IMG/VR virus record: IMGVR_UViG_3300007735_000804
Coordinates: 124,001 to 188,000 of that record
From: a virus
DNA length: 64,000 nt
Reading direction: 5' to 3' (one strand)
Of this stretch, positions 1 to 64,000 are shown one piece after another. The notes beneath the pieces are model-generated. The model was not told the origin of the DNA. It worked only from the letters and a program-made list of their open reading frames with translations, and ran no database searches. The stretch's first letter is position 1. Every line of letters starts with the position of its first letter. The translations under genes were made by a program, and so were the position numbers.

Positions 1-23
1 GTTTCAAGGTTGAAGCGGGTCAT
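1..23 (-). CDS. 5' end of a small unknown gene (cut by window edge)
   Basis: Only the first codons (MTRFNLE) are inside the window. The ATG at 21-23 lies 25 bases downstream of a TATACT -10 and the dyad promoter at 49-105. The neighbouring gene at 94-261 also begins MTR. Nothing can be said about function. Confidence 0.5.
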
Positions 24-48
24 GGGGTCGTCCGTGGTTGACTGAATC

Positions 49-105
49 AGTATAAGGGGTCAGGTGGGGGGTTGGTGTCCCCCGTGTGCCAGATCAGCGA
101 CCGTC
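49..105 (-). promoter_or_regulatory. Dyad promoter: TATACT -10 plus upstream palindrome
   Basis: The -10 is at 49-54 and the 18-bp dyad GCCAGATCAGCGACCGTC at 88-105, with 33 bases between them. There is no -35. The dyad covers the stop codon of the upstream gene (94-261). It would drive the gene starting at 23. Confidence 0.6.
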
Positions 106-261
106 TGTGTAGTCTCCGATGATGATGCCAGTTGCGGCATCGCGGACCTGAGCGTACCCGTACTCCTCAGAGAGGTCCAGGCAGAGCAACCAGGCACGGT
201 CCTCATCGGTGGTGGTGTTCTCCCAGGGAGCGGAGGGGCAGATCACGTTGAGGCGGGTCAT
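94..261 (-). CDS. Small unknown protein, 55 aa
   Basis: The start is placed at the ATG at 261 (MTRLNVIC...), just downstream of a canonical promoter; an upstream in-frame ATG would lie at or before the promoter. The protein is acidic with a CLDLSEEYGYA stretch. GC-rich codon use matches its neighbours up to about 1260. The stop codon sits inside the palindrome of the next promoter. Confidence 0.6.
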   Translation of the reverse strand: MTRLNVICPSAPWENTTTDEDRAWLLCLDLSEEYGYAQVRDAATGIIIGDYTDGR

Positions 262-284
262 GGTTGGTTGATTGAACTGAGAGT

Positions 285-312
285 ATTGTAGCAGGTCGGG
301 GGGAGGGGTCAA
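285..312 (-). promoter_or_regulatory. Sigma70-type promoter
   Basis: TTGACC, 16 bases, TACAAT, read on the minus strand; -10 at 285-290, -35 at 307-312. It ends 24 bases before the ATG at 261. Confidence 0.55.
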
Positions 313-485
313 CCCTCCCCATCCTCTGGGGTCAGCGCCCAGACCACGCTCTCCAGAGGGGCAGCGTAGAAGTACTCCTCCCCGTTCTGGGTGACGCGCC
401 AGACCTGGCAGGTGGCGTTGGGCTCACGGGTGATACGCTCCACCCCGTAGGGTTGCAGCATCATGATGGCTTCGGAGATCAGCAT
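309..485 (-). CDS. Small unknown protein, 58 aa
   Basis: Begins MLISEAIMML at 485, 24 bases below a TATACT -10. Contains an aromatic GEEYFYAAPL segment and an acidic tail (PEDGEG). No family recognised. The start is chosen by promoter position; the reading frame continues far upstream only as low-complexity sequence. Confidence 0.55.
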   Translation of the reverse strand: MLISEAIMMLQPYGVERITREPNATCQVWRVTQNGEEYFYAAPLESVVWALTPEDGEG

Positions 486-508
486 GGGTCGTTTGCTTTG
501 GTTCCCAT

Positions 509-566
509 AGTATAGAGGCAAAAGGGAGGGGGTGTGCCCCTCCGTTGTGCCATTATCAGAATTGGA
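509..566 (-). promoter_or_regulatory. Dyad promoter, divergent copy
   Basis: TATACT at 509-514 and a weak dyad GCCATTATCAGAATTGGA at 549-566, 34 bases apart, one longer than usual. It overlaps the 3' end of the upstream gene. Would drive 309-485. Confidence 0.4.
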
Positions 567-684
567 CCTCCTGCAGGGTCGGTTGGGGGGCAGCGTCCTC
601 AGCGGTGAGGGTCTCCAGGATCTGCAGGATCTGCTCTCCGTTGCGACCTTGACGGAGCAGGGAGAGGGCAAGGTTCAGGGTCAT
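556..684 (-). CDS. Small protein, 42 aa (MTLNLALSLLRQG type)
   Basis: Starts at 684 and reads MTLNLALSLLRQGRNGEQIL then a short acidic tail. Short proteins with an 'ALSLLxxGxxGxEIL' pattern are familiar from cyanomyoviruses (recollection, not a search). Function unknown. Helical throughout. Confidence 0.6.
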   Translation of the reverse strand: MTLNLALSLLRQGRNGEQILQILETLTAEDAAPQPTLQEVQF

Positions 685-719
685 GGTATGATGTCGGGTT
701 GGTTGGTAAGGGTCAGGGG

Positions 720-860
720 TCAGGGTGCCAGGTGGGCAGGCGACCCACAGGAGCGGTAGAAGGCGACCATGCGCTCCGCCTCCTCCAGGGTGCGGAACCA
801 TTGCGACCGCCACTCACAGGCATTGTAGGGGGTTTGGTAGCGAACTTCGTAGCGGATCAT
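720..860 (-). CDS. Small unknown protein, 46 aa
   Basis: ATG at 858-860, TGA at 720-722. Sequence starts MIRYEVRYQTPYNACEW and contains RTLEEAERMV, which reads like a small alpha/beta fold. Downstream of a TACAAT (885-890). Function unknown. Confidence 0.6.
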   Translation of the reverse strand: MIRYEVRYQTPYNACEWRSQWFRTLEEAERMVAFYRSCGSPAHLAP

Positions 861-895
861 GGCGGGTCGGTTGGTTGCTTTGGTATTGTAGCAGG

Positions 896-1060
896 TCAGG
901 CAGCGATCAGCAGGTCGTCCTCCCAGCAGATGCGATCAGAGAACAGCAGGTCCGCGATTGCCTCCAGGTCCTGGCGGTCCTGATCTGCCTTCAGGATGGC
1001 AGCACGGCACTGGGCGGCAACTTCTTCCAGGGTGTACAGGGCGTTGCAGTTGTAGCGCAT
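896..1060 (-). CDS. Small unknown protein, 54 aa
   Basis: ATG at 1058-1060, TGA at 896-898. Mostly helical (TLEEVAAQCRAAILKAD...), ending ICWEDDLLIAA. The 38 bases upstream (1063-1100) are nearly the same as those upstream of the gene at the left window edge, so the two promoters share ancestry. Confidence 0.6.
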   Translation of the reverse strand: MRYNCNALYTLEEVAAQCRAAILKADQDRQDLEAIADLLFSDRICWEDDLLIAA

Positions 1061-1085
1061 GAGGTCGTCCGTGGTTGACTTGTTC

Positions 1086-1142
1086 AGTATAAGGGGTCAG
1101 CGGGCAATCAGGTCGCCTGCAGTGTACAGTGCCTGGGCTGTC
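1086..1142 (-). promoter_or_regulatory. Dyad promoter, weak dyad
   Basis: TATACT at 1086-1091, then 33 bases, then TACAGTGCCTGGGCTGTC at 1125-1142, inside the upstream coding region. The dyad keeps only ACAG...CTGT; the spacing is what supports it. Confidence 0.35.
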
Positions 1143-1213
1143 ACATTACGGATGGGGCGAATCGGTTCCCATAGCAGGCAGAGCAGCACAGCAACAGCAG
1201 CAACGCGGAGCAT
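1097..1213 (-). CDS. Tiny membrane protein, 38 aa
   Basis: ATG at 1211-1213, TGA at 1097-1099. An N-terminal hydrophobic helix (about residues 2-14, VAAVAVLLCLL) is followed by a short positively charged and helical tail. Likely a single-pass or exported peptide; role unknown. Confidence 0.55.
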   Translation of the reverse strand: MLRVAAVAVLLCLLWEPIRPIRNVTAQALYTAGDLIAR

Positions 1214-1260
1214 GGTAGCACGGTGGAAGTCAGCAGAGCGGGAGCAGGTTAGGGATCGCA

Positions 1261-1602
1261 TCATGCAAACACAAATCCATCGGAAAATTCGTATTCGTTG
1301 AACACAGGAGAAGTTCCTGCCTGTCCGACAAACTTATGAACAAACCACTTAAAGTTGCGCTGAAATACACATTCGCCCTTGATTCCAAACTCCTGAAGTA
1401 AAGCATTCAGGCGCGATTTGGTGGTCTTAGTTTGATACCCACCATCAAAGATTTCAAGGGAGGTATCATCAATCTTTGCAATCAGATTGCTGTGAAGGTA
1501 TACAAAACTCACACCTTCAATGGTGATAACTTCGGTATTGTCACACTTCCAATCGCGGTTATCACGAATGGCAGCGCACATTTCAGATTCGATCTTACGC
1601 AT
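1261..1602 (-). CDS. Unknown protein, 113 aa
   Basis: The start is set at 1602 (MRKIESEMCAAIRDNRDW), 25 bases below the CATACT -10 at 1627-1632; the longer frame would start upstream of the promoter. Reads as an alpha/beta protein with a FVYLHSNLIAKI core. No family recognised. This is the first AT-rich gene after the GC-rich left end. Confidence 0.65.
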   Translation of the reverse strand: MRKIESEMCAAIRDNRDWKCDNTEVITIEGVSFVYLHSNLIAKIDDTSLEIFDGGYQTKTTKSRLNALLQEFGIKGECVFQRNFKWFVHKFVGQAGTSPVFNEYEFSDGFVFA

Positions 1603-1626
1603 GAGGCGTCTCTCAGTGACAAACGT

Positions 1627-1683
1627 AGTATGGCATGGATCAGGGGTCAGCACAAGGGGGTGTGTGCCACCTGTTCAACTGGC
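1627..1683 (-). promoter_or_regulatory. Dyad promoter
   Basis: CATACT -10 (1627-1632), 33-base gap, dyad GCCACCTGTTCAACTGGC at 1666-1683. The dyad overlaps the last codons and TGA of the ligase-like gene. Confidence 0.7.
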
Positions 1684-2571
1684 ACACTTAAACCGTTGGT
1701 TGTTGAAGTTAGCGTTAGAAAAGACCTCACGATTCACCAGTTTGAACATACCAAACTCATTGGTCATGACATAACCCTCAGCATCAATTCTGTTGCCGTA
1801 GAGGTATGCTGCAGGACCATTGTTGCGGCAGAGGTATAAGCAATCATCCTTGATTGACTTCACCAATGCCCACAAACGCAGCAGGTTAGCATCACAATCA
1901 AAGTCGTCTGGGTTGATCTCTTCCCCAGCACGAATGCAGGCATTGATCTGTTGTTTGATCTTTGCCGCCTCTTTTACACTCACAAACTCACAGAGAGTTG
2001 CAATTTGACGGGCAAAGTCACAGACTTCTTTTACATCAGCAAACGATTCTTGCCCGTGCTGAATGTATGCTTGGGGTTGCACAAATTTCACGGTGTCAGT
2101 ATCATTCCAAACGGAACGATCAGGCATGGCAACAGCATCACGAAGATCGCTCGCAGCATAGTAACAAGTGTGCGGAGCGATGATGATACGTTGCTCTACT
2201 ACTTCAGGGAACTGATAGGTGATAGTGTTGGGGGTGTATTCAGTAGATCCACCAAACCCGATAAAGTCACCTTGATAAATGGTATTTGTAAAAGGTAGGC
2301 AATCAAAACAAGCGTGAAGAATTTCTGCAACCTGTCCCTGATGATTCTGATCGATTTCATCATGGGATTCGTTGATCTTGATTTTAACTTTGTTGAAGAC
2401 ACTTTTGGTGCCTACGAAGAAGTTACCAGTGGCAGGATTGCGACCCCAGACAATAGCGGGAGCACCATCAATCTTTACACTCAAGGTGCCACGGGCAGTA
2501 AACCAATCCAGAACAGAAAGATCACCCGTCAGGATGGTATCTTCGGGGTGTTCGAGGTGTGTGTTTTTCAT
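1675..2571 (-). CDS. ATP-dependent ligase-like nucleotidyltransferase, 298 aa
   Basis: Residues 33-36 read KIDG in the context VKIDGAPAIVWG, which matches motif I of covalent nucleotidyltransferases (RNA/DNA ligases and capping enzymes), where the lysine takes AMP. Near the C-terminus, EGYVM (about 265) and FKLVNR (about 276) resemble motifs IV and V. An RNA or DNA end-joining or nucleotidyl-transfer role is inferred. Length fits a minimal ligase core. Start at 2571 (MKNTHLEHPED) chosen below the -10 at 2578. It could be a ligase-fold protein with another substrate. Confidence 0.65.
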   Translation of the reverse strand: MKNTHLEHPEDTILTGDLSVLDWFTARGTLSVKIDGAPAIVWGRNPATGNFFVGTKSVFNKVKIKINESHDEIDQNHQGQVAEILHACFDCLPFTNTIYQGDFIGFGGSTEYTPNTITYQFPEVVEQRIIIAPHTCYYAASDLRDAVAMPDRSVWNDTDTVKFVQPQAYIQHGQESFADVKEVCDFARQIATLCEFVSVKEAAKIKQQINACIRAGEEINPDDFDCDANLLRLWALVKSIKDDCLYLCRNNGPAAYLYGNRIDAEGYVMTNEFGMFKLVNREVFSNANFNNQRFKCAS

Positions 2572-2577
2572 GCTGTT

Positions 2578-2634
2578 AGTATGGCACGGAATCAGGGGAA
2601 TCACAAGGGGGTGTGTGCCAGTTCCTCAACTGTC
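2578..2634 (-). promoter_or_regulatory. Dyad promoter
   Basis: CATACT (2578-2583), 33 bases, dyad GCCAGTTCCTCAACTGTC (2617-2634). It drives the ligase-like gene. The dyad abuts the TGA of the upstream gene. Confidence 0.7.
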
Positions 2635-2806
2635 ACTCCTCCAGCAGTTCAGGATAGTATTCTTCAACCTCTGCAATCAGTTCCTCATCACTATACCCAG
2701 AAAGATTTTCTTCAATCTGGTCACCAACAAGTCGCATCAGATCTTTGGTGCTCATGTTATCAAGGATGCGATCAATGTAAGCATCCAGAAGTTCTTGGCG
2801 GTTCAT
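2633..2806 (-). CDS. Small acidic protein, 57 aa
   Basis: ATG at 2804-2806. MNRQELLDAYIDRILDNM then a helical acidic body with SDEELIAEVEEYYPELLEE at the C-terminus. Two or three helices; no family. Lies two bases after 2809-3078, in one operon with the genes up to about 4015. Confidence 0.65.
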   Translation of the reverse strand: MNRQELLDAYIDRILDNMSTKDLMRLVGDQIEENLSGYSDEELIAEVEEYYPELLEE

Positions 2807-2808
2807 GA

Positions 2809-3078
2809 TCAGTTTGCGTAGAGTGGGAGTTTCTTACGGAGACGGATTGCGTCTTCTAATACATCACCAATCTGTTCGTAGATGTAGTCGCAACCTCCTA
2901 CATCACAGAGTACATCTTGAGTGAAAAGTGATGGGAAATACTCCTCTTGAGTCATCTCCTCATTATACTCAAACACATCATGTTGAGTGAATACAAATGC
3001 AGCACATCCTGCGTCCTCACCTTGACTCTCAATCAGTTGGTTGATAGTGTCACGAAGTTCGGAAAGTGTGCGGTACAT
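2809..3078 (-). CDS. Unknown acidic protein, 89 aa
   Basis: MYRTLSELRDTINQLIESQG suggests an N-terminal helix; a central FTQHDVFEYNEEMTQEEYF region and three cysteines follow. Immediately precedes 2633-2806. Function not recognised. Confidence 0.65.
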   Translation of the reverse strand: MYRTLSELRDTINQLIESQGEDAGCAAFVFTQHDVFEYNEEMTQEEYFPSLFTQDVLCDVGGCDYIYEQIGDVLEDAIRLRKKLPLYAN

Positions 3079-3080
3079 AA

Positions 3081-3248
3081 TCAGTTCAGGAGTTCAGTTA
3101 CAAAATTAAGAGTTATCTTTGTTCTTGCTGATAGTTGATGAAGTTTGTCATCATCAACATTTAGGACTACATTTTCACTCTTTGGTAGAAGTTCTTGAAA
3201 GGATTTGAGTGTAGTATAAATGTAATCCAGTTTTTCGGAATTAGTCAT
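3081..3248 (-). CDS. Small unknown protein, 55 aa
   Basis: ATG at 3246-3248, TGA at 3081-3083. MTNSEKLDYIYTTLKSFQEL; mostly helical. Its start overlaps the stop of 3245-3421 (ATGA), indicating translational coupling. Confidence 0.6.
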   Translation of the reverse strand: MTNSEKLDYIYTTLKSFQELLPKSENVVLNVDDDKLHQLSARTKITLNFVTELLN

Positions 3249-3421
3249 TCATCGTCTCCAAAGTTGTTAGTGAGGAAATCTTCAAGTTCGATGAGTTTGC
3301 TGTCACTCAAAGAGACAATGTACTCATCGACAATCATAGCGAGAAGGTCATGATCTTCCCTACATTTAGCATACAAGAACTCAAAGAGTTCTGTACCTGT
3401 AGAATAGCGAAGGTCAGTCAT
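3245..3421 (-). CDS. Small unknown protein, 58 aa
   Basis: ATG at 3419-3421. MTDLRYSTGTELFEFLYA; acidic C-terminus ending NNFGDDE. Overlaps both neighbours by four bases. Confidence 0.6.
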   Translation of the reverse strand: MTDLRYSTGTELFEFLYAKCREDHDLLAMIVDEYIVSLSDSKLIELEDFLTNNFGDDE

Positions 3422-3618
3422 TTCAGAATGATACGATAATCAATGGATTTGACACACCAACCAGTAGCGGCGGTGATTTCTTCTACGAGGTCATCTTCAT
3501 CATCTGCTTCCCAAATTGTAGTACGAACATCGCAGATGAGATCTTCTTGCAAACCAGGAGAAAGTGGTTCACCATCAGACTCAAAATCAAACTCAATTTC
3601 AGTAACTTGGAATTGCAT
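3418..3618 (-). CDS. Small acidic protein, 66 aa
   Basis: MQFQVTEIEFDFESDGEPLSPGLQ... ending TGWCVKSIDYRIILK. Two beta strands flank a helix rich in Asp and Glu. This pattern is familiar in cyanomyoviruses, function unknown. Confidence 0.65.
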   Translation of the reverse strand: MQFQVTEIEFDFESDGEPLSPGLQEDLICDVRTTIWEADDEDDLVEEITAATGWCVKSIDYRIILK

Positions 3619-3743
3619 TACTTACGAAGAGGAGAATTGAAGTAACGAGTGAAGCATAGCACCAGGATGATGCCAGTGGAGATGACACCGACCAGTCCTA
3701 GAACTGTCACAGCATCACCAGTGAACGAATAGGTTTCAATCAT
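3618..3743 (-). CDS. Single-pass membrane peptide, 41 aa
   Basis: ATG at 3741-3743. Residues about 10-31 (AVTVLGLVGVISTGIILVLC) form one clear transmembrane helix, followed by a basic tail (NSPLRK). Role unknown; cyanophages commonly carry such peptides. Confidence 0.6.
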   Translation of the reverse strand: MIETYSFTGDAVTVLGLVGVISTGIILVLCFTRYFNSPLRK

Positions 3744-3744
3744 T

Positions 3745-3906
3745 TTAATAGGTCAGGAGTGCGGATACTTTATCATACAACTGGGAAACATCTACGCCCA
3801 GGATTTCACTACATTCCTCCCAATCTTCATGAAACTCGATGAGATCCAGCAGGGCACGAATCTCCGCTTGGTTTAGTTCAAGAACTTCTGCCATTTCAGT
3901 AATCAT
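3745..3906 (-). CDS. Small unknown protein, 53 aa
   Basis: MITEMAEVLELNQAEIRALL, ending SQLYDKVSALLTY; all helical and acidic. The ATG at 3906 overlaps the upstream stop by 11 bases; MAEVLEL at 3894 is an equally good start. Confidence 0.6.
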   Translation of the reverse strand: MITEMAEVLELNQAEIRALLDLIEFHEDWEECSEILGVDVSQLYDKVSALLTY

Positions 3907-4015
3907 AATCGGCGGCAAGATACTCATTCATGTTGAACTCTTCATCGTTCAACTCTGGGATATCAAAAATCTCACCAGGAGCATCTTGAATCTCTTGCCA
4001 AAGTTCATCAAACAT
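3896..4015 (-). CDS. Tiny acidic protein, 39 aa
   Basis: ATG at 4013-4015. MFDELWQEIQDAPGEIFDIP and a DEEFNMNEYLAADYDY tail; strongly acidic. First gene of the operon below the dyad promoter at 4040. Confidence 0.6.
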   Translation of the reverse strand: MFDELWQEIQDAPGEIFDIPELNDEEFNMNEYLAADYDY

Positions 4016-4039
4016 GGTGTGTCTTTCAGGGACGAATGT

Positions 4040-4096
4040 AATGTATCAGGGGAGAGGGGGCAGATCAACCCCCCTTGTGCCACCTTCTCAACTGGC
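4040..4096 (-). promoter_or_regulatory. Dyad promoter
   Basis: TACATT (4040-4045), 33 bases, dyad GCCACCTTCTCAACTGGC (4079-4096). Heads the operon 4015 to about 2633. The dyad starts six bases after the upstream stop. Confidence 0.65.
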
Positions 4097-4101
4097 ACAC
4101 A

Positions 4102-4260
4102 TTAAATTACAGAAACGTTAACCTCTTTAATATTCAAACCCATTAATTGGTTTGTAACACGATTGCAGATCACTTCGGTAGGGTTCTTTAACTTCGAACG
4201 CTCATACCAAATTGTACAGCAACCGTCATAAGTTTCGACACGAATTCGAATGTCTTTCAT
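4102..4260 (-). CDS. Small unknown protein, 52 aa
   Basis: ATG at 4258-4260, TAA at 4102-4104. MKDIRIRVETYDGCCTIWYE, then KEVNVSVI; a predominantly beta protein. 24 bases below its own dyad promoter. Confidence 0.6.
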   Translation of the reverse strand: MKDIRIRVETYDGCCTIWYERSKLKNPTEVICNRVTNQLMGLNIKEVNVSVI

Positions 4261-4283
4261 CGATCAATTGCGACGACTTGAGT

Positions 4284-4340
4284 AACATAACCCAGCACGT
4301 GGCAGAACGCAAGGGGGTGTGTGCCAGTTGATCAACCGTC
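4284..4340 (-). promoter_or_regulatory. Dyad promoter
   Basis: TATGTT (4284-4289), 33 bases, dyad GCCAGTTGATCAACCGTC (4323-4340). Drives 4102-4260. A further dyad-like sequence without a clear -10 for the minus strand lies at 4401-4418. Confidence 0.6.
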
Positions 4341-4343
4341 CTC

Positions 4344-4398
4344 ATTCTCAATAAGATCTTGTTATTGAGAATCAATAAGGACTAGTAATTGAGAATAA
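4344..4398. repeat. Cluster of ATTGAGAAT boxes (left copy)
   Basis: ATTCTCAATAA (4344-4354) and TTATTGAGAATCAATAA (4362-4378, a 7-3-7 palindrome) and AATTGAGAATAA (4387-4398). The same core recurs at 5076-5128. Probably protein-binding sites; the palindrome looks somewhat like Fur boxes, which is only a resemblance. Confidence 0.55.
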
Positions 4399-4421
4399 GA
4401 TCCAATATTTAAACTGGCACA

Positions 4422-4574
4422 CTAGTCGAACGGATCGAATTCTTTTACCCTAGAATGCACTTCCTCGTCACCCTGCAGGTCTAGGATATCACGCCAATTG
4501 ATATCATCCACATCTAGATCATCATATGCTATGATGTCTAGTGTAACTCGTATGTGACGTTTTTGTGCTATCAT
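4422..4574 (-). CDS. Small acidic protein, 50 aa
   Basis: ATG at 4572-4574, TAG at 4422-4424. MIAQKRHIRVTLDIIAYDDLD then DINWRDILDLQGDEEVH. The 'INWRxxLDLQGDE' stretch is familiar from small cyanophage proteins (recollection). Ten bases after 4584-4736. Confidence 0.65.
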   Translation of the reverse strand: MIAQKRHIRVTLDIIAYDDLDVDDINWRDILDLQGDEEVHSRVKEFDPFD

Positions 4575-4583
4575 AAGATCTAG

Positions 4584-4736
4584 TTATGCGTAATGACGAT
4601 ATGCAAGTGCTTCGTAATCTTGCCCGTCTCGTGCATAATCTTCGTCGAGATCTTGTGCATCTTGTGCATAATACTCGTCGAGATCGTATGAATAATCTGT
4701 TGCGTATGTATAGTCGAGATCGTAATCGTCGTACAT
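4584..4736 (-). CDS. Tyr/Asp-rich repeat protein, 50 aa
   Basis: ATG at 4734-4736. MYDDYDLDYTYATDYSYDLD and repeats of the type LDEYYAQDAQ / LDEDYARDGQ. Nearly a third of residues are Asp, and many are Tyr. The LDE codons fall on CTCGACGAG-like DNA repeats that continue into the non-coding region upstream, so coding and regulatory repeats are interwoven. Function unknown. Confidence 0.55.
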   Translation of the reverse strand: MYDDYDLDYTYATDYSYDLDEYYAQDAQDLDEDYARDGQDYEALAYRHYA

Positions 4737-4914
4737 AATGCTCGTCGAGATTGTATGTGACTAGATGATTATAGCATAATTCTCGACGAGTTTGCAAGCC
4801 TTATGAATGCACAGGTCTCGTCGAGATCATAATGATATATATGTATTCTCGACTAGATTTGTGTTCTTATGATGACATTAGATCTCGTCGAGTTTCTTAT
4901 AAGGTCTCGTCGAG
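4674..4914. repeat. Array of CTCGWCGAG palindromes
   Basis: Exact copies at 4674, 4741, 4782 (A in the centre), 4817, 4884 and 4906, with degenerate copies near 4641, 4712, 4848 and 4926. Spacing is irregular. The copy at 4782-4790 lies between the -35 and -10 of a promoter, as an operator would. Confidence 0.6.
4768..4797 (-). promoter_or_regulatory. Sigma70-type promoter with internal operator-like palindrome
   Basis: TTGCAA, 18 bases, TATAAT on the minus strand (-10 at 4768-4773, -35 at 4792-4797). CTCGTCGAG lies in the spacer. Drives the Tyr/Asp-rich gene. Confidence 0.6.
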
Positions 4915-5075
4915 TTTTGTGTGGGTCTCGTGGCATTTTCGCGGGCGGCGGACTTGACAAACTGCGCGTCTTATGATACGCTCGCTAAACTCACAAGTCT
5001 TGGAAGCATTTATAAGGTATTAAACATAAGAACTGGAGAGATTTATAAGATATTAAACGCAAAACTTAACACCTT

Positions 5076-5128
5076 ATTCTCAACGATATTCTCAATTGAT
5101 TCTCAATTATTGCAATCTTATTGAGAAT
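5076..5128. repeat. Cluster of ATTGAGAAT boxes (right copy)
   Basis: Four copies of ATTCTCAA/TTGAGAAT; the central one is the palindrome AATTGATTCTCAATT (5094-5108). Same core as 4344-4398, about 700 bases away. Confidence 0.5.
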
Positions 5129-5188
5129 GTTACAACAAACACAAATATATTTAAAAATACCTTTTTTAATTAAATTTAAGTTAAAATC

Positions 5189-5338
5189 CTATAAAACAGG
5201 TATAATTTCACTATTTGTATAACCTTGACTCTGTATATACTTCTCCCACAGAGATGCGTCTTCAATCGTATAAAAAGTTGCGATTTGTTTGGATTGTTTG
5301 CTCTTTTTGATTTTGGTGTAGATTACTTGGTATTTCAT
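5189..5338 (-). CDS. Small basic protein, 49 aa
   Basis: ATG at 5336-5338, TAG at 5189-5191. MKYQVIYTKIKKSKQSKQIA, then EDASLWEKYIQSQGY. Beta-helix-beta; lysine-rich. Its first 77 bases are also read by the end of 5262-5546 in another frame. Function unknown. Confidence 0.65.
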   Translation of the reverse strand: MKYQVIYTKIKKSKQSKQIATFYTIEDASLWEKYIQSQGYTNSEIIPVL

Positions 5339-5546
5339 AATAATGTAGATGAATGGGTTGTGAATCGTTCCAATGTCTTATGACCCCTGCAATAATGAAT
5401 AGATTAGTAAGAAGATAAGTGCTGAATATAATAGTGCGTATATAAGCAACGTTGTCTGCTTCTCTATCATCATTAGTTGCTTTATTTCCTAATGCTTTTG
5501 CCCATAGTCTCCACATCTTCATAAATTGATTTTCTTGACTTGACAT
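5262..5546 (-). CDS. Single-pass membrane protein, 94 aa
   Basis: After MKMWRLWAKALGNKA (start possible at 5522 instead of 5546) comes a hydrophobic helix, RTIIFSTYLLTNLFIIAGVI. The part after RHWND overlaps 5189-5338 and is low-complexity; it looks like read-through of a lost stop near 5360. Role unknown. Confidence 0.6.
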   Translation of the reverse strand: MSSQENQFMKMWRLWAKALGNKATNDDREADNVAYIRTIIFSTYLLTNLFIIAGVIRHWNDSQPIHLHYYEIPSNLHQNQKEQTIQTNRNFLYD

Positions 5547-5745
5547 AAGTTAATTCACCCCACTGATCAGAATAACACAATACAAGTAATCGATTATTAG
5601 CATGAAAAGGTGCTGCTGATAAATTTAGATCATCCTTTGGTTTAACCTTTGCTTCAATGGTAATGTACTCATTATCCTTATAATACACCCATCCTTCAAT
5701 ATGAGGTTTCCACTTCACATAATCATTCACCTTTGGTTCATACAT
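5482..5745 (-). CDS. Unknown protein, 87 aa
   Basis: MYEPKVNDYVKWKPHIEGWVYYKD: an SH3-like beta-barrel start (DYVKW...GWVYY...YITI). C-terminal SRKSIYEDVE. Recurrent in cyanomyoviruses as I recall it; function unknown. Overlaps both neighbours. Confidence 0.65.
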   Translation of the reverse strand: MYEPKVNDYVKWKPHIEGWVYYKDNEYITIEAKVKPKDDLNLSAAPFHANNRLLVLCYSDQWGELTYVKSRKSIYEDVETMGKSIRK

Positions 5746-6028
5746 ACGCTGCTTCCAATGGAGTTTGTTTGATGATCATAGCAGAATATGGACTTGTATG
5801 CTCTACACTAACAATGTTCCCGACCGTGGATGAGTTAATGGGGGTGTGATATTGTTTTGTTTTGGTATTGTAGAATCCCCAAATACAACGAACGGGATCA
5901 CCAAGATTATAATCAAACCGACGATCATAATGAATCCAGATTGCGATGAGATTGCGCTTAAAGTCAGTTTGCTCATAATGCATTCCTTCTGGAGGTTTGT
6001 GAGGAAATTCAATTGTCACGGACTGCAC
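5738..6028 (-). CDS. Unknown protein, 96 aa
   Basis: Begins MQSVTIEFPHKPPEGMHYEQ; beta-rich, with a RCIWGFYNTKTKQYHTP strand pair. Overlaps 6009-6170 and 5482-5745, consistent with a coupled operon. No family recognised. Confidence 0.65.
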   Translation of the reverse strand: MQSVTIEFPHKPPEGMHYEQTDFKRNLIAIWIHYDRRFDYNLGDPVRCIWGFYNTKTKQYHTPINSSTVGNIVSVEHTSPYSAMIIKQTPLEAAYV

Positions 6029-6170
6029 GAAGACGATTGGGGGAATAACCTAAAGACAAGTAATTGTTTAGCAACAGATCGCATTGCTCTTTTGTTAGAG
6101 CTTTTGCTTCCTCATCAATCAATTCCCATCCTGTTGTTGTCAGTTCTTGAATTTGATACAATTGCGTCAT
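6009..6170 (-). CDS. Small unknown protein, 53 aa
   Basis: ATG at 6168-6170. MTQLYQIQELTTTGWELIDE ... GYSPNRLRAVRDN. Pattern 'TGWELI ... LTKEQ ... GYxPNRLRAV' is familiar from cyanophages. ATGA overlap with 6167-6397. Confidence 0.65.
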   Translation of the reverse strand: MTQLYQIQELTTTGWELIDEEAKALTKEQCDLLLNNYLSLGYSPNRLRAVRDN

Positions 6171-6397
6171 GTGGTAAATGCCTCCAGAAGTCCAGACTCA
6201 TATTCATCCTGCAATGGAAACTTCTGTGCATTCACAACACGTTCCATAATTCGATCTGTATATCGATCATCAAATGATTGCTCTTTAGATAGAATTTGAA
6301 ATGCTTCGGTATCTGATTCAGCAATCAGATTGATTAGACCACCATATTCAGATGAAGGAAATGGCACCCAGTAATCAACAATGTACAGATTTTTCAT
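6167..6397 (-). CDS. Unknown protein, 76 aa
   Basis: MKNLYIVDYWVPFPSSEYGG followed by a helix with DTEAFQILS and a C-terminal YESGLLEAF. Alpha/beta. Function unknown. Confidence 0.6.
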   Translation of the reverse strand: MKNLYIVDYWVPFPSSEYGGLINLIAESDTEAFQILSKEQSFDDRYTDRIMERVVNAQKFPLQDEYESGLLEAFTT

Positions 6398-6410
6398 TGG
6401 TTGTTTGAAA

Positions 6411-6581
6411 CTACTCCTCTATTTTAGAATGAAATTTGTTGTTTGTCAACTGTCTTTGAAGTTCATACTTAACAGGTAAAAGATGTGAATGCAAATGGTG
6501 TTCATAGTCATTTCCTTTCAACAATGAAATGAGACTATCAATCTGATGAATGCCCAGCACCATCTTCATTTCTTCGGTCAT
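6411..6581 (-). CDS. Small unknown protein, 56 aa
   Basis: ATG at 6579-6581, TAG at 6411-6413. Two helices: IHQIDSLISLLKG and LPVKYELQRQLT. Coupled to 6578-6760 by ATGA. Confidence 0.6.
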   Translation of the reverse strand: MTEEMKMVLGIHQIDSLISLLKGNDYEHHLHSHLLPVKYELQRQLTNNKFHSKIEE

Positions 6582-6760
6582 ACAAACTCTGCCATATAAT
6601 AATCAACAGTCACCTCAAGTTCTGCTGCTTTTGTTTCAAAATAACCTTGTGTATACTGTCGTGCTTCTTGATATTGCACATGATTCTCAATTTCAACATC
6701 AGCATGTTTCATAAAATCTTGAAATGCAATGATGAATTGTTTCAGATCTTCATCGTTCAT
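6578..6760 (-). CDS. Small acidic protein, 60 aa
   Basis: MNDEDLKQFIIAFQDFMKHA start at 6760, chosen because it overlaps the upstream TGA (ATGAACGATGA); a longer frame would overlap the neighbour by 62 bases. Helical, ends DYYMAEFV. Function unknown. Confidence 0.6.
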   Translation of the reverse strand: MNDEDLKQFIIAFQDFMKHADVEIENHVQYQEARQYTQGYFETKAAELEVTVDYYMAEFV

Positions 6761-6887
6761 TGGCACATCCAATTGTTGAACAGTAATAAGAATCGTACAT
6801 TTTCCGATCACGTTGAATCAGAAAGGCATTATATCCGATGATGAACACCAATGCTATAATGCCGTAAACAACATATTTTGATTTCAT
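6750..6887 (-). CDS. Single-pass membrane peptide, 45 aa
   Basis: ATG at 6885-6887. MKSKYVVYGIIALVFIIGYN is an N-terminal signal anchor; a short tail with two cysteines (YYCSTIGC) follows. Coupled to 6887-7150. Confidence 0.6.
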   Translation of the reverse strand: MKSKYVVYGIIALVFIIGYNAFLIQRDRKMYDSYYCSTIGCANER

Positions 6888-7150
6888 CAGCAGGCACCAT
6901 AGAAAGGGTTACCAGTTTGAGGCAGATCCTGATTGTCACCCGTGATGATGTAATCATATGCCAGGCGCTCACGAATTGCAACTGCCTTCTCCACACGATT
7001 CAGAAACTTCTTGGAGATTTGGTCAATACCCTTCCAGGACAGAATTTGCATACACCATTCTTCTGAAATGTCACCATAAGGAGTGGCAACAGGATAGAAA
7101 CCAACCAGCATCGTGCCGTCTTTGGACTGGAGGGTAGGGAAGTCAGGCAT
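6887..7150 (-). CDS. Unknown protein, 87 aa
   Basis: Start at 7150 (MPDFPTLQSKDG), 24 bases below the TATAAT. Contains FYPVATPYGDISEEWCMQIL and a lysine-rich helix. No family recognised. Confidence 0.65.
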   Translation of the reverse strand: MPDFPTLQSKDGTMLVGFYPVATPYGDISEEWCMQILSWKGIDQISKKFLNRVEKAVAIRERLAYDYIITGDNQDLPQTGNPFYGAC

Positions 7151-7174
7151 TGGGTGTCTCTCGATTACCTTTGT

Positions 7175-7230
7175 ATTATAGGGCATCCAGAATGATCTGG
7201 AGTGCCCTGTGTGCCAGTTCCTCAAGTGGT
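7175..7230 (-). promoter_or_regulatory. Dyad promoter with hairpin in the spacer
   Basis: TATAAT (7175-7180), 32 bases, dyad GCCAGTTCCTCAAGTGGT (7213-7230) that covers the upstream stop codon. The spacer folds as GGGCATCCAGA...TCTGGAGTGCCC. Confidence 0.7.
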
Positions 7231-7434
7231 CGGCATCACCAGTTCAGCAACACGATCTTCACCAGGAAGACCCTCAAGAAGATCATACATCCGTTGGAAC
7301 TTGACACCAAGATTCATATAGTATGCTGCAAGTTGAGGATCTTCCTTGATATGATAAGCAGCATCTTCATTCACCTCAAGACAAGCAATGATGTCCAGAA
7401 GTTCGCCAGAAGTGAAGGTGATGGGGTTTTTCAT
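7222..7434 (-). CDS. Small unknown protein, 70 aa
   Basis: MKNPITFTSGELLDIIACLE, then helices to VAELVMPTT. No function recognised. Monocistronic between two dyad promoters. Confidence 0.65.
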   Translation of the reverse strand: MKNPITFTSGELLDIIACLEVNEDAAYHIKEDPQLAAYYMNLGVKFQRMYDLLEGLPGEDRVAELVMPTT

Positions 7435-7457
7435 CGTGTTCCCTTGATTACCTCTGT

Positions 7458-7513
7458 ATTATAGGTCAGAAGGATGGCACCACATCGTTGCGTAGACCAG
7501 TTTCCGAACTGTC
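7458..7513 (-). promoter_or_regulatory. Dyad promoter
   Basis: TATAAT (7458-7463), 32 bases, dyad ACCAGTTTCCGAACTGTC (7496-7513), lying inside the 3' end of 7466-7669. Drives 7222-7434. Confidence 0.7.
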
Positions 7514-7669
7514 CATCTGCTCAAAGACCGTGTAAAGTTTGTTATACAGTGCTGACACACTTCCATATTCCCGTGCAATTTGATGTTCCTCACGCAGAGT
7601 AAGAGTCTGTAGTGCAGACAAAATCACACCAATTTCATGAACATTCAGTTGTAAAATTGCTTCAGTCAT
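7466..7669 (-). CDS. Small unknown protein, 67 aa
   Basis: Starts MTEAILQLNVHEIGVILSAL at 7669, overlapping the upstream stop by eight bases. Helical; C-terminal region overlaps promoter elements of the next gene. Confidence 0.6.
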   Translation of the reverse strand: MTEAILQLNVHEIGVILSALQTLTLREEHQIAREYGSVSALYNKLYTVFEQMDSSETGLRNDVVPSF

Positions 7670-7823
7670 CATTCGATTCATCAAGTGCAAGTTCCAGGTA
7701 ATTGTAACCGATTGCCTTACGTCCTTCGTGAGTTTCAGTGTCAATCTTAACACCACTATTCTCCAATTTATCCAGACGACGATTGGTTGCAGTATTCATT
7801 TTTGTGGTCCAGTAATAACTCAT
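7662..7823 (-). CDS. Small unknown protein, 53 aa
   Basis: ATG at 7821-7823 with a strong AGGAGG ribosome-binding site seven bases upstream. MSYYWTTKMNTATNRRLDKL ... IGYNYLELALDESNDD. Function unknown. Confidence 0.6.
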   Translation of the reverse strand: MSYYWTTKMNTATNRRLDKLENSGVKIDTETHEGRKAIGYNYLELALDESNDD

Positions 7824-7975
7824 GAGATTCCTCCTTTCTTGTTATATTCTATCACAGAACGTCGTGCAGCGTAAGCCTCAAATTCAGATGCAAATGATGC
7901 AATAGACCGACCAGTATCTGCCCAATACAAATACCAACGTTTGGCAAACTGTCGGATGAGAATAGGTTTATCCAT
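7820..7975 (-). CDS. Small basic protein, 51 aa
   Basis: MDKPILIRQFAKRWYLYWAD, start at 7975 overlapping the upstream stop. Ends RRSVIEYNKKGGIS. Pattern of a short alpha/beta protein; no family. Confidence 0.55.
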   Translation of the reverse strand: MDKPILIRQFAKRWYLYWADTGRSIASFASEFEAYAARRSVIEYNKKGGIS

Positions 7976-8165
7976 TTGCAATTTGATTGAGAACGTTACG
8001 GGCAAAAGTCATAAAGGCATAGGGAGACACACCATTGTGCTCATAGAAGTCCAGCATATCAGATTGATTGTAAGTATTCACAATCAGCAAGCAGGCATCA
8101 TAGAGTGCTGCCTGGTGCTCTTCCTTGGATTGGAAAGAAACTGCACTGTAAGATGGTAGAGTCAC
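7968..8165 (-). CDS. Small unknown protein, 65 aa
   Basis: MTLPSYSAVSFQSKEEHQAA, helical, ending FARNVLNQIANG. First gene of a three- or four-gene operon below the dyad promoter at 8193. Confidence 0.6.
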   Translation of the reverse strand: MTLPSYSAVSFQSKEEHQAALYDACLLIVNTYNQSDMLDFYEHNGVSPYAFMTFARNVLNQIANG

Positions 8166-8192
8166 GGGTTCCGTTCCCTTGATTACCTTTGT

Positions 8193-8248
8193 ATTATACA
8201 GTCCTCATGAGGCGATTCGGGAAGTAATATGACACTTGCTCAACTGGC
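8193..8248 (-). promoter_or_regulatory. Dyad promoter
   Basis: TATAAT (8193-8198), 32 bases, dyad GACACTTGCTCAACTGGC (8231-8248) inside the coding sequence of 8194-8706. Confidence 0.7.
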
Positions 8249-8706
8249 ACAACCTCCTCCACTTCATCCTCAAAATGCTCTACAAGTGTGGGACCATTAC
8301 AAATGAAACGGTCAGGATACAGTGCATAAAGAATGTTTTTCAGTTGCCGAGTTACACAACTCATCCCATCAGCATTATACCACTTATCCACATTCTTCAT
8401 TTGATTAACCAATAGTTCAAGCGAAGCATCGGTATGAGTATCATATTGCTGACGGAACTCACCAATAATAACCCAACGATTATCAGAGTTATTTGAAGGA
8501 TCAGTATGCTTCACATACAGATTCACCATCAATTCAAGTTCTTTCTGCGTATAACGCTCTTTCGGTCCTTGTGGTTTCTTCATAAAATATGTTGGCGAAA
8601 ACAGTTTAACAAGTTTGCTATTTGAATTATACTCCATCCCCTTCTCAATTTCAAAGGTTTTGTTCTTGATGATGCGGCGACGTGTTTGGATTGCAATGAG
8701 TTTCAT
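8194..8706 (-). CDS. Unknown basic protein, 170 aa
   Basis: MKLIAIQTRRRIIKNKTFEI start; a basic N-terminus, then RYTQKELELMVNLYVKH, which could be a DNA-binding helical segment, and a helical C-terminal half. No family recognised. Followed on the 3' side by a promoter embedded in its coding end. Confidence 0.6.
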   Translation of the reverse strand: MKLIAIQTRRRIIKNKTFEIEKGMEYNSNSKLVKLFSPTYFMKKPQGPKERYTQKELELMVNLYVKHTDPSNNSDNRWVIIGEFRQQYDTHTDASLELLVNQMKNVDKWYNADGMSCVTRQLKNILYALYPDRFICNGPTLVEHFEDEVEEVVPVEQVSYYFPNRLMRTV

Positions 8707-8729
8707 GATGAATAGTGTTGTTGTTGGTT

Positions 8730-8785
8730 ATTATAGCGCAGAACAGAGGCGATTGCCAAAGAACTGTGCTACTTGTGGAACTGTC
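8730..8785 (-). promoter_or_regulatory. Dyad promoter inside the SprT-like gene
   Basis: TATAAT (8730-8735), 32 bases, dyad GCTACTTGTGGAACTGTC (8768-8785). I found this dyad by stepping 32 bases from the -10, so it acts as an internal test of the spacing rule. Confidence 0.7.
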
Positions 8786-9207
8786 CACCCATTCTTATCA
8801 AATAGGTATTCAAGATATAGGGTTTCTTCTTGCTCCCGTGCCTCTATTTCGTGTGCTTGATGCCAATAGTCCACATTTTCCATGCATTCTTTACCATAAT
8901 ACATTTTTCCGCTTCGCAACCGCAGTGAACCGACTACCCACTGCCGCAGGTGCGTCAGTTCATGCAAAAGGGTTTTTATATACAACTCCTCATCCATATG
9001 GGCATTCAGTTCAATCAGAAAGTGACGGGGACGATAAGTTTCACCCACAACATCACAATACCCATAAACACACTCACGATTTAGACCACGATGCTCAATA
9101 TCCACCATGATCTTGTGTCGTGGAAAGAACCTATTCAGAAACCAAGCGGTAACATCCTCACAGACCCGCTTGCGATAACCATATCCAGAATGCGTGATGT
9201 AAGACAT
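8731..9207 (-). CDS. SprT-like zinc metalloprotease, 158 aa
   Basis: HELTH at residues 82-86 in the context LLHELTHLRQW is a zinc-binding HExxH motif; a later H-x6-E region (HQAHEIEAREQE) may supply the third ligand. Size and context fit SprT/Spartan-type proteases, which act on DNA-bound proteins; in the phage the target is unknown. Start MSYITHSGYG at 9207 preferred over 9228, without strong evidence. The 3' end carries the promoter of the next gene. Confidence 0.7.
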   Translation of the reverse strand: MSYITHSGYGYRKRVCEDVTAWFLNRFFPRHKIMVDIEHRGLNRECVYGYCDVVGETYRPRHFLIELNAHMDEELYIKTLLHELTHLRQWVVGSLRLRSGKMYYGKECMENVDYWHQAHEIEAREQEETLYLEYLFDKNGWTVPQVAQFFGNRLCSAL

Positions 9208-9268
9208 TGACCCCAATGCAAAAACCAAATGAAAGAAGAAATGAAGATGAGTTTGTCAGTCTTGGTCA

Positions 9269-9637
9269 TTAGTTACAACCGAATGCGGCACCTCCTAAAA
9301 ATGCTCCAAGGGGAACAGACCATTTGTAACCATCACCACGACTCATACTAGCAGCAACACCACCGCCGAGTATACCACCTAAAAGGGTTTTTGTGGGATC
9401 ACAATAACTCCTTCGATTAGGTGAACTATTTCGATAATAGTTGCGTCCAGTGCTACCACAAGGTACATTGTATTTTTCAGTATTCACATATCCTTGTTGA
9501 TAGTTACCATACCGATCATAATATCCAGGCACATAAACCTCACGGGTCCTGGTGCATTCTTCATATTCAGTCACTTGTTGTGCAGAGACTGGTATTGAAA
9601 AGAAAGTAAGTGGTAAGAGAAGAAGTAATTGTTTCAT
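9269..9637 (-). CDS. Exported glycine-zipper protein, 122 aa
   Basis: MKQLLLLLPLTFFSIPVSAQQ is a clear signal peptide with cleavage after SAQ or near it. The mature part has four cysteines, a Tyr-rich region and a C-terminal LGGILGGGVAASMSRG...LGAFLGGAAFGCN, a glycine-zipper-like segment. Probably periplasmic or outer-membrane associated; role in infection unknown. Confidence 0.7.
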   Translation of the reverse strand: MKQLLLLLPLTFFSIPVSAQQVTEYEECTRTREVYVPGYYDRYGNYQQGYVNTEKYNVPCGSTGRNYYRNSSPNRRSYCDPTKTLLGGILGGGVAASMSRGDGYKWSVPLGAFLGGAAFGCN

Positions 9638-9640
9638 TGT

Positions 9641-9865
9641 TCAGCGAGCAGTAATGTTCAGAGTCTCCATCAGCATCATAGCAAGTTCGATCTGATTATC
9701 TTCATCAACCAGAGGAATGTTGGCATCTACAAACTCACTTGAAAGTTCCTGCAAGAGATCGGTCATTCGCGGATCGGCATACACAAAGTCAGCAAACTCA
9801 TCCTTAAAACCATCACGCAGCAGTTTGAGAGACTTGGTAACAGTCAGTTGTTTGGTGGTGTCCAT
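9641..9865 (-). CDS. Small acidic protein, 74 aa
   Basis: Start MDTTKQLTVTKSLKLL at 9865, below the TATAAT at 9890. Helical, acidic, ends MMLMETLNITAR. No family recognised. Confidence 0.65.
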   Translation of the reverse strand: MDTTKQLTVTKSLKLLRDGFKDEFADFVYADPRMTDLLQELSSEFVDANIPLVDEDNQIELAMMLMETLNITAR

Positions 9866-9889
9866 GGCGGGTGTGTTGAACATGATGTT

Positions 9890-9945
9890 ATTATAGGGCA
9901 TCTGGGGGTATTTAAGCGCCCCCATGTGCCAGTTGTTGAAGTGGA
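9890..9945 (-). promoter_or_regulatory. Dyad promoter with hairpin in the spacer
   Basis: TATAAT (9890-9895), 32 bases, dyad GCCAGTTGTTGAAGTGGA (9928-9945). The spacer holds a GGGGG/CCCCC hairpin. Drives 9641-9865. Confidence 0.7.
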
Positions 9946-10401
9946 CTAGCGAGCGTACAAGTAACCACCTGCCCAATCAGCATTTTCAAGCAACCATTCA
10001 CGCTGCTCAATGATACGCAGGTCGTATCGAACACCTTTGGCAGGTGCTTTCCAAGATGCAGACTTATAGACTTCACCAGTCTTCTTATCTACAAAAGCGT
10101 GGACACTGCGGGAACCATTAGCACTCATAATGATCTTGTGATATTTGCGACCCGTTTCAGGGTAGAACTCATAACCACAATTGCCGTTCTTCAGGTCAGC
10201 AATACATGCCTTATGATACTTAATACCAGTTTCGGTATTACCTTCCAGACGCTCTAGAGAACGCTGGTGCATCTTAATGCTGCGCTGGATAAAGTTCTGA
10301 CGCAGTGCCTCACAGAGGGCATAGGTGTGCCCCAAAACTGCCTCTGCGATGTTTTTCCGTGCCTCTGCTTGGGCGGAGTAGTCAGCGAAGGTGGTGGTCA
10401 T
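9946..10401 (-). CDS. Unknown protein, 151 aa
   Basis: Start MTTTFADYSAQAEARKNIAE at 10401. A long N-terminal helix is followed by a beta-rich part (KYHKIIMSANGSRSVHAFVD...TGEVYKSASW). The 'GRKYHKI ... HAFVDKKTGEVYK' segment recurs in phage proteins of unknown role. Its stop is one base from a dyad element. Confidence 0.65.
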   Translation of the reverse strand: MTTTFADYSAQAEARKNIAEAVLGHTYALCEALRQNFIQRSIKMHQRSLERLEGNTETGIKYHKACIADLKNGNCGYEFYPETGRKYHKIIMSANGSRSVHAFVDKKTGEVYKSASWKAPAKGVRYDLRIIEQREWLLENADWAGGYLYAR

Positions 10402-10422
10402 TGGTTTGTTGCGTATGAACGT

Positions 10423-10479
10423 ATTATAGCGGCACCTAGGCACCGCTGGGAGGGTCAGTATGCCAGTTCAGAATCTGGC
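10423..10479 (-). promoter_or_regulatory. Dyad promoter with perfect 18-bp hairpin in the spacer
   Basis: TATAAT (10423-10428), 33 bases, dyad GCCAGTTCAGAATCTGGC (10462-10479). The spacer begins with the perfect palindrome GCGGCACCTAGGCACCGC (10429-10446). Drives 9946-10401. Confidence 0.7.
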
Positions 10480-10580
10480 ACCCAGTAGTCGTCATTCTCC
10501 AAGTATCCCATCCAATCTTGGGGGTCCGTCTCATACATAGAGATTTCCCGCAGTTCATCAATCAATTCAGATAGGTCCAT
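10455..10580 (-). CDS. Tiny acidic protein, 41 aa
   Basis: ATG at 10578-10580. MDLSELIDELREISMYETD ... DWMGYLENDDYW. Its last codons and stop lie within the next gene's dyad. A TATAAT at 10603-10608 lies upstream, without a dyad or a clear -35. Confidence 0.6.
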   Translation of the reverse strand: MDLSELIDELREISMYETDPQDWMGYLENDDYWVPDSELAY

Positions 10581-10613
10581 TAGGAGTTATGCAACTGTGG
10601 ATATTATAGCAGA

Positions 10614-11024
10614 TTAAACTGCCAATGCACCAGAGGGAATTAGAACACTTTCCATATAGGAATCGTGCCAGTCACAGGTATCATAGCACAACCAATCTCC
10701 AGATTGAGTGTAGATATAGGCAAACTCTTCACCATTCTGAAGATAGGTTGCAAGATCACTATCAAGACGCGGGGGAGTATTTTCTCCACGTTGAGAGTAA
10801 TACTGGGGACCATAAACTCCCAGCACTTTGCTACCATCAAAGCGATCATCAGTCCAGCAGCAGGACATATCACCACCATCAATCAGTTCTGCAACTTTAT
10901 CACGAGTGTTGTAGTGAGTCTTCAGAATACGACCCAACCATTCGGGATAACCATCCCAATGGTGATACACAGAGAGCACAGAACCATCTTTGAGTTCAAG
11001 ACCGATGCGAGCGCGAGTTGCCAT
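10614..11024 (-). CDS. Unknown protein, 136 aa
   Basis: MATRARIGLELKDGSVLSVY, then HHWDGYPEWLG and RFDGSKVLGVYG. The 'RIGLEL.DG.v.S.Y.HwDGYPe.lG..L' pattern is common in phages of several groups; function unknown. Ends two dozen bases before the small gene at 10580. Confidence 0.7.
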   Translation of the reverse strand: MATRARIGLELKDGSVLSVYHHWDGYPEWLGRILKTHYNTRDKVAELIDGGDMSCCWTDDRFDGSKVLGVYGPQYYSQRGENTPPRLDSDLATYLQNGEEFAYIYTQSGDWLCYDTCDWHDSYMESVLIPSGALAV

Positions 11025-11047
11025 GGGGGCGTCTGTCGATTACTTTG

Positions 11048-11824
11048 TTAGTATAATACCTTCAGCAGCGGATTCTGGTGGTCTTGTGCCACCTCTTCAA
11101 CTGGCACAGCATTGAGGCGCTGTTGAGCAGTCAAAAAGTATTCTTCCTCACGCTCAATACCGATAAAGTTTCTATTTTCTAATTTAGATGCAATTCCAGT
11201 GGTGCCAGCACCCATACATGGGTCAAGCACCAGATCGCCCTCATTCGAGAATGTTCTAATCAACCAGCGATAAAGATCAACGGGTTTCTGTGTAGGATGG
11301 TGCTTACCTTCACCCTCCGCAGTCTTAAAATAGATAACGCTGCGAGGATACCTCAACCCACTGTCATTCTTAACATGAACTGCCTTTGTTTGCACACCAT
11401 ATGCTTCAGTGTCTCTTACAGCAGTTCCCTTATCATAAGGAGTTCCTTGTGTCATTTGAGGATTATATGTGGGTTGTTTCTTATAAAACACCACAATATC
11501 TTCATGAGCACGAAGAGGTTGCTTTTTGGCATTCAGATAACCTGTTGCTTTTGATTTCTCCCACACCATTGTGTACTTGAAGTCTTTATAATTTGAAGCA
11601 ATCAGAACACTTGTAAATGGTTGTGCTGCTGTTGAAATGATGGGGCAAGTTGGTTTACAAATATAATCCACAAGTTCCCAAAATCGCGGGTAATCAATGA
11701 TTGTGTCCCATTCATTTCTTTTATTCAGAGTTCCATAAGGAAAATCTGTCAATAACAAATCAATGCTCTGGGATGCAAGATTACCCAGAACATCAAACAT
11801 ATCTCTATTGTATAACTGACTCAT
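11048..11824 (-). CDS. Adenine/cytosine-N4 DNA methyltransferase (beta-type order), 258 aa
   Basis: Catalytic motif IV appears as TDFPYG at residues 26-31 (DPPY type), and the SAM-binding motif I as DPCMGAGTTG at about 201-210, followed by NRNFIGIE. Motif IV before motif I is the beta-class order of N6-adenine or N4-cytosine methyltransferases. LRAHEDIVVFYKKQPTYNPQ and HPTQKP are typical of this family. Start MSQLYNRDM at 11824 overlaps the endonuclease stop by four bases, so the two are one operon. Likely protects the endonuclease's site. Confidence 0.85.
   Translation of the reverse strand: MSQLYNRDMFDVLGNLASQSIDLLLTDFPYGTLNKRNEWDTIIDYPRFWELVDYICKPTCPIISTAAQPFTSVLIASNYKDFKYTMVWEKSKATGYLNAKKQPLRAHEDIVVFYKKQPTYNPQMTQGTPYDKGTAVRDTEAYGVQTKAVHVKNDSGLRYPRSVIYFKTAEGEGKHHPTQKPVDLYRWLIRTFSNEGDLVLDPCMGAGTTGIASKLENRNFIGIEREEEYFLTAQQRLNAVPVEEVAQDHQNPLLKVLY
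11050..11105 (-). promoter_or_regulatory. Dyad promoter
   Basis: TATACT (11050-11055), 32 bases, dyad GCCACCTCTTCAACTGGC (11088-11105). It is inside the 3' end of the methyltransferase gene and drives 10614-11024. Confidence 0.7.
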
Positions 11825-12399
11825 TGATTCAACCACTCTACAAATTTGTTCACTTCTTCAACATCAAGTTGAAAATCAGCATTATACTGCTCCATGTAAA
11901 TTGCACGTTGGGCATTACGCTTTTTATGCTGATTGATAATGAATACTTTAACTTCTTTACCAGTCATTTTCTTAAAATATGCGAGATAATAATTAAAAGA
12001 ATCTTGTGATACACATTCTTGACCAGCAAGAATTGCATACTCTACACCATCAGGCACATCAGGCGATGCATCCAATTCAATAAAATCTAACACTGCACGT
12101 TTAAGATAGCAAGCATCCAAATAGCATTTGGATTCTACTGCTTTAACCATCACACCATCACGGTAGATATGCTTATCAACCTGCAAATTCTTCAACGAAA
12201 CTCCATCAATCTCTTCTGTTCTCTTATAATCATTCTTCTTTGCTTTTAGACTAATGTTGGTACAAATGCGTTGAATCAAATTTTCAAAAATTACACCAGA
12301 TCCATTTCTTGCTTTGCCACCGCCACCAATTAAATGAAGACGTGGAAGATCTTTTATCTCTTGATTATAAGTTTCAATGATAGTGTCAAGATTAGACAT
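11821..12399 (-). CDS. Putative type II restriction endonuclease, 192 aa
   Basis: A PD-(D/E)XK-like active site is visible: Asp75 in LQVDKHIYR and Glu89-x-Lys91 in AVESKCYLD. The N-terminal ARNGSGVIFENLI helix also resembles restriction enzymes. It is coupled by ATGA overlap to a DNA methyltransferase and lies next to a second methyltransferase, which supports a restriction-modification role. Recognition site unknown. It could instead be another nuclease of the fold that attacks host DNA. It has its own dyad promoter. Confidence 0.65.
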   Translation of the reverse strand: MSNLDTIIETYNQEIKDLPRLHLIGGGGKARNGSGVIFENLIQRICTNISLKAKKNDYKRTEEIDGVSLKNLQVDKHIYRDGVMVKAVESKCYLDACYLKRAVLDFIELDASPDVPDGVEYAILAGQECVSQDSFNYYLAYFKKMTGKEVKVFIINQHKKRNAQRAIYMEQYNADFQLDVEEVNKFVEWLNQ

Positions 12400-12422
12400 G
12401 AAATACAGGATTCAATTTGTAA

Positions 12423-12478
12423 ACTATAGGGTAAAATGAGGAAGAACAGGGAATAAAGTGGTCAGTTGTCACACTGTC
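12423..12478 (-). promoter_or_regulatory. Dyad promoter of the endonuclease-methyltransferase operon
   Basis: TATAGT (12423-12428), 32 bases, dyad GTCAGTTGTCACACTGTC (12461-12478). The dyad was predicted from the spacing and then found. It overlaps the stop of the upstream methyltransferase fragment. Confidence 0.65.
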
Positions 12479-12915
12479 ACACCAAATGCCAAAACTCCAA
12501 TCGGTTTGCCAAAACTGTAATCGTATGTCAGAGCATCGTGGCAAACATAGTGGGGATGATTTACTGACACACCTAACCTCTCACACATTTCAGCATGATT
12601 ATCTTCCATCAATTCAACAGCATAAAGCATATGATCCAAGATGTGTTGTAAATCATGATATTCAAGAAGTTTATCACGCAAAGCAATCATAAAGTTACCA
12701 GAACCTGCCGAGTTATCAAGAAACTTGGCATTTGGATCTTTCAACTTCTCTTCTGGCAAACTATTCACCATCTGACGACAAACTTCAAGAGGTGTGAATA
12801 CTTCTTGAGTAACTTTGATTCGTTCATCAGATCTTTCAACTGAAGACCCAACTTCTTGATTGTGTTTGTTCTTTTTGTTTTTCGTAGAGTTCACAGATTT
12901 CACCTTTTGAGACAT
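12469..12915 (-). CDS. N-terminal (SAM-binding) half of a split adenine methyltransferase, 148 aa
   Basis: After a lysine-rich N-terminus (MSQKVKSVNSTKNKKNKHNQ) comes VFTPLEVCRQMV (motif X-like, residues 39-50) and FLDNSAGSGNF (motif I, about 65-75), then YAVELMEDN (motif II). This is the SAM-binding half of a gamma-class N6-adenine methyltransferase. The protein ends just where motif IV (NPPY) is expected. That motif starts the gene immediately upstream, 12836-13486, so the two halves are encoded in reversed order. Overlaps it by 80 bases in another frame. Confidence 0.75.
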   Translation of the reverse strand: MSQKVKSVNSTKNKKNKHNQEVGSSVERSDERIKVTQEVFTPLEVCRQMVNSLPEEKLKDPNAKFLDNSAGSGNFMIALRDKLLEYHDLQHILDHMLYAVELMEDNHAEMCERLGVSVNHPHYVCHDALTYDYSFGKPIGVLAFGVTV

Positions 12916-13486
12916 GATTACGCCCATTTGTATTTGCACTAATTTTAACAAGATCTTCTTCAAGAGATAATAAAGTTTCAATAACCTTTTGGTCTCTTGC
13001 ATTCACAAAATAATGATCCAATTGCTTTGTGACTTTATTGATTGACATCTTTTCTTTCTTCGGCAGATACTTCTCAAAGTTATCTGTGAACATTTTACCA
13101 GCGTTACCAGTGCGAATGATAACTAGGTTGGCACGGTGTCGGTTCTCATAGTTCAAAAACTCAAAATCTGGATGACTTGTTTTCTCTATAATGATTGTTC
13201 TTGGTCTATCACCCAGTTGCCAAGTTTGAATTGATGCGTGAATACCTTGTGGAAATGTTTTCTCATCACAATCAACATCTTTTACGCAGTGAAGATATGA
13301 ATTACCCTTGATGATTTTATTCTGAACCGATGTCTTGCGAATTGAGTTTGGTAGAATTTCAAGAATGATACCATCCTTCTTGATGTGAAAAGATGACTTG
13401 ATGAGAAAATCAGTGGCAAGTTGTCCACAATTACCATAAGGAAAATTGCCAATAATCACATCAAAATCATTCATATCAAAAGTCAC
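12836..13486 (-). CDS. C-terminal (catalytic and target-recognition) half of a split adenine methyltransferase, 216 aa
   Basis: GTG start at 13484-13486. The protein opens directly with FDVIIGNFPYG (motif IV, NPPY type, at residues 8-18), followed by a fold typical of motifs V-VIII and a target-recognition region (LVIIRTGNAGKMFTDNF). No SAM-binding motif I is present; that is in the downstream gene 12469-12915. Both halves probably assemble into one enzyme. The breakpoints share a TGTGAC sequence. Promoter TTGCAA-N17-TATAAT lies directly upstream. Confidence 0.75.
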   Translation of the reverse strand: MTFDMNDFDVIIGNFPYGNCGQLATDFLIKSSFHIKKDGIILEILPNSIRKTSVQNKIIKGNSYLHCVKDVDCDEKTFPQGIHASIQTWQLGDRPRTIIIEKTSHPDFEFLNYENRHRANLVIIRTGNAGKMFTDNFEKYLPKKEKMSINKVTKQLDHYFVNARDQKVIETLLSLEEDLVKISANTNGRNHVSKGEICELYEKQKEQTQSRSWVFS

Positions 13487-13497
13487 AAGTTATGGAC

Positions 13498-13526
13498 ATT
13501 ATAAAACCCTCTTACATTTTTTGCAA
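13498..13526 (-). promoter_or_regulatory. Sigma70-type promoter
   Basis: TTGCAA (13521-13526), 17 bases, TATAAT (13498-13503). The start codon is 11 bases below the -10, so the transcript leader would be very short. Confidence 0.55.
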
Positions 13527-13532
13527 GAGGAT
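13504..13532 (-). terminator. Possible terminator downstream of CP12
   Basis: On the minus strand CCTCTTGCA-AAAAA-TGTAAGAGG is followed by GTTTT. It overlaps the promoter of the methyltransferase half. Confidence 0.5.
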
Positions 13533-13537
13533 AATTA

Positions 13538-13750
13538 TCAATTGTCGTAGATTTTACACTCCGCAGCATCAGGATGTGTATCACAATAAAGTTCAAGCGG
13601 AGTTGGATCATATGAATCTTCCGGATGATGTTCTTTATATACTTTCAGTGCTTCTAGTTCCTCTTCTGTGTGTCTCCGTGCTTGTGGAGAAATTGTTGGG
13701 TCACTCAGAAGATCCTCATCTTTCTGAATGTGCTGGTTGATGTTTTCCAT
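13538..13750 (-). CDS. cp12: CP12 Calvin-cycle inhibitor, 70 aa
   Basis: The C-terminus reads LELYCDTHPDAAECKIYDN, the CP12 signature with a cysteine pair (C56, C65) and the final YD. CP12 binds GAPDH and phosphoribulokinase and switches off the Calvin cycle; cyanophage copies are thought to redirect carbon and NADPH to nucleotide synthesis (established for cyanophages generally). The N-terminal half (SPQARRHTEEELEALKVYKEHHP) replaces the N-terminal cysteine pair of some plant forms. A NATAAATA late-type promoter lies 20 bases upstream. Confidence 0.85.
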   Translation of the reverse strand: MENINQHIQKDEDLLSDPTISPQARRHTEEELEALKVYKEHHPEDSYDPTPLELYCDTHPDAAECKIYDN

Positions 13751-13770
13751 AGTTTTGTATCAAGTTAATA

Positions 13771-13778
13771 TATTTATT
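13771..13778 (-). promoter_or_regulatory. Late-type promoter (AATAAATA)
   Basis: AATAAATA on the minus strand, 20 bases before the CP12 start. Matches the NATAAATA late motif of T4-like cyanophages. Confidence 0.45.
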
Positions 13779-13781
13779 TTT

Positions 13782-13988
13782 CTATTCGCTAAGAGCACTA
13801 CCTCTCCAATTTTTAGGTGGAGGAGGATCACATTTCCCTTCAAGAGAACGAACCATTAGTTCAGCAAATTTTTCCATTTTTTCTGCAGAAACTGTCTGTG
13901 GAGCGTAACTAATTGCATCTTTTAGAGCTACAAGTTCATTCCATTCTTCTTGAGTGAGAGTTTCAGTACCAGTTTTTGCAAGGGTCAT
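13782..13988 (-). CDS. Small unknown protein, 68 aa
   Basis: Starts MTLAKTGTETLTQEEWNELV (13988; 14021 is an alternative). Helical, with a proline-rich tail CDPPPPKNW. Last gene of the long overlapping run of small genes. Confidence 0.6.
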   Translation of the reverse strand: MTLAKTGTETLTQEEWNELVALKDAISYAPQTVSAEKMEKFAELMVRSLEGKCDPPPPKNWRGSALSE

Positions 13989-14073
13989 AGAGTTTTTTGC
14001 GATGTATCCCAATGTTAGCATTTCAATACACTATTATCTAGTAACTTAATATTTTCTTTGGGATCAAGTTACA

Positions 14074-14430
14074 TTACTTAATGAAATCATCAAGGGCATC
14101 AAGGTCATCTTTGAGTTCTTGCTCCTTTTTCTTGTCGTGATAATAAGTCCAGAGAGCATTATGCACCTCCATCAGATGATCCACCCAGAAACCAGCAGGA
14201 TAAATGCCAAGTTCAGATTGCAAACCACGATGAGAACAACCCTCACTTTCTGCCTTACACATAATGTAGGTGATTGCTTCCACCATATCAATCTTGTCTT
14301 GTTCGGAAAGCATAAAATACTTTCCTACTGCACGTTCTCTTGCTTCTTCATTTGCTTTCTGAAGTTCCTTGAAGGAATCAGAGTCCCACCATTCTTTGAG
14401 TGCTTTGCCAAGTTCGTTAGGTTCAGTCAT
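14074..14430 (-). CDS. Unknown helical protein, 118 aa
   Basis: MTEPNELGKALKEWWDSDSF start at 14430, overlapping the previous stop by eight bases. Contains GCSHRGLQSELGIYPAGFWVDHLMEVH. An alpha-helical protein seen repeatedly in cyanomyoviruses as I recall; role unknown. Confidence 0.65.
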   Translation of the reverse strand: MTEPNELGKALKEWWDSDSFKELQKANEEARERAVGKYFMLSEQDKIDMVEAITYIMCKAESEGCSHRGLQSELGIYPAGFWVDHLMEVHNALWTYYHDKKKEQELKDDLDALDDFIK

Positions 14431-14653
14431 CTTTTCCAAAAATAGTTCCAAAGAAACCAGAATCACCTGGTTTACGATTTTCAAGTTTATCAAGTAGAGA
14501 ATCAGTAGTCATTACAGATTCAATACGACTGATAAGATCTGCAATCACAGAACATACCATCGGGCGTTCTTGACGTGCAGCATATGCTAATGCATTACGC
14601 AGAGACTGTTCTGCTTCTTTTAGGGATTCTTCAACAGATTGTGATAGTGCCAT
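14423..14653 (-). CDS. Unknown helical protein, 76 aa
   Basis: MALSQSVEESLKEAEQSLRN, then ALAYAARQERPMVCSVIADL. All helical until a glycine-containing tail GFFGTIFGKDD. The 'LRNALAxAARQERPMVC' core is familiar from cyanophages; role unknown. Confidence 0.7.
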   Translation of the reverse strand: MALSQSVEESLKEAEQSLRNALAYAARQERPMVCSVIADLISRIESVMTTDSLLDKLENRKPGDSGFFGTIFGKDD

Positions 14654-14859
14654 ACTTCAGGGTTCTCCAAGTCTTTACAACGGGGGTAGAAGATGCCGTC
14701 ACGATAACAAGCATCTTCTGGGTTTGGTTTATCATATTTTACCACATTTATTGGATAATCTCTAATGTTACAGAGTTCTCCTTGTCTGTGGATGTAATTA
14801 TCAAGGCATAAACTACCAACAAATGGGGCAATGCCTTTCAAGAAAAAAAGTGTATACAT
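14620..14859 (-). CDS. Unknown protein with N-terminal hydrophobic helix, 79 aa
   Basis: MYTLFFLKGIAPFVGSLCLD, possibly a signal anchor, then a part with three cysteines (GELCNIRDYP, DACYRD, YPRCKD). 3' end overlaps the next gene by 34 bases. Confidence 0.6.
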   Translation of the reverse strand: MYTLFFLKGIAPFVGSLCLDNYIHRQGELCNIRDYPINVVKYDKPNPEDACYRDGIFYPRCKDLENPEVWHYHNLLKNP

Positions 14860-15416
14860 TAACACTCATTAGTTTCAAGTGGTCTGAGAGATTTGCGAAT
14901 GGTAAAAGAACCATCCCTATTATCAATCCAGTGAATTGCATCACCCTCTTTGAGATTTGCTACTTCCAACAAATCTTGTGGAAAAGAGACAAAATATTCT
15001 GTTTCATCAGTATCACAATCTTTTGCCTCCTCAACTGGAAGAATCCATTTTTTTACTTTATCTTTTTCAGCAGCGTCACACATTGCATTCAGTTCTTCTT
15101 CTGTGTATTGTTGAGATTCTTCTGGATAATAACCCCCCCAGAAACTATCCCAAGATTTATCATTTTCTTTTACATCACCATCACGCAAGTCACCTACAGT
15201 TGCTTGCCAGGCAAGTTTGAACTTATCATCAAACTCTTGCAGATAATACTCAAGATATTCATAGGCAGCAGACATCATCACCTCTGCCTTATCATACTGA
15301 TGCTCCTGAATCCTATCTACTGCAGCATCAATAATTTCACGAGCAGAACAAATCTTGGATGTGACCATCTCAAGGTCATTCATCGTGCGCCAAACTTTTT
15401 GATATTCAACAGTCAT
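14859..15416 (-). CDS. AbrB-like domain protein, 185 aa
   Basis: N-terminal two-thirds is helical (MTVEYQKVWRTMNDLEMVTS...YDKAEVMMSAAYEYLEYYL). The last 45 residues (EYFVSFPQDLLEVANLKEGD ... DGSFTIRK) look like an AbrB/MazE swapped-hairpin DNA-binding domain. A transcription regulator or antitoxin-like role is possible. Start at 15416 rather than 15443 because it overlaps the upstream stop. Confidence 0.65.
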   Translation of the reverse strand: MTVEYQKVWRTMNDLEMVTSKICSAREIIDAAVDRIQEHQYDKAEVMMSAAYEYLEYYLQEFDDKFKLAWQATVGDLRDGDVKENDKSWDSFWGGYYPEESQQYTEEELNAMCDAAEKDKVKKWILPVEEAKDCDTDETEYFVSFPQDLLEVANLKEGDAIHWIDNRDGSFTIRKSLRPLETNEC

Positions 15417-15564
15417 TGAGGTGATCCTTGATTGCTTGTTCAACTATAACTTGGATCTCTTTACTTGTCAACCCATTTAACCAGGACCATTTTGGGTCTT
15501 GTGGGTCCCAATCCATTGTAAAAGAACCATCTTCATTTTCTGTTATTTTAAGAGTATCTTCCAT
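15406..15564 (-). CDS. Small unknown protein, 52 aa
   Basis: ATG at 15562-15564. MEDTLKITENEDGSFTMDWD then WSWLNGLTSKEIQVIV. Beta hairpin plus helix. Role unknown. Confidence 0.65.
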   Translation of the reverse strand: MEDTLKITENEDGSFTMDWDPQDPKWSWLNGLTSKEIQVIVEQAIKDHLNDC

Positions 15565-15728
15565 TATTTTGTTGCATCATTCAATTTATTTAATAAATTC
15601 TCCATCATAGGAGTCCAAAAAATACATCCCCATTTTTCTTGGTATGGTTTGTAAATTCTTCTAGCAAGAAGAAATCCCCGAATATAATCTATCTCTTCTT
15701 TAGTCAGAGATAATTGAAAATTTTCCAT
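15564..15728 (-). CDS. Small unknown protein, 54 aa
   Basis: ATG at 15726-15728, TAA at 15564-15566 sharing one base with the next start (TAATG). MENFQLSLTKEEIDYIRGFL; basic and aromatic (KPYQEKWGCIFW). Confidence 0.6.
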   Translation of the reverse strand: MENFQLSLTKEEIDYIRGFLLARRIYKPYQEKWGCIFWTPMMENLLNKLNDATK

Positions 15729-15916
15729 TAGACACACTCATTACAATCAGTATCTTTATGTTTTTTACGAATCTTTTTAAGTTGTTTGAGTTCTTCCTTA
15801 ATCATTTTATAGGCAGCATCAGCATCAATCTTATCACCCATTTCTAGGGCAACAATAATGTCCACACGGGTTCCAAAGTGTGCTAATGCTTTTTCAAAAC
15901 AGTCTAATTCATACAT
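15728..15916 (-). CDS. Small unknown protein, 62 aa
   Basis: MYELDCFEKALAHFGTRVDI start at 15916. Helical, with a lysine-rich end (KQLKKIRKKHKDTDCNECV) carrying two cysteines. Confidence 0.6.
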   Translation of the reverse strand: MYELDCFEKALAHFGTRVDIIVALEMGDKIDADAAYKMIKEELKQLKKIRKKHKDTDCNECV

Positions 15917-16184
15917 TGGTGTTAATCCTACAATGTTCAGCAAGAATATCTATGCGGGCATCAAGAGAATTTTCCATCCGATAAAGTTCATTTGTTGTAT
16001 TGATGTTTTCTTCTTCAAGAACTTTGATACGTTCCTCTAACTTAATAACGTGTTGAGTCAGCTGTTGAAGAAGTTCAATCAAAGAATATTCAGTATCTTG
16101 TTGATCGTAACAGACAATTTTATAACGTTCTTTAACGTTATCATTATCAGAAAAGAACCAGTTTATAAAACGTTTGATCATCAT
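15909..16184 (-). CDS. Coiled-coil protein, 91 aa
   Basis: MMIKRFINWFFSDNDNVKER, then a clear heptad region LLQQLTQHVIKLEERIKVLE and onward to about residue 80. Probably an oligomeric accessory protein; role unknown. Confidence 0.65.
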   Translation of the reverse strand: MMIKRFINWFFSDNDNVKERYKIVCYDQQDTEYSLIELLQQLTQHVIKLEERIKVLEEENINTTNELYRMENSLDARIDILAEHCRINTNV

Positions 16185-16318
16185 AATATACCTACCAATT
16201 TTAAATACCTTTGATACGCCATAAAGCGTTGTAGAGATGGAGTTACACCAAGACTTTCACAGCACCTGATGTAAGAAATAAACTCATACCACGGCGCTGT
16301 GGGGTCAGTGTCGCTCAC
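16181..16318 (-). CDS. Small unknown protein, 45 aa, GTG start
   Basis: The GTG at 16316-16318 has an ideal AGGAGG six bases upstream, which decides the start. Sequence: SDTDPTAPWYEFISYIRCCE, then LQRFMAYQRYLK. The 'TxPWYEF..Y..CCE' pattern is familiar from cyanophages. Overlaps both neighbours. Confidence 0.65.
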   Translation of the reverse strand: MSDTDPTAPWYEFISYIRCCESLGVTPSLQRFMAYQRYLKLVGIL

Positions 16319-16521
16319 AACTTACCTCCTACCTCACCCTCATAAGTTCGGGACGTAGTGAAACCTTCTTGCCGTCCTTTAAGATAAAAACGGGTCGCTG
16401 ATATACATTGCTCTTCAGTGAGAGATGTGACCAATCCTTTTCCATCTTTATCAGTGGAATCCCAAGTTCCCCATTTCTTTTGTTCAACATAGAAGGCGTC
16501 ATCAATTAGTTTCTTTTCCAT
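16315..16521 (-). CDS. Small unknown protein, 68 aa
   Basis: MEKKLIDDAFYVEQKKWGTW, ends EGEVGGKL; the AGGAGG for the next gene lies within this end. Alpha/beta; no family. Confidence 0.6.
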   Translation of the reverse strand: MEKKLIDDAFYVEQKKWGTWDSTDKDGKGLVTSLTEEQCISATRFYLKGRQEGFTTSRTYEGEVGGKL

Positions 16522-16660
16522 TTGTCAAGTCAGGATGTGGGGCATAAAGAGGACCTTCATAATCACCAGCGTGAAGTTTCTGAAGTGCTTCTTTCACTTC
16601 TGGTGTTTCTTCCCAGATCCACTCATTACCGTGCTTATCAACAAAAGTTCTTACAGTCAT
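16502..16660 (-). CDS. Small unknown protein, 52 aa
   Basis: ATG at 16658-16660. MTVRTFVDKHGNEWIWEETP, then EVKEALQKLHAGDYEGPLYA. Reads like a short DNA- or protein-binding motif; function not known. Confidence 0.6.
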   Translation of the reverse strand: MTVRTFVDKHGNEWIWEETPEVKEALQKLHAGDYEGPLYAPHPDLTNGKETN

Positions 16661-16830
16661 TGTTCAAATTTATAGCTGAGTTTAATTTCTTTTTTCTTGA
16701 GTTTGTATCGGTCAATGTGTTTTTGACGATTGTGTTCGCTGTCAAAGTAACACTTACGAGTTTCATTCCCGTCTTTATAAACAAGTTTCCAAGGAAATTG
16801 ATCAAAGGGAAATTCTTCGGTGTAGTCCAT
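16657..16830 (-). CDS. Small basic protein, 57 aa
   Basis: ATG at 16828-16830. MDYTEEFPFDQFPWKLVYKD, then a Lys-rich C-terminus (RYKLKKKEIKLSYKFEQ). Coupled by four-base overlap to both neighbours. Confidence 0.6.
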   Translation of the reverse strand: MDYTEEFPFDQFPWKLVYKDGNETRKCYFDSEHNRQKHIDRYKLKKKEIKLSYKFEQ

Positions 16831-16991
16831 CAGGTAGGTTGTTCAACTCTTTGAGTATACACTGTATCGAACAGTTCGTCAAGCACTTCACTACAGGTGT
16901 TATACTCTTTGCTGTCTAGCACAGTCTTATCATACTGATAACGACGAACAGCATTGTAGATGAGTTTATATTGTTCAGGTGTAAAGTTCAT
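16830..16991 (-). CDS. Small unknown protein, 53 aa
   Basis: ATG at 16989-16991. MNFTPEQYKLIYNAVRRYQY, helical, DELFDTVYTQRVEQPT end. A recurrent cyanophage type as I recall; role unknown. Confidence 0.65.
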   Translation of the reverse strand: MNFTPEQYKLIYNAVRRYQYDKTVLDSKEYNTCSEVLDELFDTVYTQRVEQPT

Positions 16992-17155
16992 TCTGTACCT
17001 CCATAAAGTCGTTGCCCTTCCTCATATCCCATTCGATAAGCAGTTCGCAACCATTCCATCATAGCAATTTGATCTTTGGCATCATAATCACTCCAAAAAC
17101 GTTCGGAACGAAAACCATATCCTTCCATTTCATAAAACCAATCATCAAAGTTCAT
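16988..17155 (-). CDS. Small acidic protein, 55 aa
   Basis: ATG at 17153-17155. MNFDDWFYEMEGYGFRSERF, then AMMEWLRTAYRMGYEEGQRL. Helical. Confidence 0.65.
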   Translation of the reverse strand: MNFDDWFYEMEGYGFRSERFWSDYDAKDQIAMMEWLRTAYRMGYEEGQRLYGGTE

Positions 17156-17349
17156 TAGTCGTAAACGTTTTGTTCTTGTTGGATGCGGTCCAGATAATGG
17201 TATAAGGTCGCTTTAGAATACTTAAACTCCTTAAAACGGCGTGGGTTGTTCTTTTCCATCTTATGAAGCATATTGATCCATTGATAGCGACTATCCACTA
17301 TCCAACCATAGCGCCGCTCATCGTGAAGTAAATCAAAAATAGAAATCAT
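17155..17349 (-). CDS. Small basic protein, 64 aa
   Basis: MISIFDLLHDERRYGWIVDS; HKMEKNNPRRFKEFKYSKAT follows. Basic helical protein, possibly nucleic-acid binding. No family. Confidence 0.6.
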   Translation of the reverse strand: MISIFDLLHDERRYGWIVDSRYQWINMLHKMEKNNPRRFKEFKYSKATLYHYLDRIQQEQNVYD

Positions 17350-17543
17350 TTGAACCCCTTACTCTTTTTCTGTGGAATATCAAGAACTTCAACGTGACTT
17401 AAAAACTGGTCTGGTGTTTGAAACCAATGTGCCTGAACATCCATATAGTCCTCTAAAACAATGGACTGACCATTGCTATACACCAACTTATAGTGGTGCC
17501 TGTCGTAAGGTTTATCACAGGTTTGTTTGAATGTTTCAGTCAT
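17346..17543 (-). CDS. Small unknown protein, 65 aa
   Basis: Start MTETFKQTCDKPYDRHHYKL at 17543, overlapping the upstream stop by eight bases. Beta-rich: HYKLVYSNGQSIVLEDYMD. Function unknown. Confidence 0.6.
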   Translation of the reverse strand: MTETFKQTCDKPYDRHHYKLVYSNGQSIVLEDYMDVQAHWFQTPDQFLSHVEVLDIPQKKSKGFK

Positions 17544-17802
17544 TTTCGTAAACTGGACGAGTGTTGTTACAGTGTAGGAAGTATTTGTATTCGGCAAGTG
17601 GACCATAGTGCCATTGTACCACGTCACAACCTTTATACTTACTCACAATAGTATAAGTGCCGTGATCGGGTTCAGGTTGTTCTACTTTTGTTTCTGGTTC
17701 TTTGACATTCAGTGCTACACCCACCATATAAAACAAGGTGAGCGTTGACATACCAATCACCACACCAAGCAGCACAGTACGATAATAATCAGTGTTTCTC
17801 AT
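17536..17802 (-). CDS. Membrane-anchored protein, 88 aa
   Basis: An N-terminal signal anchor (TVLLGVVIGMSTLTLFYMVGVA) is followed by an acidic linker and a C-terminal module, YTIVSKYKGCDVVQWHYGPLAEYKYFLHC, with two cysteines. The C-terminal module recurs in cyanomyoviruses; role unknown. Confidence 0.65.
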   Translation of the reverse strand: MRNTDYYRTVLLGVVIGMSTLTLFYMVGVALNVKEPETKVEQPEPDHGTYTIVSKYKGCDVVQWHYGPLAEYKYFLHCNNTRPVYEND

Positions 17803-17990
17803 AATTCTTCTACCTCATCAGCAATTTCACGCAAAATCTCAATAGGGTCTTCAAGTTCTCCCCAATCGGTGCATAAACGATCAGCAACCTCACGAATCAC
17901 ACGAGCAATCAACTTCTGTCTATCGCCACTTTTAGGACGCATGGACAATTCCATCGTTGATTCTAGGATTTGTAGTGCTCTAGTCGTCAC
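17799..17990 (-). CDS. Small unknown protein, 63 aa
   Basis: MTTRALQILESTMELSMRPK, then a helix IREVADRLCTDWGELEDPIE. No family. Confidence 0.6.
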   Translation of the reverse strand: MTTRALQILESTMELSMRPKSGDRQKLIARVIREVADRLCTDWGELEDPIEILREIADEVEEL

Positions 17991-18172
17991 GGGGTCTCAT
18001 CACTCCAATAATACTTCAGTTTATCACCATCCGCAGAAATATTCAAGTGATAGATTTTATCATCTTCGGTATACACACCAATCCAAAGTGTCCTCTCATT
18101 CATACTTTCCAGGTGAAACATCTTCACATCTTCCAGCACGATTTCGTCTGGGTTTTCTGTAAATCTACTCAT
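17987..18172 (-). CDS. Small unknown protein, 61 aa
   Basis: MSRFTENPDEIVLEDVKMFH; beta-rich with TLWIGVYTEDDKIYHLNISA. Coupled to neighbours by short overlaps. Confidence 0.6.
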   Translation of the reverse strand: MSRFTENPDEIVLEDVKMFHLESMNERTLWIGVYTEDDKIYHLNISADGDKLKYYWSDETP

Positions 18173-18308
18173 TGGTTTCTCTCCGTTGTTGTCCTAGTTC
18201 CCAACCCATTTCACATTTATTACAACCTTCTCCAATACATTCCCATCCATTGTGGCACTTCTCACATCCTTTACCACCACACTCATTACAAACAGGATGA
18301 CTATCCAT
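18165..18308 (-). CDS. Zinc-finger peptide (DnaJ-type CxxCxGxG-like), 47 aa
   Basis: ATG at 18306-18308. Cysteine pairs CNECGGKGCEKC then CIGEGCNKCEMGWE resemble the zinc-binding repeats of DnaJ. Seven cysteines in total. It probably binds zinc; partner unknown. Confidence 0.65.
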   Translation of the reverse strand: MDSHPVCNECGGKGCEKCHNGWECIGEGCNKCEMGWELGQQRRETNE

Positions 18309-18541
18309 CACTCTGCCTCCCAGTTATTTCTCATTATACCACAATTACCATAACTCCTTTCAGTAGAACAAGTAGTATAAGGACTAACAGTTCCATTCAC
18401 ATAATCAACAAACTTCACACGATTTGGATGAAAGCACTTTTGTAAAGTAGGATATCCAAAGATACGAGAACTTATCCAATCAAAGACACCTTCATAATCT
18501 TTGTAATACTTACAATTGTGGCAGGTTTTGATTTCAGTCAT
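18308..18541 (-). CDS. Cysteine-rich small protein, 77 aa
   Basis: MTEIKTCHNCKYYKDYEGVF opens with a CxxC; further cysteines at KCFHP, TTCST and NCGIM. Likely metal-binding. Starts one base into the upstream stop. Confidence 0.65.
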   Translation of the reverse strand: MTEIKTCHNCKYYKDYEGVFDWISSRIFGYPTLQKCFHPNRVKFVDYVNGTVSPYTTCSTERSYGNCGIMRNNWEAE

Positions 18542-18704
18542 TCACTTTCTCTCCAAATCTAAAAGGATAAAGTCGTTTCACACCACCAGAACCATACTTG
18601 ATTTCACATTCCAGTTGTTGGATATACACAGAAACATCGTAAGGAACCTTGTAGTGTTCCAGTTCTCGTGTTTCCTGATTATAGCACGAAATATAAGAAC
18701 TCAT
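18534..18704 (-). CDS. Small unknown protein, 56 aa
   Basis: ATG at 18702-18704. MSSYISCYNQETRELEHYKV then VYIQQLECEIKYG and LYPFRFG. The pattern 'SCYNQET.ELEHYKVPY' is one I associate with cyanophages; role unknown. Confidence 0.65.
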   Translation of the reverse strand: MSSYISCYNQETRELEHYKVPYDVSVYIQQLECEIKYGSGGVKRLYPFRFGEKVND

Positions 18705-18997
18705 TTCAACACCTCATCAGCAGAAACATAATCATAATCATCAATACAAAGTTTGAACCTTACGAAATCAGTAAAATCTGTCTCATCTCTTTCATAGACA
18801 TAATATCCACCATTATTATCGGATTCCAAAAAATTTGAAAAATAGTCCTCAAATACAAGCATAATCGCAAGGGCACGGGATTGGTCGTGCTCTGTGATGG
18901 TCTTATGAGGATGTGCTACGATCTTGGTGATACAGTTGAAAAGCTCCTCACGAGTATATGAGAATGCTGTTGCTTCTGGATTGAGATTGTAAGTCAT
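18701..18997 (-). CDS. Unknown protein, 98 aa
   Basis: MTYNLNPEATAFSYTREELF, helical N-terminal half, then YYVYERDETDFTDFVRF. Acidic. No family. Confidence 0.6.
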   Translation of the reverse strand: MTYNLNPEATAFSYTREELFNCITKIVAHPHKTITEHDQSRALAIMLVFEDYFSNFLESDNNGGYYVYERDETDFTDFVRFKLCIDDYDYVSADEVLK

Positions 18998-19203
18998 TGT
19001 CCTAATCGTAGTTTGCGTTCGGGTGATGGAATGTGTCCGTAGAAAATATCATCATAGGGATAGATGTATTCATCATACCATCCAGAAGAAAGAGCTTCCC
19101 AAAACTCACGATAATCCTCATCATCATAACACTCCCAAGCATACAGGAAGTTATGAAATCCGTCAAGGAAGAGTTCCCATTTTGTTGGTTCTTGAAATCT
19201 CAT
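18994..19203 (-). CDS. Small acidic aromatic protein, 69 aa
   Basis: MRFQEPTKWELFLDGFHNFL, rich in Asp, Tyr and Trp (YDDEDYREFWEAL). Function unknown. Confidence 0.6.
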   Translation of the reverse strand: MRFQEPTKWELFLDGFHNFLYAWECYDDEDYREFWEALSSGWYDEYIYPYDDIFYGHIPSPERKLRLGQ

Positions 19204-19367
19204 TTTACATCCTCAAAGAAAATTGTATGATACTCACCTTCTACTTCTTCAAAGGTAAAGTTTTCGTGCCAAGCATAAGGTAACATCTCTTTTACTGTTA
19301 AGATTTGGTTTTGCTCAAGAACATCCTTATATGGACCGAAACCAGTATATCTAACTTTATAAGTCAT
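19200..19367 (-). CDS. Small unknown protein, 55 aa
   Basis: ATG at 19365-19367. MTYKVRYTGFGPYKDVLEQN then FTFEEVEGEYHTIFFEDVK. Alpha/beta. Confidence 0.6.
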   Translation of the reverse strand: MTYKVRYTGFGPYKDVLEQNQILTVKEMLPYAWHENFTFEEVEGEYHTIFFEDVK

Positions 19368-19630
19368 TTCAACCTTTCTAATACATTACGAATATGAGAT
19401 ACTGAAAGATAAAACTCTCTGGTGTTTTGTCCTCCCAATACAATTGCGTTGAGTTCTTCAAGTGCTTCGTTGATGAGTTCTCTTCGTTCTGCTTCTTCAA
19501 GCATTTCTTCGTGGGTCATAAGTTCTCGGAGTTTCTGTTTGCCGTATTCTGTGAGGTGTTGTTTATTGGTGCGGAGTTCTTGGATTTCTTCTGGTGTGAG
19601 ATTGAGCCACGGAGCATCATCAGGTTCCAT
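19364..19630 (-). CDS. Helical charged protein, 88 aa
   Basis: MEPDDAPWLNLTPEEIQELR, then a Glu/Lys-rich helix through residue 60 with coiled-coil character. Ends SHIRNVLERLK. Confidence 0.6.
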   Translation of the reverse strand: MEPDDAPWLNLTPEEIQELRTNKQHLTEYGKQKLRELMTHEEMLEEAERRELINEALEELNAIVLGGQNTREFYLSVSHIRNVLERLK

Positions 19631-19901
19631 ACTTCCTCTCTACTTCTTGAACTCGTTCCATAAAACTGTCCTCTCCGTGATCGCCAGAATACAAAAAGTC
19701 AATGTGCCTCATAATGTCCGCCATTTTGTGAATGAAATGCACCTGTTCTTCCAGATACTCAATCACTTCTGGAGCATAATCTTTGACATATCCATACTCA
19801 TCTGGTTTATTGTTGTTTTGGATTTCTTCTTCCAGTTCATAAGCAAACTGGCAAACCTGATGGTAGATGTATCCGTTTCCGTTAAAGTGCCCGCCGCTCA
19901 T
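19620..19901 (-). CDS. MSGGHF-type phage protein, 93 aa
   Basis: Begins MSGGHFNGNGYIYHQVCQFA and ends FLYSGDHGEDSFMERVQEVE. The N-terminal MSGGHFN and C-terminal SGDxGEDSFxER signatures mark a small protein widespread in phages; its function is unknown to me. Confidence 0.7.
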   Translation of the reverse strand: MSGGHFNGNGYIYHQVCQFAYELEEEIQNNNKPDEYGYVKDYAPEVIEYLEEQVHFIHKMADIMRHIDFLYSGDHGEDSFMERVQEVERKYGT

Positions 19902-20227
19902 TCTTCATTCTCCCAAAATGCTTTCCATTCCAATTTATCCACATCAGTCATTTCTACAACCTCAAATCCACTTACATCTTCTTGAGGTAGTGAAAGACCA
20001 AAATGTTTGATAATTAAATCTGTGGGATCGTTCACCAACCAATCTCCAAAATCTTCTGGATTATTCAGTTCATCGTGTTCGTGAGCATAAGGATTGAACT
20101 TCACACAGAAAGTCACCTTATAACCAACAGCACATTCTTTTGATTGTGTTAGAAACTCTTTTCTTTCTTCAATTTGTTTTTCAAGTACTTGAAGTTCTTC
20201 ATAAGAAAGTTTAGAAAGGTCGGTCAT
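19898..20227 (-). CDS. Unknown protein, 109 aa
   Basis: MTDLSKLSYEELQVLEKQIE opens with a helix, then a beta-rich part (AVGYKVTFCVKFNPYAHEHD). C-terminus VDKLEWKAFWENEE. Confidence 0.6.
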   Translation of the reverse strand: MTDLSKLSYEELQVLEKQIEERKEFLTQSKECAVGYKVTFCVKFNPYAHEHDELNNPEDFGDWLVNDPTDLIIKHFGLSLPQEDVSGFEVVEMTDVDKLEWKAFWENEE

Positions 20228-20400
20228 TCCTCATCCTCTTCATAAGGGAACATTTCATCATACTCCTCATCAGTAAGAGTAAGATACTGAACATTAGCAT
20301 TCTTGTGCTCTTCAGCATACACTAACTGGTAGTGTGCGAAAGAAGAAGGGTCAGTGCTAGCAAACTCTAGCAGACCATCAACAAAACAAAGGTAGTTCAT
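20224..20400 (-). CDS. Small acidic protein, 58 aa
   Basis: Start MNYLCFVDGLLEFASTDPSS at 20400, overlapping the upstream stop by four bases. Ends in an acidic run, DEEYDEMFPYEEDEE. Confidence 0.6.
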   Translation of the reverse strand: MNYLCFVDGLLEFASTDPSSFAHYQLVYAEEHKNANVQYLTLTDEEYDEMFPYEEDEE

Positions 20401-20657
20401 TCTACAATCAAACAATAACGACACTGGAAAGCAAAAGCATCCTTTTCGTGAGTAAATTTCTCCCCATTTAGTTCCCAAGAATACAGAACTTCAATCCAAG
20501 GCTTTGTGTCTCCATAAGAATTGAGACCTTCAACAGTCACAAAACCTTTGGAACCATCTGCCCGTGCCCAACGAGAACCAATTTGGATTTCGTGTGCCTT
20601 AAAGAAATGACGAACGATTGCTTTGCGTCCGTCTATGATTTCAGTTTCGTAGTCCAT
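20397..20657 (-). CDS. Unknown protein, 86 aa
   Basis: MDYETEIIDGRKAIVRHFFK; beta-rich with IGSRWARADGSKGFVTVEGL, resembling a small barrel. First gene of the run 20657 to 13782, directly below a dyad promoter. Confidence 0.65.
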   Translation of the reverse strand: MDYETEIIDGRKAIVRHFFKAHEIQIGSRWARADGSKGFVTVEGLNSYGDTKPWIEVLYSWELNGEKFTHEKDAFAFQCRYCLIVE

Positions 20658-20679
20658 CGGTTTGGTTGCTTATGAGAGT

Positions 20680-20736
20680 ATCATACCAAAAAGGGCACCT
20701 GAAATCAAGTGCCCTTGTTCCAGTTTGAGAAGTGTC
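20680..20736 (-). promoter_or_regulatory. Dyad promoter of the long small-gene operon
   Basis: TATGAT (20680-20685), 33 bases, dyad TCCAGTTTGAGAAGTGTC (20719-20736). The dyad begins right after the upstream stop codon. No other promoter of this class is visible before CP12. Confidence 0.7.
20687..20716 (-). terminator. Rho-independent terminator
   Basis: On the minus strand AAGGGCAC, a ten-base loop, GTGCCCTT followed by TTT. It ends the transcript of 20737-20937 and sits inside the spacer of the next dyad promoter. Confidence 0.75.
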
Positions 20737-20937
20737 CTAGAGAACTTCCCACTCCGTTTCCCAGTGACAATCGTTGCTTACATTCACCCAAAAGAAGTAT
20801 TTCTGGTTCTCTGATGCGAGAAACAGCATACCATCACCCTTATCCTGCTCAACAATACAGACAGGATTTCCTCCCATCATGTTAGCAAGACGATTCTTTG
20901 CTTTACTGCTCTTCGGTTTTACAGTCACTCTTCGCAT
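20737..20937 (-). CDS. Small basic protein, 66 aa
   Basis: MRRVTVKPKSSKAKNRLANM, basic N-terminus, then a beta-rich core (MLFLASENQKYFFWVNV). Overlaps 20925-21329. Confidence 0.6.
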   Translation of the reverse strand: MRRVTVKPKSSKAKNRLANMMGGNPVCIVEQDKGDGMLFLASENQKYFFWVNVSNDCHWETEWEVL

Positions 20938-21329
20938 TGTTCTTCCTCATCAGACAAGACAGTTCCCATAGGACCTTTTTTAAGACGTGCCCACTCTTCT
21001 TCTGCCTGTTGCATATCATCAAACTTCTTCCTCAGGTCTTCACCCAAAGTCAGGTCAAACTCATCAGCAACCTTACGCATATCTTCTTCTTTGCGGTGTT
21101 CACCGAATGCGAGACCACAAGCACCTTTCATAATGTTGATGTCATCGTGACCCATTGCACGGGCAACGGTTGCGAAAAAGTTAAACAGTTGATAAGTGTT
21201 AAGGTCTTCAGCAGGAATTTCAAAAGTATAATGCTCTTCGGGGAGCATCATATCATCAAAACCACTGCTGTAATGGGTGGAGGTCCATTCAGTATCAAAA
21301 GAGACTTTGAGGCGAGCTTTGTAGGTCAT
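20925..21329 (-). CDS. Unknown protein, 134 aa
   Basis: Start MTYKARLKVSFDTEW at 21329, 21 bases below the TATAAT. Contains EEHYTFEIPAEDLNTYQLFN and an acidic C-terminus ending DEEEQCEE. Function unknown. Confidence 0.65.
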   Translation of the reverse strand: MTYKARLKVSFDTEWTSTHYSSGFDDMMLPEEHYTFEIPAEDLNTYQLFNFFATVARAMGHDDINIMKGACGLAFGEHRKEEDMRKVADEFDLTLGEDLRKKFDDMQQAEEEWARLKKGPMGTVLSDEEEQCEE

Positions 21330-21350
21330 TGGTCTGTTGTGTATGAATGT

Positions 21351-21406
21351 ATTATAGAGTATCAGGAGTCTTCTGTGGAGTCTGCTGTGCCAGTTCGTCA
21401 AGTGTC
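21351..21406 (-). promoter_or_regulatory. Dyad promoter
   Basis: TATAAT (21351-21356), 32 bases, dyad GCCAGTTCGTCAAGTGTC (21389-21406). The dyad covers the upstream stop codon. Confidence 0.7.
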
Positions 21407-21760
21407 CTCGTCGGGCAGTTCTTCATTCAAATCTACATCAATTCCATCAGTGAGTTCTTTCATTCGTTCAAAGAAATCTTCATCTAATGGAATCAGTTTC
21501 TCTTCTCCACGTTCAATACGATCACACATTTCCATCAGATACTCAAGAAACTCTTTTGGATAAGTTTCATCTAGGTTGATAGAAGTCCAGAACCATTGAT
21601 AACACTCTTTGTAAGGATCGTCATCTGATAGTAGAGCATAATTCTCATAGTTTCCACTGATGAGATCTCTCCACATCTTAAAGTTATTCCAGATCTCTCT
21701 CCAACCAGTTTGGAAGCAGTGACCGATGTAATACTCAAACCAGTTCATCTTTTTGGACAT
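21398..21760 (-). CDS. Unknown acidic protein, 120 aa
   Basis: Start MSKKMNWFEYYIGHCFQTGW at 21760 (MNWFEYY at 21748 also possible). Aromatic N-terminal half, acidic C-terminus (NEELPDEDT). No family recognised. Confidence 0.6.
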   Translation of the reverse strand: MSKKMNWFEYYIGHCFQTGWREIWNNFKMWRDLISGNYENYALLSDDDPYKECYQWFWTSINLDETYPKEFLEYLMEMCDRIERGEEKLIPLDEDFFERMKELTDGIDVDLNEELPDEDT

Positions 21761-22016
21761 AGAACAATTCATCCCGCCAGTTACGACCAGCAATATCAAA
21801 ACTAAATCCTAACTTACCAAGAGTGAATAGAAATGAGAACAATCTACCATATCCCATACAGATTTGTAGATAAGGCCATTCTATCCAGTTACCATATTCA
21901 CCAATATCAAATTCAACTTGAAGAAGTGAATATCGTTCTGTAAGAAATAGTGCTAGGTAAAACTCTTTACCATAATCTTCTCTGATACCCCATTTTGCGA
22001 CTTGAAACAGTTTCAT
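21735..22016 (-). CDS. Unknown protein, 93 aa
   Basis: MKLFQVAKWGIREDYGKEFY, then SLLQVEFDIGEYGNWIEWPY and a hydrophobic FSFLFTLGKLGFSF segment. May associate with membrane. Role unknown. Confidence 0.6.
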   Translation of the reverse strand: MKLFQVAKWGIREDYGKEFYLALFLTERYSLLQVEFDIGEYGNWIEWPYLQICMGYGRLFSFLFTLGKLGFSFDIAGRNWRDELFYVQKDELV

Positions 22017-22195
22017 ACCATTTTCCTCTTATCAGTATCAAAGATTGTCCATTTTGCTATTTTAAGGCACATTAGCAGAGTTTGGTGTTCACGCTGATAC
22101 AAGTTCCAGTCACCTTTACATTTAGCAGCGTGTCTTCTACGATAGGCACAAGTCCATACGTTCTTGTATATTTGTGCCTTTTCGGTAAGTGTCAT
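22013..22195 (-). CDS. Small basic protein, 60 aa
   Basis: MTLTEKAQIYKNVWTCAYRR, all helical and positively charged (RRRHAAKCKGDW). ATGA overlaps with neighbours. Confidence 0.6.
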   Translation of the reverse strand: MTLTEKAQIYKNVWTCAYRRRHAAKCKGDWNLYQREHQTLLMCLKIAKWTIFDTDKRKMV

Positions 22196-22425
22196 TTATT
22201 TTTAAACTCTTCTTGAAGTTCTTTGGCAATTTTATATGCTCTTCTCCACATCAAATATTTTACCACTGGATTTGTTGGATTGTGAAGTATCCACCATTTA
22301 GTCTTCTCATATTGAACTCTTGCCAGTTGAGTCAGCATATAGAATGCCCTCGCTACGGATTGATCGGTAACAATCAAATACCCAACACAAAAGAATATAA
22401 TAAAGTAAATGTATGAAGCACTCAT
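22192..22425 (-). CDS. Single-pass membrane protein, 77 aa
   Basis: Start MSASYIYFIIFFCVGYLIVT at 22425 is an N-terminal membrane helix; the remainder is a basic helix (MWRRAYKIAKELQEEFKNK). Confidence 0.6.
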   Translation of the reverse strand: MSASYIYFIIFFCVGYLIVTDQSVARAFYMLTQLARVQYEKTKWWILHNPTNPVVKYLMWRRAYKIAKELQEEFKNK

Positions 22426-22592
22426 TTTGTATCTTTTTTCACAACTACTGGGCAAGTAGGAATTGATTTTTGTATCTCTTCAATTATTTCGTTTTTAATT
22501 TGTCTAGGTAAACCCTCTTTTGCTTCAATACGATTAATAACGCTAACAGCCTGACTGCAGGTAATAATCGTCGTAAGAAATAGAGCAGTCAT
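22422..22592 (-). CDS. Small exported or membrane protein, 56 aa
   Basis: ATG at 22590-22592. MTALFLTTIITCSQAVSVIN reads like a short signal sequence, perhaps with a lipobox-like cysteine. Ends SIPTCPVVVKKDTK. A late-type TATAAATA lies 23 bases upstream. Confidence 0.6.
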   Translation of the reverse strand: MTALFLTTIITCSQAVSVINRIEAKEGLPRQIKNEIIEEIQKSIPTCPVVVKKDTK

Positions 22593-22615
22593 AGCTCTCT
22601 CCTATGCTTGAAGAA

Positions 22616-22623
22616 TATTTATA
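22616..22623 (-). promoter_or_regulatory. Late-type promoter (TATAAATA)
   Basis: Exact T4 late consensus on the minus strand, 23 bases before the gene at 22592; overlaps the upstream stop codon. Confidence 0.5.
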
Positions 22624-22846
22624 GAAACTTTTCTAAAGTTGCAGTATTCTTTTTAGATATCTTAATCTGTTTTTTAATGTAAGAAAGTGCAGTATCATAG
22701 GTATTGGCAGTATGCACTTGTTGTCCGTTATGAATGATTATAAACTTTTTATCATACGGAACTGCTGCCCATATACCATCTTTGGTCACATAACCATTTG
22801 GATCTCCTGGTTTAGGATTCAGGAGACCTTCATTTTGAATGTTCAT
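22619..22846 (-). CDS. Unknown protein, 75 aa
   Basis: Start MNIQNEGLLNPKPGDPNGYV at 22846, overlapping the previous stop. Beta-rich N-terminal half (GIWAAVPYDKKFIIIHNGQQ), then a basic helix. Confidence 0.6.
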   Translation of the reverse strand: MNIQNEGLLNPKPGDPNGYVTKDGIWAAVPYDKKFIIIHNGQQVHTANTYDTALSYIKKQIKISKKNTATLEKFL

Positions 22847-22983
22847 CGGGCAGCGCAAACATTTACAATACGTCCGTTAGGATTGCGAGCAAGCACAACG
22901 TCTTGTGCTTCACGGGGACTGTTAGCATGAACCTGTTCGCTTAAGCGACGGTTACCAGCGACGTAGATAACTTCGTATTTCAT
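22843..22983 (-). CDS. Small unknown protein, 46 aa
   Basis: Start MKYEVIYVAGNRRLSEQVHA at 22983, 22 bases below a TATAAT. Beta-alpha-beta layout, ending GRIVNVCAAR. The type is familiar in cyanophages; role unknown. Confidence 0.65.
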   Translation of the reverse strand: MKYEVIYVAGNRRLSEQVHANSPREAQDVVLARNPNGRIVNVCAAR

Positions 22984-23005
22984 AGCGAGAGTTGAGAACG
23001 TGAGT

Positions 23006-23034
23006 ATTATAGCAGAAAAGTCAGCGCCTGACAA
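23006..23034 (-). promoter_or_regulatory. Sigma70-type promoter
   Basis: TTGTCA (23029-23034), 17 bases, TATAAT (23006-23011). The -35 lies in the 3' end of the helicase gene. Confidence 0.65.
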
Positions 23035-24202
23035 CGCTGATAGCAGGTAAACCCTGCTGAAACACGGTGTCTACGACCGCCTGAACGCTCTTGGCGGTGC
23101 TGACCCCCACCTTATCATAGACAGGCACACAGACCAGTCCAAAGGTCTTCTGGGCGCCTCCCAGACGGATCACGCGACCGATGCTCTGAGAGATACCGAT
23201 GTAGTCCATGTTCCGCATGAACAGAACTGCTTCCAGACCAGACACATTGATGCCCTCGGACAGAATGCTGTGATGAAGAACCACAAACTTTTTGGAGGAG
23301 TCTTTGCCCCAAGCATTGAGAGTGTCAAAGAATACCTCACGGTTGACCTTTTGACCGTCAATCACAGCACCAGTCTTGGAAGTGATATACATCCAAGAAT
23401 AACCACGCTCTTTGAGGTCAGAGCAGAAGTCAGACTGTGAAATCAGATTGATGATCTGTTTGGTAGAACGAGCGCAGATTAGGATCTTATCCAGACCGTT
23501 ATCGTCAATGGTCTCCAGCAGGTTAGCAGAGTCACGATCAGCAATCATCTGCTTGTCCTGAACCATCTCAAGTTGCTTGACCACAACTTTAGGGGGCAAA
23601 ATGTAACCTTGCTCCACCAGTTCAGGAGCAGGAACATTACAAATGACGTTGCCGTAGACCTCTGGCATATTCATACCAGGTTTAGAAATGGTTGCAGAAT
23701 GCTTTGGAGTCGCAGTGAAGAAATAGCAGCGGTCAGCAGCAGAAGCGAAGTGCTCCGTAGCAGGGAAAAAGTTACGTTGGACTGAATTGTGTGCTTCATC
23801 GAAGTAAATGGTATCAACGTGAATATCTGCCTGCTGCAGACGTTGCAGGGAGTTGTAGGTAGTGAAGATCAGTTGATGTTTGTAGGCACGACGAGACCAG
23901 TTGTGAATCTCACTGGGTTTCGTGGTGCTCTGGTGATGAGTCTCACCGCTGTGAACGTGCAGCACAGCAACGTTGGTGATAAACTCAAGGTACTCGGCAG
24001 ACAACTGCTCCGCCAGGAGGATGCGAGGTGCCACCACTACGATGGTTTTAGGAGCATCAGACTGGAACTCACGCAGAGCATCAAAGATCATCGTAGGGGT
24101 CTTGCCCGCACCAGTCGGCATGATCAGCTGACCTAGTTGATGCTGTTCCATAGCATCAAGACCACGCTGCTGGTGGGGACGAAGTTCGAACACAGGTCTC
24201 AT
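23021..24202 (-). CDS. Superfamily II DNA/RNA helicase, 393 aa
   Basis: Walker A PTGAGKT at residues 29-35, DEAH at 135-138 (FDEAHN), motif III FFTATPKHS, and motif VI QSIGRVIRLG near residue 350 place it in the SF2 family with ResIII/UvsW-like helicases. ATP-driven unwinding or branch migration in phage replication and recombination is inferred. At 393 residues it is shorter than T4 UvsW (about 500) and lacks an obvious N-terminal domain, so UvsW itself is not certain. GC content is higher than in surrounding genes. It has its own dyad promoter. Confidence 0.8.
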   Translation of the reverse strand: MRPVFELRPHQQRGLDAMEQHQLGQLIMPTGAGKTPTMIFDALREFQSDAPKTIVVVAPRILLAEQLSAEYLEFITNVAVLHVHSGETHHQSTTKPSEIHNWSRRAYKHQLIFTTYNSLQRLQQADIHVDTIYFDEAHNSVQRNFFPATEHFASAADRCYFFTATPKHSATISKPGMNMPEVYGNVICNVPAPELVEQGYILPPKVVVKQLEMVQDKQMIADRDSANLLETIDDNGLDKILICARSTKQIINLISQSDFCSDLKERGYSWMYITSKTGAVIDGQKVNREVFFDTLNAWGKDSSKKFVVLHHSILSEGINVSGLEAVLFMRNMDYIGISQSIGRVIRLGGAQKTFGLVCVPVYDKVGVSTAKSVQAVVDTVFQQGLPAISVVRR

Positions 24203-24215
24203 TGCGTATGAAACT

Positions 24216-24269
24216 ATTATAGCAGAAAACCGCCCCTAGTGCGACCCAGTGGACGGTTCTTAAAGTGGC
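24216..24269 (-). promoter_or_regulatory. Dyad promoter (30-base gap)
   Basis: TATAAT (24216-24221), dyad GACGGTTCTTAAAGTGGC (24252-24269). The gap is 30 rather than 32-33, the most deviant copy. Drives the helicase. Confidence 0.5.
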
Positions 24270-24333
24270 TTAGACTCTCATCTTCAACCCAGACAAAGGT
24301 AGTCTATATGGATTTGAGTATTATGTCAAGACC

Positions 24334-26169
24334 TTAATATAAATCGAACCATGCAGATCCATTGAATCCTTGATGTTTATTGGTGCTTGTATTGTAAATG
24401 ATCGCACCTGGTACAGTTGATAATCCAGATCTACCTGAATTTGAAACTTTTGGTGGAATCATAAATCGGAGAGTATCGCCAAAGTTTATATGATTGGATC
24501 CCGCAGCACTAAAATCTGCGAAACAACTTGGTGTAGTAGTTCCAACTCCGACTCCTTGAAAATAAGCTACACCTCTAGCGGCATCAATACTTACGTTATA
24601 CGATTGTCCTGGAGCATCATTAAAAATTGTTGTTCCAATTCCAATTCCACCATTATCATTAATTATGATTTGATTGCTGGTATAATAATTAGACCCAGAA
24701 TTTATTATCACTGGGTAAGTTTGTGAAACATTTGTTTTGATACCAATATTGCCAGATGTTCTTAATGTAGTTACAGATGTAATTCCAGTTACGAGAACAG
24801 TTCCAAGTGTGGAAATTCCTGATGTGTTTATATTACCAATAAATGTTCCAGTTATTGAATTTGCGTTAAAAGTAGTTACAGAGAAATTATTTGCAGTTAA
24901 AAGTGAATTTATAGTTAGATTACCATCAACTGTAAGATTTCCATTAACATATGAACTACCAGTTACTGTAGAAGTTCCAACAACATGTAAAGTATTAGTT
25001 GGAGTTGTGATACCCAATCCCAGACAACCACCATAAGTTAAAGTCATCAGTGGAGAGTTTGCACTCTTACCATAGATCCAGTTGAAACTACCAGTATTAA
25101 TTCCAGCGATAGAACCTAGATGTAAATAATTGTTTAGATTTCCAAGACCATAATTAATTACATCTAGAGAAGAAGTTGTGCTATACTTTTGACTTACATT
25201 AGTATTTCCAAATCTTAAATCACCATTGTTTCCAGTACGAGTAACACTTCCTCCAATTGAAATGTAAGCCTCATTACCATTATCACTTGTTAATTGAACT
25301 GATGCTCCAGTATTTGCATCACGAATATGGATGACCGCGTTAGGATTATTTGTTCCTACGCCAATTGCCCCTAAAGGTGCAATATTCAGTAGTGTATAAA
25401 TTGTAGATATTCCAGATGTAGAAAATCCACTATTGATTGAGGTAATAATTCCAATTTGTGCGTTAATTGTCCGTGTTGTTAATATTCCACTTGAATTGTA
25501 ATTATTTGCTGAAATATTAGTTACTGTGATACTTGGACTTCCACTTAAACTTAATGCAGTAGAGGCAATTCCCGTAACATTTCCCCTAAAACCACTAATT
25601 GCTGTGATAATTCCAGCAACATTGATGTTTGAAGGAAGTCTAGAATTATTTAAAGTTCCAGAAGATATATTAACCGCATCAATTCCTGTTATATTTGTCC
25701 CAAACCCAGCAAAAGATAATGCTGTCACTATTCCAGTGTAGGATGCATTTCCAGTCGAGTTGATTGTAACTCCAGTTCCAACTTGTAAATTTCCTCTTGG
25801 AATCGTAGTTCCTATACCAACACTAAAAGATGTAGAAATTGTAGAGTTACTGCTGTTTACATACCAACCATCAACAGCAATCGCATAAATTCCAGTTAAA
25901 CCAGACGCACTTCCAGAGAAAGACGTTGCAGTAACAATGCCCGTAACTGATACACCTTGAGTTGCACTTAAAACTCCTACCGTTGCGATACCAGCATATA
26001 AACTATTTGCTGTCACAAAACCAACAATTTTTGCATTTCCGCGAATATCTAAAAATTCAGTGGGAATAGAAGTTCCGATTCCCACTAAACCATTTGGATT
26101 TACAATAAAATTGTCGTCATCAATCTGAACACCATTACGAAGATTAAATGACTTTCTATAATTTGCCAT
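24334..26169 (-). CDS. Tail fibre-like structural protein, 611 aa
   Basis: Begins MANYRKSFNLRNGVQIDDDN. The body consists of short beta repeats with GIGT, VTAxSF and STSGI motifs (for example VGIGTSIPTEFLDIRG), typical of trimeric phage fibres. No S74 or collar domain is visible at its C-terminus (GAIIYNTSTNKHQGFNGSAWF is a common fibre ending in phages). A late-type promoter lies 14 bases upstream. Exact position on the virion not known. Confidence 0.75.
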   Translation of the reverse strand: MANYRKSFNLRNGVQIDDDNFIVNPNGLVGIGTSIPTEFLDIRGNAKIVGFVTANSLYAGIATVGVLSATQGVSVTGIVTATSFSGSASGLTGIYAIAVDGWYVNSSNSTISTSFSVGIGTTIPRGNLQVGTGVTINSTGNASYTGIVTALSFAGFGTNITGIDAVNISSGTLNNSRLPSNINVAGIITAISGFRGNVTGIASTALSLSGSPSITVTNISANNYNSSGILTTRTINAQIGIITSINSGFSTSGISTIYTLLNIAPLGAIGVGTNNPNAVIHIRDANTGASVQLTSDNGNEAYISIGGSVTRTGNNGDLRFGNTNVSQKYSTTSSLDVINYGLGNLNNYLHLGSIAGINTGSFNWIYGKSANSPLMTLTYGGCLGLGITTPTNTLHVVGTSTVTGSSYVNGNLTVDGNLTINSLLTANNFSVTTFNANSITGTFIGNINTSGISTLGTVLVTGITSVTTLRTSGNIGIKTNVSQTYPVIINSGSNYYTSNQIIINDNGGIGIGTTIFNDAPGQSYNVSIDAARGVAYFQGVGVGTTTPSCFADFSAAGSNHINFGDTLRFMIPPKVSNSGRSGLSTVPGAIIYNTSTNKHQGFNGSAWFDLY

Positions 26170-26178
26170 TTGAAATTT

Positions 26179-26811
26179 TTAACTATTTATTGGTCTGTTG
26201 ATCTGATAAACTTTCGGAATATATGTATCAATAGTTGCTTGTATATCAAAACTTTTACCTTTTCCAATTTTCAGATATTTGCCAAAATTGAGACTGGTAA
26301 AACTTTCATCTTCTGAACTCTTATATGCTATTGTGTTTGGTTCCGAATCATATATTGGATTTGTAATCCAAATATCTTTTTCGTTATCAACAAGATTAAT
26401 TGTCTCCCCTGTTGATATTTTAATTTGCTCACCATTTAAAGTTATGGGCGTATTAAAACAGACCCAATCAATTCCTTCATCTACATTTGTAGTAAATAAA
26501 GTATCCATATGTACAGAATAACACCATTTTGTATTATCTTCTAATGCTGTTATTAGTATTGCTTTTTGCGGTCTTCTATTAAAACAATCACCGGCAGATA
26601 CAATACCCGATGCATTACTATCAATTTCTCGACAATTAAGACTACCACTAGTTACAAAAGTACATCCATAATCTTCTATTTGATTGTCATCACCAATTGG
26701 AATTTTTGATAAGTCGCATGTAATAAATATTTCTCCTTTATTCATATTCCAATAAGATGTGCATAATTTATTTTTACTATCCCTAAATCTTTTAAATTCT
26801 ACTGGTTGCAT
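26179..26811 (-). CDS. Unknown virion-associated protein, 210 aa
   Basis: [20 protein letters not shown]; beta-rich throughout with no membrane helix. Sits between two fibre genes, with its start overlapping the stop of 26811-27707 by one base, so it likely takes part in fibre structure or assembly. No family recognised. Confidence 0.55.
   Translation of the reverse strand: MQPVEFKRFRDSKNKLCTSYWNMNKGEIFITCDLSKIPIGDDNQIEDYGCTFVTSGSLNCREIDSNASGIVSAGDCFNRRPQKAILITALEDNTKWCYSVHMDTLFTTNVDEGIDWVCFNTPITLNGEQIKISTGETINLVDNEKDIWITNPIYDSEPNTIAYKSSEDESFTSLNFGKYLKIGKGKSFDIQATIDTYIPKVYQINRPINS
26184..26191 (-). promoter_or_regulatory. Late-type promoter (AATAAATA)
   Basis: AATAAATA on the minus strand, 14 bases before the fibre gene 24334-26169. 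Confidence 0.4.
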
Positions 26812-27707
26812 TATGCTACCCCCCCTAATCTAATTCCTTCTACTAGCCAAGTTGCATAACCACTATTAACTATATAGTTTCCTCCAGATCCTCCATTGCC
26901 CCCATTGCCCCCATTGCCGTCGGTGCCCTTATTACCGCTAGATCCAAGATCTCCACCACTACCCCCAGTTCCTGATTCAGCTCTTCCGCTGTTAGAACCG
27001 CCACCACCGGCGCCGCCACTGACAAGAGTTCCACTATTGCCATCATTACCACCAGATCCACCGTTACCCGCATCATATCCTGCACCACCTCCGCCACCTC
27101 CACCATCGGAAGTATCAGTATAGCAATCTTGAGTAAAACAAGATTTAGGTATACAATAGTTTTGATATCCATATCCACCAGCGCCACCGCCACCGCCACC
27201 GCCTGCTATAGTACCATTGTTTGTAATAAAGGTGGATAATAAAAGTGTTAGAGCTGGACCACCATTACCTCCAGCATCACCATTTGTATTTCCTCCATTA
27301 CCACCTTTTCCAACAATAAAGTTATTGTTTATTAGGTATAATGAAGATCCTGCAGGAAATGTTCCAGTATCAAAAGCAGTTGATGTAGTGCTAGTAGATC
27401 CTATTACTCCATTCACCGTTACATATAATTTAACGGGTAAATTATTACTTACAATTGTTGCAATTGATTTGTACCCCCCAACAACAGATGCATTTGAAAG
27501 ATCAGAATATGCATTATAGTTTTGATTTGTACCTATTGTTCTCGTAGCGTTGATAATCTTTCCATAAAAATTAGAAAATTTTATAGGACCACTATTTGGA
27601 ATGCCTGCATCTAGTCCATAATAATTTGATAGAGATACTGGACTAGCAACACCAAATTCATCAGTTATTTCAGTAAAAGAAAGTTGCCCAGAAGATTTAA
27701 TAGTCAT
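26811..27707 (-). CDS. Glycine-rich adhesin-like tail protein, 298 aa
   Basis: N-terminus [20 protein letters not shown] (a module common at the start of phage tail proteins). The C-terminal half alternates GGNGG, GGGGGG and GTGG tracts, as in T-even gp38 receptor-binding adhesins. After a GYQNY junction comes a short three-cysteine insert ([11 protein letters not shown]). Paralogous to 36403-37272, which has a much longer cysteine insert at the same place. Likely binds the host surface. Confidence 0.7.
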
Positions 27708-27712
27708 TCTTA

Positions 27713-30700
27713 TTATTTCTTGTTAATTGACTTTTTTAAATCATCAATTTCAGTTTTTAAATCTTTAATTGCCTCAATCAGAAGTGGCACGAGTTTCTCA
27801 TAACGAACTGCAAGATAACCATTTTCTCTAGATGTAACTGCTTGAGGTAAGACTTCAAGAATTTCTTGTGCAACAACACCAATATCACTACCTTCCTTAC
27901 CAGATTCATTGTTCCAATCAAAGGTATTGCCACTAATTGAAATGACTTTCTCAAGCGCATCTGGAATTGGGGTAATATTATCCTTAAGTCTTTGGTCTGA
28001 AGTATAAAATGCGGTAATATCACCAGTTACATTTAAAGCACCATTAACTTGTGTTGAAGCATTAAACAACTGCAGAATTGTATTGTAAGATCCAGCACCA
28101 TTCTTAACATTAAATTGGATTTGACCACTATTTGTGGTGTTATTAATTCCAAATACACCATCACCACCACCATCACTATGAAGATCTCCTTGTCCGGCGC
28201 CACTAGAGTTAATGTTTAAGGCATTTACGGAGGTGCTGCCAGAAACAGATAGAGTGCTTGAGAGTGTCGTAGATCCAGTGACATTCAATGTAGAATTGAA
28301 TGTGGATATTCCAGTTACATTTAGTGTTGAATTAAGTGATGTTGCTCCAGTAACGCCCAATGTAGAACTTAATGTTGTTGCTCCAGTAACGCCTAATGTA
28401 GAACTTAATGTTGTTGCTCCAGTAACGTCCAATGTAGAACTTAATGTCGTTGCTCCAGTTACATTTAAGGTCCCACCAACATTTAGATTTTTACCAATAC
28501 CAACTCCACCCGAAATAATTAAGTTTCCAGTTGTGGTTGAAGTTGATTGCGACCCTTGTGTTAGACGAACTATATTGTTAAAAGTAGATAGTGCTTTTAT
28601 TCTCAACTCTTTGTTGAAGGTGACAGGACCATCAAATTGAGAAAGAACCGCGCCAGATACACCACCTTCAACTAGAAGTCTTTCTTTAACAGTAACTTCA
28701 TCAAATACAACACTGAGTTTATTTGGGTCTTGACCCGTTACTGTTGGATTTGGAATGTCATAAGAAATAACTTCTCCGCTGGATGCGGAAGTTTTGGTGT
28801 TACCAGTGTAAAAATCACCATTGTTGTTCATACCTGTATAAACAACAACCCCACAAGAACGCTCTTGAGAATTTGCCAAGAAGTTTTCTTGGTCATTTAG
28901 AGTCTTAACTTGAACTTGTGGTAAACCTGTAGAATAGTTGCCAGGACCATAACCAAGATATTCAAAGGTATGTCCAGAAGCGCGAAGAATTGATGGTCTG
29001 CGGAATTCAATCGCAATTGGGTTGATTTTGCGAATTAATGAATTAGCATCATGATCTTCTTGAACTGTACCAAGAGCTCCACGAATAACAGACGCAGAAG
29101 TAGTATTATTACTACTTATAACTCTCATAATTTCATTATCAATTTGAATATAAGAACCTAGTGGTAATCTTTGTGCTGTTCCAATTCCAACACCAGTAAT
29201 ATTAATTACAGTGCCAGTGGTTAATGTAGATGTAAGTGTAAATTTATCGTTTGCATAGAAAGCGACGCTACGTGCCCCAAAGTTTTCACCCCTATCATCA
29301 GAAGTTGCTTCATTAGAACTGAGACCATGCTTTAAGATATAACCGCTTGCTGTTGCAATACCTACGTTAGTAATTGCTGTAAATGTTGTTACGCCAACCT
29401 TTTTCTCTACAATATAATCTCCAAGATTGTTGTTGTTAGAATCGATAATTCTGAATTTATTTCCAACAAGAAGACCGTGTGCAGAAGAAGTTGTAAATGT
29501 TGTAATACCAGTCGTGGATTCGGAAATTGCAGACGATAGACCAATAGAAGGTCCAACTACAAATACATATTGACTACTTAAAATTATTGGATCTCCAGAA
29601 GTTTTAGCAATTGAAATTGTAGTTGAAGATGGGACAGATGTAATTCTGTAATAACCATCAGATGTTGTTCCAGTACCCGTAACTTGAATTACATCATTAA
29701 TATTGGTGGAAATACCTGCTGTAGTGATAGTATATCTTGCATTTCCATTACCAGTTCCGATTTTTGTTCTATCGAAGTGTAACCCAGTTGCTGAATAACC
29801 AGAACCAGGTGCCATAAGTTCTGCAGAAACTACACCACCACCAACTACTTCAACTTTTGCCGTTGCTCCATTCCAAGTTCCAACGGATGGATTTGAACTG
29901 CTATTTAAAAGTTTTACATTATAATAAACTCCATCATTGTAAGATGCACCTGAAGTTAGAGATGAATATGTTACAATTCCAGAAAGACCATGGAATCTTG
30001 GGAATGTAATTGTGGCAATTCCTGAAGATGATGCAATAGAACTAATTGTAAGACCAATACCTATATCTTTAAGTGTAAGGTCTGCAGTTTCTCTAGTGAT
30101 ACTGTTCTTTAAATCATTTGTATCAATCGCACCAATTGGAGAGCGTTTTGCAAAAGTTTTTGCAGATGGTGGATTATCATTTATATTATCACGATCAAGT
30201 TGTGGATATAAGTCTACTGGCAGTTGCCCATATTCAAGGTTTGTGAATAGATTTGCATTAACTGTATTGCTTGCATTTAAAACATATAAATGATATATGC
30301 CGTCTTGTTGATTGTAAATATATGGGGAAATAACTTCATTTCGGTAAATATACAAGTTTCCTTGCAAATCATTCCTCTCAAATCTTGGAAGATTTACATC
30401 TCTAGTTGTTGTAGTATCTGTAAATGTTCCTGGTGTATGCCCATTACCTTCTACATCTGTAGTTGAATATTGAAAAGTATATGCGTCGCTGATAGCAGTA
30501 ATCGCAAATCTTCCATTATAACCTTCATTGAATGTGCCACTTACATTTGAAGAACTTTTCACATTTCTGATGATTACTAGATCTCCAACTTGAAGATCAT
30601 GTGGTAATTCTGAAATAACTGTAACTGTGCTAGAAATTACAGAACAAGTTGAAATAAATCTTGGGTTTTTTAAGTAATCATAATCAGTACTCGCAATACT

Positions 30701-33214
30701 TGTTCTGGTAAAATCAGTGCTAGTTCTAATGCCAGTAGAACTAGATTCTTGAATTACAAATCCAGTTTCAGGATCTTTTGCATTTCGAAGTTCTTTTGGA
30801 ATAACAACTCTAAATTTATAAAGTTTTTCATCCAAACTTCTTTCATCTGATGTGCGCTTAATATAAGCAAGATCTGTAGTTGTTCCATATGTTGCCGTTC
30901 CACCAATACTTAAAGCATTATAAATTTGATTATTTGAATTGACATGAATAAACCAGTTTTTATTTTGTGCATCAAATTGAACTGGCGATCCAAATTCTCC
31001 AGATTCTTTATCCGAAACACGACTCAAGATATGAAGATTAGTTCCTCCCGATAATTGAATAGCTTGACCCTGAAGTGCGTTTGTATAAGAAGACGCAAGT
31101 CTGATCGTATTATTATCACCAACATTAATAGCATAATAAGTTTCATGAGCATCAATATTTTCAGGAAGATCACCATCATCACTTATAATTTTAACTTTTT
31201 CACCTGTAATAAAATTGTTAGAACCGACTGTAAATGATGTTGTAAACCCCGTGGATGGGGTTGTAGTTGCATTATAATATTTGACTGAACTTGTAGTTCC
31301 ATAAGCTGTTGTGAGTCCAGTTGCACTTATTACATTATCACACATGTAAATACTAGATTCACTTGTTCCAGTACTTAGAGGAACATATAACTTATCATTT
31401 AATTTTGCACCAATTCGATAACCTTGTGTTTGCGATGATGGTGCTGCGTCGGGGGAGTTGAATCCATAAAGATAAAGATGACTTGAGATACCAACAGAAG
31501 TTGTTAAACCAACATCTAGTGATAACCATTCAACATTCTCTTCAGATGAAACAACAGATCTTGGAGGAATGATTGACGTAATAAAAGCATTATTATCTTT
31601 ATCAAATGATTCTTTTTTAAATCCAGAAGAATTTAAAGAAATTTGTCCAAAGTTTGAGTTGGAGTTAGTGATTGAACCATCGCCACCAGACTCTGCATCA
31701 AAATGTTTATTAAAACCAATTGCGAATACAGAAACAATTTGAATGAACGCATCATTACTAATTTTAATGTGACTTGTTTCCCATCCTTGACGATAAATTG
31801 CATCTGGATCTAGATGATAAACTTGACTTGAATCTGTTTGTGATGAACCATTTGGAAGATCGGAACCAGTAACTGTGGTATAATCTATTTTTTCATAAGT
31901 TCTCGATGACTTATTATACTTTGCAAATGCACGATCATCTTTTTGAAGAGATACTGCAGTAAATTGTGCAACAACTGTGCTTCTGAAACCAGATGCTTTA
32001 CTACCATCGGCATGAAGACCATTCATACCCCATACAGAACGTAATGAGGTATTAAAGATATAAGGTGAGGCACCAGATACAGTATCAGTTTCAACGGTTA
32101 CTGTTGCACTCGCAGGACTTGGACTTGGATTAATTGTTGGATAAGATCCCAGTGCTGGTAAAAGATAAGTAAATGATGTGGAACTCTCAACACTTCTAAC
32201 TATTGTTGAAATATTATAGGGTTGAGTAACACCAGAACCACCGACTCCATTAATTTTAATAGGAGTTCCTGCATTTAATCCATGCTCATTTGATGTTGTA
32301 ACTGTAACAAGAGATGTTGCAACACTACCATTACCAGAAATAATTGAAGAGATTGAAATTGGGTCTGCAGCAAAGGCACCAACAATCTCCCACTCTGGAT
32401 TTCTCTTTGCAAACCCAAGAGGACTTCCTGGATATTTTTGAGTTATTTGACGATAAGCATTATAAGCATTACCAACCTTACTATAATACATATCAAGGTC
32501 TGTGATTCCATAAGACCCAACCTTGTTTACTCCATCACAAAACTCAAAACAAGTTAGTTTGTGATGAGAGAAATTAGGTGTAGATGTATTAATTGATCCA
32601 AAATTATCTGGATTAGTATAAACAAAACTACTTGGATCTGCATCAAATAAAGAGAATTGCCAGAAATAACAAGCACCAGTAATTCTAAAAATCGCAGATT
32701 TTGCTACAGTATCATCAGTTGGATTTGGAACATATTTTGGACGAATCTTGGTTTTTCTTAAATCGAGACCAACAATAGAGGTGCCTCTTGGAACAACAAC
32801 ACCACCATAATAACTATTAAACTTATAAAGAATATTATCTTCTTGTGTTAGATCAAAGTTAGAGTCTAATCCAAGAGAAAGAACAGAAGACGCTAAAACT
32901 CCTACACCACCTGCTCTTGAAACCGCATAAGCAGTACCACCGTTATCATAAATGGCAAAACCAGGTCTATTGTCAATTAAGTGCTCACCAGGGAACAACA
33001 GAATCGTTGTCTTCTCTGTAATATCATTATTATCTCCAGCAACATAAGAGAATCTTGCTGCTTCTAACAGTGCTCTCTGAACTGTTTTAAAAGGACGGGC
33101 AAGAGAATTACCTTCATTCTCTATACTATCTGTAGAATCAAGGTCGTTAGGATTGACATAAAGAATACGACCTTCAGTATTCTTAATAAAATTATCTAAC
33201 TTATTAAGAGGCAT
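27713..33214 (-). CDS. Giant tail fibre with C-terminal S74 chaperone domain, 1833 aa
   Basis: Starts [20 protein letters not shown]. Residues about 480-560 ([20 protein letters not shown]) look like a beta-helix also present in 43974-47003. A run of 12-residue repeats ([12 protein letters not shown]) lies around 1590-1660. The last about 110 residues, [20 protein letters not shown] onward, are a peptidase S74 intramolecular chaperone domain, which helps trimerise the fibre and then cleaves itself off. Confidence 0.85.
28250..28470 (-). repeat. 36-bp tandem repeats in the giant fibre gene
   Basis: About six units encode the 12-residue beta repeat [12 protein letters not shown] and variants. 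The two central units are nearly identical, consistent with recent duplication. Confidence 0.75.
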
Positions 33215-33249
33215 CGGATTATTACGACCAGAATATTTCTATGTTCTAT

Positions 33250-33555
33250 TTAGCTGGTCAAATCTTCCTCACCATATTCATATTCGATGTCATCTGGCAT
33301 ATCTTCAGGGTTCTCTAACTCAACTGGAAAGAAGCAAGGATGGACTTCTTCATCTATCAGATAGAAAGAAGTGCGATATAAATCATCTGGTTCAAAAGAT
33401 CTGTTTTTATCAGCTGCTCTACAAAGATCTTGATCATACAAATGTCCATCAGGCATTTCATCAAACGTAAAAGGAACGTGGTTGATGAAGTACATTTTCA
33501 CAATCATACTGCCATTGTTGTACCAGCAATATGCGTGATCTATGCGATAAGACAT
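33250..33555 (-). CDS. Unknown acidic protein, 101 aa
   Basis: MSYRIDHAYCWYNNGSMIVK; beta-rich N-terminus (MIVKMYFINHVPFTFDEMPD) and acidic C-terminus (YEYGEEDLTS). A late-type promoter lies 19 bases upstream. No family recognised. Confidence 0.6.
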   Translation of the reverse strand: MSYRIDHAYCWYNNGSMIVKMYFINHVPFTFDEMPDGHLYDQDLCRAADKNRSFEPDDLYRTSFYLIDEEVHPCFFPVELENPEDMPDDIEYEYGEEDLTS

Positions 33556-33574
33556 AGGGTTTTCCCATATCTTA

Positions 33575-33582
33575 TATTTATT
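33575..33582 (-). promoter_or_regulatory. Late-type promoter (AATAAATA)
   Basis: AATAAATA on the minus strand, 19 bases before the ATG at 33555 and just after the tRNA cluster. Confidence 0.45.
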
Positions 33583-33586
33583 TTTA

Positions 33587-33659
33587 TACCCGTGAGTGGA
33601 TTCGAACCACCGCTTGGAACATTTTAAGTGTTCTGCCTCTTCCGCTGGGCTACACGGGC
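33587..33659 (-). tRNA. tRNA-Leu (UAA anticodon), short variable loop
   Basis: 73 bases fold as a cloverleaf: acceptor GCCCGTG/CACGGGT, D stem GCC/GGC, anticodon stem GAACA/TGTTC with loop CTTAAAA (anticodon UAA), variable loop CAAGC, T arm GGTGG-TTCGAAT-CCACT, discriminator A. The anticodon reads UUA (Leu), but the variable loop is class I in length; bacterial leucine tRNAs usually have a long arm. No CCA is encoded. Confidence 0.85.
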
Positions 33660-33736
33660 TGGTGGTCGCAGTGGGAATCTAACCCACCTTCGGCGGTTTA
33701 TGAGACCGCTGCATTCGAACAGATTGCTATACGACC
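33660..33736 (-). tRNA. tRNA with CAU anticodon (Met, or Ile if modified)
   Basis: Acceptor GGTCGTA/TGCGACC, D stem GCA/TGC, anticodon stem GCGGT/ACCGC with loop CTCATAA (CAU), T arm GTGGG-TTAGATT-CCCAC, discriminator A and an encoded CCA (33660-33662). G1-C72 pairing argues against an initiator. The D loop lacks the GG pair and T-loop C56 is A. A lysidine-type Ile tRNA is possible. Confidence 0.75.
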
Positions 33737-33768
33737 TACATTCGCTATTCGCAAACAACGAATAGCAA

Positions 33769-33856
33769 TACGAGTGCCTGGATTCGAACCAGGTCAAAGC
33801 CGCTAATCTGGCGGAAAGAGTTTATAAGACTCCTCTGACTACCAAGTCTCACTCGC
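33769..33856 (-). tRNA. Class II tRNA-like gene with UAU anticodon
   Basis: Acceptor GCGAGTG/CACTCGT, anticodon stem GGAGT/ACTCT with loop CTTATAA (UAU, codon AUA), a long variable arm with stem CCGC/GCGG, T arm CCTGG-TTCGAAT-CCAGG, discriminator A. Long arm and A73 suggest leucine-type identity while the anticodon is that of Ile. The D arm is short (16 bases between acceptor and anticodon stems) and position 8 is A, so it may be degenerate. Confidence 0.6.
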
Positions 33857-33866
33857 AATACAAATA

Positions 33867-34040
33867 CTACGGAGCTTCATTATTAAGCTCAGTATGTATT
33901 CGTATAAGGTCATCATCAAAGGGCATCATAACTGCTGCCTGTCCATCTTCATTGATAATACCTATGTGCTCGCCATTCTCTACACGAGTCATAAGTTCAT
34001 CCCATCGTTCCTGAAACTCTTCCACAGTGAAAACTTCCAT
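33867..34040 (-). CDS. Phd/YefM-like antitoxin, 57 aa
   Basis: ATG at 34038-34040, TAG at 33867-33869. The core reads EEFQERWDELMTRVENGEHI then GIINEDGQAAVMMP, the strand-helix layout of Phd/YefM antitoxins (FTVEEF...RVExGExxxIxxxGxxxAVxxP). At 57 residues it lacks the C-terminal toxin-binding extension, and no toxin gene is adjacent. It may be an orphan DNA-binding repressor or neutralise a host toxin. Lies next to the tRNAs. Confidence 0.7.
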   Translation of the reverse strand: MEVFTVEEFQERWDELMTRVENGEHIGIINEDGQAAVMMPFDDDLIRIHTELNNEAP

Positions 34041-34051
34041 GGTGTTGATAT

Positions 34052-34258
34052 TTAGTTGGACTCACCATACACGGCAAGATCAGCGTACTCAATTTGTTCG
34101 GGGTCAAGATTTGCGGTAACAACTTCCAGAACGTTCATAAACTCTTGAACGGTCTCACATTCAACCAGACGTTCACTACCTTGATCGCTCAATAGAAGGA
34201 AGGTGCGAGTGCAGACATCAATCACAATACCTTGAACGGTTTCTTGTGCGGTGCTCAT
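34052..34258 (-). CDS. Small unknown protein, 68 aa
   Basis: MSTAQETVQGIVIDVCTRTF; beta-rich N-terminus, helical middle, YADLAVYGESN end. Has one of the best sigma70 promoters of the window. No family recognised. Confidence 0.65.
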   Translation of the reverse strand: MSTAQETVQGIVIDVCTRTFLLLSDQGSERLVECETVQEFMNVLEVVTANLDPEQIEYADLAVYGESN

Positions 34259-34283
34259 TGAGGGTTTTCTTGATTACCCCCAT

Positions 34284-34312
34284 ATTATAAAGGGTCTTGG
34301 GTCAGGTGTCAA
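34284..34312 (-). promoter_or_regulatory. Consensus sigma70 promoter
   Basis: TTGACA (34307-34312), 17 bases, TATAAT (34284-34289): a perfect match to the bacterial consensus, 25 bases before the ATG at 34258. Confidence 0.8.
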
Positions 34313-34859
34313 GTGGTTTTAAAAAATTCTCCAGAGGGCGATGGGCACCAAACATCCAAAGAATTCTGGGGATGTCTCCTTTTACTTCTGTAACATAATG
34401 TGGTTGCTCTGAAGCATAATAGCAGTGCAAATCTCCGACATTTATATCAATCAATTTTCCATCCACATATAAATTCCCACCACTTTCTGGTGCTTGCGTC
34501 ATTACATTGCATCTAAAAGTTGTCAGACCATCGGGTGATTTTGGATCTTGATGCTCATAAACATCACCTCCATTATATGTAACTGAAACAACAACTCCTT
34601 GGCTTCCGTGACCTAGAATTAAAGGATTATCTTGTAAATTCATAAATTTTCTAATTTTATCAGATATTTCGATTACATATAGTGGATATTTTTTACCTGC
34701 CATATGCATTCTACTTGTAAATCTTTTTTCATAAGCAAATTTACCTCTAGAAAGTCCAGGGGCAACCCAATGCTCTTTAATTCCTTGTAATGCAATATTA
34801 GATAATTTCTTACACTCTTCTTCAGTAAGAAAATTTCTAAAAATTTGAACCATATTCAA
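34302..34859 (-). CDS. 2OG-Fe(II) oxygenase-like protein, 185 aa
   Basis: A jelly-roll oxygenase pattern is visible: iron ligands His103 and Asp105 (EHQDP), distal His154 (EQPHYV) and Arg165 (IPRILWMF) for 2-oxoglutarate. N-terminus FRNFLTEEECKKLSNIALQG is usual for prolyl-hydroxylase-like members. These enzymes hydroxylate protein or small-molecule substrates; here the substrate is unknown. Starts within the sulfotransferase stop (four-base overlap), so the two are co-translated. Confidence 0.7.
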   Translation of the reverse strand: MNMVQIFRNFLTEEECKKLSNIALQGIKEHWVAPGLSRGKFAYEKRFTSRMHMAGKKYPLYVIEISDKIRKFMNLQDNPLILGHGSQGVVVSVTYNGGDVYEHQDPKSPDGLTTFRCNVMTQAPESGGNLYVDGKLIDINVGDLHCYYASEQPHYVTEVKGDIPRILWMFGAHRPLENFLKPLDT

Positions 34860-35596
34860 TAACCAAATCTTTCAAAATCCTTTTTATATAAATTTTTAAT
34901 TAATTCAATAGTAGTATCTGTTATATTTTTTTCTATTTTTTTAGATCCATTATGATGAGGATGTTCTCCCTTGATATTATAGTGCCCTCTTAAAAAATTA
35001 GAACATTCTTTAAGATTTTCAAGTTTAAAAATTTTTAATTTATTGTCGAGATTCACATCTAAAATATCATTCATTCCCAAAAACATTCTAGATGGATATT
35101 TTTCGGGTAATCCATTGGTAGCAAACTCTTTTACAAACTCATTAAAGTCTTTAATCTTGTATTCTTCTTCTTTTTTAGTCAAAGAAAATAATACAGATTC
35201 GTGATTAGAATTCGTACAATAATTCCAAATACTAAACAACCTATCAACAGGATTCCTTACGATTGAAAAAACTTTTTTACTGTCATGCTCAAAAATGTTC
35301 TTACAAAATCCTTGTCTAATTTCAGAAAGACGGTTGATAAAAAAGGTTTGCTCTCCAGAAATAAAATGAAGTAGTCCCCAATCATTTGAATCATCACTAG
35401 TTTTATATGTTGGGGGACATGTTACATAAGGTTGAAACCAGCAATCATCCGACTCATAATCTCTATAAGTAAACACCTTATCAGAAGTGCCGATAAAATG
35501 AGACATACTGATACTAGAAGATCTAGGTATGGGACAATACATCAACAGATCTTCATTCTCATCATTTAATTTTTGTTTTAGATCTTTTAGAATCAT
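34856..35596 (-). CDS. Sulfotransferase-like protein, 246 aa
   Basis: The 3'-phosphate (PAPS) binding motif appears as SIVRNPVDRLFSIW at residues 111-124, and a 5'-phosphosulfate loop-like CPIPRSSSISMSHF at 21-34. These fit carbohydrate sulfotransferases (Sulfotransfer_2 type). It may modify a virion glycan or a host surface or exported molecule. Located among tail fibre genes and coupled to a 2OG oxygenase, which hints at virion decoration. Confidence 0.7.
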   Translation of the reverse strand: MILKDLKQKLNDENEDLLMYCPIPRSSSISMSHFIGTSDKVFTYRDYESDDCWFQPYVTCPPTYKTSDDSNDWGLLHFISGEQTFFINRLSEIRQGFCKNIFEHDSKKVFSIVRNPVDRLFSIWNYCTNSNHESVLFSLTKKEEEYKIKDFNEFVKEFATNGLPEKYPSRMFLGMNDILDVNLDNKLKIFKLENLKECSNFLRGHYNIKGEHPHHNGSKKIEKNITDTTIELIKNLYKKDFERFGY

Positions 35597-35597
35597 A

Positions 35598-35777
35598 CTA
35601 CCACTTTCCTACAGGACACTTTTGACCAGAAAGTCTAACTTTTACAGGCATAAAGCATCCACACTTTTTACATTGACGAGTTGGTTTGAAAAAATGTTCA
35701 CATTGTAAACAGAATTTCATTCTATCGACCGCTTGGCGATTTTCATTATTTTCGGTATTTTCGTTATCCATATCCAT
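35598..35777 (-). CDS. Zinc-ribbon peptide, 59 aa
   Basis: ATG at 35775-35777, TAG at 35598-35600. An Asn/Glu-rich start leads to MKFCLQCEHFFKPTRQCKKCGCFMP, then QKCPVGKW. CxxC...CxxCxC with a final CP suggests one zinc site. The pattern recurs in T4-like cyanophages between structural genes; role unknown. Confidence 0.7.
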   Translation of the reverse strand: MDMDNENTENNENRQAVDRMKFCLQCEHFFKPTRQCKKCGCFMPVKVRLSGQKCPVGKW

Positions 35778-35822
35778 AATCTTAAATGTTTTATTTTATT
35801 ATAAAATGTTTTGATTAATTTG

Positions 35823-36377
35823 TCAATTTGAATTATTTGATTCTGCTTCTAACTCTGCCTCTGCCTGTGCAAGAAGTTCTTCATCAGATAATGTTGTTAA
35901 AGATATCCCACCAGAAGTTAAAGGATTGTTTTCTCGTGCTTCAGTAATCAAATCCTCTACAGAAGTATTTGTTTTTTCTAAATAATCTTCTATAAAAGAA
36001 TCAAGAACGTCAAGTAATCTAGTATCACCATTTCTTGCAAGATACTTTGAAATAGAATCTAAACTGAAAGGACGATGTGATGTTCTTCCTGGAGTAAGAG
36101 GTTTTATCGCTATTCCATCTGGAGGAATTACAGGTTCTATTTTAATTGGCGTTGGATCATCAGTTTCTTTTCTTACAGAGGATCTTTCTTGACCAATATA
36201 AACATCAGGATTGCAAACATCTTCTTGTTTTTTTATAAAATCTGGATCATATTTAGATACTTCATGATCAATATCTTCTAAGCTAGCGCCAGGGGCAATT
36301 GGTACAATTGCCCAAGATCCATCTTCATATTCAACTTTAACTTGCCCTGGGGCAACATCTAAAATTTTGTATTGCAT
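35823..36377 (-). CDS. Unknown virion-associated protein, 184 aa
   Basis: MQYKILDVAPGQVKVEYEDG (small beta domain), a proline-rich linker (EPVIPPDGIAIKPLTPGRTS) and an acidic helical C-terminus. Location between fibre genes and a late-type promoter suggest a structural or assembly protein. Confidence 0.6.
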   Translation of the reverse strand: MQYKILDVAPGQVKVEYEDGSWAIVPIAPGASLEDIDHEVSKYDPDFIKKQEDVCNPDVYIGQERSSVRKETDDPTPIKIEPVIPPDGIAIKPLTPGRTSHRPFSLDSISKYLARNGDTRLLDVLDSFIEDYLEKTNTSVEDLITEARENNPLTSGGISLTTLSDEELLAQAEAELEAESNNSN

Positions 36378-36399
36378 AAAAAAAAATTAATTCTTGTAT

Positions 36400-36407
36400 T
36401 ATTTATC
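36400..36407 (-). promoter_or_regulatory. Late-type promoter (GATAAATA)
   Basis: GATAAATA on the minus strand, 22 bases before the ATG at 36377, overlapping the stop of the adhesin gene. Confidence 0.45.
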
Positions 36408-37272
36408 CAACTCTTCCAAGACGAGTTCCTGTTGCGGACCAAGTAACATTGTTATCATTGACAATATAATAACCTGCTAAACCACCAGCGGCGCCAGCAG
36501 ATCCAGCAGTATAATTACCATTTGCTCCAGTTCCACCATTTCCCCCAGATACTCCAAAAGTTCCACCATTGCCACCAGTTCCCCCATTACCAGCATTTGT
36601 TCCGCCAGCAGCACCACCAGAACCATTAGTATTATTTCTTGCATATCCTTGACCTAATCCACCAGTACCCCCAGCACCTCCAGCATAATAGTTAGTCCCT
36701 GTACAAGTATCACAGCAAGTATAGCAGTTGCAGCATTGTCCTCCTTTACCACAACAATAGCAACCTCCGTCACCACAACAAGTCTGACAACAACCACAAT
36801 TGCAACACTCATGGCAATTACAATCATAGGTGTAGTTTTGATATCCTTGACCCCCAGTACCACCTTGTCCACCACCACCTCCGCCACCATAAATGGTTCC
36901 TGCGTTATTAATCGTCACTGCAGATCCTGCATAAATTGCATTTCCTCCAGTTCCGCCATTGGCAGCACCACCAGCACCCTGAATAGAACCATTATTAACA
37001 AGAATGAGACTCCCAGACATGCTTGAATTTATGTACAAAGCATAATCTGATACATTAGGAGACCCAACAACTACACCTGAATTAATAGTAAGTCTTTTTG
37101 GAACATTAGATGTCCAATATGATCCAAATAAAACAGCAACGTTTACATTAATTGTATTGGTGGCAATAGTAGCGGAAGCTTCATAATCTCCATATATTGA
37201 AGATCTTGCCGAATATATACTTCCCATGTAATAAATTTTTACAGTATTAGGTGAATAAAAATTACTAGGCAT
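36403..37272 (-). CDS. Glycine-rich adhesin-like protein with an 18-cysteine insert, 289 aa
   Basis: Gly-rich tracts (GGGGGGQGGTGG, GGTGGNGGTFG) make up the C-terminal half, as in gp38-type adhesins. Residues 151-190 (DNA 36703-36822) hold 18 cysteines in 40 residues, with CNC, CC and CxCC patterns, bounded by GYQNY and GTNYYAGG. The density resembles metallothioneins. The paralogue at 26811-27707 has only three cysteines at the same junction. Probably a host-binding tail protein whose tip is metal-bound or disulfide-linked; inference. Confidence 0.75.
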   Translation of the reverse strand: MPSNFYSPNTVKIYYMGSIYSARSSIYGDYEASATIATNTINVNVAVLFGSYWTSNVPKRLTINSGVVVGSPNVSDYALYINSSMSGSLILVNNGSIQGAGGAANGGTGGNAIYAGSAVTINNAGTIYGGGGGGGQGGTGGQGYQNYTYDCNCHECCNCGCCQTCCGDGGCYCCGKGGQCCNCYTCCDTCTGTNYYAGGAGGTGGLGQGYARNNTNGSGGAAGGTNAGNGGTGGNGGTFGVSGGNGGTGANGNYTAGSAGAAGGLAGYYIVNDNNVTWSATGTRLGRVG

Positions 37273-37281
37273 ATAAGTTAT

Positions 37282-37725
37282 TTATTGTAACCCCAATAAG
37301 ATCTTTAATTCTTCAACGGTTAATCCTGCACTTTCTAGTTTTTGTTCTGGTGTCAATTGTACTTCTGGTGCATCTTCTATTAACCAACTTTCACTAGCAT
37401 TATCCCATTTAATTCTTTTTCTTAATTTTGGTTCTGGAGGATCTGGCGGTTGCTTTCTGGTTGCATTTGTCGGCAAAAAATTCGGATCATCAACCCATAG
37501 CTTCATTCTTGTATCAAGATCATACCAAGTTCCCCTATTGTCTTTAATAATCTTCCAGGATTGCCCATCAAATATTGGAATATAACCTGGAGAATAATTT
37601 GGTGCTTGAATCATCGTTGCATGTGCTGGTATTAACCATACATCTGGTTCATCTAATGGTGAAGGATCAGCAAAACCTTCAGAAGTAAAATACTTATACT
37701 CTGGGTGATAATTATAAATTTTCAT
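37282..37725 (-). CDS. Tail fibre assembly-like protein, 147 aa
   Basis: MKIYNYHPEYKYFTSEGFAD, then IPAHATMIQAPNYSPG, FDGQSWKIIKDNRGTWY, and C-terminal LTPEQKLESAGLTVEELKIL. The order 'P.ha..i.pP....g....f.g..W....d.RG' plus the C-terminal 'TPEQKLxSAGLT' matches phage tail-fibre assembly chaperones. Sits between two fibre genes. Confidence 0.75.
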   Translation of the reverse strand: MKIYNYHPEYKYFTSEGFADPSPLDEPDVWLIPAHATMIQAPNYSPGYIPIFDGQSWKIIKDNRGTWYDLDTRMKLWVDDPNFLPTNATRKQPPDPPEPKLRKRIKWDNASESWLIEDAPEVQLTPEQKLESAGLTVEELKILLGLQ

Positions 37726-37734
37726 AATTTTAAA

Positions 37735-38205
37735 TTAAAAATAGTTTAAATTTATTACAACTCTAGCAGGAGCATCCGTACAACTAGTACCACAGTGCTC
37801 TAAATTACTATCAAAAATAACAACTCTATTTGCAACACTATTTACCTTTTTTCCATTTTTAAATTTTGTATACCCATCGCAAGTATTAAGATAAAAGACC
37901 GCAGTTTTCATATTTGGAAAATCAATATGATAATCGTGTTCTTCTATTGTTTCTGTTCTTGGATTTAAATTTGCTTTAACTCTAACTAAAGATTGTACGT
38001 TGAGTTTTTCTCTCAAGCACAAAATATTTGAATACAAATGTGTTGGTTGATCGTATTGATAAAAGCAATGTGTATTTTGATGGAATTTACTTCCAGTTGT
38101 AACAGATCCAAAAAACCAGGGAAAACTAGTCCCCATAACTAAACGACGAATCATATCAAATTGATTATGATTTAAAAAATCATCAATAATCTCAAAATTT
38201 GTCAT
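37735..38205 (-). CDS. 2OG-Fe(II) oxygenase-like protein, 156 aa
   Basis: His93 and Asp95 (YHIDF), His137 (LEHCG) and Arg148 (ARVVINLNYF) form the expected iron and 2-oxoglutarate ligand set, with the fold order of small phage oxygenases. Substrate unknown. A late-type promoter is 18 bases upstream. Second oxygenase-like gene within 4 kb. Confidence 0.65.
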   Translation of the reverse strand: MTNFEIIDDFLNHNQFDMIRRLVMGTSFPWFFGSVTTGSKFHQNTHCFYQYDQPTHLYSNILCLREKLNVQSLVRVKANLNPRTETIEEHDYHIDFPNMKTAVFYLNTCDGYTKFKNGKKVNSVANRVVIFDSNLEHCGTSCTDAPARVVINLNYF

Positions 38206-38223
38206 ATTAATCTCATAAAATAA

Positions 38224-38231
38224 TATTTATG
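38224..38231 (-). promoter_or_regulatory. Late-type promoter (CATAAATA)
   Basis: CATAAATA on the minus strand, 18 bases before the ATG at 38205. Confidence 0.45.
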
Positions 38232-38232
38232 G

Positions 38233-41200
38233 TCAATATTTTATGCAAGGAAGAAGTGCTAGGTTACGTGGACGAGTTTCAGATCCACCAGCGGGATCAG
38301 TTGTCCAATCAGTATAGAATGGGTTATTATCATTGTCATTTCCTGTTCTTGAACCTGGATAGTAATTTGGCAATCCAGAGTTACCATTATTTTCAGCGTA
38401 ATAAAAGTTTCTAAAATTGTGAGCATGTGATTGAATATCTTGAGATTGGAATGATCCAAAGGTTCTTCCACCATCTACACCTCTTCCACCATCCCAACCC
38501 CGAATGAATTCTCCACGCAAATCAGGAAGATTAAATGTTGTGCTACCATCACCTGCACCATAAGTAGTTCCAAGAATGGTAAACAATACAGAATACGTTG
38601 TTCTTGAAATTGCTGCACCATTACATGATAGATACCCAGTTGGAGCACTTGATGCTGCAAAATAAAATACAGATCCAGTAGGAACAACACTGCTGCCTAC
38701 TGAAGTGTCGTACCAAATGTCACCATCACAAAGACCAACTGGTTCTGTAGGTTGAACAAATCTTCTACCATATGCATTACTAGTTGACCCAATGCCAATA
38801 ATATTACCACCAGTTACTGAAATTGGATTTGGACAAGCATATCCAATTTGATTTACGGTAACGTTACCACCACCGCCACCACTAATTGAAACATTCACTA
38901 ATCCTGCAGATGGGCTTATTGCTGTAACTGCAGATCCAATGAAATTAATCGTTGTAATTCCAAGTTGAGTTCCTACAGTTGCACCTTCTTCTTGAATTGT
39001 AATTCCTGCAATGCCACCAGCACTAGATACTGATTTCCATGTCCAACCGCCAGAACCATTTGCAGTTAAAACAAAATTATTAGTTCCAGTCCCACCGCCA
39101 GAATCTTGAATGCTAGATGGTTTTATACTTGGAACAGTAAGCAAATCAGTAGAAGGGGTGTATGTAATTGCAGAATCTACAAATGCTGTGGTGATTCCAC
39201 TAGTAACACTAGACAAAACTAGATATCTAGATGAACCACTAGTATCAGTCGTTACATTAAGACTTGATGCTACTCCAATTGTAATAGTATTTGGATCAGA
39301 CCAAACAGGTGCATTACTTGTATCATTCCAAGTAAGAATTCTACCATTAGCATTTGGATCTGCTAAAAATGTGGTTGTATTTGACGCTGTTTGATATGGT
39401 ATAGAACCTGCAGCACCACCTTTAAGATTTGTAGCAATGCCAGAGTTATCAGCATAATTTGCTTTATCGACAATTAATCCAGTTGGATTGACCCAAGAAG
39501 GTGCTGAACCAGAATTATATTGAAGAAGTTGACCTGTAAGTGTTCCGTTTGATATGAATGCAGTTGTATTCGCTGCCGTCTGATAAGGTATTTGATAAGC
39601 AGCACCACCTTTAAGATTTGTAGCAATGCCAGCATTTGTAGCAATACCGGCATTATCCGCATAAGATGCTTTATCTACACTTAATCCAGTTGGATTTACC
39701 CAAGAGGGTGCTGAAGTTCCATTGGATTGTAGTAGTTGTCCTGAAGTTCCATTAGGAATGAATGCAGTTGTATTTGCTGCCGTTTGATAAGGAATTTGAG
39801 ACGCAATACCACCTTTAAGATTGGTAGCGATACCAGAGTTGTCAGCATAATTAGCCTTATCTACAGTAAGACCAGTTGGATTGACCCAAGAAGGTGCTGA
39901 ACCAGAGTTATATTGGAGAAGTTGACCTGTAGTAGATCCATTAGGAATAAATGCAGTTATATTCGCTGCCGTCTGATAAGGTATTTGATAAGCAGCACCA
40001 CCTTTAAGATTTGTGGAAATACCAGCATTGTTAGCATAGTTTGCTACGCTAAAATCAATACTTACATTAGATGCTGCTGTTACTCTACCTTTAGCATCTA
40101 CTGTCAAAATACCCACTTGAGTTGCAGATCCATAAGTACCTGCTACAACACCACTATTACTTAAAATAGTAGTAATGGTGACGTTCTGACTTCCATCAAA
40201 CGTAGTACCAATACCAACACCAATTACATCACCATCAATATCAATATTTCTTGGTGTTGCCAGTCTGGTTGCAGTATCAGCATTTCCCGAAATAGCGCCC
40301 ACGAAAGTGTTAGCGTAAACGTTATTCCATTTATTAGAAGTTGCACCTAAATTTAAAGTGCCATTTGTTGATGGAAGTACATTTCCACCAAATGTTGACA
40401 CACCAGCGATATTTAATTGTTTGGAGAATAAATTAGGTCCAGTAACTGTTGCAATACCCGCAAATGTTGATAAACCAGAAACAATGAGTTGAGATGTTGA
40501 AGTTCCGCTACCAGCTACTGTAAGGGTAGTTGTAGGGTTCGAAACATTGATCCCAAGAGAATTTGTGCTTGGATTATAAACAATTTCACTATCAACTAAT
40601 GCCGATGTAATACCACTGGTTCCACTTGATAAAAGTAAATATCTATCAATATTGGCATTATCAGTTGTTACTGTAAGACTTGATGCTGCACCAGTTAACG
40701 TTCCAATTATATTGGTAGCATAAAAATTATTCCAGCGAAATGATGGAGATCCTAAATTATAAGTGTTATCTACTGATGGAAGAATATTTCCTCCAAATGT
40801 TGATACACCAACGATTCTTATATTACCTTGAACATATAAAGATGATGTTGGATTTGCAGTTCCTATACCAATATTACCAGAACTATTAATAACTAAATGA
40901 TTTGCATTATCACTATTAGTAGCATTAAAGAAAATAGCATTATCCGCAGAAAGTAATCCAAATCTTGCTTTTTCTGTCCCTTGTCTAAAATATCTTACAT
41001 AAGTTTGATCTTGTGCTGCTAAACCTCTATCAATTCTAAAGATACCTTGTAAATGCAAACTGTCTTGTGGATTTGTGGTCCCTATGCCAAGATTATTTGT
41101 GTTGGGGTTATAAACAATCCCATCATCAGAAAGTGCTGTCGTAATACCACTTGTTTTACTAGACAAGACAAAATATCTAGATGTATTTGCATCATCTGTA

Positions 41201-43296
41201 GTTACTGTAAGACTCGATGCCGCTCCAGTAATATTGCCAATTATATTATTGACATAAAAATTATCCCAACGAAGTGATGGAGATCCTAAATTATAAGTAT
41301 TATCTGCTGATGGAGATACATTGGAACTAATTCGAGCATTAAATGTAACTGTATCACTATTAGCGTCTCCTAAAGTTACATTGCCTCCAACATTTAAATT
41401 CTTCTCAATACCAACACCACCTTCAACAACTAATGCCCCAGTATCTTTATTTGTAGACTCTGTAGTGTTTGATATTGAAGTAATACCAGAAACAACTAGT
41501 TGATCATTAATTGATGTAGTGCCGCCAGAAGAATCAATTGTTAAATTACCTGTTGTTGTATCAATTGTATTATCATTTGTAATTCCAATTTGAATATTAT
41601 CAATATATGCTCCGGCGAGAGTACTAACCCCAACTACTCTCAAATTTCTAGTAGTGGTTATACCAGAAACACCTAAAGTTGCAACTGTAGCAACTCCACT
41701 TACGGTGAAGTCTCTTGTAGATACGATTCCTGTAAAGAAACCATTTCTAGCAAAAAGTTCGTCATAAAAAACATCATCTTTTATGAATAAATCCCCACCA
41801 ACATATAAATCACCACCAGTTGTCGTAATACCACCTAAAGTTGCTAAATTAACTGCTCCACCAACATTGAGACGTTTTTCAATACCAACACCACCTTCAA
41901 CAATAAGAGCACCAGTATCTTTGTCCGTAGATTCAGTTGTATCATTGATATAAACGGCATCATTAATTTGGGTTGTTCCTAGAGCAGAATCTAAAATTAA
42001 ATTTCCTGTTAAAGTACTAATAGTATTAGTATCTAATTTGATATTATCAAAAGTTCCAACACCAGTAACGTTTAAATTATTAACATTAACTATAGATGAA
42101 AATGTTGAAACACCACTAACATTTAATTGATTAAGAGTAAGAGTTTGATAAACTTGAAGATTTTGAGTTGTTGTAAGACCAGTGACTCCTAGATCGCTAT
42201 TAATATTGACCTTTTGTAAAAAGGTTGATACTCCAGTTACATATAAATTCGTAACATCTATAGCGCCAATAAATTTTGATGCTGTTACAATACCAGCAAA
42301 ATATGCATTTGTACCAGTTATAAAACCTAATGTTGCAATACCAGATACAACAAGATTACGAGTTGTAGTTGTCCCTGTTACGCCAAGAGTTGAAACCGCA
42401 AGATTATCAACTGTGACACCGCCTCTAAAACTAGATATTCCTAAAACATCTAGTAAAACTCTTGGTTGCGTAGTTCCAATACCAATTCGATTATTGTTAT
42501 CATCAAACACAAAATTGGGAGCACCACCAATTAAACCAGCACTGTTATGAAATTGTATGTTTTGATATGTACCACCAGCACCTGCATTAATTGTTCCAGG
42601 ATTTGTCCAATTCAATCCACCAAAATTATTTTTAACTAAAATTTGAGAATTAGTTCCTGGTTGATTATTGGAATCATAAATTGTTCCAGTTAATCTTAAA
42701 TCTCCTTGAATATGAAGTTCTTGTGTTGGATTTGTGGTTGCTATACCAACCAAACCATCAAGAGTTGTAGTAATTACAGTGCCGCCAGCACCAACAAAAA
42801 TCCTATCACCAGCAGATAAGAGTCCTGTAGGTGAATCAAAAGTAAGTTTTGATGAGGTTGAAAATTCATTTGATGCATTGAATAAAAGTTCTTTATTATT
42901 TCCAGGAGCAAATACAGTAATTGTGACTGCTACACCTGGAGAACTATCAGGATTTAAATAACCTTTGGCAGAAACCGCTGCACCAACAAAATTTAATTGA
43001 GTAATACTACTCAATCCACCAGTCGGAGTTAAAACTCCATCGTCAAATACACTAATTGAACCAGGAATGATGCCACCCTGATTTATAATCCAATATCTAT
43101 CAGTCGCACCAGATCCAACAGAGGCAAGAATATATTGAGTTCCTGGGGGTATAGGCTTTGCTCCAATAGAAGATGGACCTACTAATGGATTGCCAAGATT
43201 TGGTTCTACTTCATCAGTATACAAATACTTGTATCTATCGTTGCGTAATTGTTCTTGCGGGGTTAGTCTAGTACGACCCGATAAGTAACGTGGCAT
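38233..43296 (-). CDS. Giant tail fibre with C-terminal tail-collar domain, 1687 aa
   Basis: MPRYLSGRTRLTPQEQLRND start is usual for T4-like cyanophage fibres. The middle holds long beta repeats and three or four copies of a roughly 65-residue module around NLKGGAAYQIPYQTAANTTA. The C-terminus, from about residue 1540 (SAPTGYLSCNGAAISRTTYS ... FNLPDLRGEFIRGWD ... SHAHNF), is a phage tail collar domain ending NLALLPCIKY. Likely a long host-binding fibre. Confidence 0.85.
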   Translation of the reverse strand: MPRYLSGRTRLTPQEQLRNDRYKYLYTDEVEPNLGNPLVGPSSIGAKPIPPGTQYILASVGSGATDRYWIINQGGIIPGSISVFDDGVLTPTGGLSSITQLNFVGAAVSAKGYLNPDSSPGVAVTITVFAPGNNKELLFNASNEFSTSSKLTFDSPTGLLSAGDRIFVGAGGTVITTTLDGLVGIATTNPTQELHIQGDLRLTGTIYDSNNQPGTNSQILVKNNFGGLNWTNPGTINAGAGGTYQNIQFHNSAGLIGGAPNFVFDDNNNRIGIGTTQPRVLLDVLGISSFRGGVTVDNLAVSTLGVTGTTTTRNLVVSGIATLGFITGTNAYFAGIVTASKFIGAIDVTNLYVTGVSTFLQKVNINSDLGVTGLTTTQNLQVYQTLTLNQLNVSGVSTFSSIVNVNNLNVTGVGTFDNIKLDTNTISTLTGNLILDSALGTTQINDAVYINDTTESTDKDTGALIVEGGVGIEKRLNVGGAVNLATLGGITTTGGDLYVGGDLFIKDDVFYDELFARNGFFTGIVSTRDFTVSGVATVATLGVSGITTTRNLRVVGVSTLAGAYIDNIQIGITNDNTIDTTTGNLTIDSSGGTTSINDQLVVSGITSISNTTESTNKDTGALVVEGGVGIEKNLNVGGNVTLGDANSDTVTFNARISSNVSPSADNTYNLGSPSLRWDNFYVNNIIGNITGAASSLTVTTDDANTSRYFVLSSKTSGITTALSDDGIVYNPNTNNLGIGTTNPQDSLHLQGIFRIDRGLAAQDQTYVRYFRQGTEKARFGLLSADNAIFFNATNSDNANHLVINSSGNIGIGTANPTSSLYVQGNIRIVGVSTFGGNILPSVDNTYNLGSPSFRWNNFYATNIIGTLTGAASSLTVTTDNANIDRYLLLSSGTSGITSALVDSEIVYNPSTNSLGINVSNPTTTLTVAGSGTSTSQLIVSGLSTFAGIATVTGPNLFSKQLNIAGVSTFGGNVLPSTNGTLNLGATSNKWNNVYANTFVGAISGNADTATRLATPRNIDIDGDVIGVGIGTTFDGSQNVTITTILSNSGVVAGTYGSATQVGILTVDAKGRVTAASNVSIDFSVANYANNAGISTNLKGGAAYQIPYQTAANITAFIPNGSTTGQLLQYNSGSAPSWVNPTGLTVDKANYADNSGIATNLKGGIASQIPYQTAANTTAFIPNGTSGQLLQSNGTSAPSWVNPTGLSVDKASYADNAGIATNAGIATNLKGGAAYQIPYQTAANTTAFISNGTLTGQLLQYNSGSAPSWVNPTGLIVDKANYADNSGIATNLKGGAAGSIPYQTASNTTTFLADPNANGRILTWNDTSNAPVWSDPNTITIGVASSLNVTTDTSGSSRYLVLSSVTSGITTAFVDSAITYTPSTDLLTVPSIKPSSIQDSGGGTGTNNFVLTANGSGGWTWKSVSSAGGIAGITIQEEGATVGTQLGITTINFIGSAVTAISPSAGLVNVSISGGGGGNVTVNQIGYACPNPISVTGGNIIGIGSTSNAYGRRFVQPTEPVGLCDGDIWYDTSVGSSVVPTGSVFYFAASSAPTGYLSCNGAAISRTTYSVLFTILGTTYGAGDGSTTFNLPDLRGEFIRGWDGGRGVDGGRTFGSFQSQDIQSHAHNFRNFYYAENNGNSGLPNYYPGSRTGNDNDNNPFYTDWTTDPAGGSETRPRNLALLPCIKY
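39440..40040 (-). repeat. Tandem modules of about 200 bp in the collar-domain fibre
   Basis: Units encode GIxTNLKGGxAxQIPYQTAA, then a PNGT-SGQLLQ segment and a SAPSWVNPTGL segment. Units at about 39480, 39680 and 39860 are very similar; a fourth is partial. Confidence 0.7.
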
Positions 43297-43298
43297 AA

Positions 43299-43970
43299 TT
43301 ATGCGGTACTATTTTCAAGAATACTACAAATAAATTCCATCTGAAGTGGTCCTACATTGCCGCCACTCAAATAGGTATGTGCAATCCCAACTACTTTTCC
43401 AGAATTAGTTACAAAAGTTCTAGATGTTCCAACTGTATCGACAATAGAAGTGACAGTAAAAGATTGTTGGGGAGATGGGAAAATTGTTGTTGTAAGTCCA
43501 AATGAACCACTACAAGTAAATGCCAAACCACTCATTGTGACTTCATCACCAACACTAAAATTATGAGGACTGATTGTAGTTATTGTTGTTATACCAGTAT
43601 TATGATCATACTTACAGTTAGTAATTGATACTATTCCAGATTGAACTCCTCTAATTACAATAGAATCAGTAATAACTGGGGTTTTTTCCAATACTAATCT
43701 ACCATCAATAATTACTAAGGTGTCTTGTGGTGGAACTTCAACATTCTTGACAACTCTTATATCTCTTGTATTTCCTGCAGTTCTGGAAGATGTACTTTTT
43801 CGTCTATGCGTTAATGTAACGGTTGGATATGTATTGCCAATGCCGACGTTTGCAACTTGAGCATAAAGAAGAATTGCAGAGACTCCTGTAGGAGTTGTAT
43901 ATACAATATTTTCTCCTGGAGCAACTGGAACTGCAATGGTTAAAAACTTATTAAGTGGTGCAACTGCCAT
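43299..43970 (-). CDS. Structural protein of unknown position, 223 aa
   Basis: MAVAPLNKFLTIAVPVAPGE; beta-rich throughout (YTTPTGVSAILLYAQVANVG). No catalytic motif. Spaced three bases from both fibre and baseplate-like neighbours, so probably a virion protein of the tail tip. Confidence 0.6.
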   Translation of the reverse strand: MAVAPLNKFLTIAVPVAPGENIVYTTPTGVSAILLYAQVANVGIGNTYPTVTLTHRRKSTSSRTAGNTRDIRVVKNVEVPPQDTLVIIDGRLVLEKTPVITDSIVIRGVQSGIVSITNCKYDHNTGITTITTISPHNFSVGDEVTMSGLAFTCSGSFGLTTTIFPSPQQSFTVTSIVDTVGTSRTFVTNSGKVVGIAHTYLSGGNVGPLQMEFICSILENSTA

Positions 43971-43973
43971 ATT

Positions 43974-46900
43974 TTATCTCAACGCAAGTATAAGTGGGGT
44001 AACTTCTGCTTGTATTGCCTTACTAAAGTCTCTTCCTCTAATCGTTGCTGTTGGTTGATTGATTTGAAATCCTTCACCAATGTCAAAGTTTCCTTTTTGG
44101 TCAGTGCTTGTAAATGGTACTTGAGCTCCATCTAGTGCGACAATCTCATTCTGTTTTATTGGAACAGCGCCTTTAAAAGGTGTTGCTGTATTTATATCAA
44201 CACCCGTACCAATATATTCAAAAGAGTGAGAGCTCGTAAGAATGCGACTAATTCTTTTAAGTGAAACTTCTTCTCCACCAAATAATTCATATGGGATGAA
44301 TTCATTAAAAGTAACTGTTGTAATGCCAGTAACTGGTGTTGGGGCAGTTGCAACATCAACTGTATAGTAAATTGGTTGTGTTACTATTGTTGCCGTAGCA
44401 CCTCCAGTGCCATCAATAAAAACTTCAAGATTTTGTGTTGGAAGATAATTTCTACCGCTACTAACAACATCAATTGCAGTAATTGCACCAGAAACTTCAT
44501 CAATAGTTGGACTTACTTCTGCAATAACTCCTTGGGGTCCTTTTGGTTGTTGAGTTAAATCGCCAGCATCCCGAATAATTACAGTTGGTGGTGATGCTGC
44601 ACTATAACCAGACCCACCATTAGTAACAATAATTTCTTGAACTTGCAACATAGGTTGTTGCAAAATTGTTGTTGATAGACCTGTTGTTATAGCATCGGGA
44701 TATCTACTCAAATCAATCTTAAAAAATAAAGCTTGCCCATCATAAGGTCTTCTTACGGTTCCTATTCCTCCGTTTGAATTATCTTTCATATTCGCAAAAG
44801 TAACTATATCACTTACAGCATCAACACCAGGTTGGGTTCTTGTAGGTGGATATGTACTTACAATACCAGTAAACTCTGTAGATCCTAAACCTACAGCATA
44901 TAGACCATAATTGCCAAAAGATGAGTTAGAGTTCGTAAGATCACAAGAACCTCCACTTGCGGCAAAAATACCAATATCGCAGTTAATTGTAAAAATAGAA
45001 ACCAATTGAGCATAACCATTGTTGGTAATGGATACTCCAATACCATTTTCATTATATTGCGTAAAAGAGTCACATACCATTGATTTTAGATCGTTACCAA
45101 TTGTTGCTGCTGTAGCATGATTTCCATCAATCTTCATACCAATACTCTTGGTCATGAAATTGGTACAGTTTCTTACATAAGGACTTCTCCATCTACCACT
45201 AGATCCTTCTGTTGCTGGACCAGGTGATATATATCCAGATACGGCATAATTTGCTGGATTTGTAGGTGGAAATGCAACTGCACCACAACCAGTATGAGCA
45301 ACTGCAACACTTGTACCTGCAAAATTAAGATTTTCAATTAGACATCCACGTCGAACATGAAAAACATCTTTTGTTGGATTATTTGGAATAATCGTAACCA
45401 GTCTTAAATCTTGTCCAGAAACTGAAACATCAGTCCTTAATCCAATTGGATTATTTTCTTGATATACTCCGGAGCGAACAAAAATAGTATCACCTTCTTG
45501 TGCAATTGAGGCAGCCGCACCTACAGTTCTTTTCGCATCACCTTCAAGATAACCAGTGTTTGCATCATTACCATCCATTGTAACCCAAATAGCATTTTGA
45601 GTTTGTACTCCTGGCGGTCTCCAAGAAACACCAGACCCAACAGACGAAAGGCGATAATCAAATTTTCCTGATGCTGTGCTATTGTTTACATCAATTAAAG
45701 AAGAATCTAATTCTAAAGTCCCAACTAGTTTAGTATCTTCGCCTACATTTAAATTTTTCTCAATACCAACTCCACCTTGAGTAATTAATGCTCCAGTATC
45801 TTTGCTTGTCGATTGTGTTGCACTATTAAATGTAACATCTCCATCAACATCTAAAATATCATTAAGTGTGGTGGCACCATCAACATTCAGAGTTGTATCT
45901 AGATCAGTTGCACCTTTGACATTTAAAGTGGTCTGAAGAACCGTAGCACCATCAACATTCAGAGTTGTATCTAGATCAGTTGCACCTTTGACATTTAAAG
46001 TAGTTTGGAGTACTGTTGCACCATCAACATTCAGAGTTGTATCTAGATCAGTTGCACCTTTGACATTTAAAGTAGTTTGGAGTACTGTTGCACCATCAAC
46101 ATTCAGAGTTGTATCTAGATCAGTTGCACCTTTGACATTTAAGGATGATTGAAGAACTGTATTACCATCAACATTCAAGGTCGCATCAAAATCAACTGCT
46201 CCAGTGGTGTGAAGAGTACCTCCAATGTCTAAAGTTGATGTTGGCGTATTACTTTGAATACCAACATTTGTCATTCTGTAAATACTTCCAGTAGAATCAA
46301 ATCCCCATAAGTCTTGAGTCTTAATATCTGCTATAAAATTGGGATTGGATGGATTTGGAATAGGTGTTATTGTTGTAGTTCCTATACCAAGACTGTTGAC
46401 TTCTACAAAGTTTAATACTGTAAATGATTTTGCAATTCCAGTTACTGGTATATAAGTTCCATCATCTTGAACAAAAATACCATTGCTAAAATTTGGAGAT
46501 GCTGCTATCCAACGAACTCCTCCAGAGTCCATGTTTAAGTAATAACCATTTATTCCTGGAGAATTTACAGAATCGTAAATGAAATCATCAATTTTTACAC
46601 TTCCAGCTACATCAAGTTTTTGTTCTGGATTTGTGCTTCCTATTCCAATTCTATCACTAACAATCGCTGTTCCGATTACATCCAATGTTGTTCTTGGATT
46701 AGTAGACGCAATGCCAACTCTACCATTATTTGCATTTGCTGTTAAAGTTGTTCCACCAACACCAACATCTAATCTTTCTCTTACCGTTAGAATTCCTACA
46801 TTTACAGTTTTGGTAAAATAAACATCATCATAAAAATTTGCTGGTCCGTAAAAATTTGACGACCCTAAAATATCTAAATCTTGTACGGTAAGTTTAGTAT

Positions 46901-47003
46901 TAAAAACATTATAATGAAGAGTTCCGTAAATATAAACATCTTTGAAAAATACAGCGTCTTCATTAAAATTAGATTGTAATCCAAAATATTGAGGATCTGC
47001 CAT
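43974..47003 (-). CDS. Baseplate/tail fibre-like protein with beta-helix, 1009 aa
   Basis: N-terminus MADPQYFGLQSNFNEDAVFF. Residues about 290-375 are four 24-residue repeats (GATDLDTTLNVDGATVLQTT...). The middle (about 480-690, IFVRSGVYQENNPIGLRTDV ... IGIFAASGGSCDLTNSNSSF) reads as a pectin-lyase-like right-handed beta-helix related to part of 27713-33214. Probably a baseplate-attached fibre or spike. Confidence 0.7.
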   Translation of the reverse strand: MADPQYFGLQSNFNEDAVFFKDVYIYGTLHYNVFNTKLTVQDLDILGSSNFYGPANFYDDVYFTKTVNVGILTVRERLDVGVGGTTLTANANNGRVGIASTNPRTTLDVIGTAIVSDRIGIGSTNPEQKLDVAGSVKIDDFIYDSVNSPGINGYYLNMDSGGVRWIAASPNFSNGIFVQDDGTYIPVTGIAKSFTVLNFVEVNSLGIGTTTITPIPNPSNPNFIADIKTQDLWGFDSTGSIYRMTNVGIQSNTPTSTLDIGGTLHTTGAVDFDATLNVDGNTVLQSSLNVKGATDLDTTLNVDGATVLQTTLNVKGATDLDTTLNVDGATVLQTTLNVKGATDLDTTLNVDGATVLQTTLNVKGATDLDTTLNVDGATTLNDILDVDGDVTFNSATQSTSKDTGALITQGGVGIEKNLNVGEDTKLVGTLELDSSLIDVNNSTASGKFDYRLSSVGSGVSWRPPGVQTQNAIWVTMDGNDANTGYLEGDAKRTVGAAASIAQEGDTIFVRSGVYQENNPIGLRTDVSVSGQDLRLVTIIPNNPTKDVFHVRRGCLIENLNFAGTSVAVAHTGCGAVAFPPTNPANYAVSGYISPGPATEGSSGRWRSPYVRNCTNFMTKSIGMKIDGNHATAATIGNDLKSMVCDSFTQYNENGIGVSITNNGYAQLVSIFTINCDIGIFAASGGSCDLTNSNSSFGNYGLYAVGLGSTEFTGIVSTYPPTRTQPGVDAVSDIVTFANMKDNSNGGIGTVRRPYDGQALFFKIDLSRYPDAITTGLSTTILQQPMLQVQEIIVTNGGSGYSAASPPTVIIRDAGDLTQQPKGPQGVIAEVSPTIDEVSGAITAIDVVSSGRNYLPTQNLEVFIDGTGGATATIVTQPIYYTVDVATAPTPVTGITTVTFNEFIPYELFGGEEVSLKRISRILTSSHSFEYIGTGVDINTATPFKGAVPIKQNEIVALDGAQVPFTSTDQKGNFDIGEGFQINQPTATIRGRDFSKAIQAEVTPLILALR
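45870..46160 (-). repeat. 72-bp tandem repeats
   Basis: Four units, the central ones almost identical at nucleotide level, encode the 24-residue repeat above. Near-identity indicates recent expansion or gene conversion. Confidence 0.8.
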
Positions 47004-47004
47004 A

Positions 47005-47586
47005 TTACGTTACCGCATCAACTACAGTATTAACAACATTAGCAAACATTCCTGCAGTGTTTAAAATTTGAGAAACTTTATCAAGACCAATTTTACTTTC
47101 TTCAAACACTTTTGTTGTAAAATCTTTTTTTAATAACTCTATCAAATTTCCACTTGTTCCTTTAACATCGACTTTTTGACCATCTATCATAATACGACCA
47201 GAACCAGATTTCATACTAATATTTCTTCCCGCCTTAAAATGCAGATCTTCCTCTGCCTCTATCATAATATTTGTGGCATAAATGCGAACCATTCCGTTTG
47301 CTGAAATGGATACGTTGCCATTATTGCCAATAATAACTATGTCTTCTCGCCCTTCTTCATTTTTTTTACCTGCACAAATTTGAAGAGAGTGATCATTATA
47401 AATTGACATCAATCCACTACTACTTAAACTGATTGATGACTGATTATCTCCATTATCCGTTACGCCATAAATTTTATAAACATCTACTCCACTACCTCCC
47501 ATTTGAGGGTTAGCAGTGTCAATCCTAAAATTAGGATTAAAACTAATTAATTGTCTTTTAAAAAAATTTTTGGGTCTTTCTGCCAT
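47005..47586 (-). CDS. Putative baseplate spike/needle, 193 aa
   Basis: Residues about 95-150 (NNGNVSISANGMVRIYATNI ... DLHFKAGRNISMKSGSGRIM) have the short alternating strand pattern of the T4 gp5/VgrG C-terminal triple-stranded beta-helix. It stands alone, next to a gp5-like OB-fold protein, and probably supplies the membrane-piercing spike. Inference from pattern and place. Confidence 0.6.
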   Translation of the reverse strand: MAERPKNFFKRQLISFNPNFRIDTANPQMGGSGVDVYKIYGVTDNGDNQSSISLSSSGLMSIYNDHSLQICAGKKNEEGREDIVIIGNNGNVSISANGMVRIYATNIMIEAEEDLHFKAGRNISMKSGSGRIMIDGQKVDVKGTSGNLIELLKKDFTTKVFEESKIGLDKVSQILNTAGMFANVVNTVVDAVT

Positions 47587-47587
47587 T

Positions 47588-49552
47588 TTATATTGGGCAA
47601 TCTATTGATGTTTTAATGTCTCCAGAAACCTTAACTGTACCCAAAAGTGGACGAAGAATTGCTCCAGTTCCAGTGTTTGATGTAATTGTAAGAATTGGTA
47701 AGGTATCAATAACATTATTTAGAGGTTTAACTCGATAGATACGACCATCAACAATTTGGGAATCGTAAGTATTTCCAACACTATCAGTAATTACAACATC
47801 TTTATATCCAGTTCCACCATTCTCTATTATCACATCTATAATAGAATATTCATCAATATTACCAATTGAATAATTTTCTCCTTCAGAAACTATGTAAATT
47901 GATTTAATTTCTCCACTTCCATTTAAAGTTGCTCTTGCAACTGCACCATAACCTTGATCTGCATCATCAATAATTTCAACAAATGGTGGAAATGCATAAC
48001 CAGATCCAGGATTTGTAACTTGAACTCCAATAACACTTGCAGTTGTATTACCATCCGAATTAGTTACAACATTTCCAAAAATTGGAACTGCTTCAGCACC
48101 AGAACCACCACCACCAAAGATATTAATTGTAGGTGGGCTTGCAAATTGTAATGCATCCGTAAAACATTGTTGAACAGAATTAATGTCAACACCAGAATTT
48201 ACAATATCTGTAATATTTTGTACAGAATCAAAAGTATCTACCATCGAGTTTGTTAATGATGATACTGATCCAGATGAACCACCACCTACAGTCCATTGAT
48301 TTACAAGATTTTTGAAATTATCTGTGCTTTGATTACAAGCAAATCCCACACCAAATTGAGATAATAAACCTATAGATTCTCTGAGAACATTACCAAGATC
48401 AAAATCTGAGAAAAATTGTAAAAGTTGTACTACTGCTTCTATAGGTCCACTCAATAGATTTTCTAAAACACCAATGACAGAATTTAAAAGAGTTCCTGCG
48501 AATTGATCAACTGCACAACTTACAAATCTATCTACATTATCAACAACAGAATTTAAAATATCAGAAACAACACCTTTTAATTCTTCAATAACAGAACCAG
48601 CAACACATCCAAATGCTTCTTCAAGTGACTTAACTGGTATTACCATAGCTTCTTGAGCTAGAAGACCAGCTTGGTGTGCTAATGCTGGATTACCAGTCGC
48701 TATAAGGAATTGGGCGTAGACTAGATCATATAGTAATTTTAAACCTTCCTTCAATAAACCAACTAGACCTGGAAAACTACCTCCATTTTCTTCATCGCCA
48801 TTAATCAAATAATCAAACATACCACCCACAAAATCATTACAATAAGTAACAATTGTATCTGCTGCTCTATCAATTTCTGTTTGAATTTTTTGAAGATCTC
48901 CTTGAAGTTGTCTTAAATCCTTGAGAAGATTATCGACAGTTGATTTTATTTTATCAATCTGAGTATTTTTAACCGTGTTAGCAAGAGGAAACTTATCTCC
49001 AATTGCATCACTTTCTGGAACTATTTGCTCACCTACTTCTTGTGATAATTGTTGTGCTTGCTCTGGTGTAATGCTTTGAGGTGAACGTTGAGAATTTTCG
49101 GTGGGTTGATTACTTTCACTTGGAGTAACTTTCGCTTTTTCTACTTTACTAGAATAACCAGTAAACGCTTCAAATGGAGATTGATAACTTGTTGAAGGAA
49201 CAAAATCACTTCTACCAAATGTTGCAAGAATAACTGGAATTTGAGCATTATCACCATCTAAAAAGAATCCAAGAACAACATCGCCTTGTTGAAGTTGAAC
49301 TCCAGTCGCTACATTCGCAGCACCACTCCCTGCCGTGGTTGGAATCAAACATTGTGCCCAAGGTAGATCTTCATTTGGAAGATCCGCCTCACTATAAGGA
49401 TGATAACCTAAAATTCTAACCTTAAAACGATTTCCCCAACCACCACCTTCTATTTGTTGTCCCATAGAAGATAATGGTGGAATCTGACCGATCCACCAAC
49501 GAAACCCGTCTCTACCAATAAAGTGACTTTGAAGTAATGATTGATCTAACAT
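47588..49552 (-). CDS. gp5-like baseplate hub protein (OB-fold), 654 aa
   Basis: N-terminus FRWWIGQIPPLSSMGQQIEG, then GNRFKVRILGYHPYSEADLP and VLGFFLDGDNAQIPVILATF: the OB-fold of T4 gp5. The lysozyme domain of T4 gp5 is not visible; the rest is a helical region (about 160-420) and two beta modules with NPGSGYAFPP and NGGTGY repeats. Lysozyme activity seems to be in 50890-52668 instead. Confidence 0.75.
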   Translation of the reverse strand: MLDQSLLQSHFIGRDGFRWWIGQIPPLSSMGQQIEGGGWGNRFKVRILGYHPYSEADLPNEDLPWAQCLIPTTAGSGAANVATGVQLQQGDVVLGFFLDGDNAQIPVILATFGRSDFVPSTSYQSPFEAFTGYSSKVEKAKVTPSESNQPTENSQRSPQSITPEQAQQLSQEVGEQIVPESDAIGDKFPLANTVKNTQIDKIKSTVDNLLKDLRQLQGDLQKIQTEIDRAADTIVTYCNDFVGGMFDYLINGDEENGGSFPGLVGLLKEGLKLLYDLVYAQFLIATGNPALAHQAGLLAQEAMVIPVKSLEEAFGCVAGSVIEELKGVVSDILNSVVDNVDRFVSCAVDQFAGTLLNSVIGVLENLLSGPIEAVVQLLQFFSDFDLGNVLRESIGLLSQFGVGFACNQSTDNFKNLVNQWTVGGGSSGSVSSLTNSMVDTFDSVQNITDIVNSGVDINSVQQCFTDALQFASPPTINIFGGGGSGAEAVPIFGNVVTNSDGNTTASVIGVQVTNPGSGYAFPPFVEIIDDADQGYGAVARATLNGSGEIKSIYIVSEGENYSIGNIDEYSIIDVIIENGGTGYKDVVITDSVGNTYDSQIVDGRIYRVKPLNNVIDTLPILTITSNTGTGAILRPLLGTVKVSGDIKTSIDCPI

Positions 49553-50890
49553 TTATAATGCCTTTGCCTCTACATTAATACCAAATGTATCTCTTACTAA
49601 TTTCATCGAAGTATATGAATAATTTGCATCAAAGTGATGGCACAACTCCTTAATCATATATAGACCACTAGTTTCAGTGTCATATTCTTTTGCTTTTGAT
49701 TGTGTGATTTTTGGAAACTGACACTCTATAATATCACCTGCTCTTAAATTTGTGTTCGATGGCACCATTACACTTAAAGTTTGTGTAAACAAAATATTGT
49801 ATCTCATAAGAGATTGAGACTGATATTCCGTTTGATCAGAATTAATTGCTGTTGATACATCCTTCTCCATCGTACCAACGTCATAAACTGCAGTAATAAG
49901 ACGAGTTGGAACATCTCCTAACGTCTTGTCGGATCCCTCTGAAAGTGGTGGTAATTTAAGTTGACTACCAAGATTTTTAGTTTTACCTGCATAATTCTCA
50001 AGTTTAAACATTCCCTCTTCTGGTTTAGAAAATGAAAAATCTAGTGGGTTAAAAAACATTCTATGACTACCATATGTTCCTAACTTTAATTTTTCAATCA
50101 AATTTTGATTTTTTTCGGTTACATAATTCAAAATTTTAAAATCATTGTTTACTTTATTATTATTTTCATCATAAGATTCATTCGCTTGGTTATAAGTATA
50201 GACTGCTTTTGCAGGTTGCTTTATCAAATCATCAACAGATCTAAACTGAAAACCATCTTTTGTTTGATAAAATAAAAATCCTGCAGTAGCACTTCCAGAA
50301 CTTTCAGGAACTGCTTTTGATGCTAACCATATTAATACACTAAATGGTTTTCTTAAATTTCCAATAAATCCATACTTGTTAGATGACTTATCGATTGTCC
50401 CTATCTTATTTGTCTTTAAAGTATCTTTTAAAATTTTCTCTACAGAATTGCTGATTTTTAAACTTGTTGGATATTTTTGTCCAACTCTTGTAGTCTCATT
50501 TGTAATTGCTTCTCTTGAAACAAGATGTAATGTAAAACTTTCTTGGTTAGTTTCAGAAATAACATCAGTAATGCTTGAAACATATAAGTAATCTTCTACT
50601 TTTTTTGAAAAATCAAGTCCAGGATTTGTCTGTGAATTACCTGCAACTTTCATCGAAAGTCTTTCACCACCGCGAAGTGGAAGACCATTATAAATTGATT
50701 GCTTATCAGTTCCCCCTTCTGCAGTAATTGTATTACCTGTGTTTATAATTTTAACCTTTGCTGTAATCGTGGGTGAAAAAATGTCCTCAAAATAATCAAC
50801 GGAAATGGCACCAGTCGAAATATCAATTGTTCGACTGCGATCATTTGACTCTAAAACTAACTCTTCGTATATTGACTTTGTAATCGACAT
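49553..50890 (-). CDS. gp27-like baseplate hub protein, 445 aa
   Basis: MSITKSIYEELVLESNDRSR, then SVDYFEDIFSPTITAKVKII. The C-terminus (NLRAGDIIECQFPKITQSKA ... SGLYMIKELCHHFDANYSYT ... LVRDTFG) matches the final domain of gp27/VgrG-like hubs. Forms a trimeric ring under the tail tube. Shares one base with both neighbours. Confidence 0.75.
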   Translation of the reverse strand: MSITKSIYEELVLESNDRSRTIDISTGAISVDYFEDIFSPTITAKVKIINTGNTITAEGGTDKQSIYNGLPLRGGERLSMKVAGNSQTNPGLDFSKKVEDYLYVSSITDVISETNQESFTLHLVSREAITNETTRVGQKYPTSLKISNSVEKILKDTLKTNKIGTIDKSSNKYGFIGNLRKPFSVLIWLASKAVPESSGSATAGFLFYQTKDGFQFRSVDDLIKQPAKAVYTYNQANESYDENNNKVNNDFKILNYVTEKNQNLIEKLKLGTYGSHRMFFNPLDFSFSKPEEGMFKLENYAGKTKNLGSQLKLPPLSEGSDKTLGDVPTRLITAVYDVGTMEKDVSTAINSDQTEYQSQSLMRYNILFTQTLSVMVPSNTNLRAGDIIECQFPKITQSKAKEYDTETSGLYMIKELCHHFDANYSYTSMKLVRDTFGINVEAKAL

Positions 50891-52668
50891 TATAGGTACG
50901 CCAAATCTAAAAGAAGTTTATTCTTGATAAAGTTATTTAACATCATAAAGTTCGATGCTGGAGTTTGACCAGTATCTCCACCACCTCCACCTCCTCCCAT
51001 AATAACATTCTGTTGAGATGGTGGTTGAGCAATAATAATGTCTTGCCCTCTTCTTTCTGGAGTGATTCCTGCTGGATATGACATTCTTTGTTGTGGTGGT
51101 GCTGATATTTGCGCTGGCGAAGATTTTACTACTCCCGGAGATGTTCCACCTTTAAATTCAAAATGCCCTCCATGACTTCCAGAATAATCATATGCATACC
51201 AACCATATCTAGCACCATATTTTCTCATCCAAGCATTTGAAGGACCATGTATATCTAATGCTAATCCCTTAAGGTGTTTGGATTTTATGGCGCCACCAAC
51301 TTTTACATTTTTTTCAAAACTGCGCTGACTACTTGCAACGTCAGATCCTTTTACTATCCCTCCAGAATCTCTCATCATAGCAGCAAATGCTTCTGCTGCA
51401 GATCTAGAAAGAACTACTGGTCTACCATAAACATCTTTTGCACCATCAGGAGTAAATCCACCACCAGTATCCGCAGTTCCAGATGTATATTGGGAAGAAC
51501 CAGCAGTAACAATAGATGGTTTTGAAGGTGACTGTATATTTTGTTGAGTTGGTTTCCCAAGTGGAGTATTTTTCGCTTTATACATTAATGCTATTTGCTC
51601 TTTTGTATATTTGGAATACTTTGTCCAAGCACCAGGACCTTGTGTTTTAAGTAGTCCCATTGCCAATAAATCTTGATTATTTTGATCAAATCTATCATTA
51701 TCCTTTAATCCAGCAGATGTTTGTGCAGATATAAGAGATCCTGGAATAATTTGATATCTACCAGCTGCCCACAAAGTTTTTTTAACATTTTGATATTGCT
51801 TGACTTCACCAATGCTCATATCGGTAAGATTTTTTCCAAGCCATTTCTTTGATCCTCCCGGGCGATCACCAGCTTGACCATTGTTCATTGCGTTATAATC
51901 ACCACCACTTTCTGGTCCTGCAATAATATCTAAAGCTTGTTTATGAATCGGTTGCAATTTTCCACCTTGACCTGATGTTCCAGGGTCATTATAAGCCCCC
52001 TCATCAGTTATTTCTGTTCCAAATCCAGGAATTTGTTCCCCACTATACTTACCTTGAGTCAAAGGTGTAGTTACAAGACCAAATGCCTCTTCTATCTGCA
52101 CCCCTAATCCAGCAATTGTCGAATTTAATTGGTCAAATGAACTTCTTAATCGATTTGAACTATCTAGAAAATCAAAACTCGCAATATTTTGTCCCAATGC
52201 ACCCATAATATTGCCAAAATTAGCAAATAATTGAATTGTATTGTTGAAGAATCCAGATAACAATTGCCCTGCTCTTTGTAATCTAGCAATAAACTCTTTA
52301 CCAATTCCAAGCAAAGTTGGAAGGTTATTCAATAACCAACCAGCAGTTAAATAACCAACAAATCCTATAAGTCTTTCAAAAAATCCTTTTGAGGTATCTG
52401 CTTGTGCAAGATTTTGAGCACCATTAGGTTTCTGTAATGTATCTACTGCCTCAATTTCATCTTCAAGTTGTTTTCTTCTCTCCGTCTCAACACGACGAGT
52501 TCTCAACATTTTGGTTTGAGTAAATATTTCTCTTTTAACTTTCGTTCTTTTAAATACAACTTGAGAAATATTTTGTATAGACTTATTTGCAGTCGTAACA
52601 CCTTTTTTAGCAAGGTCTGTAGTTTTTGATAGTTTTTGAAAATTAACAGAAGGAGCTAAAAGTGCCAT
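50890..52668 (-). CDS. Tail lysin with two peptidoglycan-degrading domains, 592 aa
   Basis: Residues 40-90 are charged and helical, followed by a hydrophobic FFERLIGFVGYLTAGWLLNN (96-115). Residues about 245-365 (IAGPESGGDYNAMNNGQAG ... AAGRYQIIPGSL) resemble a muramidase with Glu253 as the likely acid. Residues about 420-507 (SKHLKGLALDIHG with His465 and Asp472; SHGGHFEF with His502) look like an M15/VanY-type peptidase zinc site. It would locally cut the cell wall during DNA injection. Confidence 0.75.
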   Translation of the reverse strand: MALLAPSVNFQKLSKTTDLAKKGVTTANKSIQNISQVVFKRTKVKREIFTQTKMLRTRRVETERRKQLEDEIEAVDTLQKPNGAQNLAQADTSKGFFERLIGFVGYLTAGWLLNNLPTLLGIGKEFIARLQRAGQLLSGFFNNTIQLFANFGNIMGALGQNIASFDFLDSSNRLRSSFDQLNSTIAGLGVQIEEAFGLVTTPLTQGKYSGEQIPGFGTEITDEGAYNDPGTSGQGGKLQPIHKQALDIIAGPESGGDYNAMNNGQAGDRPGGSKKWLGKNLTDMSIGEVKQYQNVKKTLWAAGRYQIIPGSLISAQTSAGLKDNDRFDQNNQDLLAMGLLKTQGPGAWTKYSKYTKEQIALMYKAKNTPLGKPTQQNIQSPSKPSIVTAGSSQYTSGTADTGGGFTPDGAKDVYGRPVVLSRSAAEAFAAMMRDSGGIVKGSDVASSQRSFEKNVKVGGAIKSKHLKGLALDIHGPSNAWMRKYGARYGWYAYDYSGSHGGHFEFKGGTSPGVVKSSPAQISAPPQQRMSYPAGITPERRGQDIIIAQPPSQQNVIMGGGGGGGDTGQTPASNFMMLNNFIKNKLLLDLAYL

Positions 52669-52669
52669 T

Positions 52670-54250
52670 TTACATTACCACATTATAATTGAGTTGTGAA
52701 TATAAAACATAGAAGTTATCAGTATTTCCAGAAGGAACAAATGGAACATCAGTAAGTGGTTGTTGCTGTGGTGCAGGTGCAACTTGTGTTCTATCTTGTC
52801 CTCCGCTTGCAACAATTATATTTGGTTTTGGATCTGGTAAAGTTCCAACTGGTGCTATTGGTTTTGGTGGTGCTTGAACTTTTGCTTGACTCGTTTTTTT
52901 AGTTGGTTCTGATAGTTTTTGCTGCAACCCTTCAAAATCAATCGTTCCATATGGTGATGTAGACTCTGTTGGTTGTGTTTGTATGTCATTAAATGCGTTC
53001 AATTGATTTGCAGTATCTACAGAGAATGAAAATTCACTTAACTGTGGTGTTGCTGGTGTTTGTGGTTGAACTGGTGGCATCTCTGCAGGAGTTGGCGATG
53101 CTGCGGTTGGTTTTACTTTTGCTGTTGATGGTTCTTCTTTTTTACCAAAAAATGTACCTTTACCAAATCCAAATTCTCTTGCAACATCTAAACCAGCAAA
53201 TCCCAAACCAATACCAGGAATCGCAGATCCATAAGATAATAAACCTCCAACAATATCACCTTTAGCAATTCGATATGTACCAACTCCAAGTGCTAATGGT
53301 GTAAAGACTTTAGAAGCAACATTTCCTGCACCTCTTAAAAGACCACTAGCACCTTTACCTACATTTTTAGCTGCGCCCAAAAATTTGTCAAGGAAATTTC
53401 CACCTCTAGATAAAACTTTTCCACCACTTGTTGTAATTGGTACTTTTCCAGCAGTTTTTGCAGCAGCAGATCCAAGACCAAATAATTTCGAAAATGCTGC
53501 ACCTGCTGCTCTGAATGGTGCTAAAGCAATTTTGGCAGCTAACCCAGCAATTCTAAAAGTAAGAGCACTAATGGTTCTCATTACGAGACCAAAACCTATC
53601 TTAATTGCAGCAAATGCACCAATAGTATAAAGAACATTTTTAATTACAGAATTTTTAATTTCTTCAAGTTTTTTTGTATCGCCAGATGTAAATGCCTTGA
53701 GAGTTTCAATTCCCTGATTTGTTAACCAACCGAAAAATAGCGTTGTCATCGCACCCATTATTCGGTCAAATAAACCAACAACTTTCTTTTGAATATTAAG
53801 AACTGGTCTTGCTAAAGCTGCTGTTATTCTTCTTTCTAGTAAACTTTCTCGACCAGCTCTAATTTGTCTTTCGTTTAATCTTCTTTCTGCTTCTTGTTCA
53901 TCTTTTAAATTCTTTTGTTCAAGTTGACCCTCTAATAAAAGTTGTCTACCAAGATTTCCAATTCCACCAGATAGAACCTGAACATTAACACGAATTACGT
54001 CTAGACTTTGTTGAAGAGCACCTACAGATTGTTGCGTTTGTTCAATCTGCAAATTTTGAGTTCTATCAACTAAACTTGTTTGTGGTCTTACAATTATAGC
54101 ACTACCCTTTCCAGTTTCTCCGCCTCCTCCACCGCTTGCAAATCCAGATACTCTGGTGCTTCTAAATATTGCTTTTCTTCTCTCCGCAGACAAATAAGAC
54201 CCGGTAACAGGATCAACCCCAGTTTGTGCTATAGTTACGGGATCAGCCAT
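52670..54250 (-). CDS. Tape measure-like tail protein, 526 aa
   Basis: MADPVTIAQTGVDPVTGSYL, a coiled-coil (about 70-160: IEQTQQSVGALQQSLDVIRV), a hydrophobic FDRIMGAMTTLFFGWLTNQG stretch also seen in the tail lysin, Ala/Gly-rich helices (about 200-330) and a proline-rich C-terminus. The composition and place after gp51 suggest the tail length determinant or an injected protein. T4 gp29 is of similar size (590 aa), but identity is not proven. Confidence 0.6.
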   Translation of the reverse strand: MADPVTIAQTGVDPVTGSYLSAERRKAIFRSTRVSGFASGGGGGETGKGSAIIVRPQTSLVDRTQNLQIEQTQQSVGALQQSLDVIRVNVQVLSGGIGNLGRQLLLEGQLEQKNLKDEQEAERRLNERQIRAGRESLLERRITAALARPVLNIQKKVVGLFDRIMGAMTTLFFGWLTNQGIETLKAFTSGDTKKLEEIKNSVIKNVLYTIGAFAAIKIGFGLVMRTISALTFRIAGLAAKIALAPFRAAGAAFSKLFGLGSAAAKTAGKVPITTSGGKVLSRGGNFLDKFLGAAKNVGKGASGLLRGAGNVASKVFTPLALGVGTYRIAKGDIVGGLLSYGSAIPGIGLGFAGLDVAREFGFGKGTFFGKKEEPSTAKVKPTAASPTPAEMPPVQPQTPATPQLSEFSFSVDTANQLNAFNDIQTQPTESTSPYGTIDFEGLQQKLSEPTKKTSQAKVQAPPKPIAPVGTLPDPKPNIIVASGGQDRTQVAPAPQQQPLTDVPFVPSGNTDNFYVLYSQLNYNVVM

Positions 54251-54416
54251 TCGATTGGTTCTTTAAGTTTTCTTCTTCAATATACTGTTGGAGAAGACTA
54301 ATATAAACTTCCCTTTCCCAAGGAATCATATTTTCCAACTCTGTTAATGAATATTTATGATGCTGAATGAGGGCAAAGTTAGTTTTATAGTATGACGCAA
54401 GATCCTCATGCGTCAT
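54243..54416 (-). CDS. 51: gp51-like baseplate hub assembly protein, 57 aa
   Basis: ATG at 54414-54416, TGA at 54243-54245. MTHEDLASYYKTNFALIQHH then LTELENMIPWEREVYISLLQ. This matches the small gp51 of T4-like cyanophages as I recall it: YYKTNFALxQHHKYSL...ENMxPWERE. It lies directly after gp26 as in T4. gp51 acts catalytically in hub assembly. Confidence 0.7.
   Translation of the reverse strand: MTHEDLASYYKTNFALIQHHKYSLTELENMIPWEREVYISLLQQYIEEENLKNQSNG
54352..54359 (-). promoter_or_regulatory. Late-type promoter (CATAAATA), inside gp51
   Basis: CATAAATA on the minus strand within the gp51 coding sequence, about 100 bases before the tape measure-like gene. Confidence 0.35.
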
Positions 54417-54418
54417 TG

Positions 54419-55138
54419 CTAGGCGAAAAAACTTGTTAGACCCTCCAGAACAACCTCACTTTCAACATCTGTATTTGGATTCTTAATCTTAATAGTATGA
54501 GAAAGTTTTGGCATAGTCTCAAAGAATTTCTCAATTTGCTTAAATTGTTGTGATGTAAGTTGTTCTAGAAACTCTTTAAGTTCTTTCTTTGTTACATCAG
54601 ATGCCGACCAAGATTCTTCTTCATTATAAATTTGCTCGACACAGGCACAAATCATATCAAAAGTATCATCAACAGAAATATTATTATCAGAAGTAAAATT
54701 ATTTTTAATGAACTCTTGCATTGAAGGATATTTCATTCTCAACGTCAGATTTTCATCAAGTTTAATATCTCTTGAATGATCTTCTCTAAATTCTACTTGA
54801 ATATCATCCAAATTAATACTCATTGGAACTTGTGTAGTATTATCATCTGGACAAGTAAGTAAAATGTCTACACTTTCTCCAACAGACTTTCCACGAATAT
54901 TAAGAAACAAATATTCAATATCAAAAGTTGCCAGTTGCTCAATTTTAATACCACGAGTTATGATGCAGTTACTAATAACTTCTTTAACAGATTCTGCGAT
55001 TTGCTTTGGATCTTCACTCTCCATCGCAATAATCAGAATCTTTTCTTCTTTAACAAGAAATGGTCGATATTTAACTGATTTTTTTAATGACGGAATTTCC
55101 AACTCATACGTTGGCGTAGAAATCTTTGGTAAAGGCAT
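54419..55138 (-). CDS. 26: gp26 baseplate hub subunit, 239 aa
   Basis: MPLPKISTPTYELEIPSLKK, then YRPFLVKEEKILIIAMESED and ISNCIITRGIKIEQLATFDI, typical of the T4 baseplate protein family (gp26). C-terminus EVVLEGLTSFF. Length fits (T4 gp26 is 208 aa). An exact TATAAATA late promoter is 26 bases upstream. Confidence 0.85.
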   Translation of the reverse strand: MPLPKISTPTYELEIPSLKKSVKYRPFLVKEEKILIIAMESEDPKQIAESVKEVISNCIITRGIKIEQLATFDIEYLFLNIRGKSVGESVDILLTCPDDNTTQVPMSINLDDIQVEFREDHSRDIKLDENLTLRMKYPSMQEFIKNNFTSDNNISVDDTFDMICACVEQIYNEEESWSASDVTKKELKEFLEQLTSQQFKQIEKFFETMPKLSHTIKIKNPNTDVESEVVLEGLTSFFA

Positions 55139-55164
55139 AATGACCTATAGAACTTCAGTAAAAT

Positions 55165-55172
55165 TATTTATA
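55165..55172 (-). promoter_or_regulatory. Late promoter (TATAAATA)
   Basis: Exact T4 late promoter consensus on the minus strand, 26 bases before the gp26 start. Confidence 0.6.
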
Positions 55173-55175
55173 GTC

Positions 55176-56015
55176 TTATGGACCAAATCCTGGAGGATAT
55201 TGTCCTATTTCTTTAGCAACATAATCGGGCGATCTGTTCCAATCAATACTATTAGTAGTATCTACAGAAAAATTATAACTTTCTTGAGTTGCACTAAAAA
55301 TATCTTCTGAAGATAATGAACTATCAAGAGGTCTATTCCCATCTAAAGGATCTAAATTATTATTATTTCCTAAAACTTCATCAATACGATTAGTTTTACC
55401 TGCAATATAACGATCATAACTAAATGTTGCAGATACTTTAAGTGTATCAGAACTCATGTATGAGACAGGAATTGAACTCATATTTCTTGGATAAAATCCT
55501 CTGAAATTATACTCAATTTCTTTTTTATAATCCCTATCAAACTTTACAATCTTTACAGCATTTGCTTTATAATATGCAGGATATTGCATTCTTACGAAGT
55601 AATTATTAACATTCTGACTAATTGGAGCATTTTCACCTCCTAATCCAATAGAATTGAAAGATCCACTAGCAATAAATTCCATCCATGATTCTAAAAATTT
55701 AATCATTCTATAATCTCGATCAACATAAAAATCAAAACTAATTTCATCATAAATTCTAGAGTGTGCAAATTTTTCCTGAACTCCCATAAAGTTTCCAGAA
55801 ATTGTATTTGATCCTAAATTAGTTGTTGGAAGTGAAGCACTGTAGCAAAGAAGACCTGCACTTTCTGCAATAAATCTAGAATCAACACCTTTACCCCCCA
55901 AAAAAGTCATCAATTCTGGTGGAAGAGAACCAAATTGAACTTCGTAATGAGAAGTTTGGGCCAGACTTGTTAATAGTGGTTTAATATCCGATATTCTACG
56001 GGGACTTACTGCCAC
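55176..56015 (-). CDS. gp54-like baseplate tail-tube initiator, 279 aa
   Basis: MAVSPRRISDIKPLLTSLAQ, then YEVQFGSLPPELMTFLGGKG, CYSASLPTTNLGSNTISGNF and FYVDRDYRMIKFLESWMEFI. This is the pattern of tail-tube family proteins (gp19/gp48/gp54). Position next to gp26/gp51 and opposite gp48 suggests gp54. The exact assignment within the family is uncertain. Confidence 0.65.
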   Translation of the reverse strand: MAVSPRRISDIKPLLTSLAQTSHYEVQFGSLPPELMTFLGGKGVDSRFIAESAGLLCYSASLPTTNLGSNTISGNFMGVQEKFAHSRIYDEISFDFYVDRDYRMIKFLESWMEFIASGSFNSIGLGGENAPISQNVNNYFVRMQYPAYYKANAVKIVKFDRDYKKEIEYNFRGFYPRNMSSIPVSYMSSDTLKVSATFSYDRYIAGKTNRIDEVLGNNNNLDPLDGNRPLDSSLSSEDIFSATQESYNFSVDTTNSIDWNRSPDYVAKEIGQYPPGFGP

Positions 56016-56042
56016 TCTAAATACCTTATATGATTTTTACAG

Positions 56043-56050
56043 TATAAGTA
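56043..56050 (+). promoter_or_regulatory. Possible late-type promoter for the plus-strand genes
   Basis: TATAAGTA, one mismatch to TATAAATA, only five bases before the gp4 ATG, which is too close for comfort. Confidence 0.25.
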
Positions 56051-56055
56051 TTTAG

Positions 56056-56493
56056 ATGTCTTATAAGGGAAAATACAAACCATCATACCCAAAAAAATAT
56101 AAGGGAGATCCAACAAATATCATCTATCGTTCTTTGTGGGAGCGTAAATTTATGGTTTATTGTGATACCAATGAAAAAATATTAGAATGGGGCAGTGAAG
56201 AAGTATTTGTATGGTACAAGTCTCCAATTGATGGGAAACCTCACCGATATTTTCCAGATTTTTATATCAAAGTTCAAGAAGCAAACGGAACCACTAAAAA
56301 ATATCTTATTGAAATCAAACCACGAAGGCAGACGGTTCCACCAATAAAACCTCAAAGACAGACAAAAAAATACATCAGTGAAGTCTATGAGTATGCTAAA
56401 AATCAATCAAAGTGGGAAGCAGCACGAGAATGGTGTGCTGATCGTGGATATGAGTTCAAAATCATCACGGAATCAGAATTAGGTATCGGTTAA
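56056..56493 (+). CDS. 4: gp4 head completion protein, 145 aa
   Basis: MSYKGKYKPSYPKKYKGDPT, then YRSLWERKFMVYCDTNEKIL, RYFPDFYIKV and YLIEIKPRRQT. This is the gp4 (gp50) head completion protein of T4-like phages, with an endonuclease-like E...D...E-x-K fold (PDFYI, LIEIK). It prepares filled heads for tail joining. First of four plus-strand genes. Confidence 0.85.
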   Translation: MSYKGKYKPSYPKKYKGDPTNIIYRSLWERKFMVYCDTNEKILEWGSEEVFVWYKSPIDGKPHRYFPDFYIKVQEANGTTKKYLIEIKPRRQTVPPIKPQRQTKKYISEVYEYAKNQSKWEAAREWCADRGYEFKIITESELGIG

Positions 56494-56861
56494 TGCCTAG
56501 AAAGACACTTCAACAACGAAATCGCATTGCTCCCCTCGTTAAAAAACTGATTGGGATTGAAAGTGCTGATGATTTAATGCTTGAACTGATGAATGTTCTC
56601 ACAGAAACTAAAGAACCTCCAAGAGCTGGACGTTATTATATTTTTGTTTATAATGCTAAAACACCAAATATGAGATATGATCAAAATCCATTTGTTTATA
56701 TAAAGAATGTTTATACCTGGGGTTTTAGGGCATTAAATTATCATTGGGGTGAAGATAGACAATATACTTGGGATGAAATCGCTGGAGGAATATATGAGAT
56801 TTATAAAGACGAAATTGCAGATATGAGAAGAATACCTTTTGGCAATATTCGAACTAAATAA
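56493..56861 (+). CDS. Unknown protein next to gp4, 122 aa
   Basis: MPRKTLQQRNRIAPLVKKLI, then PRAGRYYIFVYNAKTPNMRY and YTWGFRALNYHWGEDRQYTW. Start shares its first base with the gp4 stop (TAATG). Conserved at this place in cyanomyoviruses as I recall; probably a structural or assembly protein. Confidence 0.65.
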   Translation: MPRKTLQQRNRIAPLVKKLIGIESADDLMLELMNVLTETKEPPRAGRYYIFVYNAKTPNMRYDQNPFVYIKNVYTWGFRALNYHWGEDRQYTWDEIAGGIYEIYKDEIADMRRIPFGNIRTK

Positions 56862-56874
56862 CTAAAAAACATAA

Positions 56875-57789
56875 ATGGCGGCCGCAACGCAAGATTTAAA
56901 AATATTTCGTTATCCTTATAAAAAACTTGAAAAAAATGAAGATTATCTAAAAATAGAGTGCTTGGAATATAGACCTCCAGGTATTGGTGAATCTTTTGGT
57001 GTTTCAGACTTTGGGTTAGCAAGTTCAGATGATGCTTATCGTAGTGTAGGACAAAAAGATATAAGAGGAACAATTATATTACCAATACCAGAAGGACTTC
57101 CTCAAAATGGAAATAGTGTTTCTTGGGGAGATAGTAAAATAAATCCCTTACAAGCAGGATTAATTGGGGTAGGAAATGAAGCTGTAACTGGAGGTCCAAT
57201 TGAAGGAGTTAAAGCTTTATTTAATACAGGTGCAAAAGTTTTAGAGGCAGCACAAACGGGAGTCGGTCAAAAGGCAGTTCAATCTGGATTTGTTAGTGCT
57301 GCAGTAGGGCAGTTGCTAGCGCAAGACAACTTATTTGCTGATGTTTTAGGGAGACAAACTGGTGCTGTTTTTAATGAAAATGTAGAACTACTTTTCCGTG
57401 GAATTAATCTACGTGATGCGTTTAGTTTTACTTTTGATATAATACCAAGATTTAAAAAAGAAGCAGAAGAAGTAAAGCAAATGATAATTTTCCTCAAAAA
57501 AGAAATGTCTGCTAAAAAAGGAACAAGTTCCGGATCTGCCTCTGGTTTATTTTTAAAAGCACCAAGCGTATTCAAAATTCAATATATGAGTGGTGGAAAA
57601 CCCCACCCCTATCTAAATAGGTTCAAGATTTGTGCAATGCCTTCTCTCTCGGTCAACTTTAATGGATCGAATACCTATGCAACATATTCTGATGGAACAC
57701 CAGTTCATATGCAATTAACTTTAACGTTCCAAGAACTGACTCCAATTTACGATGTAGATTATAACAACCCAGTAGGTACAGGTTACTAA
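56875..57789 (+). CDS. 48: gp48 baseplate tail-tube cap, 304 aa
   Basis: MAAATQDLKIFRYPYKKLEK, then ILPIPEGLPQNGNSVSWGDS, LLFRGINLRDAFSFTFDIIP and C-terminal CAMPSLSVNFNGSNTYATYS ... LTLTFQELTPI. This matches gp48, which caps the baseplate and starts the tube. Shorter than T4 gp48 (364 aa), as usual in cyanophages. Confidence 0.8.
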   Translation: MAAATQDLKIFRYPYKKLEKNEDYLKIECLEYRPPGIGESFGVSDFGLASSDDAYRSVGQKDIRGTIILPIPEGLPQNGNSVSWGDSKINPLQAGLIGVGNEAVTGGPIEGVKALFNTGAKVLEAAQTGVGQKAVQSGFVSAAVGQLLAQDNLFADVLGRQTGAVFNENVELLFRGINLRDAFSFTFDIIPRFKKEAEEVKQMIIFLKKEMSAKKGTSSGSASGLFLKAPSVFKIQYMSGGKPHPYLNRFKICAMPSLSVNFNGSNTYATYSDGTPVHMQLTLTFQELTPIYDVDYNNPVGTGY

Positions 57790-58436
57790 TGACTTATTTT
57801 AGAGAGTTACCAAATCTAGAATATCAATCCTTTCTATCAGATAGAAAATCTGTTGATGAATACATAACGGTTAAAAATTTATTTCGTAGAGTCAAACTTC
57901 GTGACGATCTACAAAATGTTTTCACAATTTTTGACAAATACCAAATACCTGATGGTTCAAGACCTGAATTAGTTGCAGAAGAACTTTATGGTAACACTCA
58001 ATATGATTGGGTTGTTTTAATTGGTGCAGGAATTACAAGAGTCAGAGACCAATGGCCTCTTTCTGATGCACAAGTTTATGATTATGCAGAATCAATTTAT
58101 GGTGCAGATTTAAATACCATACATCACTATGAAACTACAGAAGTTAAAGACTCACAAGATCGTCTAATTCTTCCAGCAGGTAAAGTTGTTGATTCTAATT
58201 TTACAATTCCAAATCCAAGCAGTCCAGCAGAATCTTTAAATCCAGTAGTAGGAATATCAAACTATGAATATGAAGTTCTGAAAAATAACGAAAAACGTAG
58301 TATTTACGTTATCAGACCACGATATCTTCAGCAAGTTTTAAATGATACAAGAAAAGCGATGACTTATGATCAATCATCGCAATATGTAAATAATAAACTT
58401 ATTAAAACCGAAAATACAAGGGCATCAAACCCATAA
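57789..58436 (+). CDS. 53: gp53 baseplate wedge subunit, 215 aa
   Basis: MTYFRELPNLEYQSFLSDRK, then NLFRRVKLRDDLQNVFTIFD and RPELVAEELYGNTQYDWVVL; C-terminal EVLKNNEKRSIYVIRPRYLQ. This is the gp53 pattern (RPExxAxxxYGNxxYxWVxL). Start overlaps the gp48 stop by one base. Ends convergently with the Mom-like gene, 12-base overlap. Confidence 0.85.
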   Translation: MTYFRELPNLEYQSFLSDRKSVDEYITVKNLFRRVKLRDDLQNVFTIFDKYQIPDGSRPELVAEELYGNTQYDWVVLIGAGITRVRDQWPLSDAQVYDYAESIYGADLNTIHHYETTEVKDSQDRLILPAGKVVDSNFTIPNPSSPAESLNPVVGISNYEYEVLKNNEKRSIYVIRPRYLQQVLNDTRKAMTYDQSSQYVNNKLIKTENTRASNP

Positions 58437-59015
58437 GAGTTTTAAGTTCTTATCAAAGGTCATCACATATCGGTGTTTGCGGGAGCGTTCTTTCCATTCT
58501 CCTGCAGCACCTTTAACTTTGCCTCTAGAGTGTTTAGTTCCGTCTGCATAGTAGAAATCTTTCTTTGGGTCTGAAAGTCCGCAATATTTAAAATTACAAG
58601 CGCGATAGATTGTACCATAATGGAAATCACTATCAGCGTAAAAGATGATTGCCCTAACTTTTGTATCCTTCCGTAACTGTCTAATCGCTCTTGAAACAAA
58701 CCAAGAAGTGATATTATATTCGGTTCCTTGGGTTTCAGGGTGGATGCAAAGTCGTGAAAGTTCAAATAGTCCTTCTTGCTCATTCCGCTCTAGTCCAAAT
58801 GCTCCTTGTGCGATTTCAGGAACAGGGAGACCTGTGAAGACACAGACTCCCTGAATGCCACCAATATTCAACGGGCAAAAGTCGTTGCCCTTATAAAGAC
58901 CGTAGTTATATCCTGAACGAAACCCTTTTGAAAAGTCCTTGAGATAATGAAACCGCAGAAGTAACTCTGCGGCTTCGGATTTACTTACACGGTCAATGTA
59001 GTAATCGTTTTTCAA
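58425..59015 (-). CDS. Mom-like putative DNA modification protein, 196 aa
   Basis: MKNDYYIDRVSKSEAAELLL, then RFHYLKDFSKGFRSGYNYGL, GVCVFTGLPVPE, FELSRLCIHPE and IIFYADSDFHYGTIYRACNF. The pattern fits the GNAT-fold family around phage Mu Mom, which carbamoylmethylates adenines to protect phage DNA. Start overlaps the gp32 stop by four bases. Modification in this phage is inference; other acyltransfer reactions are possible. Confidence 0.65.
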   Translation of the reverse strand: MKNDYYIDRVSKSEAAELLLRFHYLKDFSKGFRSGYNYGLYKGNDFCPLNIGGIQGVCVFTGLPVPEIAQGAFGLERNEQEGLFELSRLCIHPETQGTEYNITSWFVSRAIRQLRKDTKVRAIIFYADSDFHYGTIYRACNFKYCGLSDPKKDFYYADGTKHSRGKVKGAAGEWKERSRKHRYVMTFDKNLKLLWV

Positions 59016-59932
59016 TCTTCGGCAAGACGGGCGAAATACTGCAAGGCATCATCATCCTCATCTTCCTCAACCGCAGCACGACGGGTGGGTTGAAGATTGT
59101 TAAGTTCGGTGCGAAGGTCTTCATCGAGTTCCTTCACAGAACCACGGGTATTATCTTCATCAAGATCTTCGGGGTCCTGATAGCGAGGAGTGCCTTTGGT
59201 GCCAAGAACATAATCAAGACGCTTCTTCAGTTCATCATAAGACTTAAACTGATCGGCAGCGGTCAGTTCGGCAAGCGAATACTGCTTCTTCCACACTGCT
59301 TCCATGGCATCATCATCGTCCAGGAGAGCTTCAGAGCGAGCAAACTCACTGGAGTCATAGTTACGATAACCAGCGACATTCTTTGCCTTCAGTTTGAAGT
59401 TAGCGCCCTGCCAGAAGTCAAACGGATCAATCGCTTCCTCATCTTCAAACTCAGGTTGCATTGCAGCGGTGAGTTTGTCAAAGATCTTCTTACCATACTT
59501 GAACAGGAACACCTTACCTTCGTTGGCAGGGTTGGCAGGATCCTTCACCACATAGATGTTGGACACATAGGTCAGTTTACGCTTCTGCTTGCGGGCAAGT
59601 TCTTTACCAGCATCAGTGCCGTTGTTCCAGAGTTCGGAGTTCAGTTCGGACACAGGATCCTTCTGACCCAGAGTAGTCAGGGAGTTCTCAATATACCAAC
59701 CACCAGGACCTTGGAAGGCGTGGGAATAGAGTTTCACAAACGGCAGGTCTTCGCCGTTAGGGGCAGGTAGGAAACGGATCACGGCATAACCATTGCCGCC
59801 CTTATCTACATCCAGTTTCCACAGACGGTCATCACTAGAACCGCTGCTAGTATTCATTTTTTCTACTTCTTTGACCAGTTTGGCAGTAAGATTGCCAAGT
59901 TTGGACTGCTTTTTAAGGTCGGAAAACGACAT
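59012..59932 (-). CDS. 32: gp32 single-stranded DNA-binding protein, 306 aa
   Basis: N-terminal SDLKKQSKLGNLTAKLVKEV (cooperativity region), then KGGNGYAVIRFLPAPNGEDL, FVKLYSHAFQGPGGWYIENS and an acidic C-terminal tail (EEDEDDDALQYFARLAED) that binds partner proteins. The Cys-His zinc module of T4 gp32 is replaced, as in cyanophages. GC-rich codons and a strong consensus-like promoter indicate high expression. Confidence 0.9.
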   Translation of the reverse strand: MSFSDLKKQSKLGNLTAKLVKEVEKMNTSSGSSDDRLWKLDVDKGGNGYAVIRFLPAPNGEDLPFVKLYSHAFQGPGGWYIENSLTTLGQKDPVSELNSELWNNGTDAGKELARKQKRKLTYVSNIYVVKDPANPANEGKVFLFKYGKKIFDKLTAAMQPEFEDEEAIDPFDFWQGANFKLKAKNVAGYRNYDSSEFARSEALLDDDDAMEAVWKKQYSLAELTAADQFKSYDELKKRLDYVLGTKGTPRYQDPEDLDEDNTRGSVKELDEDLRTELNNLQPTRRAAVEEDEDDDALQYFARLAED

Positions 59933-59975
59933 TTGGATTACCTCGGATAGTTTGGATTCGGGGGATTACTCGGAT

Positions 59976-60004
59976 AGTATAGCGAAGATTGAATCACCTG
60001 TCAA
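59976..60004 (-). promoter_or_regulatory. Consensus-like sigma70 promoter of gp32
   Basis: TTGACA (59999-60004), 17 bases, TATACT (59976-59981). Overlaps the 3' end of the DUF1825 gene. Confidence 0.8.
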
Positions 60005-60326
60005 TGAATTGTTTGAGTGACTCAATGGTCTTGTTCATACTACTGAATAAAACTTGCATATCAGTCTCTGGTGGGAACCCCATCAGAGCCACTGACTTGC
60101 GTAGGTTCTCTTTCATCTCAACCGCTTGGGGGTCGTCTGAAAGGGACAACCTAGTATACATCACTCTCTGCTTTTCTAGCAAGAGCTCAAGTTTTTCAAT
60201 GTGTTCCAGTTTGGTCTCACGGGGCATCATACCGAAAGTCAAAATGCTTCCGTAGATTTCTTCTTGTAACTTGTTGATTTCTCTCAATTCGTCTTGAATA
60301 ATATCGGAGTCAAAAAAGCTACTCAT
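59994..60326 (-). CDS. DUF1825 family protein, 110 aa
   Basis: MSSFFDSDIIQDELREINKL, then KLEHIEKLELLLEKQRVMYT and RLSLSDDPQAVEMKENLRKS. The FFDSxIxQxE start and LxEKxRxxxxRxxLSDDP core are those of DUF1825, a family known mainly from cyanobacteria. Its function is unknown. Placed between gp59 and gp32, it may act in replication or late transcription. Overlaps gp59 by eight bases. Confidence 0.7.
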   Translation of the reverse strand: MSSFFDSDIIQDELREINKLQEEIYGSILTFGMMPRETKLEHIEKLELLLEKQRVMYTRLSLSDDPQAVEMKENLRKSVALMGFPPETDMQVLFSSMNKTIESLKQFIDR

Positions 60327-60915
60327 TGATTATTTCCCGTAAAATGCGTTTAAACTGGAATATGTCTGTATTTAGAAAAGGAGAATACTTTTTGATTTTT
60401 AAAGATACGGTCTCCCACACTGGGTCTAAAAGTTTCTTATCAAACTTATTCCCGAACAGGAATATTCTATCATAGATCACTAGGGTTTCTAGTGAAATTT
60501 TCCCACCCAGGAACTTTTTAAGGACGGGTGGATGACCTTTGGAACAGTTCAAGGCATCGTCTAATTTTGTCTCCGAGAACAATTCGCTGCTTTGTTCTTT
60601 GAACAAGTAAGTCAAACTCTGTTGGCGTCGCATCCACTCTTGGTAGGTTCTTTCTCCAGAATTGATAATCTCACCAATCCATAAATTACCAGGTGTGTCT
60701 GCAGATACAAAGTTTGATACAAGAAAATCTACGACCTCTTTGTCATTATACTTGCGACTTGTTTTTTCGAACCAGTATTTATCGCGCCGTTTATTAAAAG
60801 ACGTTAAACTGGCACGAGTCTTTGCACCGTATTTAAAGAAGTCGTATTTTGGGTTTGTGAAATGATTTTTGAGTGACAAATAATGTTGATAAGTTTCAAA
60901 GGGTGTCACAATCAT
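60319..60915 (-). CDS. 59: gp59 loader of the replicative helicase, 198 aa
   Basis: MIVTPFETYQHYLSLKNHFT, KYDFFKYGAKTRASLTSFNK, then DKYWFEKTSRKYNDKEVVDF and YLFKEQSSELF. Matches T4 gp59, which loads gp41 helicase on gp32-coated forks. Length close to T4 gp59 (217 aa). Overlaps gp33 by four bases. Confidence 0.85.
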   Translation of the reverse strand: MIVTPFETYQHYLSLKNHFTNPKYDFFKYGAKTRASLTSFNKRRDKYWFEKTSRKYNDKEVVDFLVSNFVSADTPGNLWIGEIINSGERTYQEWMRRQQSLTYLFKEQSSELFSETKLDDALNCSKGHPPVLKKFLGGKISLETLVIYDRIFLFGNKFDKKLLDPVWETVSLKIKKYSPFLNTDIFQFKRILREIINE

Positions 60916-61172
60916 AGAGGCAGTTTTGCTTTCGAAGTTCGTTTCATAAAGTTAAGACGGGTTGCGTCCCACTTTAATCGCTCTTTCAACGGTTTTGAAA
61001 TCAGTTTTGTAACTGATTCTACTTCAAGACTATTGATTTCGCAATAATGACAAATCGCATCAATATAATTCATATTTTCTGCTGCCACAATATGTTCTAT
61101 CTCCAAAGCAAACTTTGATGGAGTTAAAAACTTATTCTCGATGACCTGTTCTAATTCTTTATTTGGTTCCAT
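60912..61172 (-). CDS. 33: gp33 late-transcription coactivator, 86 aa
   Basis: Start at 61172 (MEPNKELEQVIENKFL), overlapping the exonuclease stop by 14 bases; a longer frame is a shadow of the exonuclease gene. EIEHIVAAENMNYIDAICHYC and VTKLISKPLKERLKWDATRL match gp33, which links the sliding clamp and host RNA polymerase at late promoters. Confidence 0.8.
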   Translation of the reverse strand: MEPNKELEQVIENKFLTPSKFALEIEHIVAAENMNYIDAICHYCEINSLEVESVTKLISKPLKERLKWDATRLNFMKRTSKAKLPL

Positions 61173-61839
61173 ATTCGTTAAGTTTATCTCCAACAAACTT
61201 TCTAATGTATTCTGTGAGAAGTTTGATGTATTTTGATTTGTCTCTTTCTTCATAAACGACGCATTCTCCATTTTCACAAGCCATGATGATTACAAGTTTT
61301 TTGACTGAAATACCAGTCAGTTCGTAGAGCATACAACCATATGCCATACATTGAACAAAATAATGTTCGATCCACTCTCGTGGTTTAGGTTTTTTAGAAG
61401 TCTTAAAATCGATTATTGATAGTTCGCCATCAAACTCGGCAATACAATCTACGGTTCCAGCAATACCCAGTTGCTTACTATATAGGGATCCTTCAAGGGC
61501 GTAAATATTATTTATGCGTTTTAAATCCGTTTTCGCAATCTTAAAAAGAAAATCCGCCATCGGCGCAACAGGCGGAAGGTCTTGATTTTTAAGATGGTTT
61601 TCTGTAAGAGAATGAAAGTCTGTGCCGCGAGAAGTAGCCGCTTTAGTAACCTTTTGCGCCTCATCCTCACCAACCTTTTTGCGCCAGTTATCGAAGATTT
61701 CACGATTAAAGTGACTCGTAACAGAGGTAATCGAAACTAGACGAAGAAGAACTTCTTCATCTGGAACTTTATAATAACGAACACCATCGATTGTCTCACG
61801 CTCCAACTTTGGGAGTTCAATATCAATATGTTTGAACAT
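61159..61839 (-). CDS. PD-(D/E)XK exonuclease (RecB/Cas4-like), 226 aa
   Basis: After SRGTDFHSLTENHLKN (helix-turn with His), the active site is visible as GTVDCIAEFDGELSIIDFKTSK, with the first Asp and the D-F-K catalytic pair, followed by YFVQCMAYGCML (QxxxY-like). This is the RecB-family exonuclease of T4-like cyanophages. It probably processes DNA ends in recombination. Sits between PhoH and gp33. Confidence 0.8.
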   Translation of the reverse strand: MFKHIDIELPKLERETIDGVRYYKVPDEEVLLRLVSITSVTSHFNREIFDNWRKKVGEDEAQKVTKAATSRGTDFHSLTENHLKNQDLPPVAPMADFLFKIAKTDLKRINNIYALEGSLYSKQLGIAGTVDCIAEFDGELSIIDFKTSKKPKPREWIEHYFVQCMAYGCMLYELTGISVKKLVIIMACENGECVVYEERDKSKYIKLLTEYIRKFVGDKLNEYGTK

Positions 61840-62594
61840 TAAAAACCAGCATCCATTTTTGCCATAATATATTCTTTGACAAGTCCAGAACGAACAATGT
61901 CTTCGACTCCAAATTCAATTATATCAAAAGATGGCATTTTACGCAAGACTGTCATAAAATCGACAATACCATTGCGCTCATTTGTTTTCTGTAAGTCAGA
62001 TTGTGAAGCATCACCACAGAAACAAATCTTGGTATTTTCACCCACACGAGTAATGATAGAGTCTAATTCATGGAAGTTTAGATTTTGAAATTCATCCACG
62101 ATAATGATGGCATTATCAAGAGTTGTACCACGGAGGAATGAAGTGCTCCAGAACTTGATAGTCTCTTGTGACTTGAGGTTACCATAAAGCATCTCAAAGT
62201 CAGCGTCAGAAGGCATCTGGAACATATACTTCACCATATTCTTATAAGGAATCTGATAAATGTCTGCCTTGTCTTCATGAGAACCAGGCAGGAATCCAAT
62301 CTCTCTTGTGGCAACTAATGAACGAACAAGATAAATTCTTTCATAAGGACTTCTTTCATCAAGAACATCTTTTAAAGCGTTATAAAGGGTAATGAAAGTT
62401 TTACCTGTTCCGGCACAACCATACGCGACAATGTGTTTACCTTCAGCATAAGAATCAAAAAGTTTTCTTTGATTATCTGTAAGAGGATCAATATCGACCA
62501 AATAATCGGAACTTAATGGTTTTTTACGCTTCATTTGACGAGTAGTAAGACCAACCCCGATTGGTTGCTCTGCTCTTCTGTTTCTTCTTGCCAT
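61839..62594 (-). CDS. phoH: PhoH-like ATPase, 251 aa
   Basis: Walker A GCAGTGKT at residues 59-66; Walker B IIIVDEFQN near 155; GVGENTKICFCGDASQSDL is the typical PhoH sensor region. Very common in marine cyanophages; ATPase with RNA-related roles proposed, actual role not known. Four- to one-base junctions with neighbours show an operon. Confidence 0.9.
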   Translation of the reverse strand: MARRNRRAEQPIGVGLTTRQMKRKKPLSSDYLVDIDPLTDNQRKLFDSYAEGKHIVAYGCAGTGKTFITLYNALKDVLDERSPYERIYLVRSLVATREIGFLPGSHEDKADIYQIPYKNMVKYMFQMPSDADFEMLYGNLKSQETIKFWSTSFLRGTTLDNAIIIVDEFQNLNFHELDSIITRVGENTKICFCGDASQSDLQKTNERNGIVDFMTVLRKMPSFDIIEFGVEDIVRSGLVKEYIMAKMDAGF

Positions 62595-62595
62595 A

Positions 62596-62844
62596 TTAGA
62601 GTTTCTTTACATTTGAACCTGGTGCTCTAGATGCCTTATCTAGGACATCATTCCATCCTGGATTTCGATTGATAAGTTTATTTCTCCACTCTCCCACTTC
62701 TCCAGGAGAAGGGCAAGTAGAAGGATCAGACCAATCGCGGATCCATTCTGGATTCTCATTTTTCCACTGATCCCAGTCGTGGATACTCATTTCCACTTCT
62801 TTCTGTTCACCAGTTTTTGTATTCACTACAGGATATGTTGCCAT
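62596..62844 (-). CDS. Unknown protein before PhoH, 82 aa
   Basis: MATYPVVNTKTGEQKEVEMS, then WDQWKNENPEWIRDWSDPST and GEVGEWRNKLINRNPGWNDV. This Trp-rich 'Y P V x N x K T G E Q K E ... RDWSDPSTCP' type is one I associate with cyanomyoviruses at this place. Function unknown. A late-type promoter is 21 bases upstream. Confidence 0.75.
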   Translation of the reverse strand: MATYPVVNTKTGEQKEVEMSIHDWDQWKNENPEWIRDWSDPSTCPSPGEVGEWRNKLINRNPGWNDVLDKASRAPGSNVKKL

Positions 62845-62865
62845 TGTTATAATTTCAAGATATTT

Positions 62866-62873
62866 TATTTATC
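62866..62873 (-). promoter_or_regulatory. Late-type promoter (GATAAATA)
   Basis: GATAAATA on the minus strand, 21 bases before the ATG at 62844, overlapping the thyX stop. Confidence 0.4.
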
Positions 62874-63528
62874 AGTAAATCCAACCCTCAAACTTCGTCC
62901 ATTCAAGTGCCTCTGCAACTGAAGGAAACTGCTCAATAAAAACATTTTTACATGCAAGTGCGATATCCATATGTTCCTTTTGAGTTCCGTTTGCGGTGCG
63001 AAGATTAATGTAATGGATCCAACTGCGACAAGATCCGCTCATATAGATGCGTGTGGGCGTCGCCAAGGGCAGTACAAACCTTGCACACTCTTTTGCTACA
63101 CCATGAGTAAGAAGTTCTTTGTAGAGTTGCATAGAGTGTGTAAAATGCTCTTGAATCTTGCTCTGCAATTTGAGTTTCTCATATCCTGGAATATCATCAA
63201 TCGAATTCTGACGATTCTTGGTATCTTGACGACGAAGATCGGGAACAGGAATATATTCGGAAATCAATGAAGTATCAGCATAACGCTGGGAAAACTCTTG
63301 ATAGGTGAATGAACGGTGACGCAGAATCTGTGCTGCAATGCCACGGTTCGTTTCGATCTCAAGAGTCATAAAAGACTGCTCAAAAACAGACCAATGATTA
63401 TGCTTAATGCAATAAGCAAGCAACTTGGCATAGTTTTCGTTCTCTTGATTAGCAGGGTTGCTAACTCTAGCAACATACGCCATTGTTTTTTCTGCATCGG
63501 GTGTCACGCTGATGAGTTTTACTGCCAT
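62872..63528 (-). CDS. thyX: Flavin-dependent thymidylate synthase ThyX, 218 aa
   Basis: The ThyX signature RHRSFTYQEFSQRY lies at residues 70-83, and a second conserved region SCRSWIHYINLRTANGTQKE near 167-186. The enzyme makes dTMP from dUMP with FAD and methylene-tetrahydrofolate, supporting phage DNA synthesis. Start overlaps the upstream stop (ATGGCAGTAA). Confidence 0.9.
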   Translation of the reverse strand: MAVKLISVTPDAEKTMAYVARVSNPANQENENYAKLLAYCIKHNHWSVFEQSFMTLEIETNRGIAAQILRHRSFTYQEFSQRYADTSLISEYIPVPDLRRQDTKNRQNSIDDIPGYEKLKLQSKIQEHFTHSMQLYKELLTHGVAKECARFVLPLATPTRIYMSGSCRSWIHYINLRTANGTQKEHMDIALACKNVFIEQFPSVAEALEWTKFEGWIY

Positions 63529-63692
63529 TTCTTTCCAAATCCTTTCGATGTTTTTGCTTCTAGTCCTGCAAGTTCTTCTTTTAGTGCTCGCAGTTGTTGT
63601 TTCATTTCTATAATTTTTTCTTCAGTATAAAGATGATCTTGCTTAACAAGTCTTTCAAGCAATTTTATCAATTTCCGTGCCCTATTAGTCAT
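63519..63692 (-). CDS. Small helical protein, 57 aa
   Basis: ATG at 63690-63692, TAA at 63519-63521. MTNRARKLIKLLERLVKQDH, a Lys/Glu-rich coiled-coil, ending KTSKGFGKKWQ. Overlaps thyX by ten bases and 63685-63858 by eight. Function unknown. Confidence 0.7.
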   Translation of the reverse strand: MTNRARKLIKLLERLVKQDHLYTEEKIIEMKQQLRALKEELAGLEAKTSKGFGKKWQ

Positions 63693-63858
63693 CTAAATCA
63701 GAATCCTCAAAAATTTCGTCGTAATCTAGAATAGGTCTCTTTCTCACTTCTGGTTCTGTATATTTGTATGTAGAAGTGTCAGAATAAATTTCTGCTTTCA
63801 GAGAATCAACCAACAGTTCAAGATTACGAACAATCAGTTTTAGTTTGTCTTTGTCCAT
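63685..63858 (-). CDS. Small acidic protein, 57 aa
   Basis: ATG at 63856-63858. MDKDKLKLIVRNLELLVDSL helix, then YKYTEPEVRKRPILDYDEIF and an acidic end. Regularly found upstream of thyX in cyanomyoviruses as I recall. Function unknown. Confidence 0.7.
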   Translation of the reverse strand: MDKDKLKLIVRNLELLVDSLKAEIYSDTSTYKYTEPEVRKRPILDYDEIFEDSDLDD

Positions 63859-63889
63859 AAGATACCATTCTCTTCGTCAATTTTATCAT

Positions 63890-63915
63890 AAAAAAAGGAG
63901 GGAATCAACCCTCCT
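63890..63915 (-). terminator. Rho-independent terminator
   Basis: On the minus strand AGGAGGG-TTGATT-CCCTCCT followed by six more T. It ends the transcript of the partial gene at the right edge. Confidence 0.85.
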
Positions 63916-63920
63916 AAACA

Positions 63921-64000
63921 TCAAGCAATTTGTGGTTGCTTTGCCATATTCAGTTGTGCTTCACGAAGACGCTTTTCTTTCAGCAGTTTTTGTTTAATAA
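63921..64000 (-). CDS. 3' end of an unknown gene (cut by window edge)
   Basis: The visible C-terminus is IKQKLLKEKRLREAQLNMAK followed by QPQIA and TGA at 63921-63923. A basic helix. Ended by the terminator just downstream. Confidence 0.6.
   Translation of the reverse strand, partial: IKQKLLKEKRLREAQLNMAKQPQIA

Follow-up and report, generated by a model that had tools for sequence, protein, structure and literature searches.

A -35-less promoter class of cyanomyoviruses shares its palindrome and spacing with host yfr2 promoters and is probably driven by a host regulator

Early, middle and late genes are known in marine T4-like cyanophages, but T4-type middle promoters are missing from these phages, as are motA and/or asiA, which has left open how their genes are switched on. 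In T4, the MotA/AsiA-dependent middle promoters combine a good -10 element, no -35 and an upstream activator box at -30 that is read by a phage protein. In the PeSLs of T4-like phages, a sigma-70 early promoter is combined with a stem-loop. Cyanophage promoters can also carry sites for host transcription factors: PhoB boxes are found at P-SSM2 pstS and at the DNA polymerase and uvsX genes of S-PM2 (PMC10976474), and NtcA promoters were predicted at 1-16 sites per genome (PMC3037559). In the host, the GntR protein PMM1637, described as 'common to all cyanobacteria', binds CGRE1-bearing yfr2 promoters and mediates Yfr2 induction (PMC6778093). PMM1637 is PlmA, whose binding partner is PII-PipX (PMC6243067).

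The promoter class described here is most similar to the yfr2 (Cyano-1, RF01701) promoters, with which it shares the palindrome and the 32-34 bp gap to a TANNNT -10. However, CGRE1 in Prochlorococcus MED4 was reported at yfr2 promoters only (PMC6778093), whereas the cyanophage element drives many protein-coding genes. A good -10, the missing -35 and an upstream activator box are shared with T4 middle promoters, but the box is a 24-bp palindrome near -53 without a MotA match. As at the PhoB-box promoters, a host transcription factor would be used by the phage; those promoters depend on another factor and site and serve few genes in connection with phosphate stress, whereas about 10-29 dyad/-10 pairs per genome are present in the phages scanned here. 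The predicted NtcA promoters likewise would place phage genes under a nitrogen-linked host regulator, but through a different factor and a GTA-N8-TAC box, PlmA being linked to NtcA through PipX only. PeSL cassettes have in common with some dyad promoters a terminator hairpin embedded in an intergenic cassette, but in the dyad class the activator site is constant and the hairpin optional.

We analyzed a 64,000-nucleotide stretch of the virus record IMGVR_UViG_3300007735_000804 (positions 124,001 to 188,000; hereafter, the window). A sequence-only reading had listed 18 minus-strand pairs of a dyad and a -10 element, and all 18 were found at their positions with the spacings given there. They are listed below with one weaker candidate and the helicase gene; spacing is the number of base pairs between dyad and -10.

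49..105, minus strand: promoter; dyad 88-105, -10 TATACT 49-54, spacing 33, ATG at 23
509..566, minus strand: promoter; dyad 549-566, -10 TATACT 509-514, spacing 34, spacer hairpin and T-run, ATG at 485
1086..1142, minus strand: promoter; dyad 1125-1142, -10 TATACT 1086-1091, spacing 33, ATG at 1060
1627..1683, minus strand: promoter; dyad 1666-1683, -10 CATACT 1627-1632, spacing 33, ATG at 1602
2578..2634, minus strand: promoter; dyad 2617-2634, -10 CATACT 2578-2583, spacing 33, ATG at 2571 (possibly leaderless) of the DUF6267 gene 1675-2571
3653..3708, minus strand: weaker candidate for another promoter; dyad 3691-3708 (PWM score 16.6), TATGCT, spacing 32
4040..4096, minus strand: promoter; dyad 4079-4096, -10 TACATT 4040-4045, spacing 33, ATG at 4015
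4284..4340, minus strand: promoter; dyad 4323-4340, -10 TATGTT 4284-4289, spacing 33, ATG at 4260
7175..7230, minus strand: promoter; dyad 7213-7230, -10 TATAAT 7175-7180, spacing 32, strong spacer hairpin, ATG at 7150
7458..7513, minus strand: promoter; dyad 7496-7513, -10 TATAAT 7458-7463, spacing 32, ATG at 7434
8193..8248, minus strand: promoter; dyad 8231-8248, -10 TATAAT 8193-8198, spacing 32, GTG at 8165
8730..8785, minus strand: promoter; dyad 8768-8785, -10 TATAAT 8730-8735, spacing 32, TTGGCA separated from the -10 by 18 bp, ATG at 8706
9890..9945, minus strand: promoter; dyad 9928-9945, -10 TATAAT 9890-9895, spacing 32, ATG at 9883 (possibly leaderless)
10423..10479, minus strand: promoter; dyad 10462-10479, -10 TATAAT 10423-10428, spacing 33, ATG at 10401 (DUF7717)
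11050..11105, minus strand: promoter; dyad 11088-11105, -10 TATACT 11050-11055, spacing 32, ATG at 11024
12423..12478, minus strand: promoter; dyad 12461-12478, -10 TATAGT 12423-12428, spacing 32, ATG at 12399, followed by a DNA methyltransferase gene (11048-11836)
20680..20736, minus strand: promoter; dyad 20719-20736, -10 TATGAT 20680-20685, spacing 33, terminator-like spacer hairpin and T5, ATG at 20657
21351..21406, minus strand: promoter; dyad 21389-21406, -10 TATAAT 21351-21356, spacing 32, ATG at 21329
23021..24202, minus strand: DEAD/ResIII helicase gene, 43% identity to Syn9 gp75
24216..24269, minus strand: helicase-gene promoter; dyad 24252-24269, -10 TATAAT 24216-24221, spacing 30, ATG at 24202

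In 17 of the 18 sites, the dyad lies 32-34 bp before a TANNNT-type -10. A position weight matrix (PWM) built from these dyads yields 22 sites with a score of at least 8 in positions 1-24269, versus a Markov mean of 3.2. In the same region, 20 dyad/-10 pairs stand at 32/33 bp, versus a Markov mean of 0.4 (maximum 2). Most -10 elements (17/18) are followed at 5-28 nt by the ATG of an ORF of at least 39 codons (18% at random), and the remaining one, at 8193, by a GTG at 28 nt. About 20 genes of this virus of photosynthetic bacteria are started from dyad/-10 promoters, with the DNA methyltransferase gene likely being the second gene of a unit read from the promoter at 12423..12478. The description of the class as phage-wide was too broad for this genome: the sites are bunched at 124.0-148.3 kb of the record (1-24.3 kb of the window), with a single pair in the remaining 39.7 kb of the window and only two more good sites outside the cluster (68066 and 71057). 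Among the targets named from the sequence, only the helicase is confirmed; the 'ligase-like' gene corresponds to Pfam DUF6267.

The dyad is genuine, but longer than the 18 bp initially assigned to it: conservation extends over 24 bp as the palindrome TGTGMCASTT-N4-AASTGKCACA, with its centre at about -53, as proposed. Spacer sequences are unrelated (mean pairwise identity 31%, maximum 73% in one pair), and the fixed spacing is therefore not due to copied DNA. The -35 region matches TTGACA at a mean of 3.2 of 6 positions versus 2.7 in shuffled spacers, so that the absence of a -35 is true in general, the exception being TTGGCA-N18-TATAAT at 8730. Conserved 5' leaders (CATACGCAA; GGTAATCRA) show no clear genome-wide enrichment over chance. 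Hairpins with z below -2 are predicted in six of the 18 spacers, two of them with a T-run, and are missing from the rest; in several orthologous helicase promoters a terminator lies between dyad and -10. Such structures would be expected if the dyads were RNA hairpins (terminators or processing sites) or PeSL-type recombination cassettes, with -10 elements nearby through the compactness of intergenic cassettes. However, the hairpins adjoin the dyad rather than lying inside it, RNA folds at most dyads are weak or unstable, and dyad variants disrupt the pairing (G/G and C/A mismatches). These folds and variants speak against a terminator or RNA hairpin as the identity of the dyad, as does the occurrence of the same dyad at host yfr2 promoters, and we regard the hairpin or cassette reading as very improbable.

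With the phage-trained PWM, 39 of the 56 upstream regions of host yfr2 genes give a match, versus 1 of 56 controls. In these matches, the -10 is mostly located 32-34 bp from the dyad, chiefly at 32/33, and in five cyanobacterial loci RF01701 lies directly 3' of the dyad. Where the yfr2 promoter is of the Prochlorococcus type, degeneracy is seen in the second half-site. The Yfr2-like RNA itself (RF01701) was found neither in the window nor in two other 20-kb pieces of the phage genome. From its place at yfr2 promoters, the palindrome appears to be CGRE1. Because the element matches the host Yfr2 promoter, activation is probably due to PlmA, the GntR regulator of the host, and not to a phage protein. 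Thus, the phage promoters are probably host mimics, driven through the yfr2-promoter architecture by a host regulator, most likely PlmA.

Searches for regulators are consistent with this assignment. GntR domains (PF00392) were detected neither in IMGVR_UViG_3300007735_000804 nor in nine other cyanomyoviruses, whereas seven Cyanobiaceae genomes encode one GntR ORF each (331-489 aa). MarR and Crp-type domains were not found in the phages searched, and the MotA domain (PF09114) was detected neither in this virus nor in eight related cyanomyoviruses, T4 being recovered as positive control at 3e-63. A phage-encoded activator of these four families is thus without a detected candidate. The activator could instead be a phage protein of unrecognised fold that evolved onto a yfr2-like site, making the dyad promoters a middle class and the protein a MotA analogue. 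Middle genes of T4-like phages do rely on phage activators, the targets include replication/repair-type genes (helicase, methylase), most proteins of this region have no known domain, and the domain searches were confined to the four DNA-binding families. Yet the same element and spacing at yfr2 promoters of uninfected cells already imply a host protein, and HTVC008M, a phage of the same family infecting SAR11, is devoid of the element. We therefore consider a phage activator unlikely.

The host-mimic model would also stand if the dyad were bound by a cyanobacterial factor other than PlmA. A palindrome of 24 bp with 10-bp half-sites is rather long for a GntR dimer, and similar palindromes are also found in Acidobacteria and other organisms expected to be without PlmA. 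Binding of PMM1637 to CGRE1-bearing yfr2 promoters is, however, published (PMC6778093), and the consensus is unlike those of the other regulators: a CRP, NtcA or Pho site is ruled out, as NtcA promoters have GTA-N8-TAC near -41.5, differing in both consensus and position, and the Pho box reads CTTA-N7-CTTA. Another host factor thus seems even less likely than a phage activator. In the preferred PlmA model, the dimeric regulator (PMM1637) is predicted to bind the palindrome near -53. It would thereby bring in host RNA polymerase of the sigma-70 type at a TATAAT-like -10 without a usable -35. Being already present in the cell, PlmA could switch on the small-gene and helicase region at once, with no phage activator, and expression would follow the controls on PlmA (PII-PipX, nitrogen and light status). 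With PlmA as the probable activator, we infer early rather than middle timing, as well as binding at the phage sites and activation by it.

The suggested search in related cyanomyoviruses revealed a strong promoter class in S-PM2, S-CRM01, P-HM2 and Syn9, and dyads are abundant in further cyanomyoviruses; the majority of large relatives checked share the host-like class. The Syn9 gp75 gene carries the element upstream, as do 41 of 57 helicase orthologues. Among 155 viral dyads, picked without regard to the -10 and therefore serving as a clean spacing null, TANNNT occurs at 32/33 bp in 72%, versus 3-10% at most other spacings. A control at 38-41 bp was not a clean null and exposed a variant spaced at 43 bp, one helical turn farther out, which tends to have TTGACA. 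The scan found no such class in T4 or KVP40, and S-SM2 has only one dyad, not above its control. The missing MotA match, the fixed spacing and the conservation across cyanomyoviruses and at the orthologous helicase support the original view of an activator-dependent, -35-less class that differs from the MotA middle promoters of T4, whose box lies at about -30. One metagenomic phage lineage carries dyads in arrays of 6-7, at ~58 bp and with no evident -10 at 32/33, as might be expected of a repressor site, or of a decoy titrating PlmA off host yfr2, with the dyad dispensable for promoter activity. But most sites have a -10 and a gene start at fixed distance and no -35, and PMM1637 mediates Yfr2 induction (PMC6778093), making this a quite remote prospect for the class, although the bare-dyad arrays of that lineage could be decoys competing for PlmA.

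The dyad class offers a specific, testable answer to how cyanophage genes are switched on, in which the site, the spacing and the host regulator are all specified, and the promoter model can be used for marking gene starts in cyanophage small-gene regions. It is conceivable, though we lean slightly against it, that cyanomyoviruses as a group copied the yfr2 promoter and so tied a large regulon, probably an immediate-early one, to PlmA, an arrangement that would place host takeover under PII-PipX-PlmA nitrogen/light signalling. As PlmA is reported in all cyanobacteria, one promoter would be able to work in many hosts. The PlmA regulon has been described as undefined (PMC6243067), and the phage promoters would, if the model is true, supply a large candidate target set. 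S. elongatus has about 400 PlmA chains per cell (PMC6243067), and for such a scarce protein host yfr2 could then face competition from the tens of sites that each phage genome copy brings in.

All 18 minus-strand promoters claimed by the sequence-only reading, each a palindromic dyad upstream of a TATAAT-like -10, were located in window 1-24269 with the coordinates, strand and spacing assigned to them. The record is 213,274 bases long, the window covering its bases 124001-188000, and its relatives are marine and freshwater cyanomyoviruses. The dyad was described as 18 bp, but symmetrising the 18 dyads yields a longer, 24-bp palindrome, TGTGMCASTT-N4-AASTGKCACA, with a weakly constrained centre and frequently a non-pairing combination at position 5/14. 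A matrix built from these sites finds 22 dyads scoring at least 8 in window 1-24269 (Markov mean 3.2). Since the matrix was trained on the window dyads themselves, the independent evidence lies in the spacing and the downstream features. Dyad and -10 are separated by 32/33 bp in 20 pairs in window 1-24269 (Markov mean 0.4, maximum 2), and the same matrix gives a single pair in the other 39.7 kb of the window. The sequence between the two elements is indeed variable, with a mean spacer identity of only 31%. For 17 of the 18 -10s, the ATG of an ORF of at least 39 codons lies 5-28 nt downstream, versus 18% of random positions. The proposed lack of a -35 holds overall, nothing being found above chance, except that promoter 8730 has TTGGCA. 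Two promoters (window 1675-2634 and 9641-9945) have an ATG at the predicted transcription start, which suggests leaderless mRNAs. TATAATACARAGGTAATCRAGRGA is common to three leaders just past the -10 (window 7150-7180, 7434-7463 and 8165-8198) and TTCATACGCAA to other leaders of the set; neither is clearly enriched genome-wide. Window 1-2000 has a GC content of 55%, versus 38% for the whole window, and its small ORFs each have their own dyad promoter; it has the look of a block of genes acquired recently.

The class extends to other viruses. Scanning the collection for a dyad with an accompanying -10 returned at least 120 stretches, and a dyad-only scan gave 155 non-redundant dyads from loci outside these. 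TANNNT occurs at 32/33 bp, in either direction, in 72% of the 155 dyads unselected for a -10; of the other spacings tested, most give 3-10%, and 38/39 gives 26%. Of the 101 loci of unselected dyads, 92 code for a protein whose best match is in a cyanomyovirus, not T4. Among named phages, a degenerate dyad (up to one mismatch) was counted in Syn9 (5), S-PM2 (11), S-SKS1 (8), S-SRM01 (23), S-CRM01 (17), P-SSM2 (11), P-HM2 (7) and P-SSM4 (7), versus 0-1 for the reversed pattern. Counts were 1 versus 3 in KVP40 and 1 versus 1 in S-SM2, and zero in T4, HTVC008M, Ma-LMM01, P-SSP7 and Syn5. HTVC008M is informative because it is a member of Kyanoviridae yet infects SAR11. Related cyanomyoviruses also carry pairs at 32/33 bp (S-PM2 29, S-CRM01 26, P-HM2 15, Syn9 10); T4 had 2 in the same scan, in which Markov means were 1.1-1.8. 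The class is, as proposed, distinct from T4 middle promoters.

The helicase gene (window 23021-24202) is 43% identical to Syn9 gp75, which has a dyad/-10 pair immediately upstream. Upstream regions of helicase orthologues score above 5 in 41 of 57 distinct cases (coding controls 3/57), with the -10 mostly 30/31 bp from the dyad and, in some, a terminator-like stem between the two. At window 24216, the 5' arm of such a stem appears to overlap the right half of the dyad. Outside the window, at genome 30558-30575 (minus strand), a near-perfect dyad directly adjoins TTGACT-N17-TATAAT, about 27 bp from the -10. This arrangement differs from the promoter class and may serve repression or co-activation. 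A wcaG RNA (RF01761, 101.9 bits) lies less than about 1 kb away on the minus strand (genome 29652-29752). Metagenomic phages IMG/VR 3300008113_001711 and 3300031784_003461 contain dyad arrays, each with 6-7 full copies at intervals of about 57-63 bp (L213:12-385, L176:89-405, L133:779-1957). Most arrayed dyads are followed by a TTGACA-like word, with no evident -10 at 32/33 bp; a decoy or composite regulatory array is possible.

Among bacterial genomes, those of several cyanobacteria carry the dyad with GTGTGAGGAG, or a close variant of it, downstream. In five loci Rfam assigns this downstream RNA to Cyano-1 (RF01701), the Yfr2 family of host sRNAs. When the 110 bp upstream of 56 cyanobacterial RF01701 genes were scanned with the phage-trained matrix, 39 scored above 5 and 20 above 12, versus 1 and 0 of 56 control windows. 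In most, the dyad centre is 46-53 nt upstream of the Rfam start, and TANNNT is often present at 32-34. Thus, phage and yfr2 promoters share one architecture, and we infer that the palindrome is CGRE1, the element reported at yfr2 promoters. The same palindrome is present on six contigs of one Pyrinomonadaceae MAG (L262, L269, L273, L279, L291, L294) and recurs in further Acidobacteria, in Ktedonobacter and in cyanobacteria; some copies have TANNNT 31-34 bp away. In the non-phage carriers it may mark an unrelated GntR-type regulon.

The host GntR regulator published as binding yfr2 promoters, PMM1637 (PMC6778093), is the protein PlmA, which partners with the PII-PipX complex; its regulon is described as undefined, and an S. 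elongatus cell contains about 400 chains of it (PMC6243067). Each of the seven Cyanobiaceae genomes searched has one GntR ORF. Neither the studied phage nor nine other cyanomyoviruses yielded a GntR, and the nine phages searched for MarR and Crp-type HTH domains had neither. Most likely, PlmA at the dyad activates these -35-less promoters: it would bind the dyad centred near -53 and contact RNA polymerase at the -10 without a -35. Metagenomic phages also have a second subclass in which the dyad is displaced outward by about one helical turn, to 43 bp (e.g. L135, L138, L142, L134), which tends to carry TTGACA or TTGACT. TTGACA matches of at least 5/6 occur in 5 of 9 distinct 43-bp examples, a small sample partly from one lineage, versus 18 of 174 at 32/33. 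With the same reservation as to sample and lineage, the displacement by one turn fits face-of-the-helix activation. An incomplete literature search, which does not establish priority, returned no paper that connects cyanophage promoters with PlmA, CGRE1 or the promoters of Yfr2. Use of host PhoB by cyanophages is already known (PMC10976474) and that of NtcA has been predicted (PMC3037559); the dyad class likewise would rely on a host factor, but at a much larger promoter set. Since PlmA is already present in the host, genes with dyad promoters are expected to be expressed early.

Follow-up and report, generated by a model that had tools for sequence, protein, structure and literature searches.

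Two overlapping genes of a cyanophage probably each encode one half of a gamma-type DNA methyltransferase, which would be assembled in trans from a catalytic and a SAM-binding polypeptide. Both genes are located in the window, by which we mean the whole 64,000-nucleotide stretch of the IMG/VR record IMGVR_UViG_3300007735_000804 that was analysed (Table 1). The split arrangement is widespread in T4-like cyanophages and both halves are under strong purifying selection (dN/dS 0.05-0.10). The initial annotation had read the genes as halves of a gamma-type enzyme in permuted order, and this is borne out by a conserved gene order, by purifying selection and by fusion proteins of Aeromonas phages that carry both halves in the same permuted order.

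The gene pair in the window

Both ORFs are present on the minus strand where the initial annotation had placed them. As it had described, the upstream ORF (12836-13486) carries no SAM-binding motif and opens with the catalytic motif IV FDVIIGNFPYG, and the downstream ORF (12469-12915) contains motifs X (EVFTPLEV) and I (FLDNSAGSGNF) and stops before motif IV. The FDVIIGNFPYG of the upstream ORF lies eight residues from its GTG start. Motif II (YAVELMEDN) and motif III (CHDALTYDYSFG) could also be assigned in the SAM-binding half, and an alignment of 14 relatives places the end of its motifs at the boundary between strands beta3 and beta4. For the catalytic gene the ATG at 13474 (212 aa) is the more likely start compared to the GTG at 13486 (216 aa), judging from its conservation in the related loci L005 and L006. 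The SAM-half gene has three candidate starts, ATG 12927 (kept in L005 and L006), ATG 12915 and GTG 12894, giving a protein of about 140-150 aa. The two genes do overlap in different frames as reported, but the size of 80 bases given for the overlap becomes a range, as the SAM-half start is uncertain.

Table 1: Features of the split methyltransferase locus (window coordinates, except for the first row).
Feature	Position	Strand	Evidence
Window	124001-188000 of the 213,274-base virus record		
Catalytic-half gene (motif IV FDVIIGNFPYG onwards and target-recognition region), 212 aa	12836..13474	-	ORF calls; phrog_5172 92-284; start kept in L005/L006; dN/dS 0.07-0.10
SAM-binding-half gene (carries motifs X, I, II and III and stops ahead of motif IV)	12469..12927	-	phrog_4376 1.2e-74; N6_Mtase 0.001; alignment of 14 relatives; dN/dS 0.05-0.08
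Region shared by both genes in different frames; 59-92 bases, according to the start codon used	12836..12915	-	ORF calls; overlap or near contact in 49/58 relative loci
Sigma-70-like promoter immediately in front of the catalytic gene (TTGCAA-17-TATAAT)	13498..13526	-	
Terminator-like hairpin with T-tail, in the gap that separates the CP12 gene from the catalytic gene	13506..13532	-	

In profile searches the catalytic half corresponds only to residues 92-284 of phrog_5172 (1.3e-48) and shows a weak Eco57I match at motif IV, and a profile built from relatives of the catalytic core matches CamA (3e-6) and M.TaqI (1.4e-4). Compared to the class pattern (D/N/S)PP(Y/F/W), motif IV reads NFPY in the window and NYPY or NPPY in relatives. 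The SAM half matches nearly the full length of phrog_4376, a stand-alone family of 134 aa, and gives a weak hit to N6_Mtase (18.9 bits) just below the curated cut-off of 20.4. Neither half matches PF01555 (N6_N4_Mtase) at an E-value of 1, a family that is matched by the neighbouring gene at 11048-11836. Full-length alignment of each half with an independent family had been named as a result that would speak against one enzyme; the halves do match distinct PHROGs, but these families are themselves the halves of one enzyme. The dN/dS values of both genes come from comparisons of the window to its relatives L005 and L006. In a search for a bacterial source just one MAG contig was found to encode a close relative of the SAM half. 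The TATAAT upstream of the catalytic gene is common to the window, L005 and L006, and promoter-like matches are no more numerous in this region than expected by chance.

Conservation in other phages

In IMG/VR we collected 63 distinct loci with the SAM half, 58 of which have a catalytic ORF in reach, the remaining five having less than 2 kb of upstream sequence. In all 58 the catalytic ORF is located upstream on the same strand and the reversed order never occurs. The two genes touch or overlap in 49 of these loci and are about 550 bases apart in the other nine, leaving room for one gene. Two catalytic genes per SAM half are rare, being found upstream in four of the 63 loci and in a few whole records. 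The same pair is found in the isolates P-SSM2 (PSSM2_036/037), S-SKS1 and S-CAM7, and in Bellamy and MA01 a gene or a gap separates the catalytic gene from the SAM half. The arrangement had been called unusual for a cyanophage, which these 58 loci and the isolates contradict. As the same pair recurs in many genomes and shows low dN/dS values, it is real, selected and no assembly error.

Outside the cyanophages, the Prevotella phage Lak-A2 encodes a stand-alone SAM half that also stops just before motif IV and is preceded on the same strand by a catalytic ORF that lacks a canonical SAM motif. Further ORFs resembling catalytic halves lie opposite the Lak SAM half (L125, Lak-A2 499560-500440 and 500685-501360, plus strand), one of which opens right at motif IV (SNAPY) and has no obvious start; these are possibly additional copies or fragments.

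Natural fusions and structure models

Of the sequence evidence, the Aeromonas phages provide the strongest case for a SAM half that completes the catalytic half. In Aeh1 (ORF084c), ZPAH1, G2 and copies from IMG/VR both are part of one chain, with the catalytic half followed by the SAM half. These fused proteins begin one to six residues before motif IV without any other N-half, and in the catalytic tree they nest within the diversity of the cyanophage sequences. An AlphaFold model of the natural fusion reached a pLDDT of 65 with a partial match to M.TaqI, which is too weak for conclusions on packing. The model of the long catalytic ORF from L013, in which a degenerate N-half of the VPxDAFG type (see below) is in place, shows a complete class I methyltransferase (pLDDT 83, pTM 0.77) and matches class I methyltransferases including N6 enzymes; this pseudo-N-half is therefore predicted to still fold as a Rossmann N-half.

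Degenerate N-halves and exchange of modules

The catalytic ORFs located beside a SAM half range from about 187 to 1,150 residues, and the longer ones bear GIY-YIG-like and/or ResIII helicase domains. Where GIY-YIG nucleases have Y, YIG, R and E, the alignment of these long relatives, which does not include the window, shows invariant I-Y, G-x-T, R and E, and L023 additionally has a T5orf172 match (0.00035). By eye we recognised five types of N-half in the long ORFs (GDPSG, VPxDAFG, FDAFLIL, AKEP and ALSG). A canonical motif I is present in none of the 32 non-redundant long catalytic ORFs, in 84 of 89 SAM halves (strict pattern) and in all 12 in-order controls, the latter taken from phage contigs only. 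Directly after its SAM half, L006 contains such a relative, complete and in order, whose motif I is intact (4964-5863); 22 viral loci similar to it were found and used as controls. A stand-alone SAM half is lacking from the phage record that contains the XbC2-type in-order relative, whose motif I is intact as well.

Since the catalytic tree requires 16 or more switches between classes of N-half, N-modules and catalytic modules must have been exchanged, and the junction of this exchange carries a methionine just before motif IV. The SAM halves are 57-98% identical to each other, the catalytic modules as low as 10%, and in L077 compared with L078 SAM halves of 95% identity stand beside catalytic modules of 17% identity. 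The best reading of these sequences is that a constant SAM-binding subunit would complete interchangeable catalytic subunits in trans.

The methionine before motif IV

A methionine located a few residues before the phenylalanine of motif IV is present in all 64 distinct catalytic ORFs, 51 of which have a long upstream part. Among the 32 non-redundant long ORFs it occupies position -2 in 29 cases and position -3 or -4 in the other three, being as constant there as the catalytic asparagine and proline, and it is absent at this place from all 12 in-order relatives with intact motif I. These controls represent a narrow group of phage enzymes, which weakens the comparison. In the short genes this methionine is likely the start codon. 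In the long genes the codon choice around it reduces RNA structure in comparison with synonymous shuffling (+0.69 kcal/mol, p 0.003); the corresponding value is -0.67 for other in-frame ATGs (difference p 1.6e-4) and -0.38 for the equivalent codons of the in-order controls. Only this synonymous-corrected test was kept, because the raw RNA structure is equally low at the equivalent codons of the controls. Shine-Dalgarno pairing at the internal methionine was not significant (p 0.20), a test that is uninformative as its positive controls, the starts of the SAM halves, lack such a signal too. Taken from these sequence features, initiation at the internal methionine of the long genes has not quite an even chance of being real. 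That one restriction gene can give two products through an in-frame internal start is known from McrB with its forms McrB-L and McrB-S (PMC3874153), but McrB is the GTPase of a modification-dependent system and not a methyltransferase, and the second product of the phage family is a prediction.

It is also quite possible that the methionine is not a start at all, being instead a structural residue at the beginning of strand beta4 or the relic of a gene boundary, which would be retained because the catalytic modules change places frequently and occur on their own in some cases. The long ORFs would then yield one product that displaces its pseudo-N-half to recruit the SAM half. Its presence at -2 to -4 in 32 out of 32 non-redundant long ORFs, the Shine-Dalgarno result and the frequent exchange of modules at exactly this junction are consistent with such an explanation. 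A structural residue would not be expected to vary in its distance to motif IV between one and six residues, as seen in the short and fused genes, in which it is the likely start, and leucine, isoleucine or valine replace the methionine in none of the 64 ORFs. The codon choice around it, which lowers RNA structure, also argues for a start.

If internal initiation does occur, the family might tentatively be regarded as a modular phage restriction-modification system, in which one SAM subunit acts in trans on interchangeable catalytic modules and a conserved internal start gives two proteins of identical specificity, a long one for restriction and a short one that is a methyltransferase subunit. 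The long protein would then consist of a nuclease and a pseudo-methyltransferase with a dead SAM site.

Proposed mechanism

For the assembly, the base methylated, internal initiation and the biological role we propose a model that is deduced from sequence. The 212-aa chain would contribute the catalytic domain from strand beta4 and its motif IV onwards, together with the target-recognition region. Strands beta1-3, which bear motifs X, I, II and III, would come from the chain of about 140-150 aa, which would bind SAM. By docking on beta4 the SAM half could rebuild the ordinary methyltransferase fold, with the chain break just before motif IV. Most likely the base methylated is adenine at N6, an assignment taken from the family, as motif IV is NFPY and not NPPY. 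Throughout the family the SAM-binding protein would be the constant part beside exchangeable catalytic and target-recognition subunits. The long genes may give a long restriction-type product and a short catalytic product starting at the internal methionine, the latter pairing with the SAM-binding protein. Where a pseudo-N-half is present it sits where the SAM half belongs, and it would have to be displaced or left out. The long product of the relatives may be a restriction partner that shares the recognition domain. The window phage appears to retain the gene for the short product and the SAM-half gene only, and its enzyme is thus most likely a solitary methyltransferase marking the phage DNA, perhaps as a protection against restriction by the host or by rival phages.

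Relation to known methyltransferases

The two genes of P-SSM2 (PSSM2_036 and PSSM2_037) and other cyanophage homologues show the same order and small overlap and a catalytic ORF starting at motif IV, but in their records these proteins (phrog_5172, phrog_4376) are annotated as hypothetical and are not recognised as one enzyme. Sequence relatives of both halves are the gamma-class N6-adenine enzymes M.TaqI, CamA and the Eco57I family, which are single chains with the motif order X-I-III-IV. As this order is absent in the window, where two genes carry complementary motifs and the catalytic half comes first, we describe the pair as a split and permuted derivative and not as a member of the gamma class. 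In beta-class amino-methyltransferases the motif order is catalytic motif, target-recognition domain and SAM site, which equals the gene order in the window, but the window sequences are gamma-like. Two polypeptides are also known for the m5C methyltransferases M.AquI and M.EcoHK31I, of which the former is cut in the variable region and the small chain of the latter comprises motif IX only (PMC3404938); these are cytosine-C5 enzymes, however, in which SAM site and catalytic motif are not separated. A natural permutation of the motif order is found in M.BssHII-type enzymes, where the new N-terminus lies between motif VIII and the target-recognition domain in the variable region (PMC5944983), but they are single-chain m5C enzymes. 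Unlike in the m5C enzymes of both these reports, the split in the phage pair separates the SAM site from the catalytic motif, and in the open-access literature we found no description of this arrangement.

Our analysis thus suggests a likely function for hypothetical genes known in cyanophages since P-SSM2 and defines an enzyme family that can be tested. If the SAM subunit is constant and its partners are exchanged, phages could alter their methylation specificity by swapping one short gene, and two products of one gene may keep the specificities of restriction and modification matched. Split methyltransferases have been engineered for targeted methylation, and the phage pair could serve as a natural model for them.

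Neighbouring genes and alternative functions

Downstream of the pair, an ORF similar to PD-(D/E)xK nucleases (11821-12399, minus strand) overlaps the beta-class N6/N4 methyltransferase gene (11048-11836, minus strand). It is unlikely that the split enzyme forms one restriction-modification system together with this nuclease-like gene and beta-class methyltransferase (11048-12399), even if they are adjacent on the same strand and a nuclease-like gene adjoins the SAM half in Bellamy, ACG-2014f and some other loci. In L005, which has a split enzyme of about 95% identity, the nuclease-like gene is another one and the beta-class methyltransferase is only 47% identical, showing that the cassette moves independently. 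The L005 nuclease-like gene (from 4685) encodes a different protein, and the neighbouring pair represents an exchangeable restriction-modification cassette. In Bellamy (L103 2172-4387) and ACG-2014f (L102 4986-8838) a helicase is encoded near the nuclease-like gene beside the SAM half, which suggests multi-gene restriction systems on the same SAM subunit.

That the SAM half is a free SAM-binding protein, acting as SAM sink or regulator next to a decaying catalytic ORF, appears very improbable to us. Phages do make anti-restriction proteins that degrade SAM, and in ACG-2014f the SAM half has no adjacent catalytic gene; however, this phage holds catalytic genes elsewhere in its genome. A decaying ORF is also difficult to reconcile with the dN/dS of the catalytic half, and the invariant order in 58 loci, the natural fusion and the end of the motifs at the beta3/beta4 boundary all speak for a SAM half that belongs to an enzyme.

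Origin of the pair

The catalytic gene of the window is best read as the 5'-truncated descendant of a longer gene, in which a GIY-YIG-like domain and a pseudo-SAM half were still present. The group of the window, which has no N-half, is nested in the catalytic tree within a supported group with S-SKS1 and L007, both of which carry a GIY-YIG-like domain and a pseudo-N-half ahead of motif IV. The residues before motif IV in the window (FDM-ND-FDV) also resemble those of the long relatives (FFDM-KKK-FDV). No match to a GIY-YIG domain of this kind was found elsewhere in the record of the window.

The initial annotation had proposed a tandem duplication followed by loss of the outer halves, based on a TGTGAC at both breakpoints. 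The hexamer is indeed present (13487; 12481 and 12473) and occurs at both ends in the 95%-identical L005 as well, but it is absent at the corresponding places in L006, L007, L002 and P-SSM2, and random pairs of segments from the window share a 6-mer by chance in 32% (40 nt) or 86% (90 nt) of cases. It is no evidence of duplication, and this origin was dropped, as the relatives show a long-lived separate SAM-half gene. An artefact unique to the window contig, be it a frameshift, a misassembly or a tandem duplication, might be suspected from the short overlap in different frames and the TGTGAC at both ends, but its probability is practically nil, as L005, L006, many contigs and isolate genomes have the same layout, and these independent genomes rule out the assembly error at the junction that had been named as a refuting case.

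Directly upstream of the catalytic gene the window encodes CP12, an inhibitor of the Calvin cycle (13538-13750, minus strand, E-value 7e-13). Further downstream, an ORF at 8731-9228 (minus strand) weakly matches metallopeptidase families (DUF6782, SprT-like).
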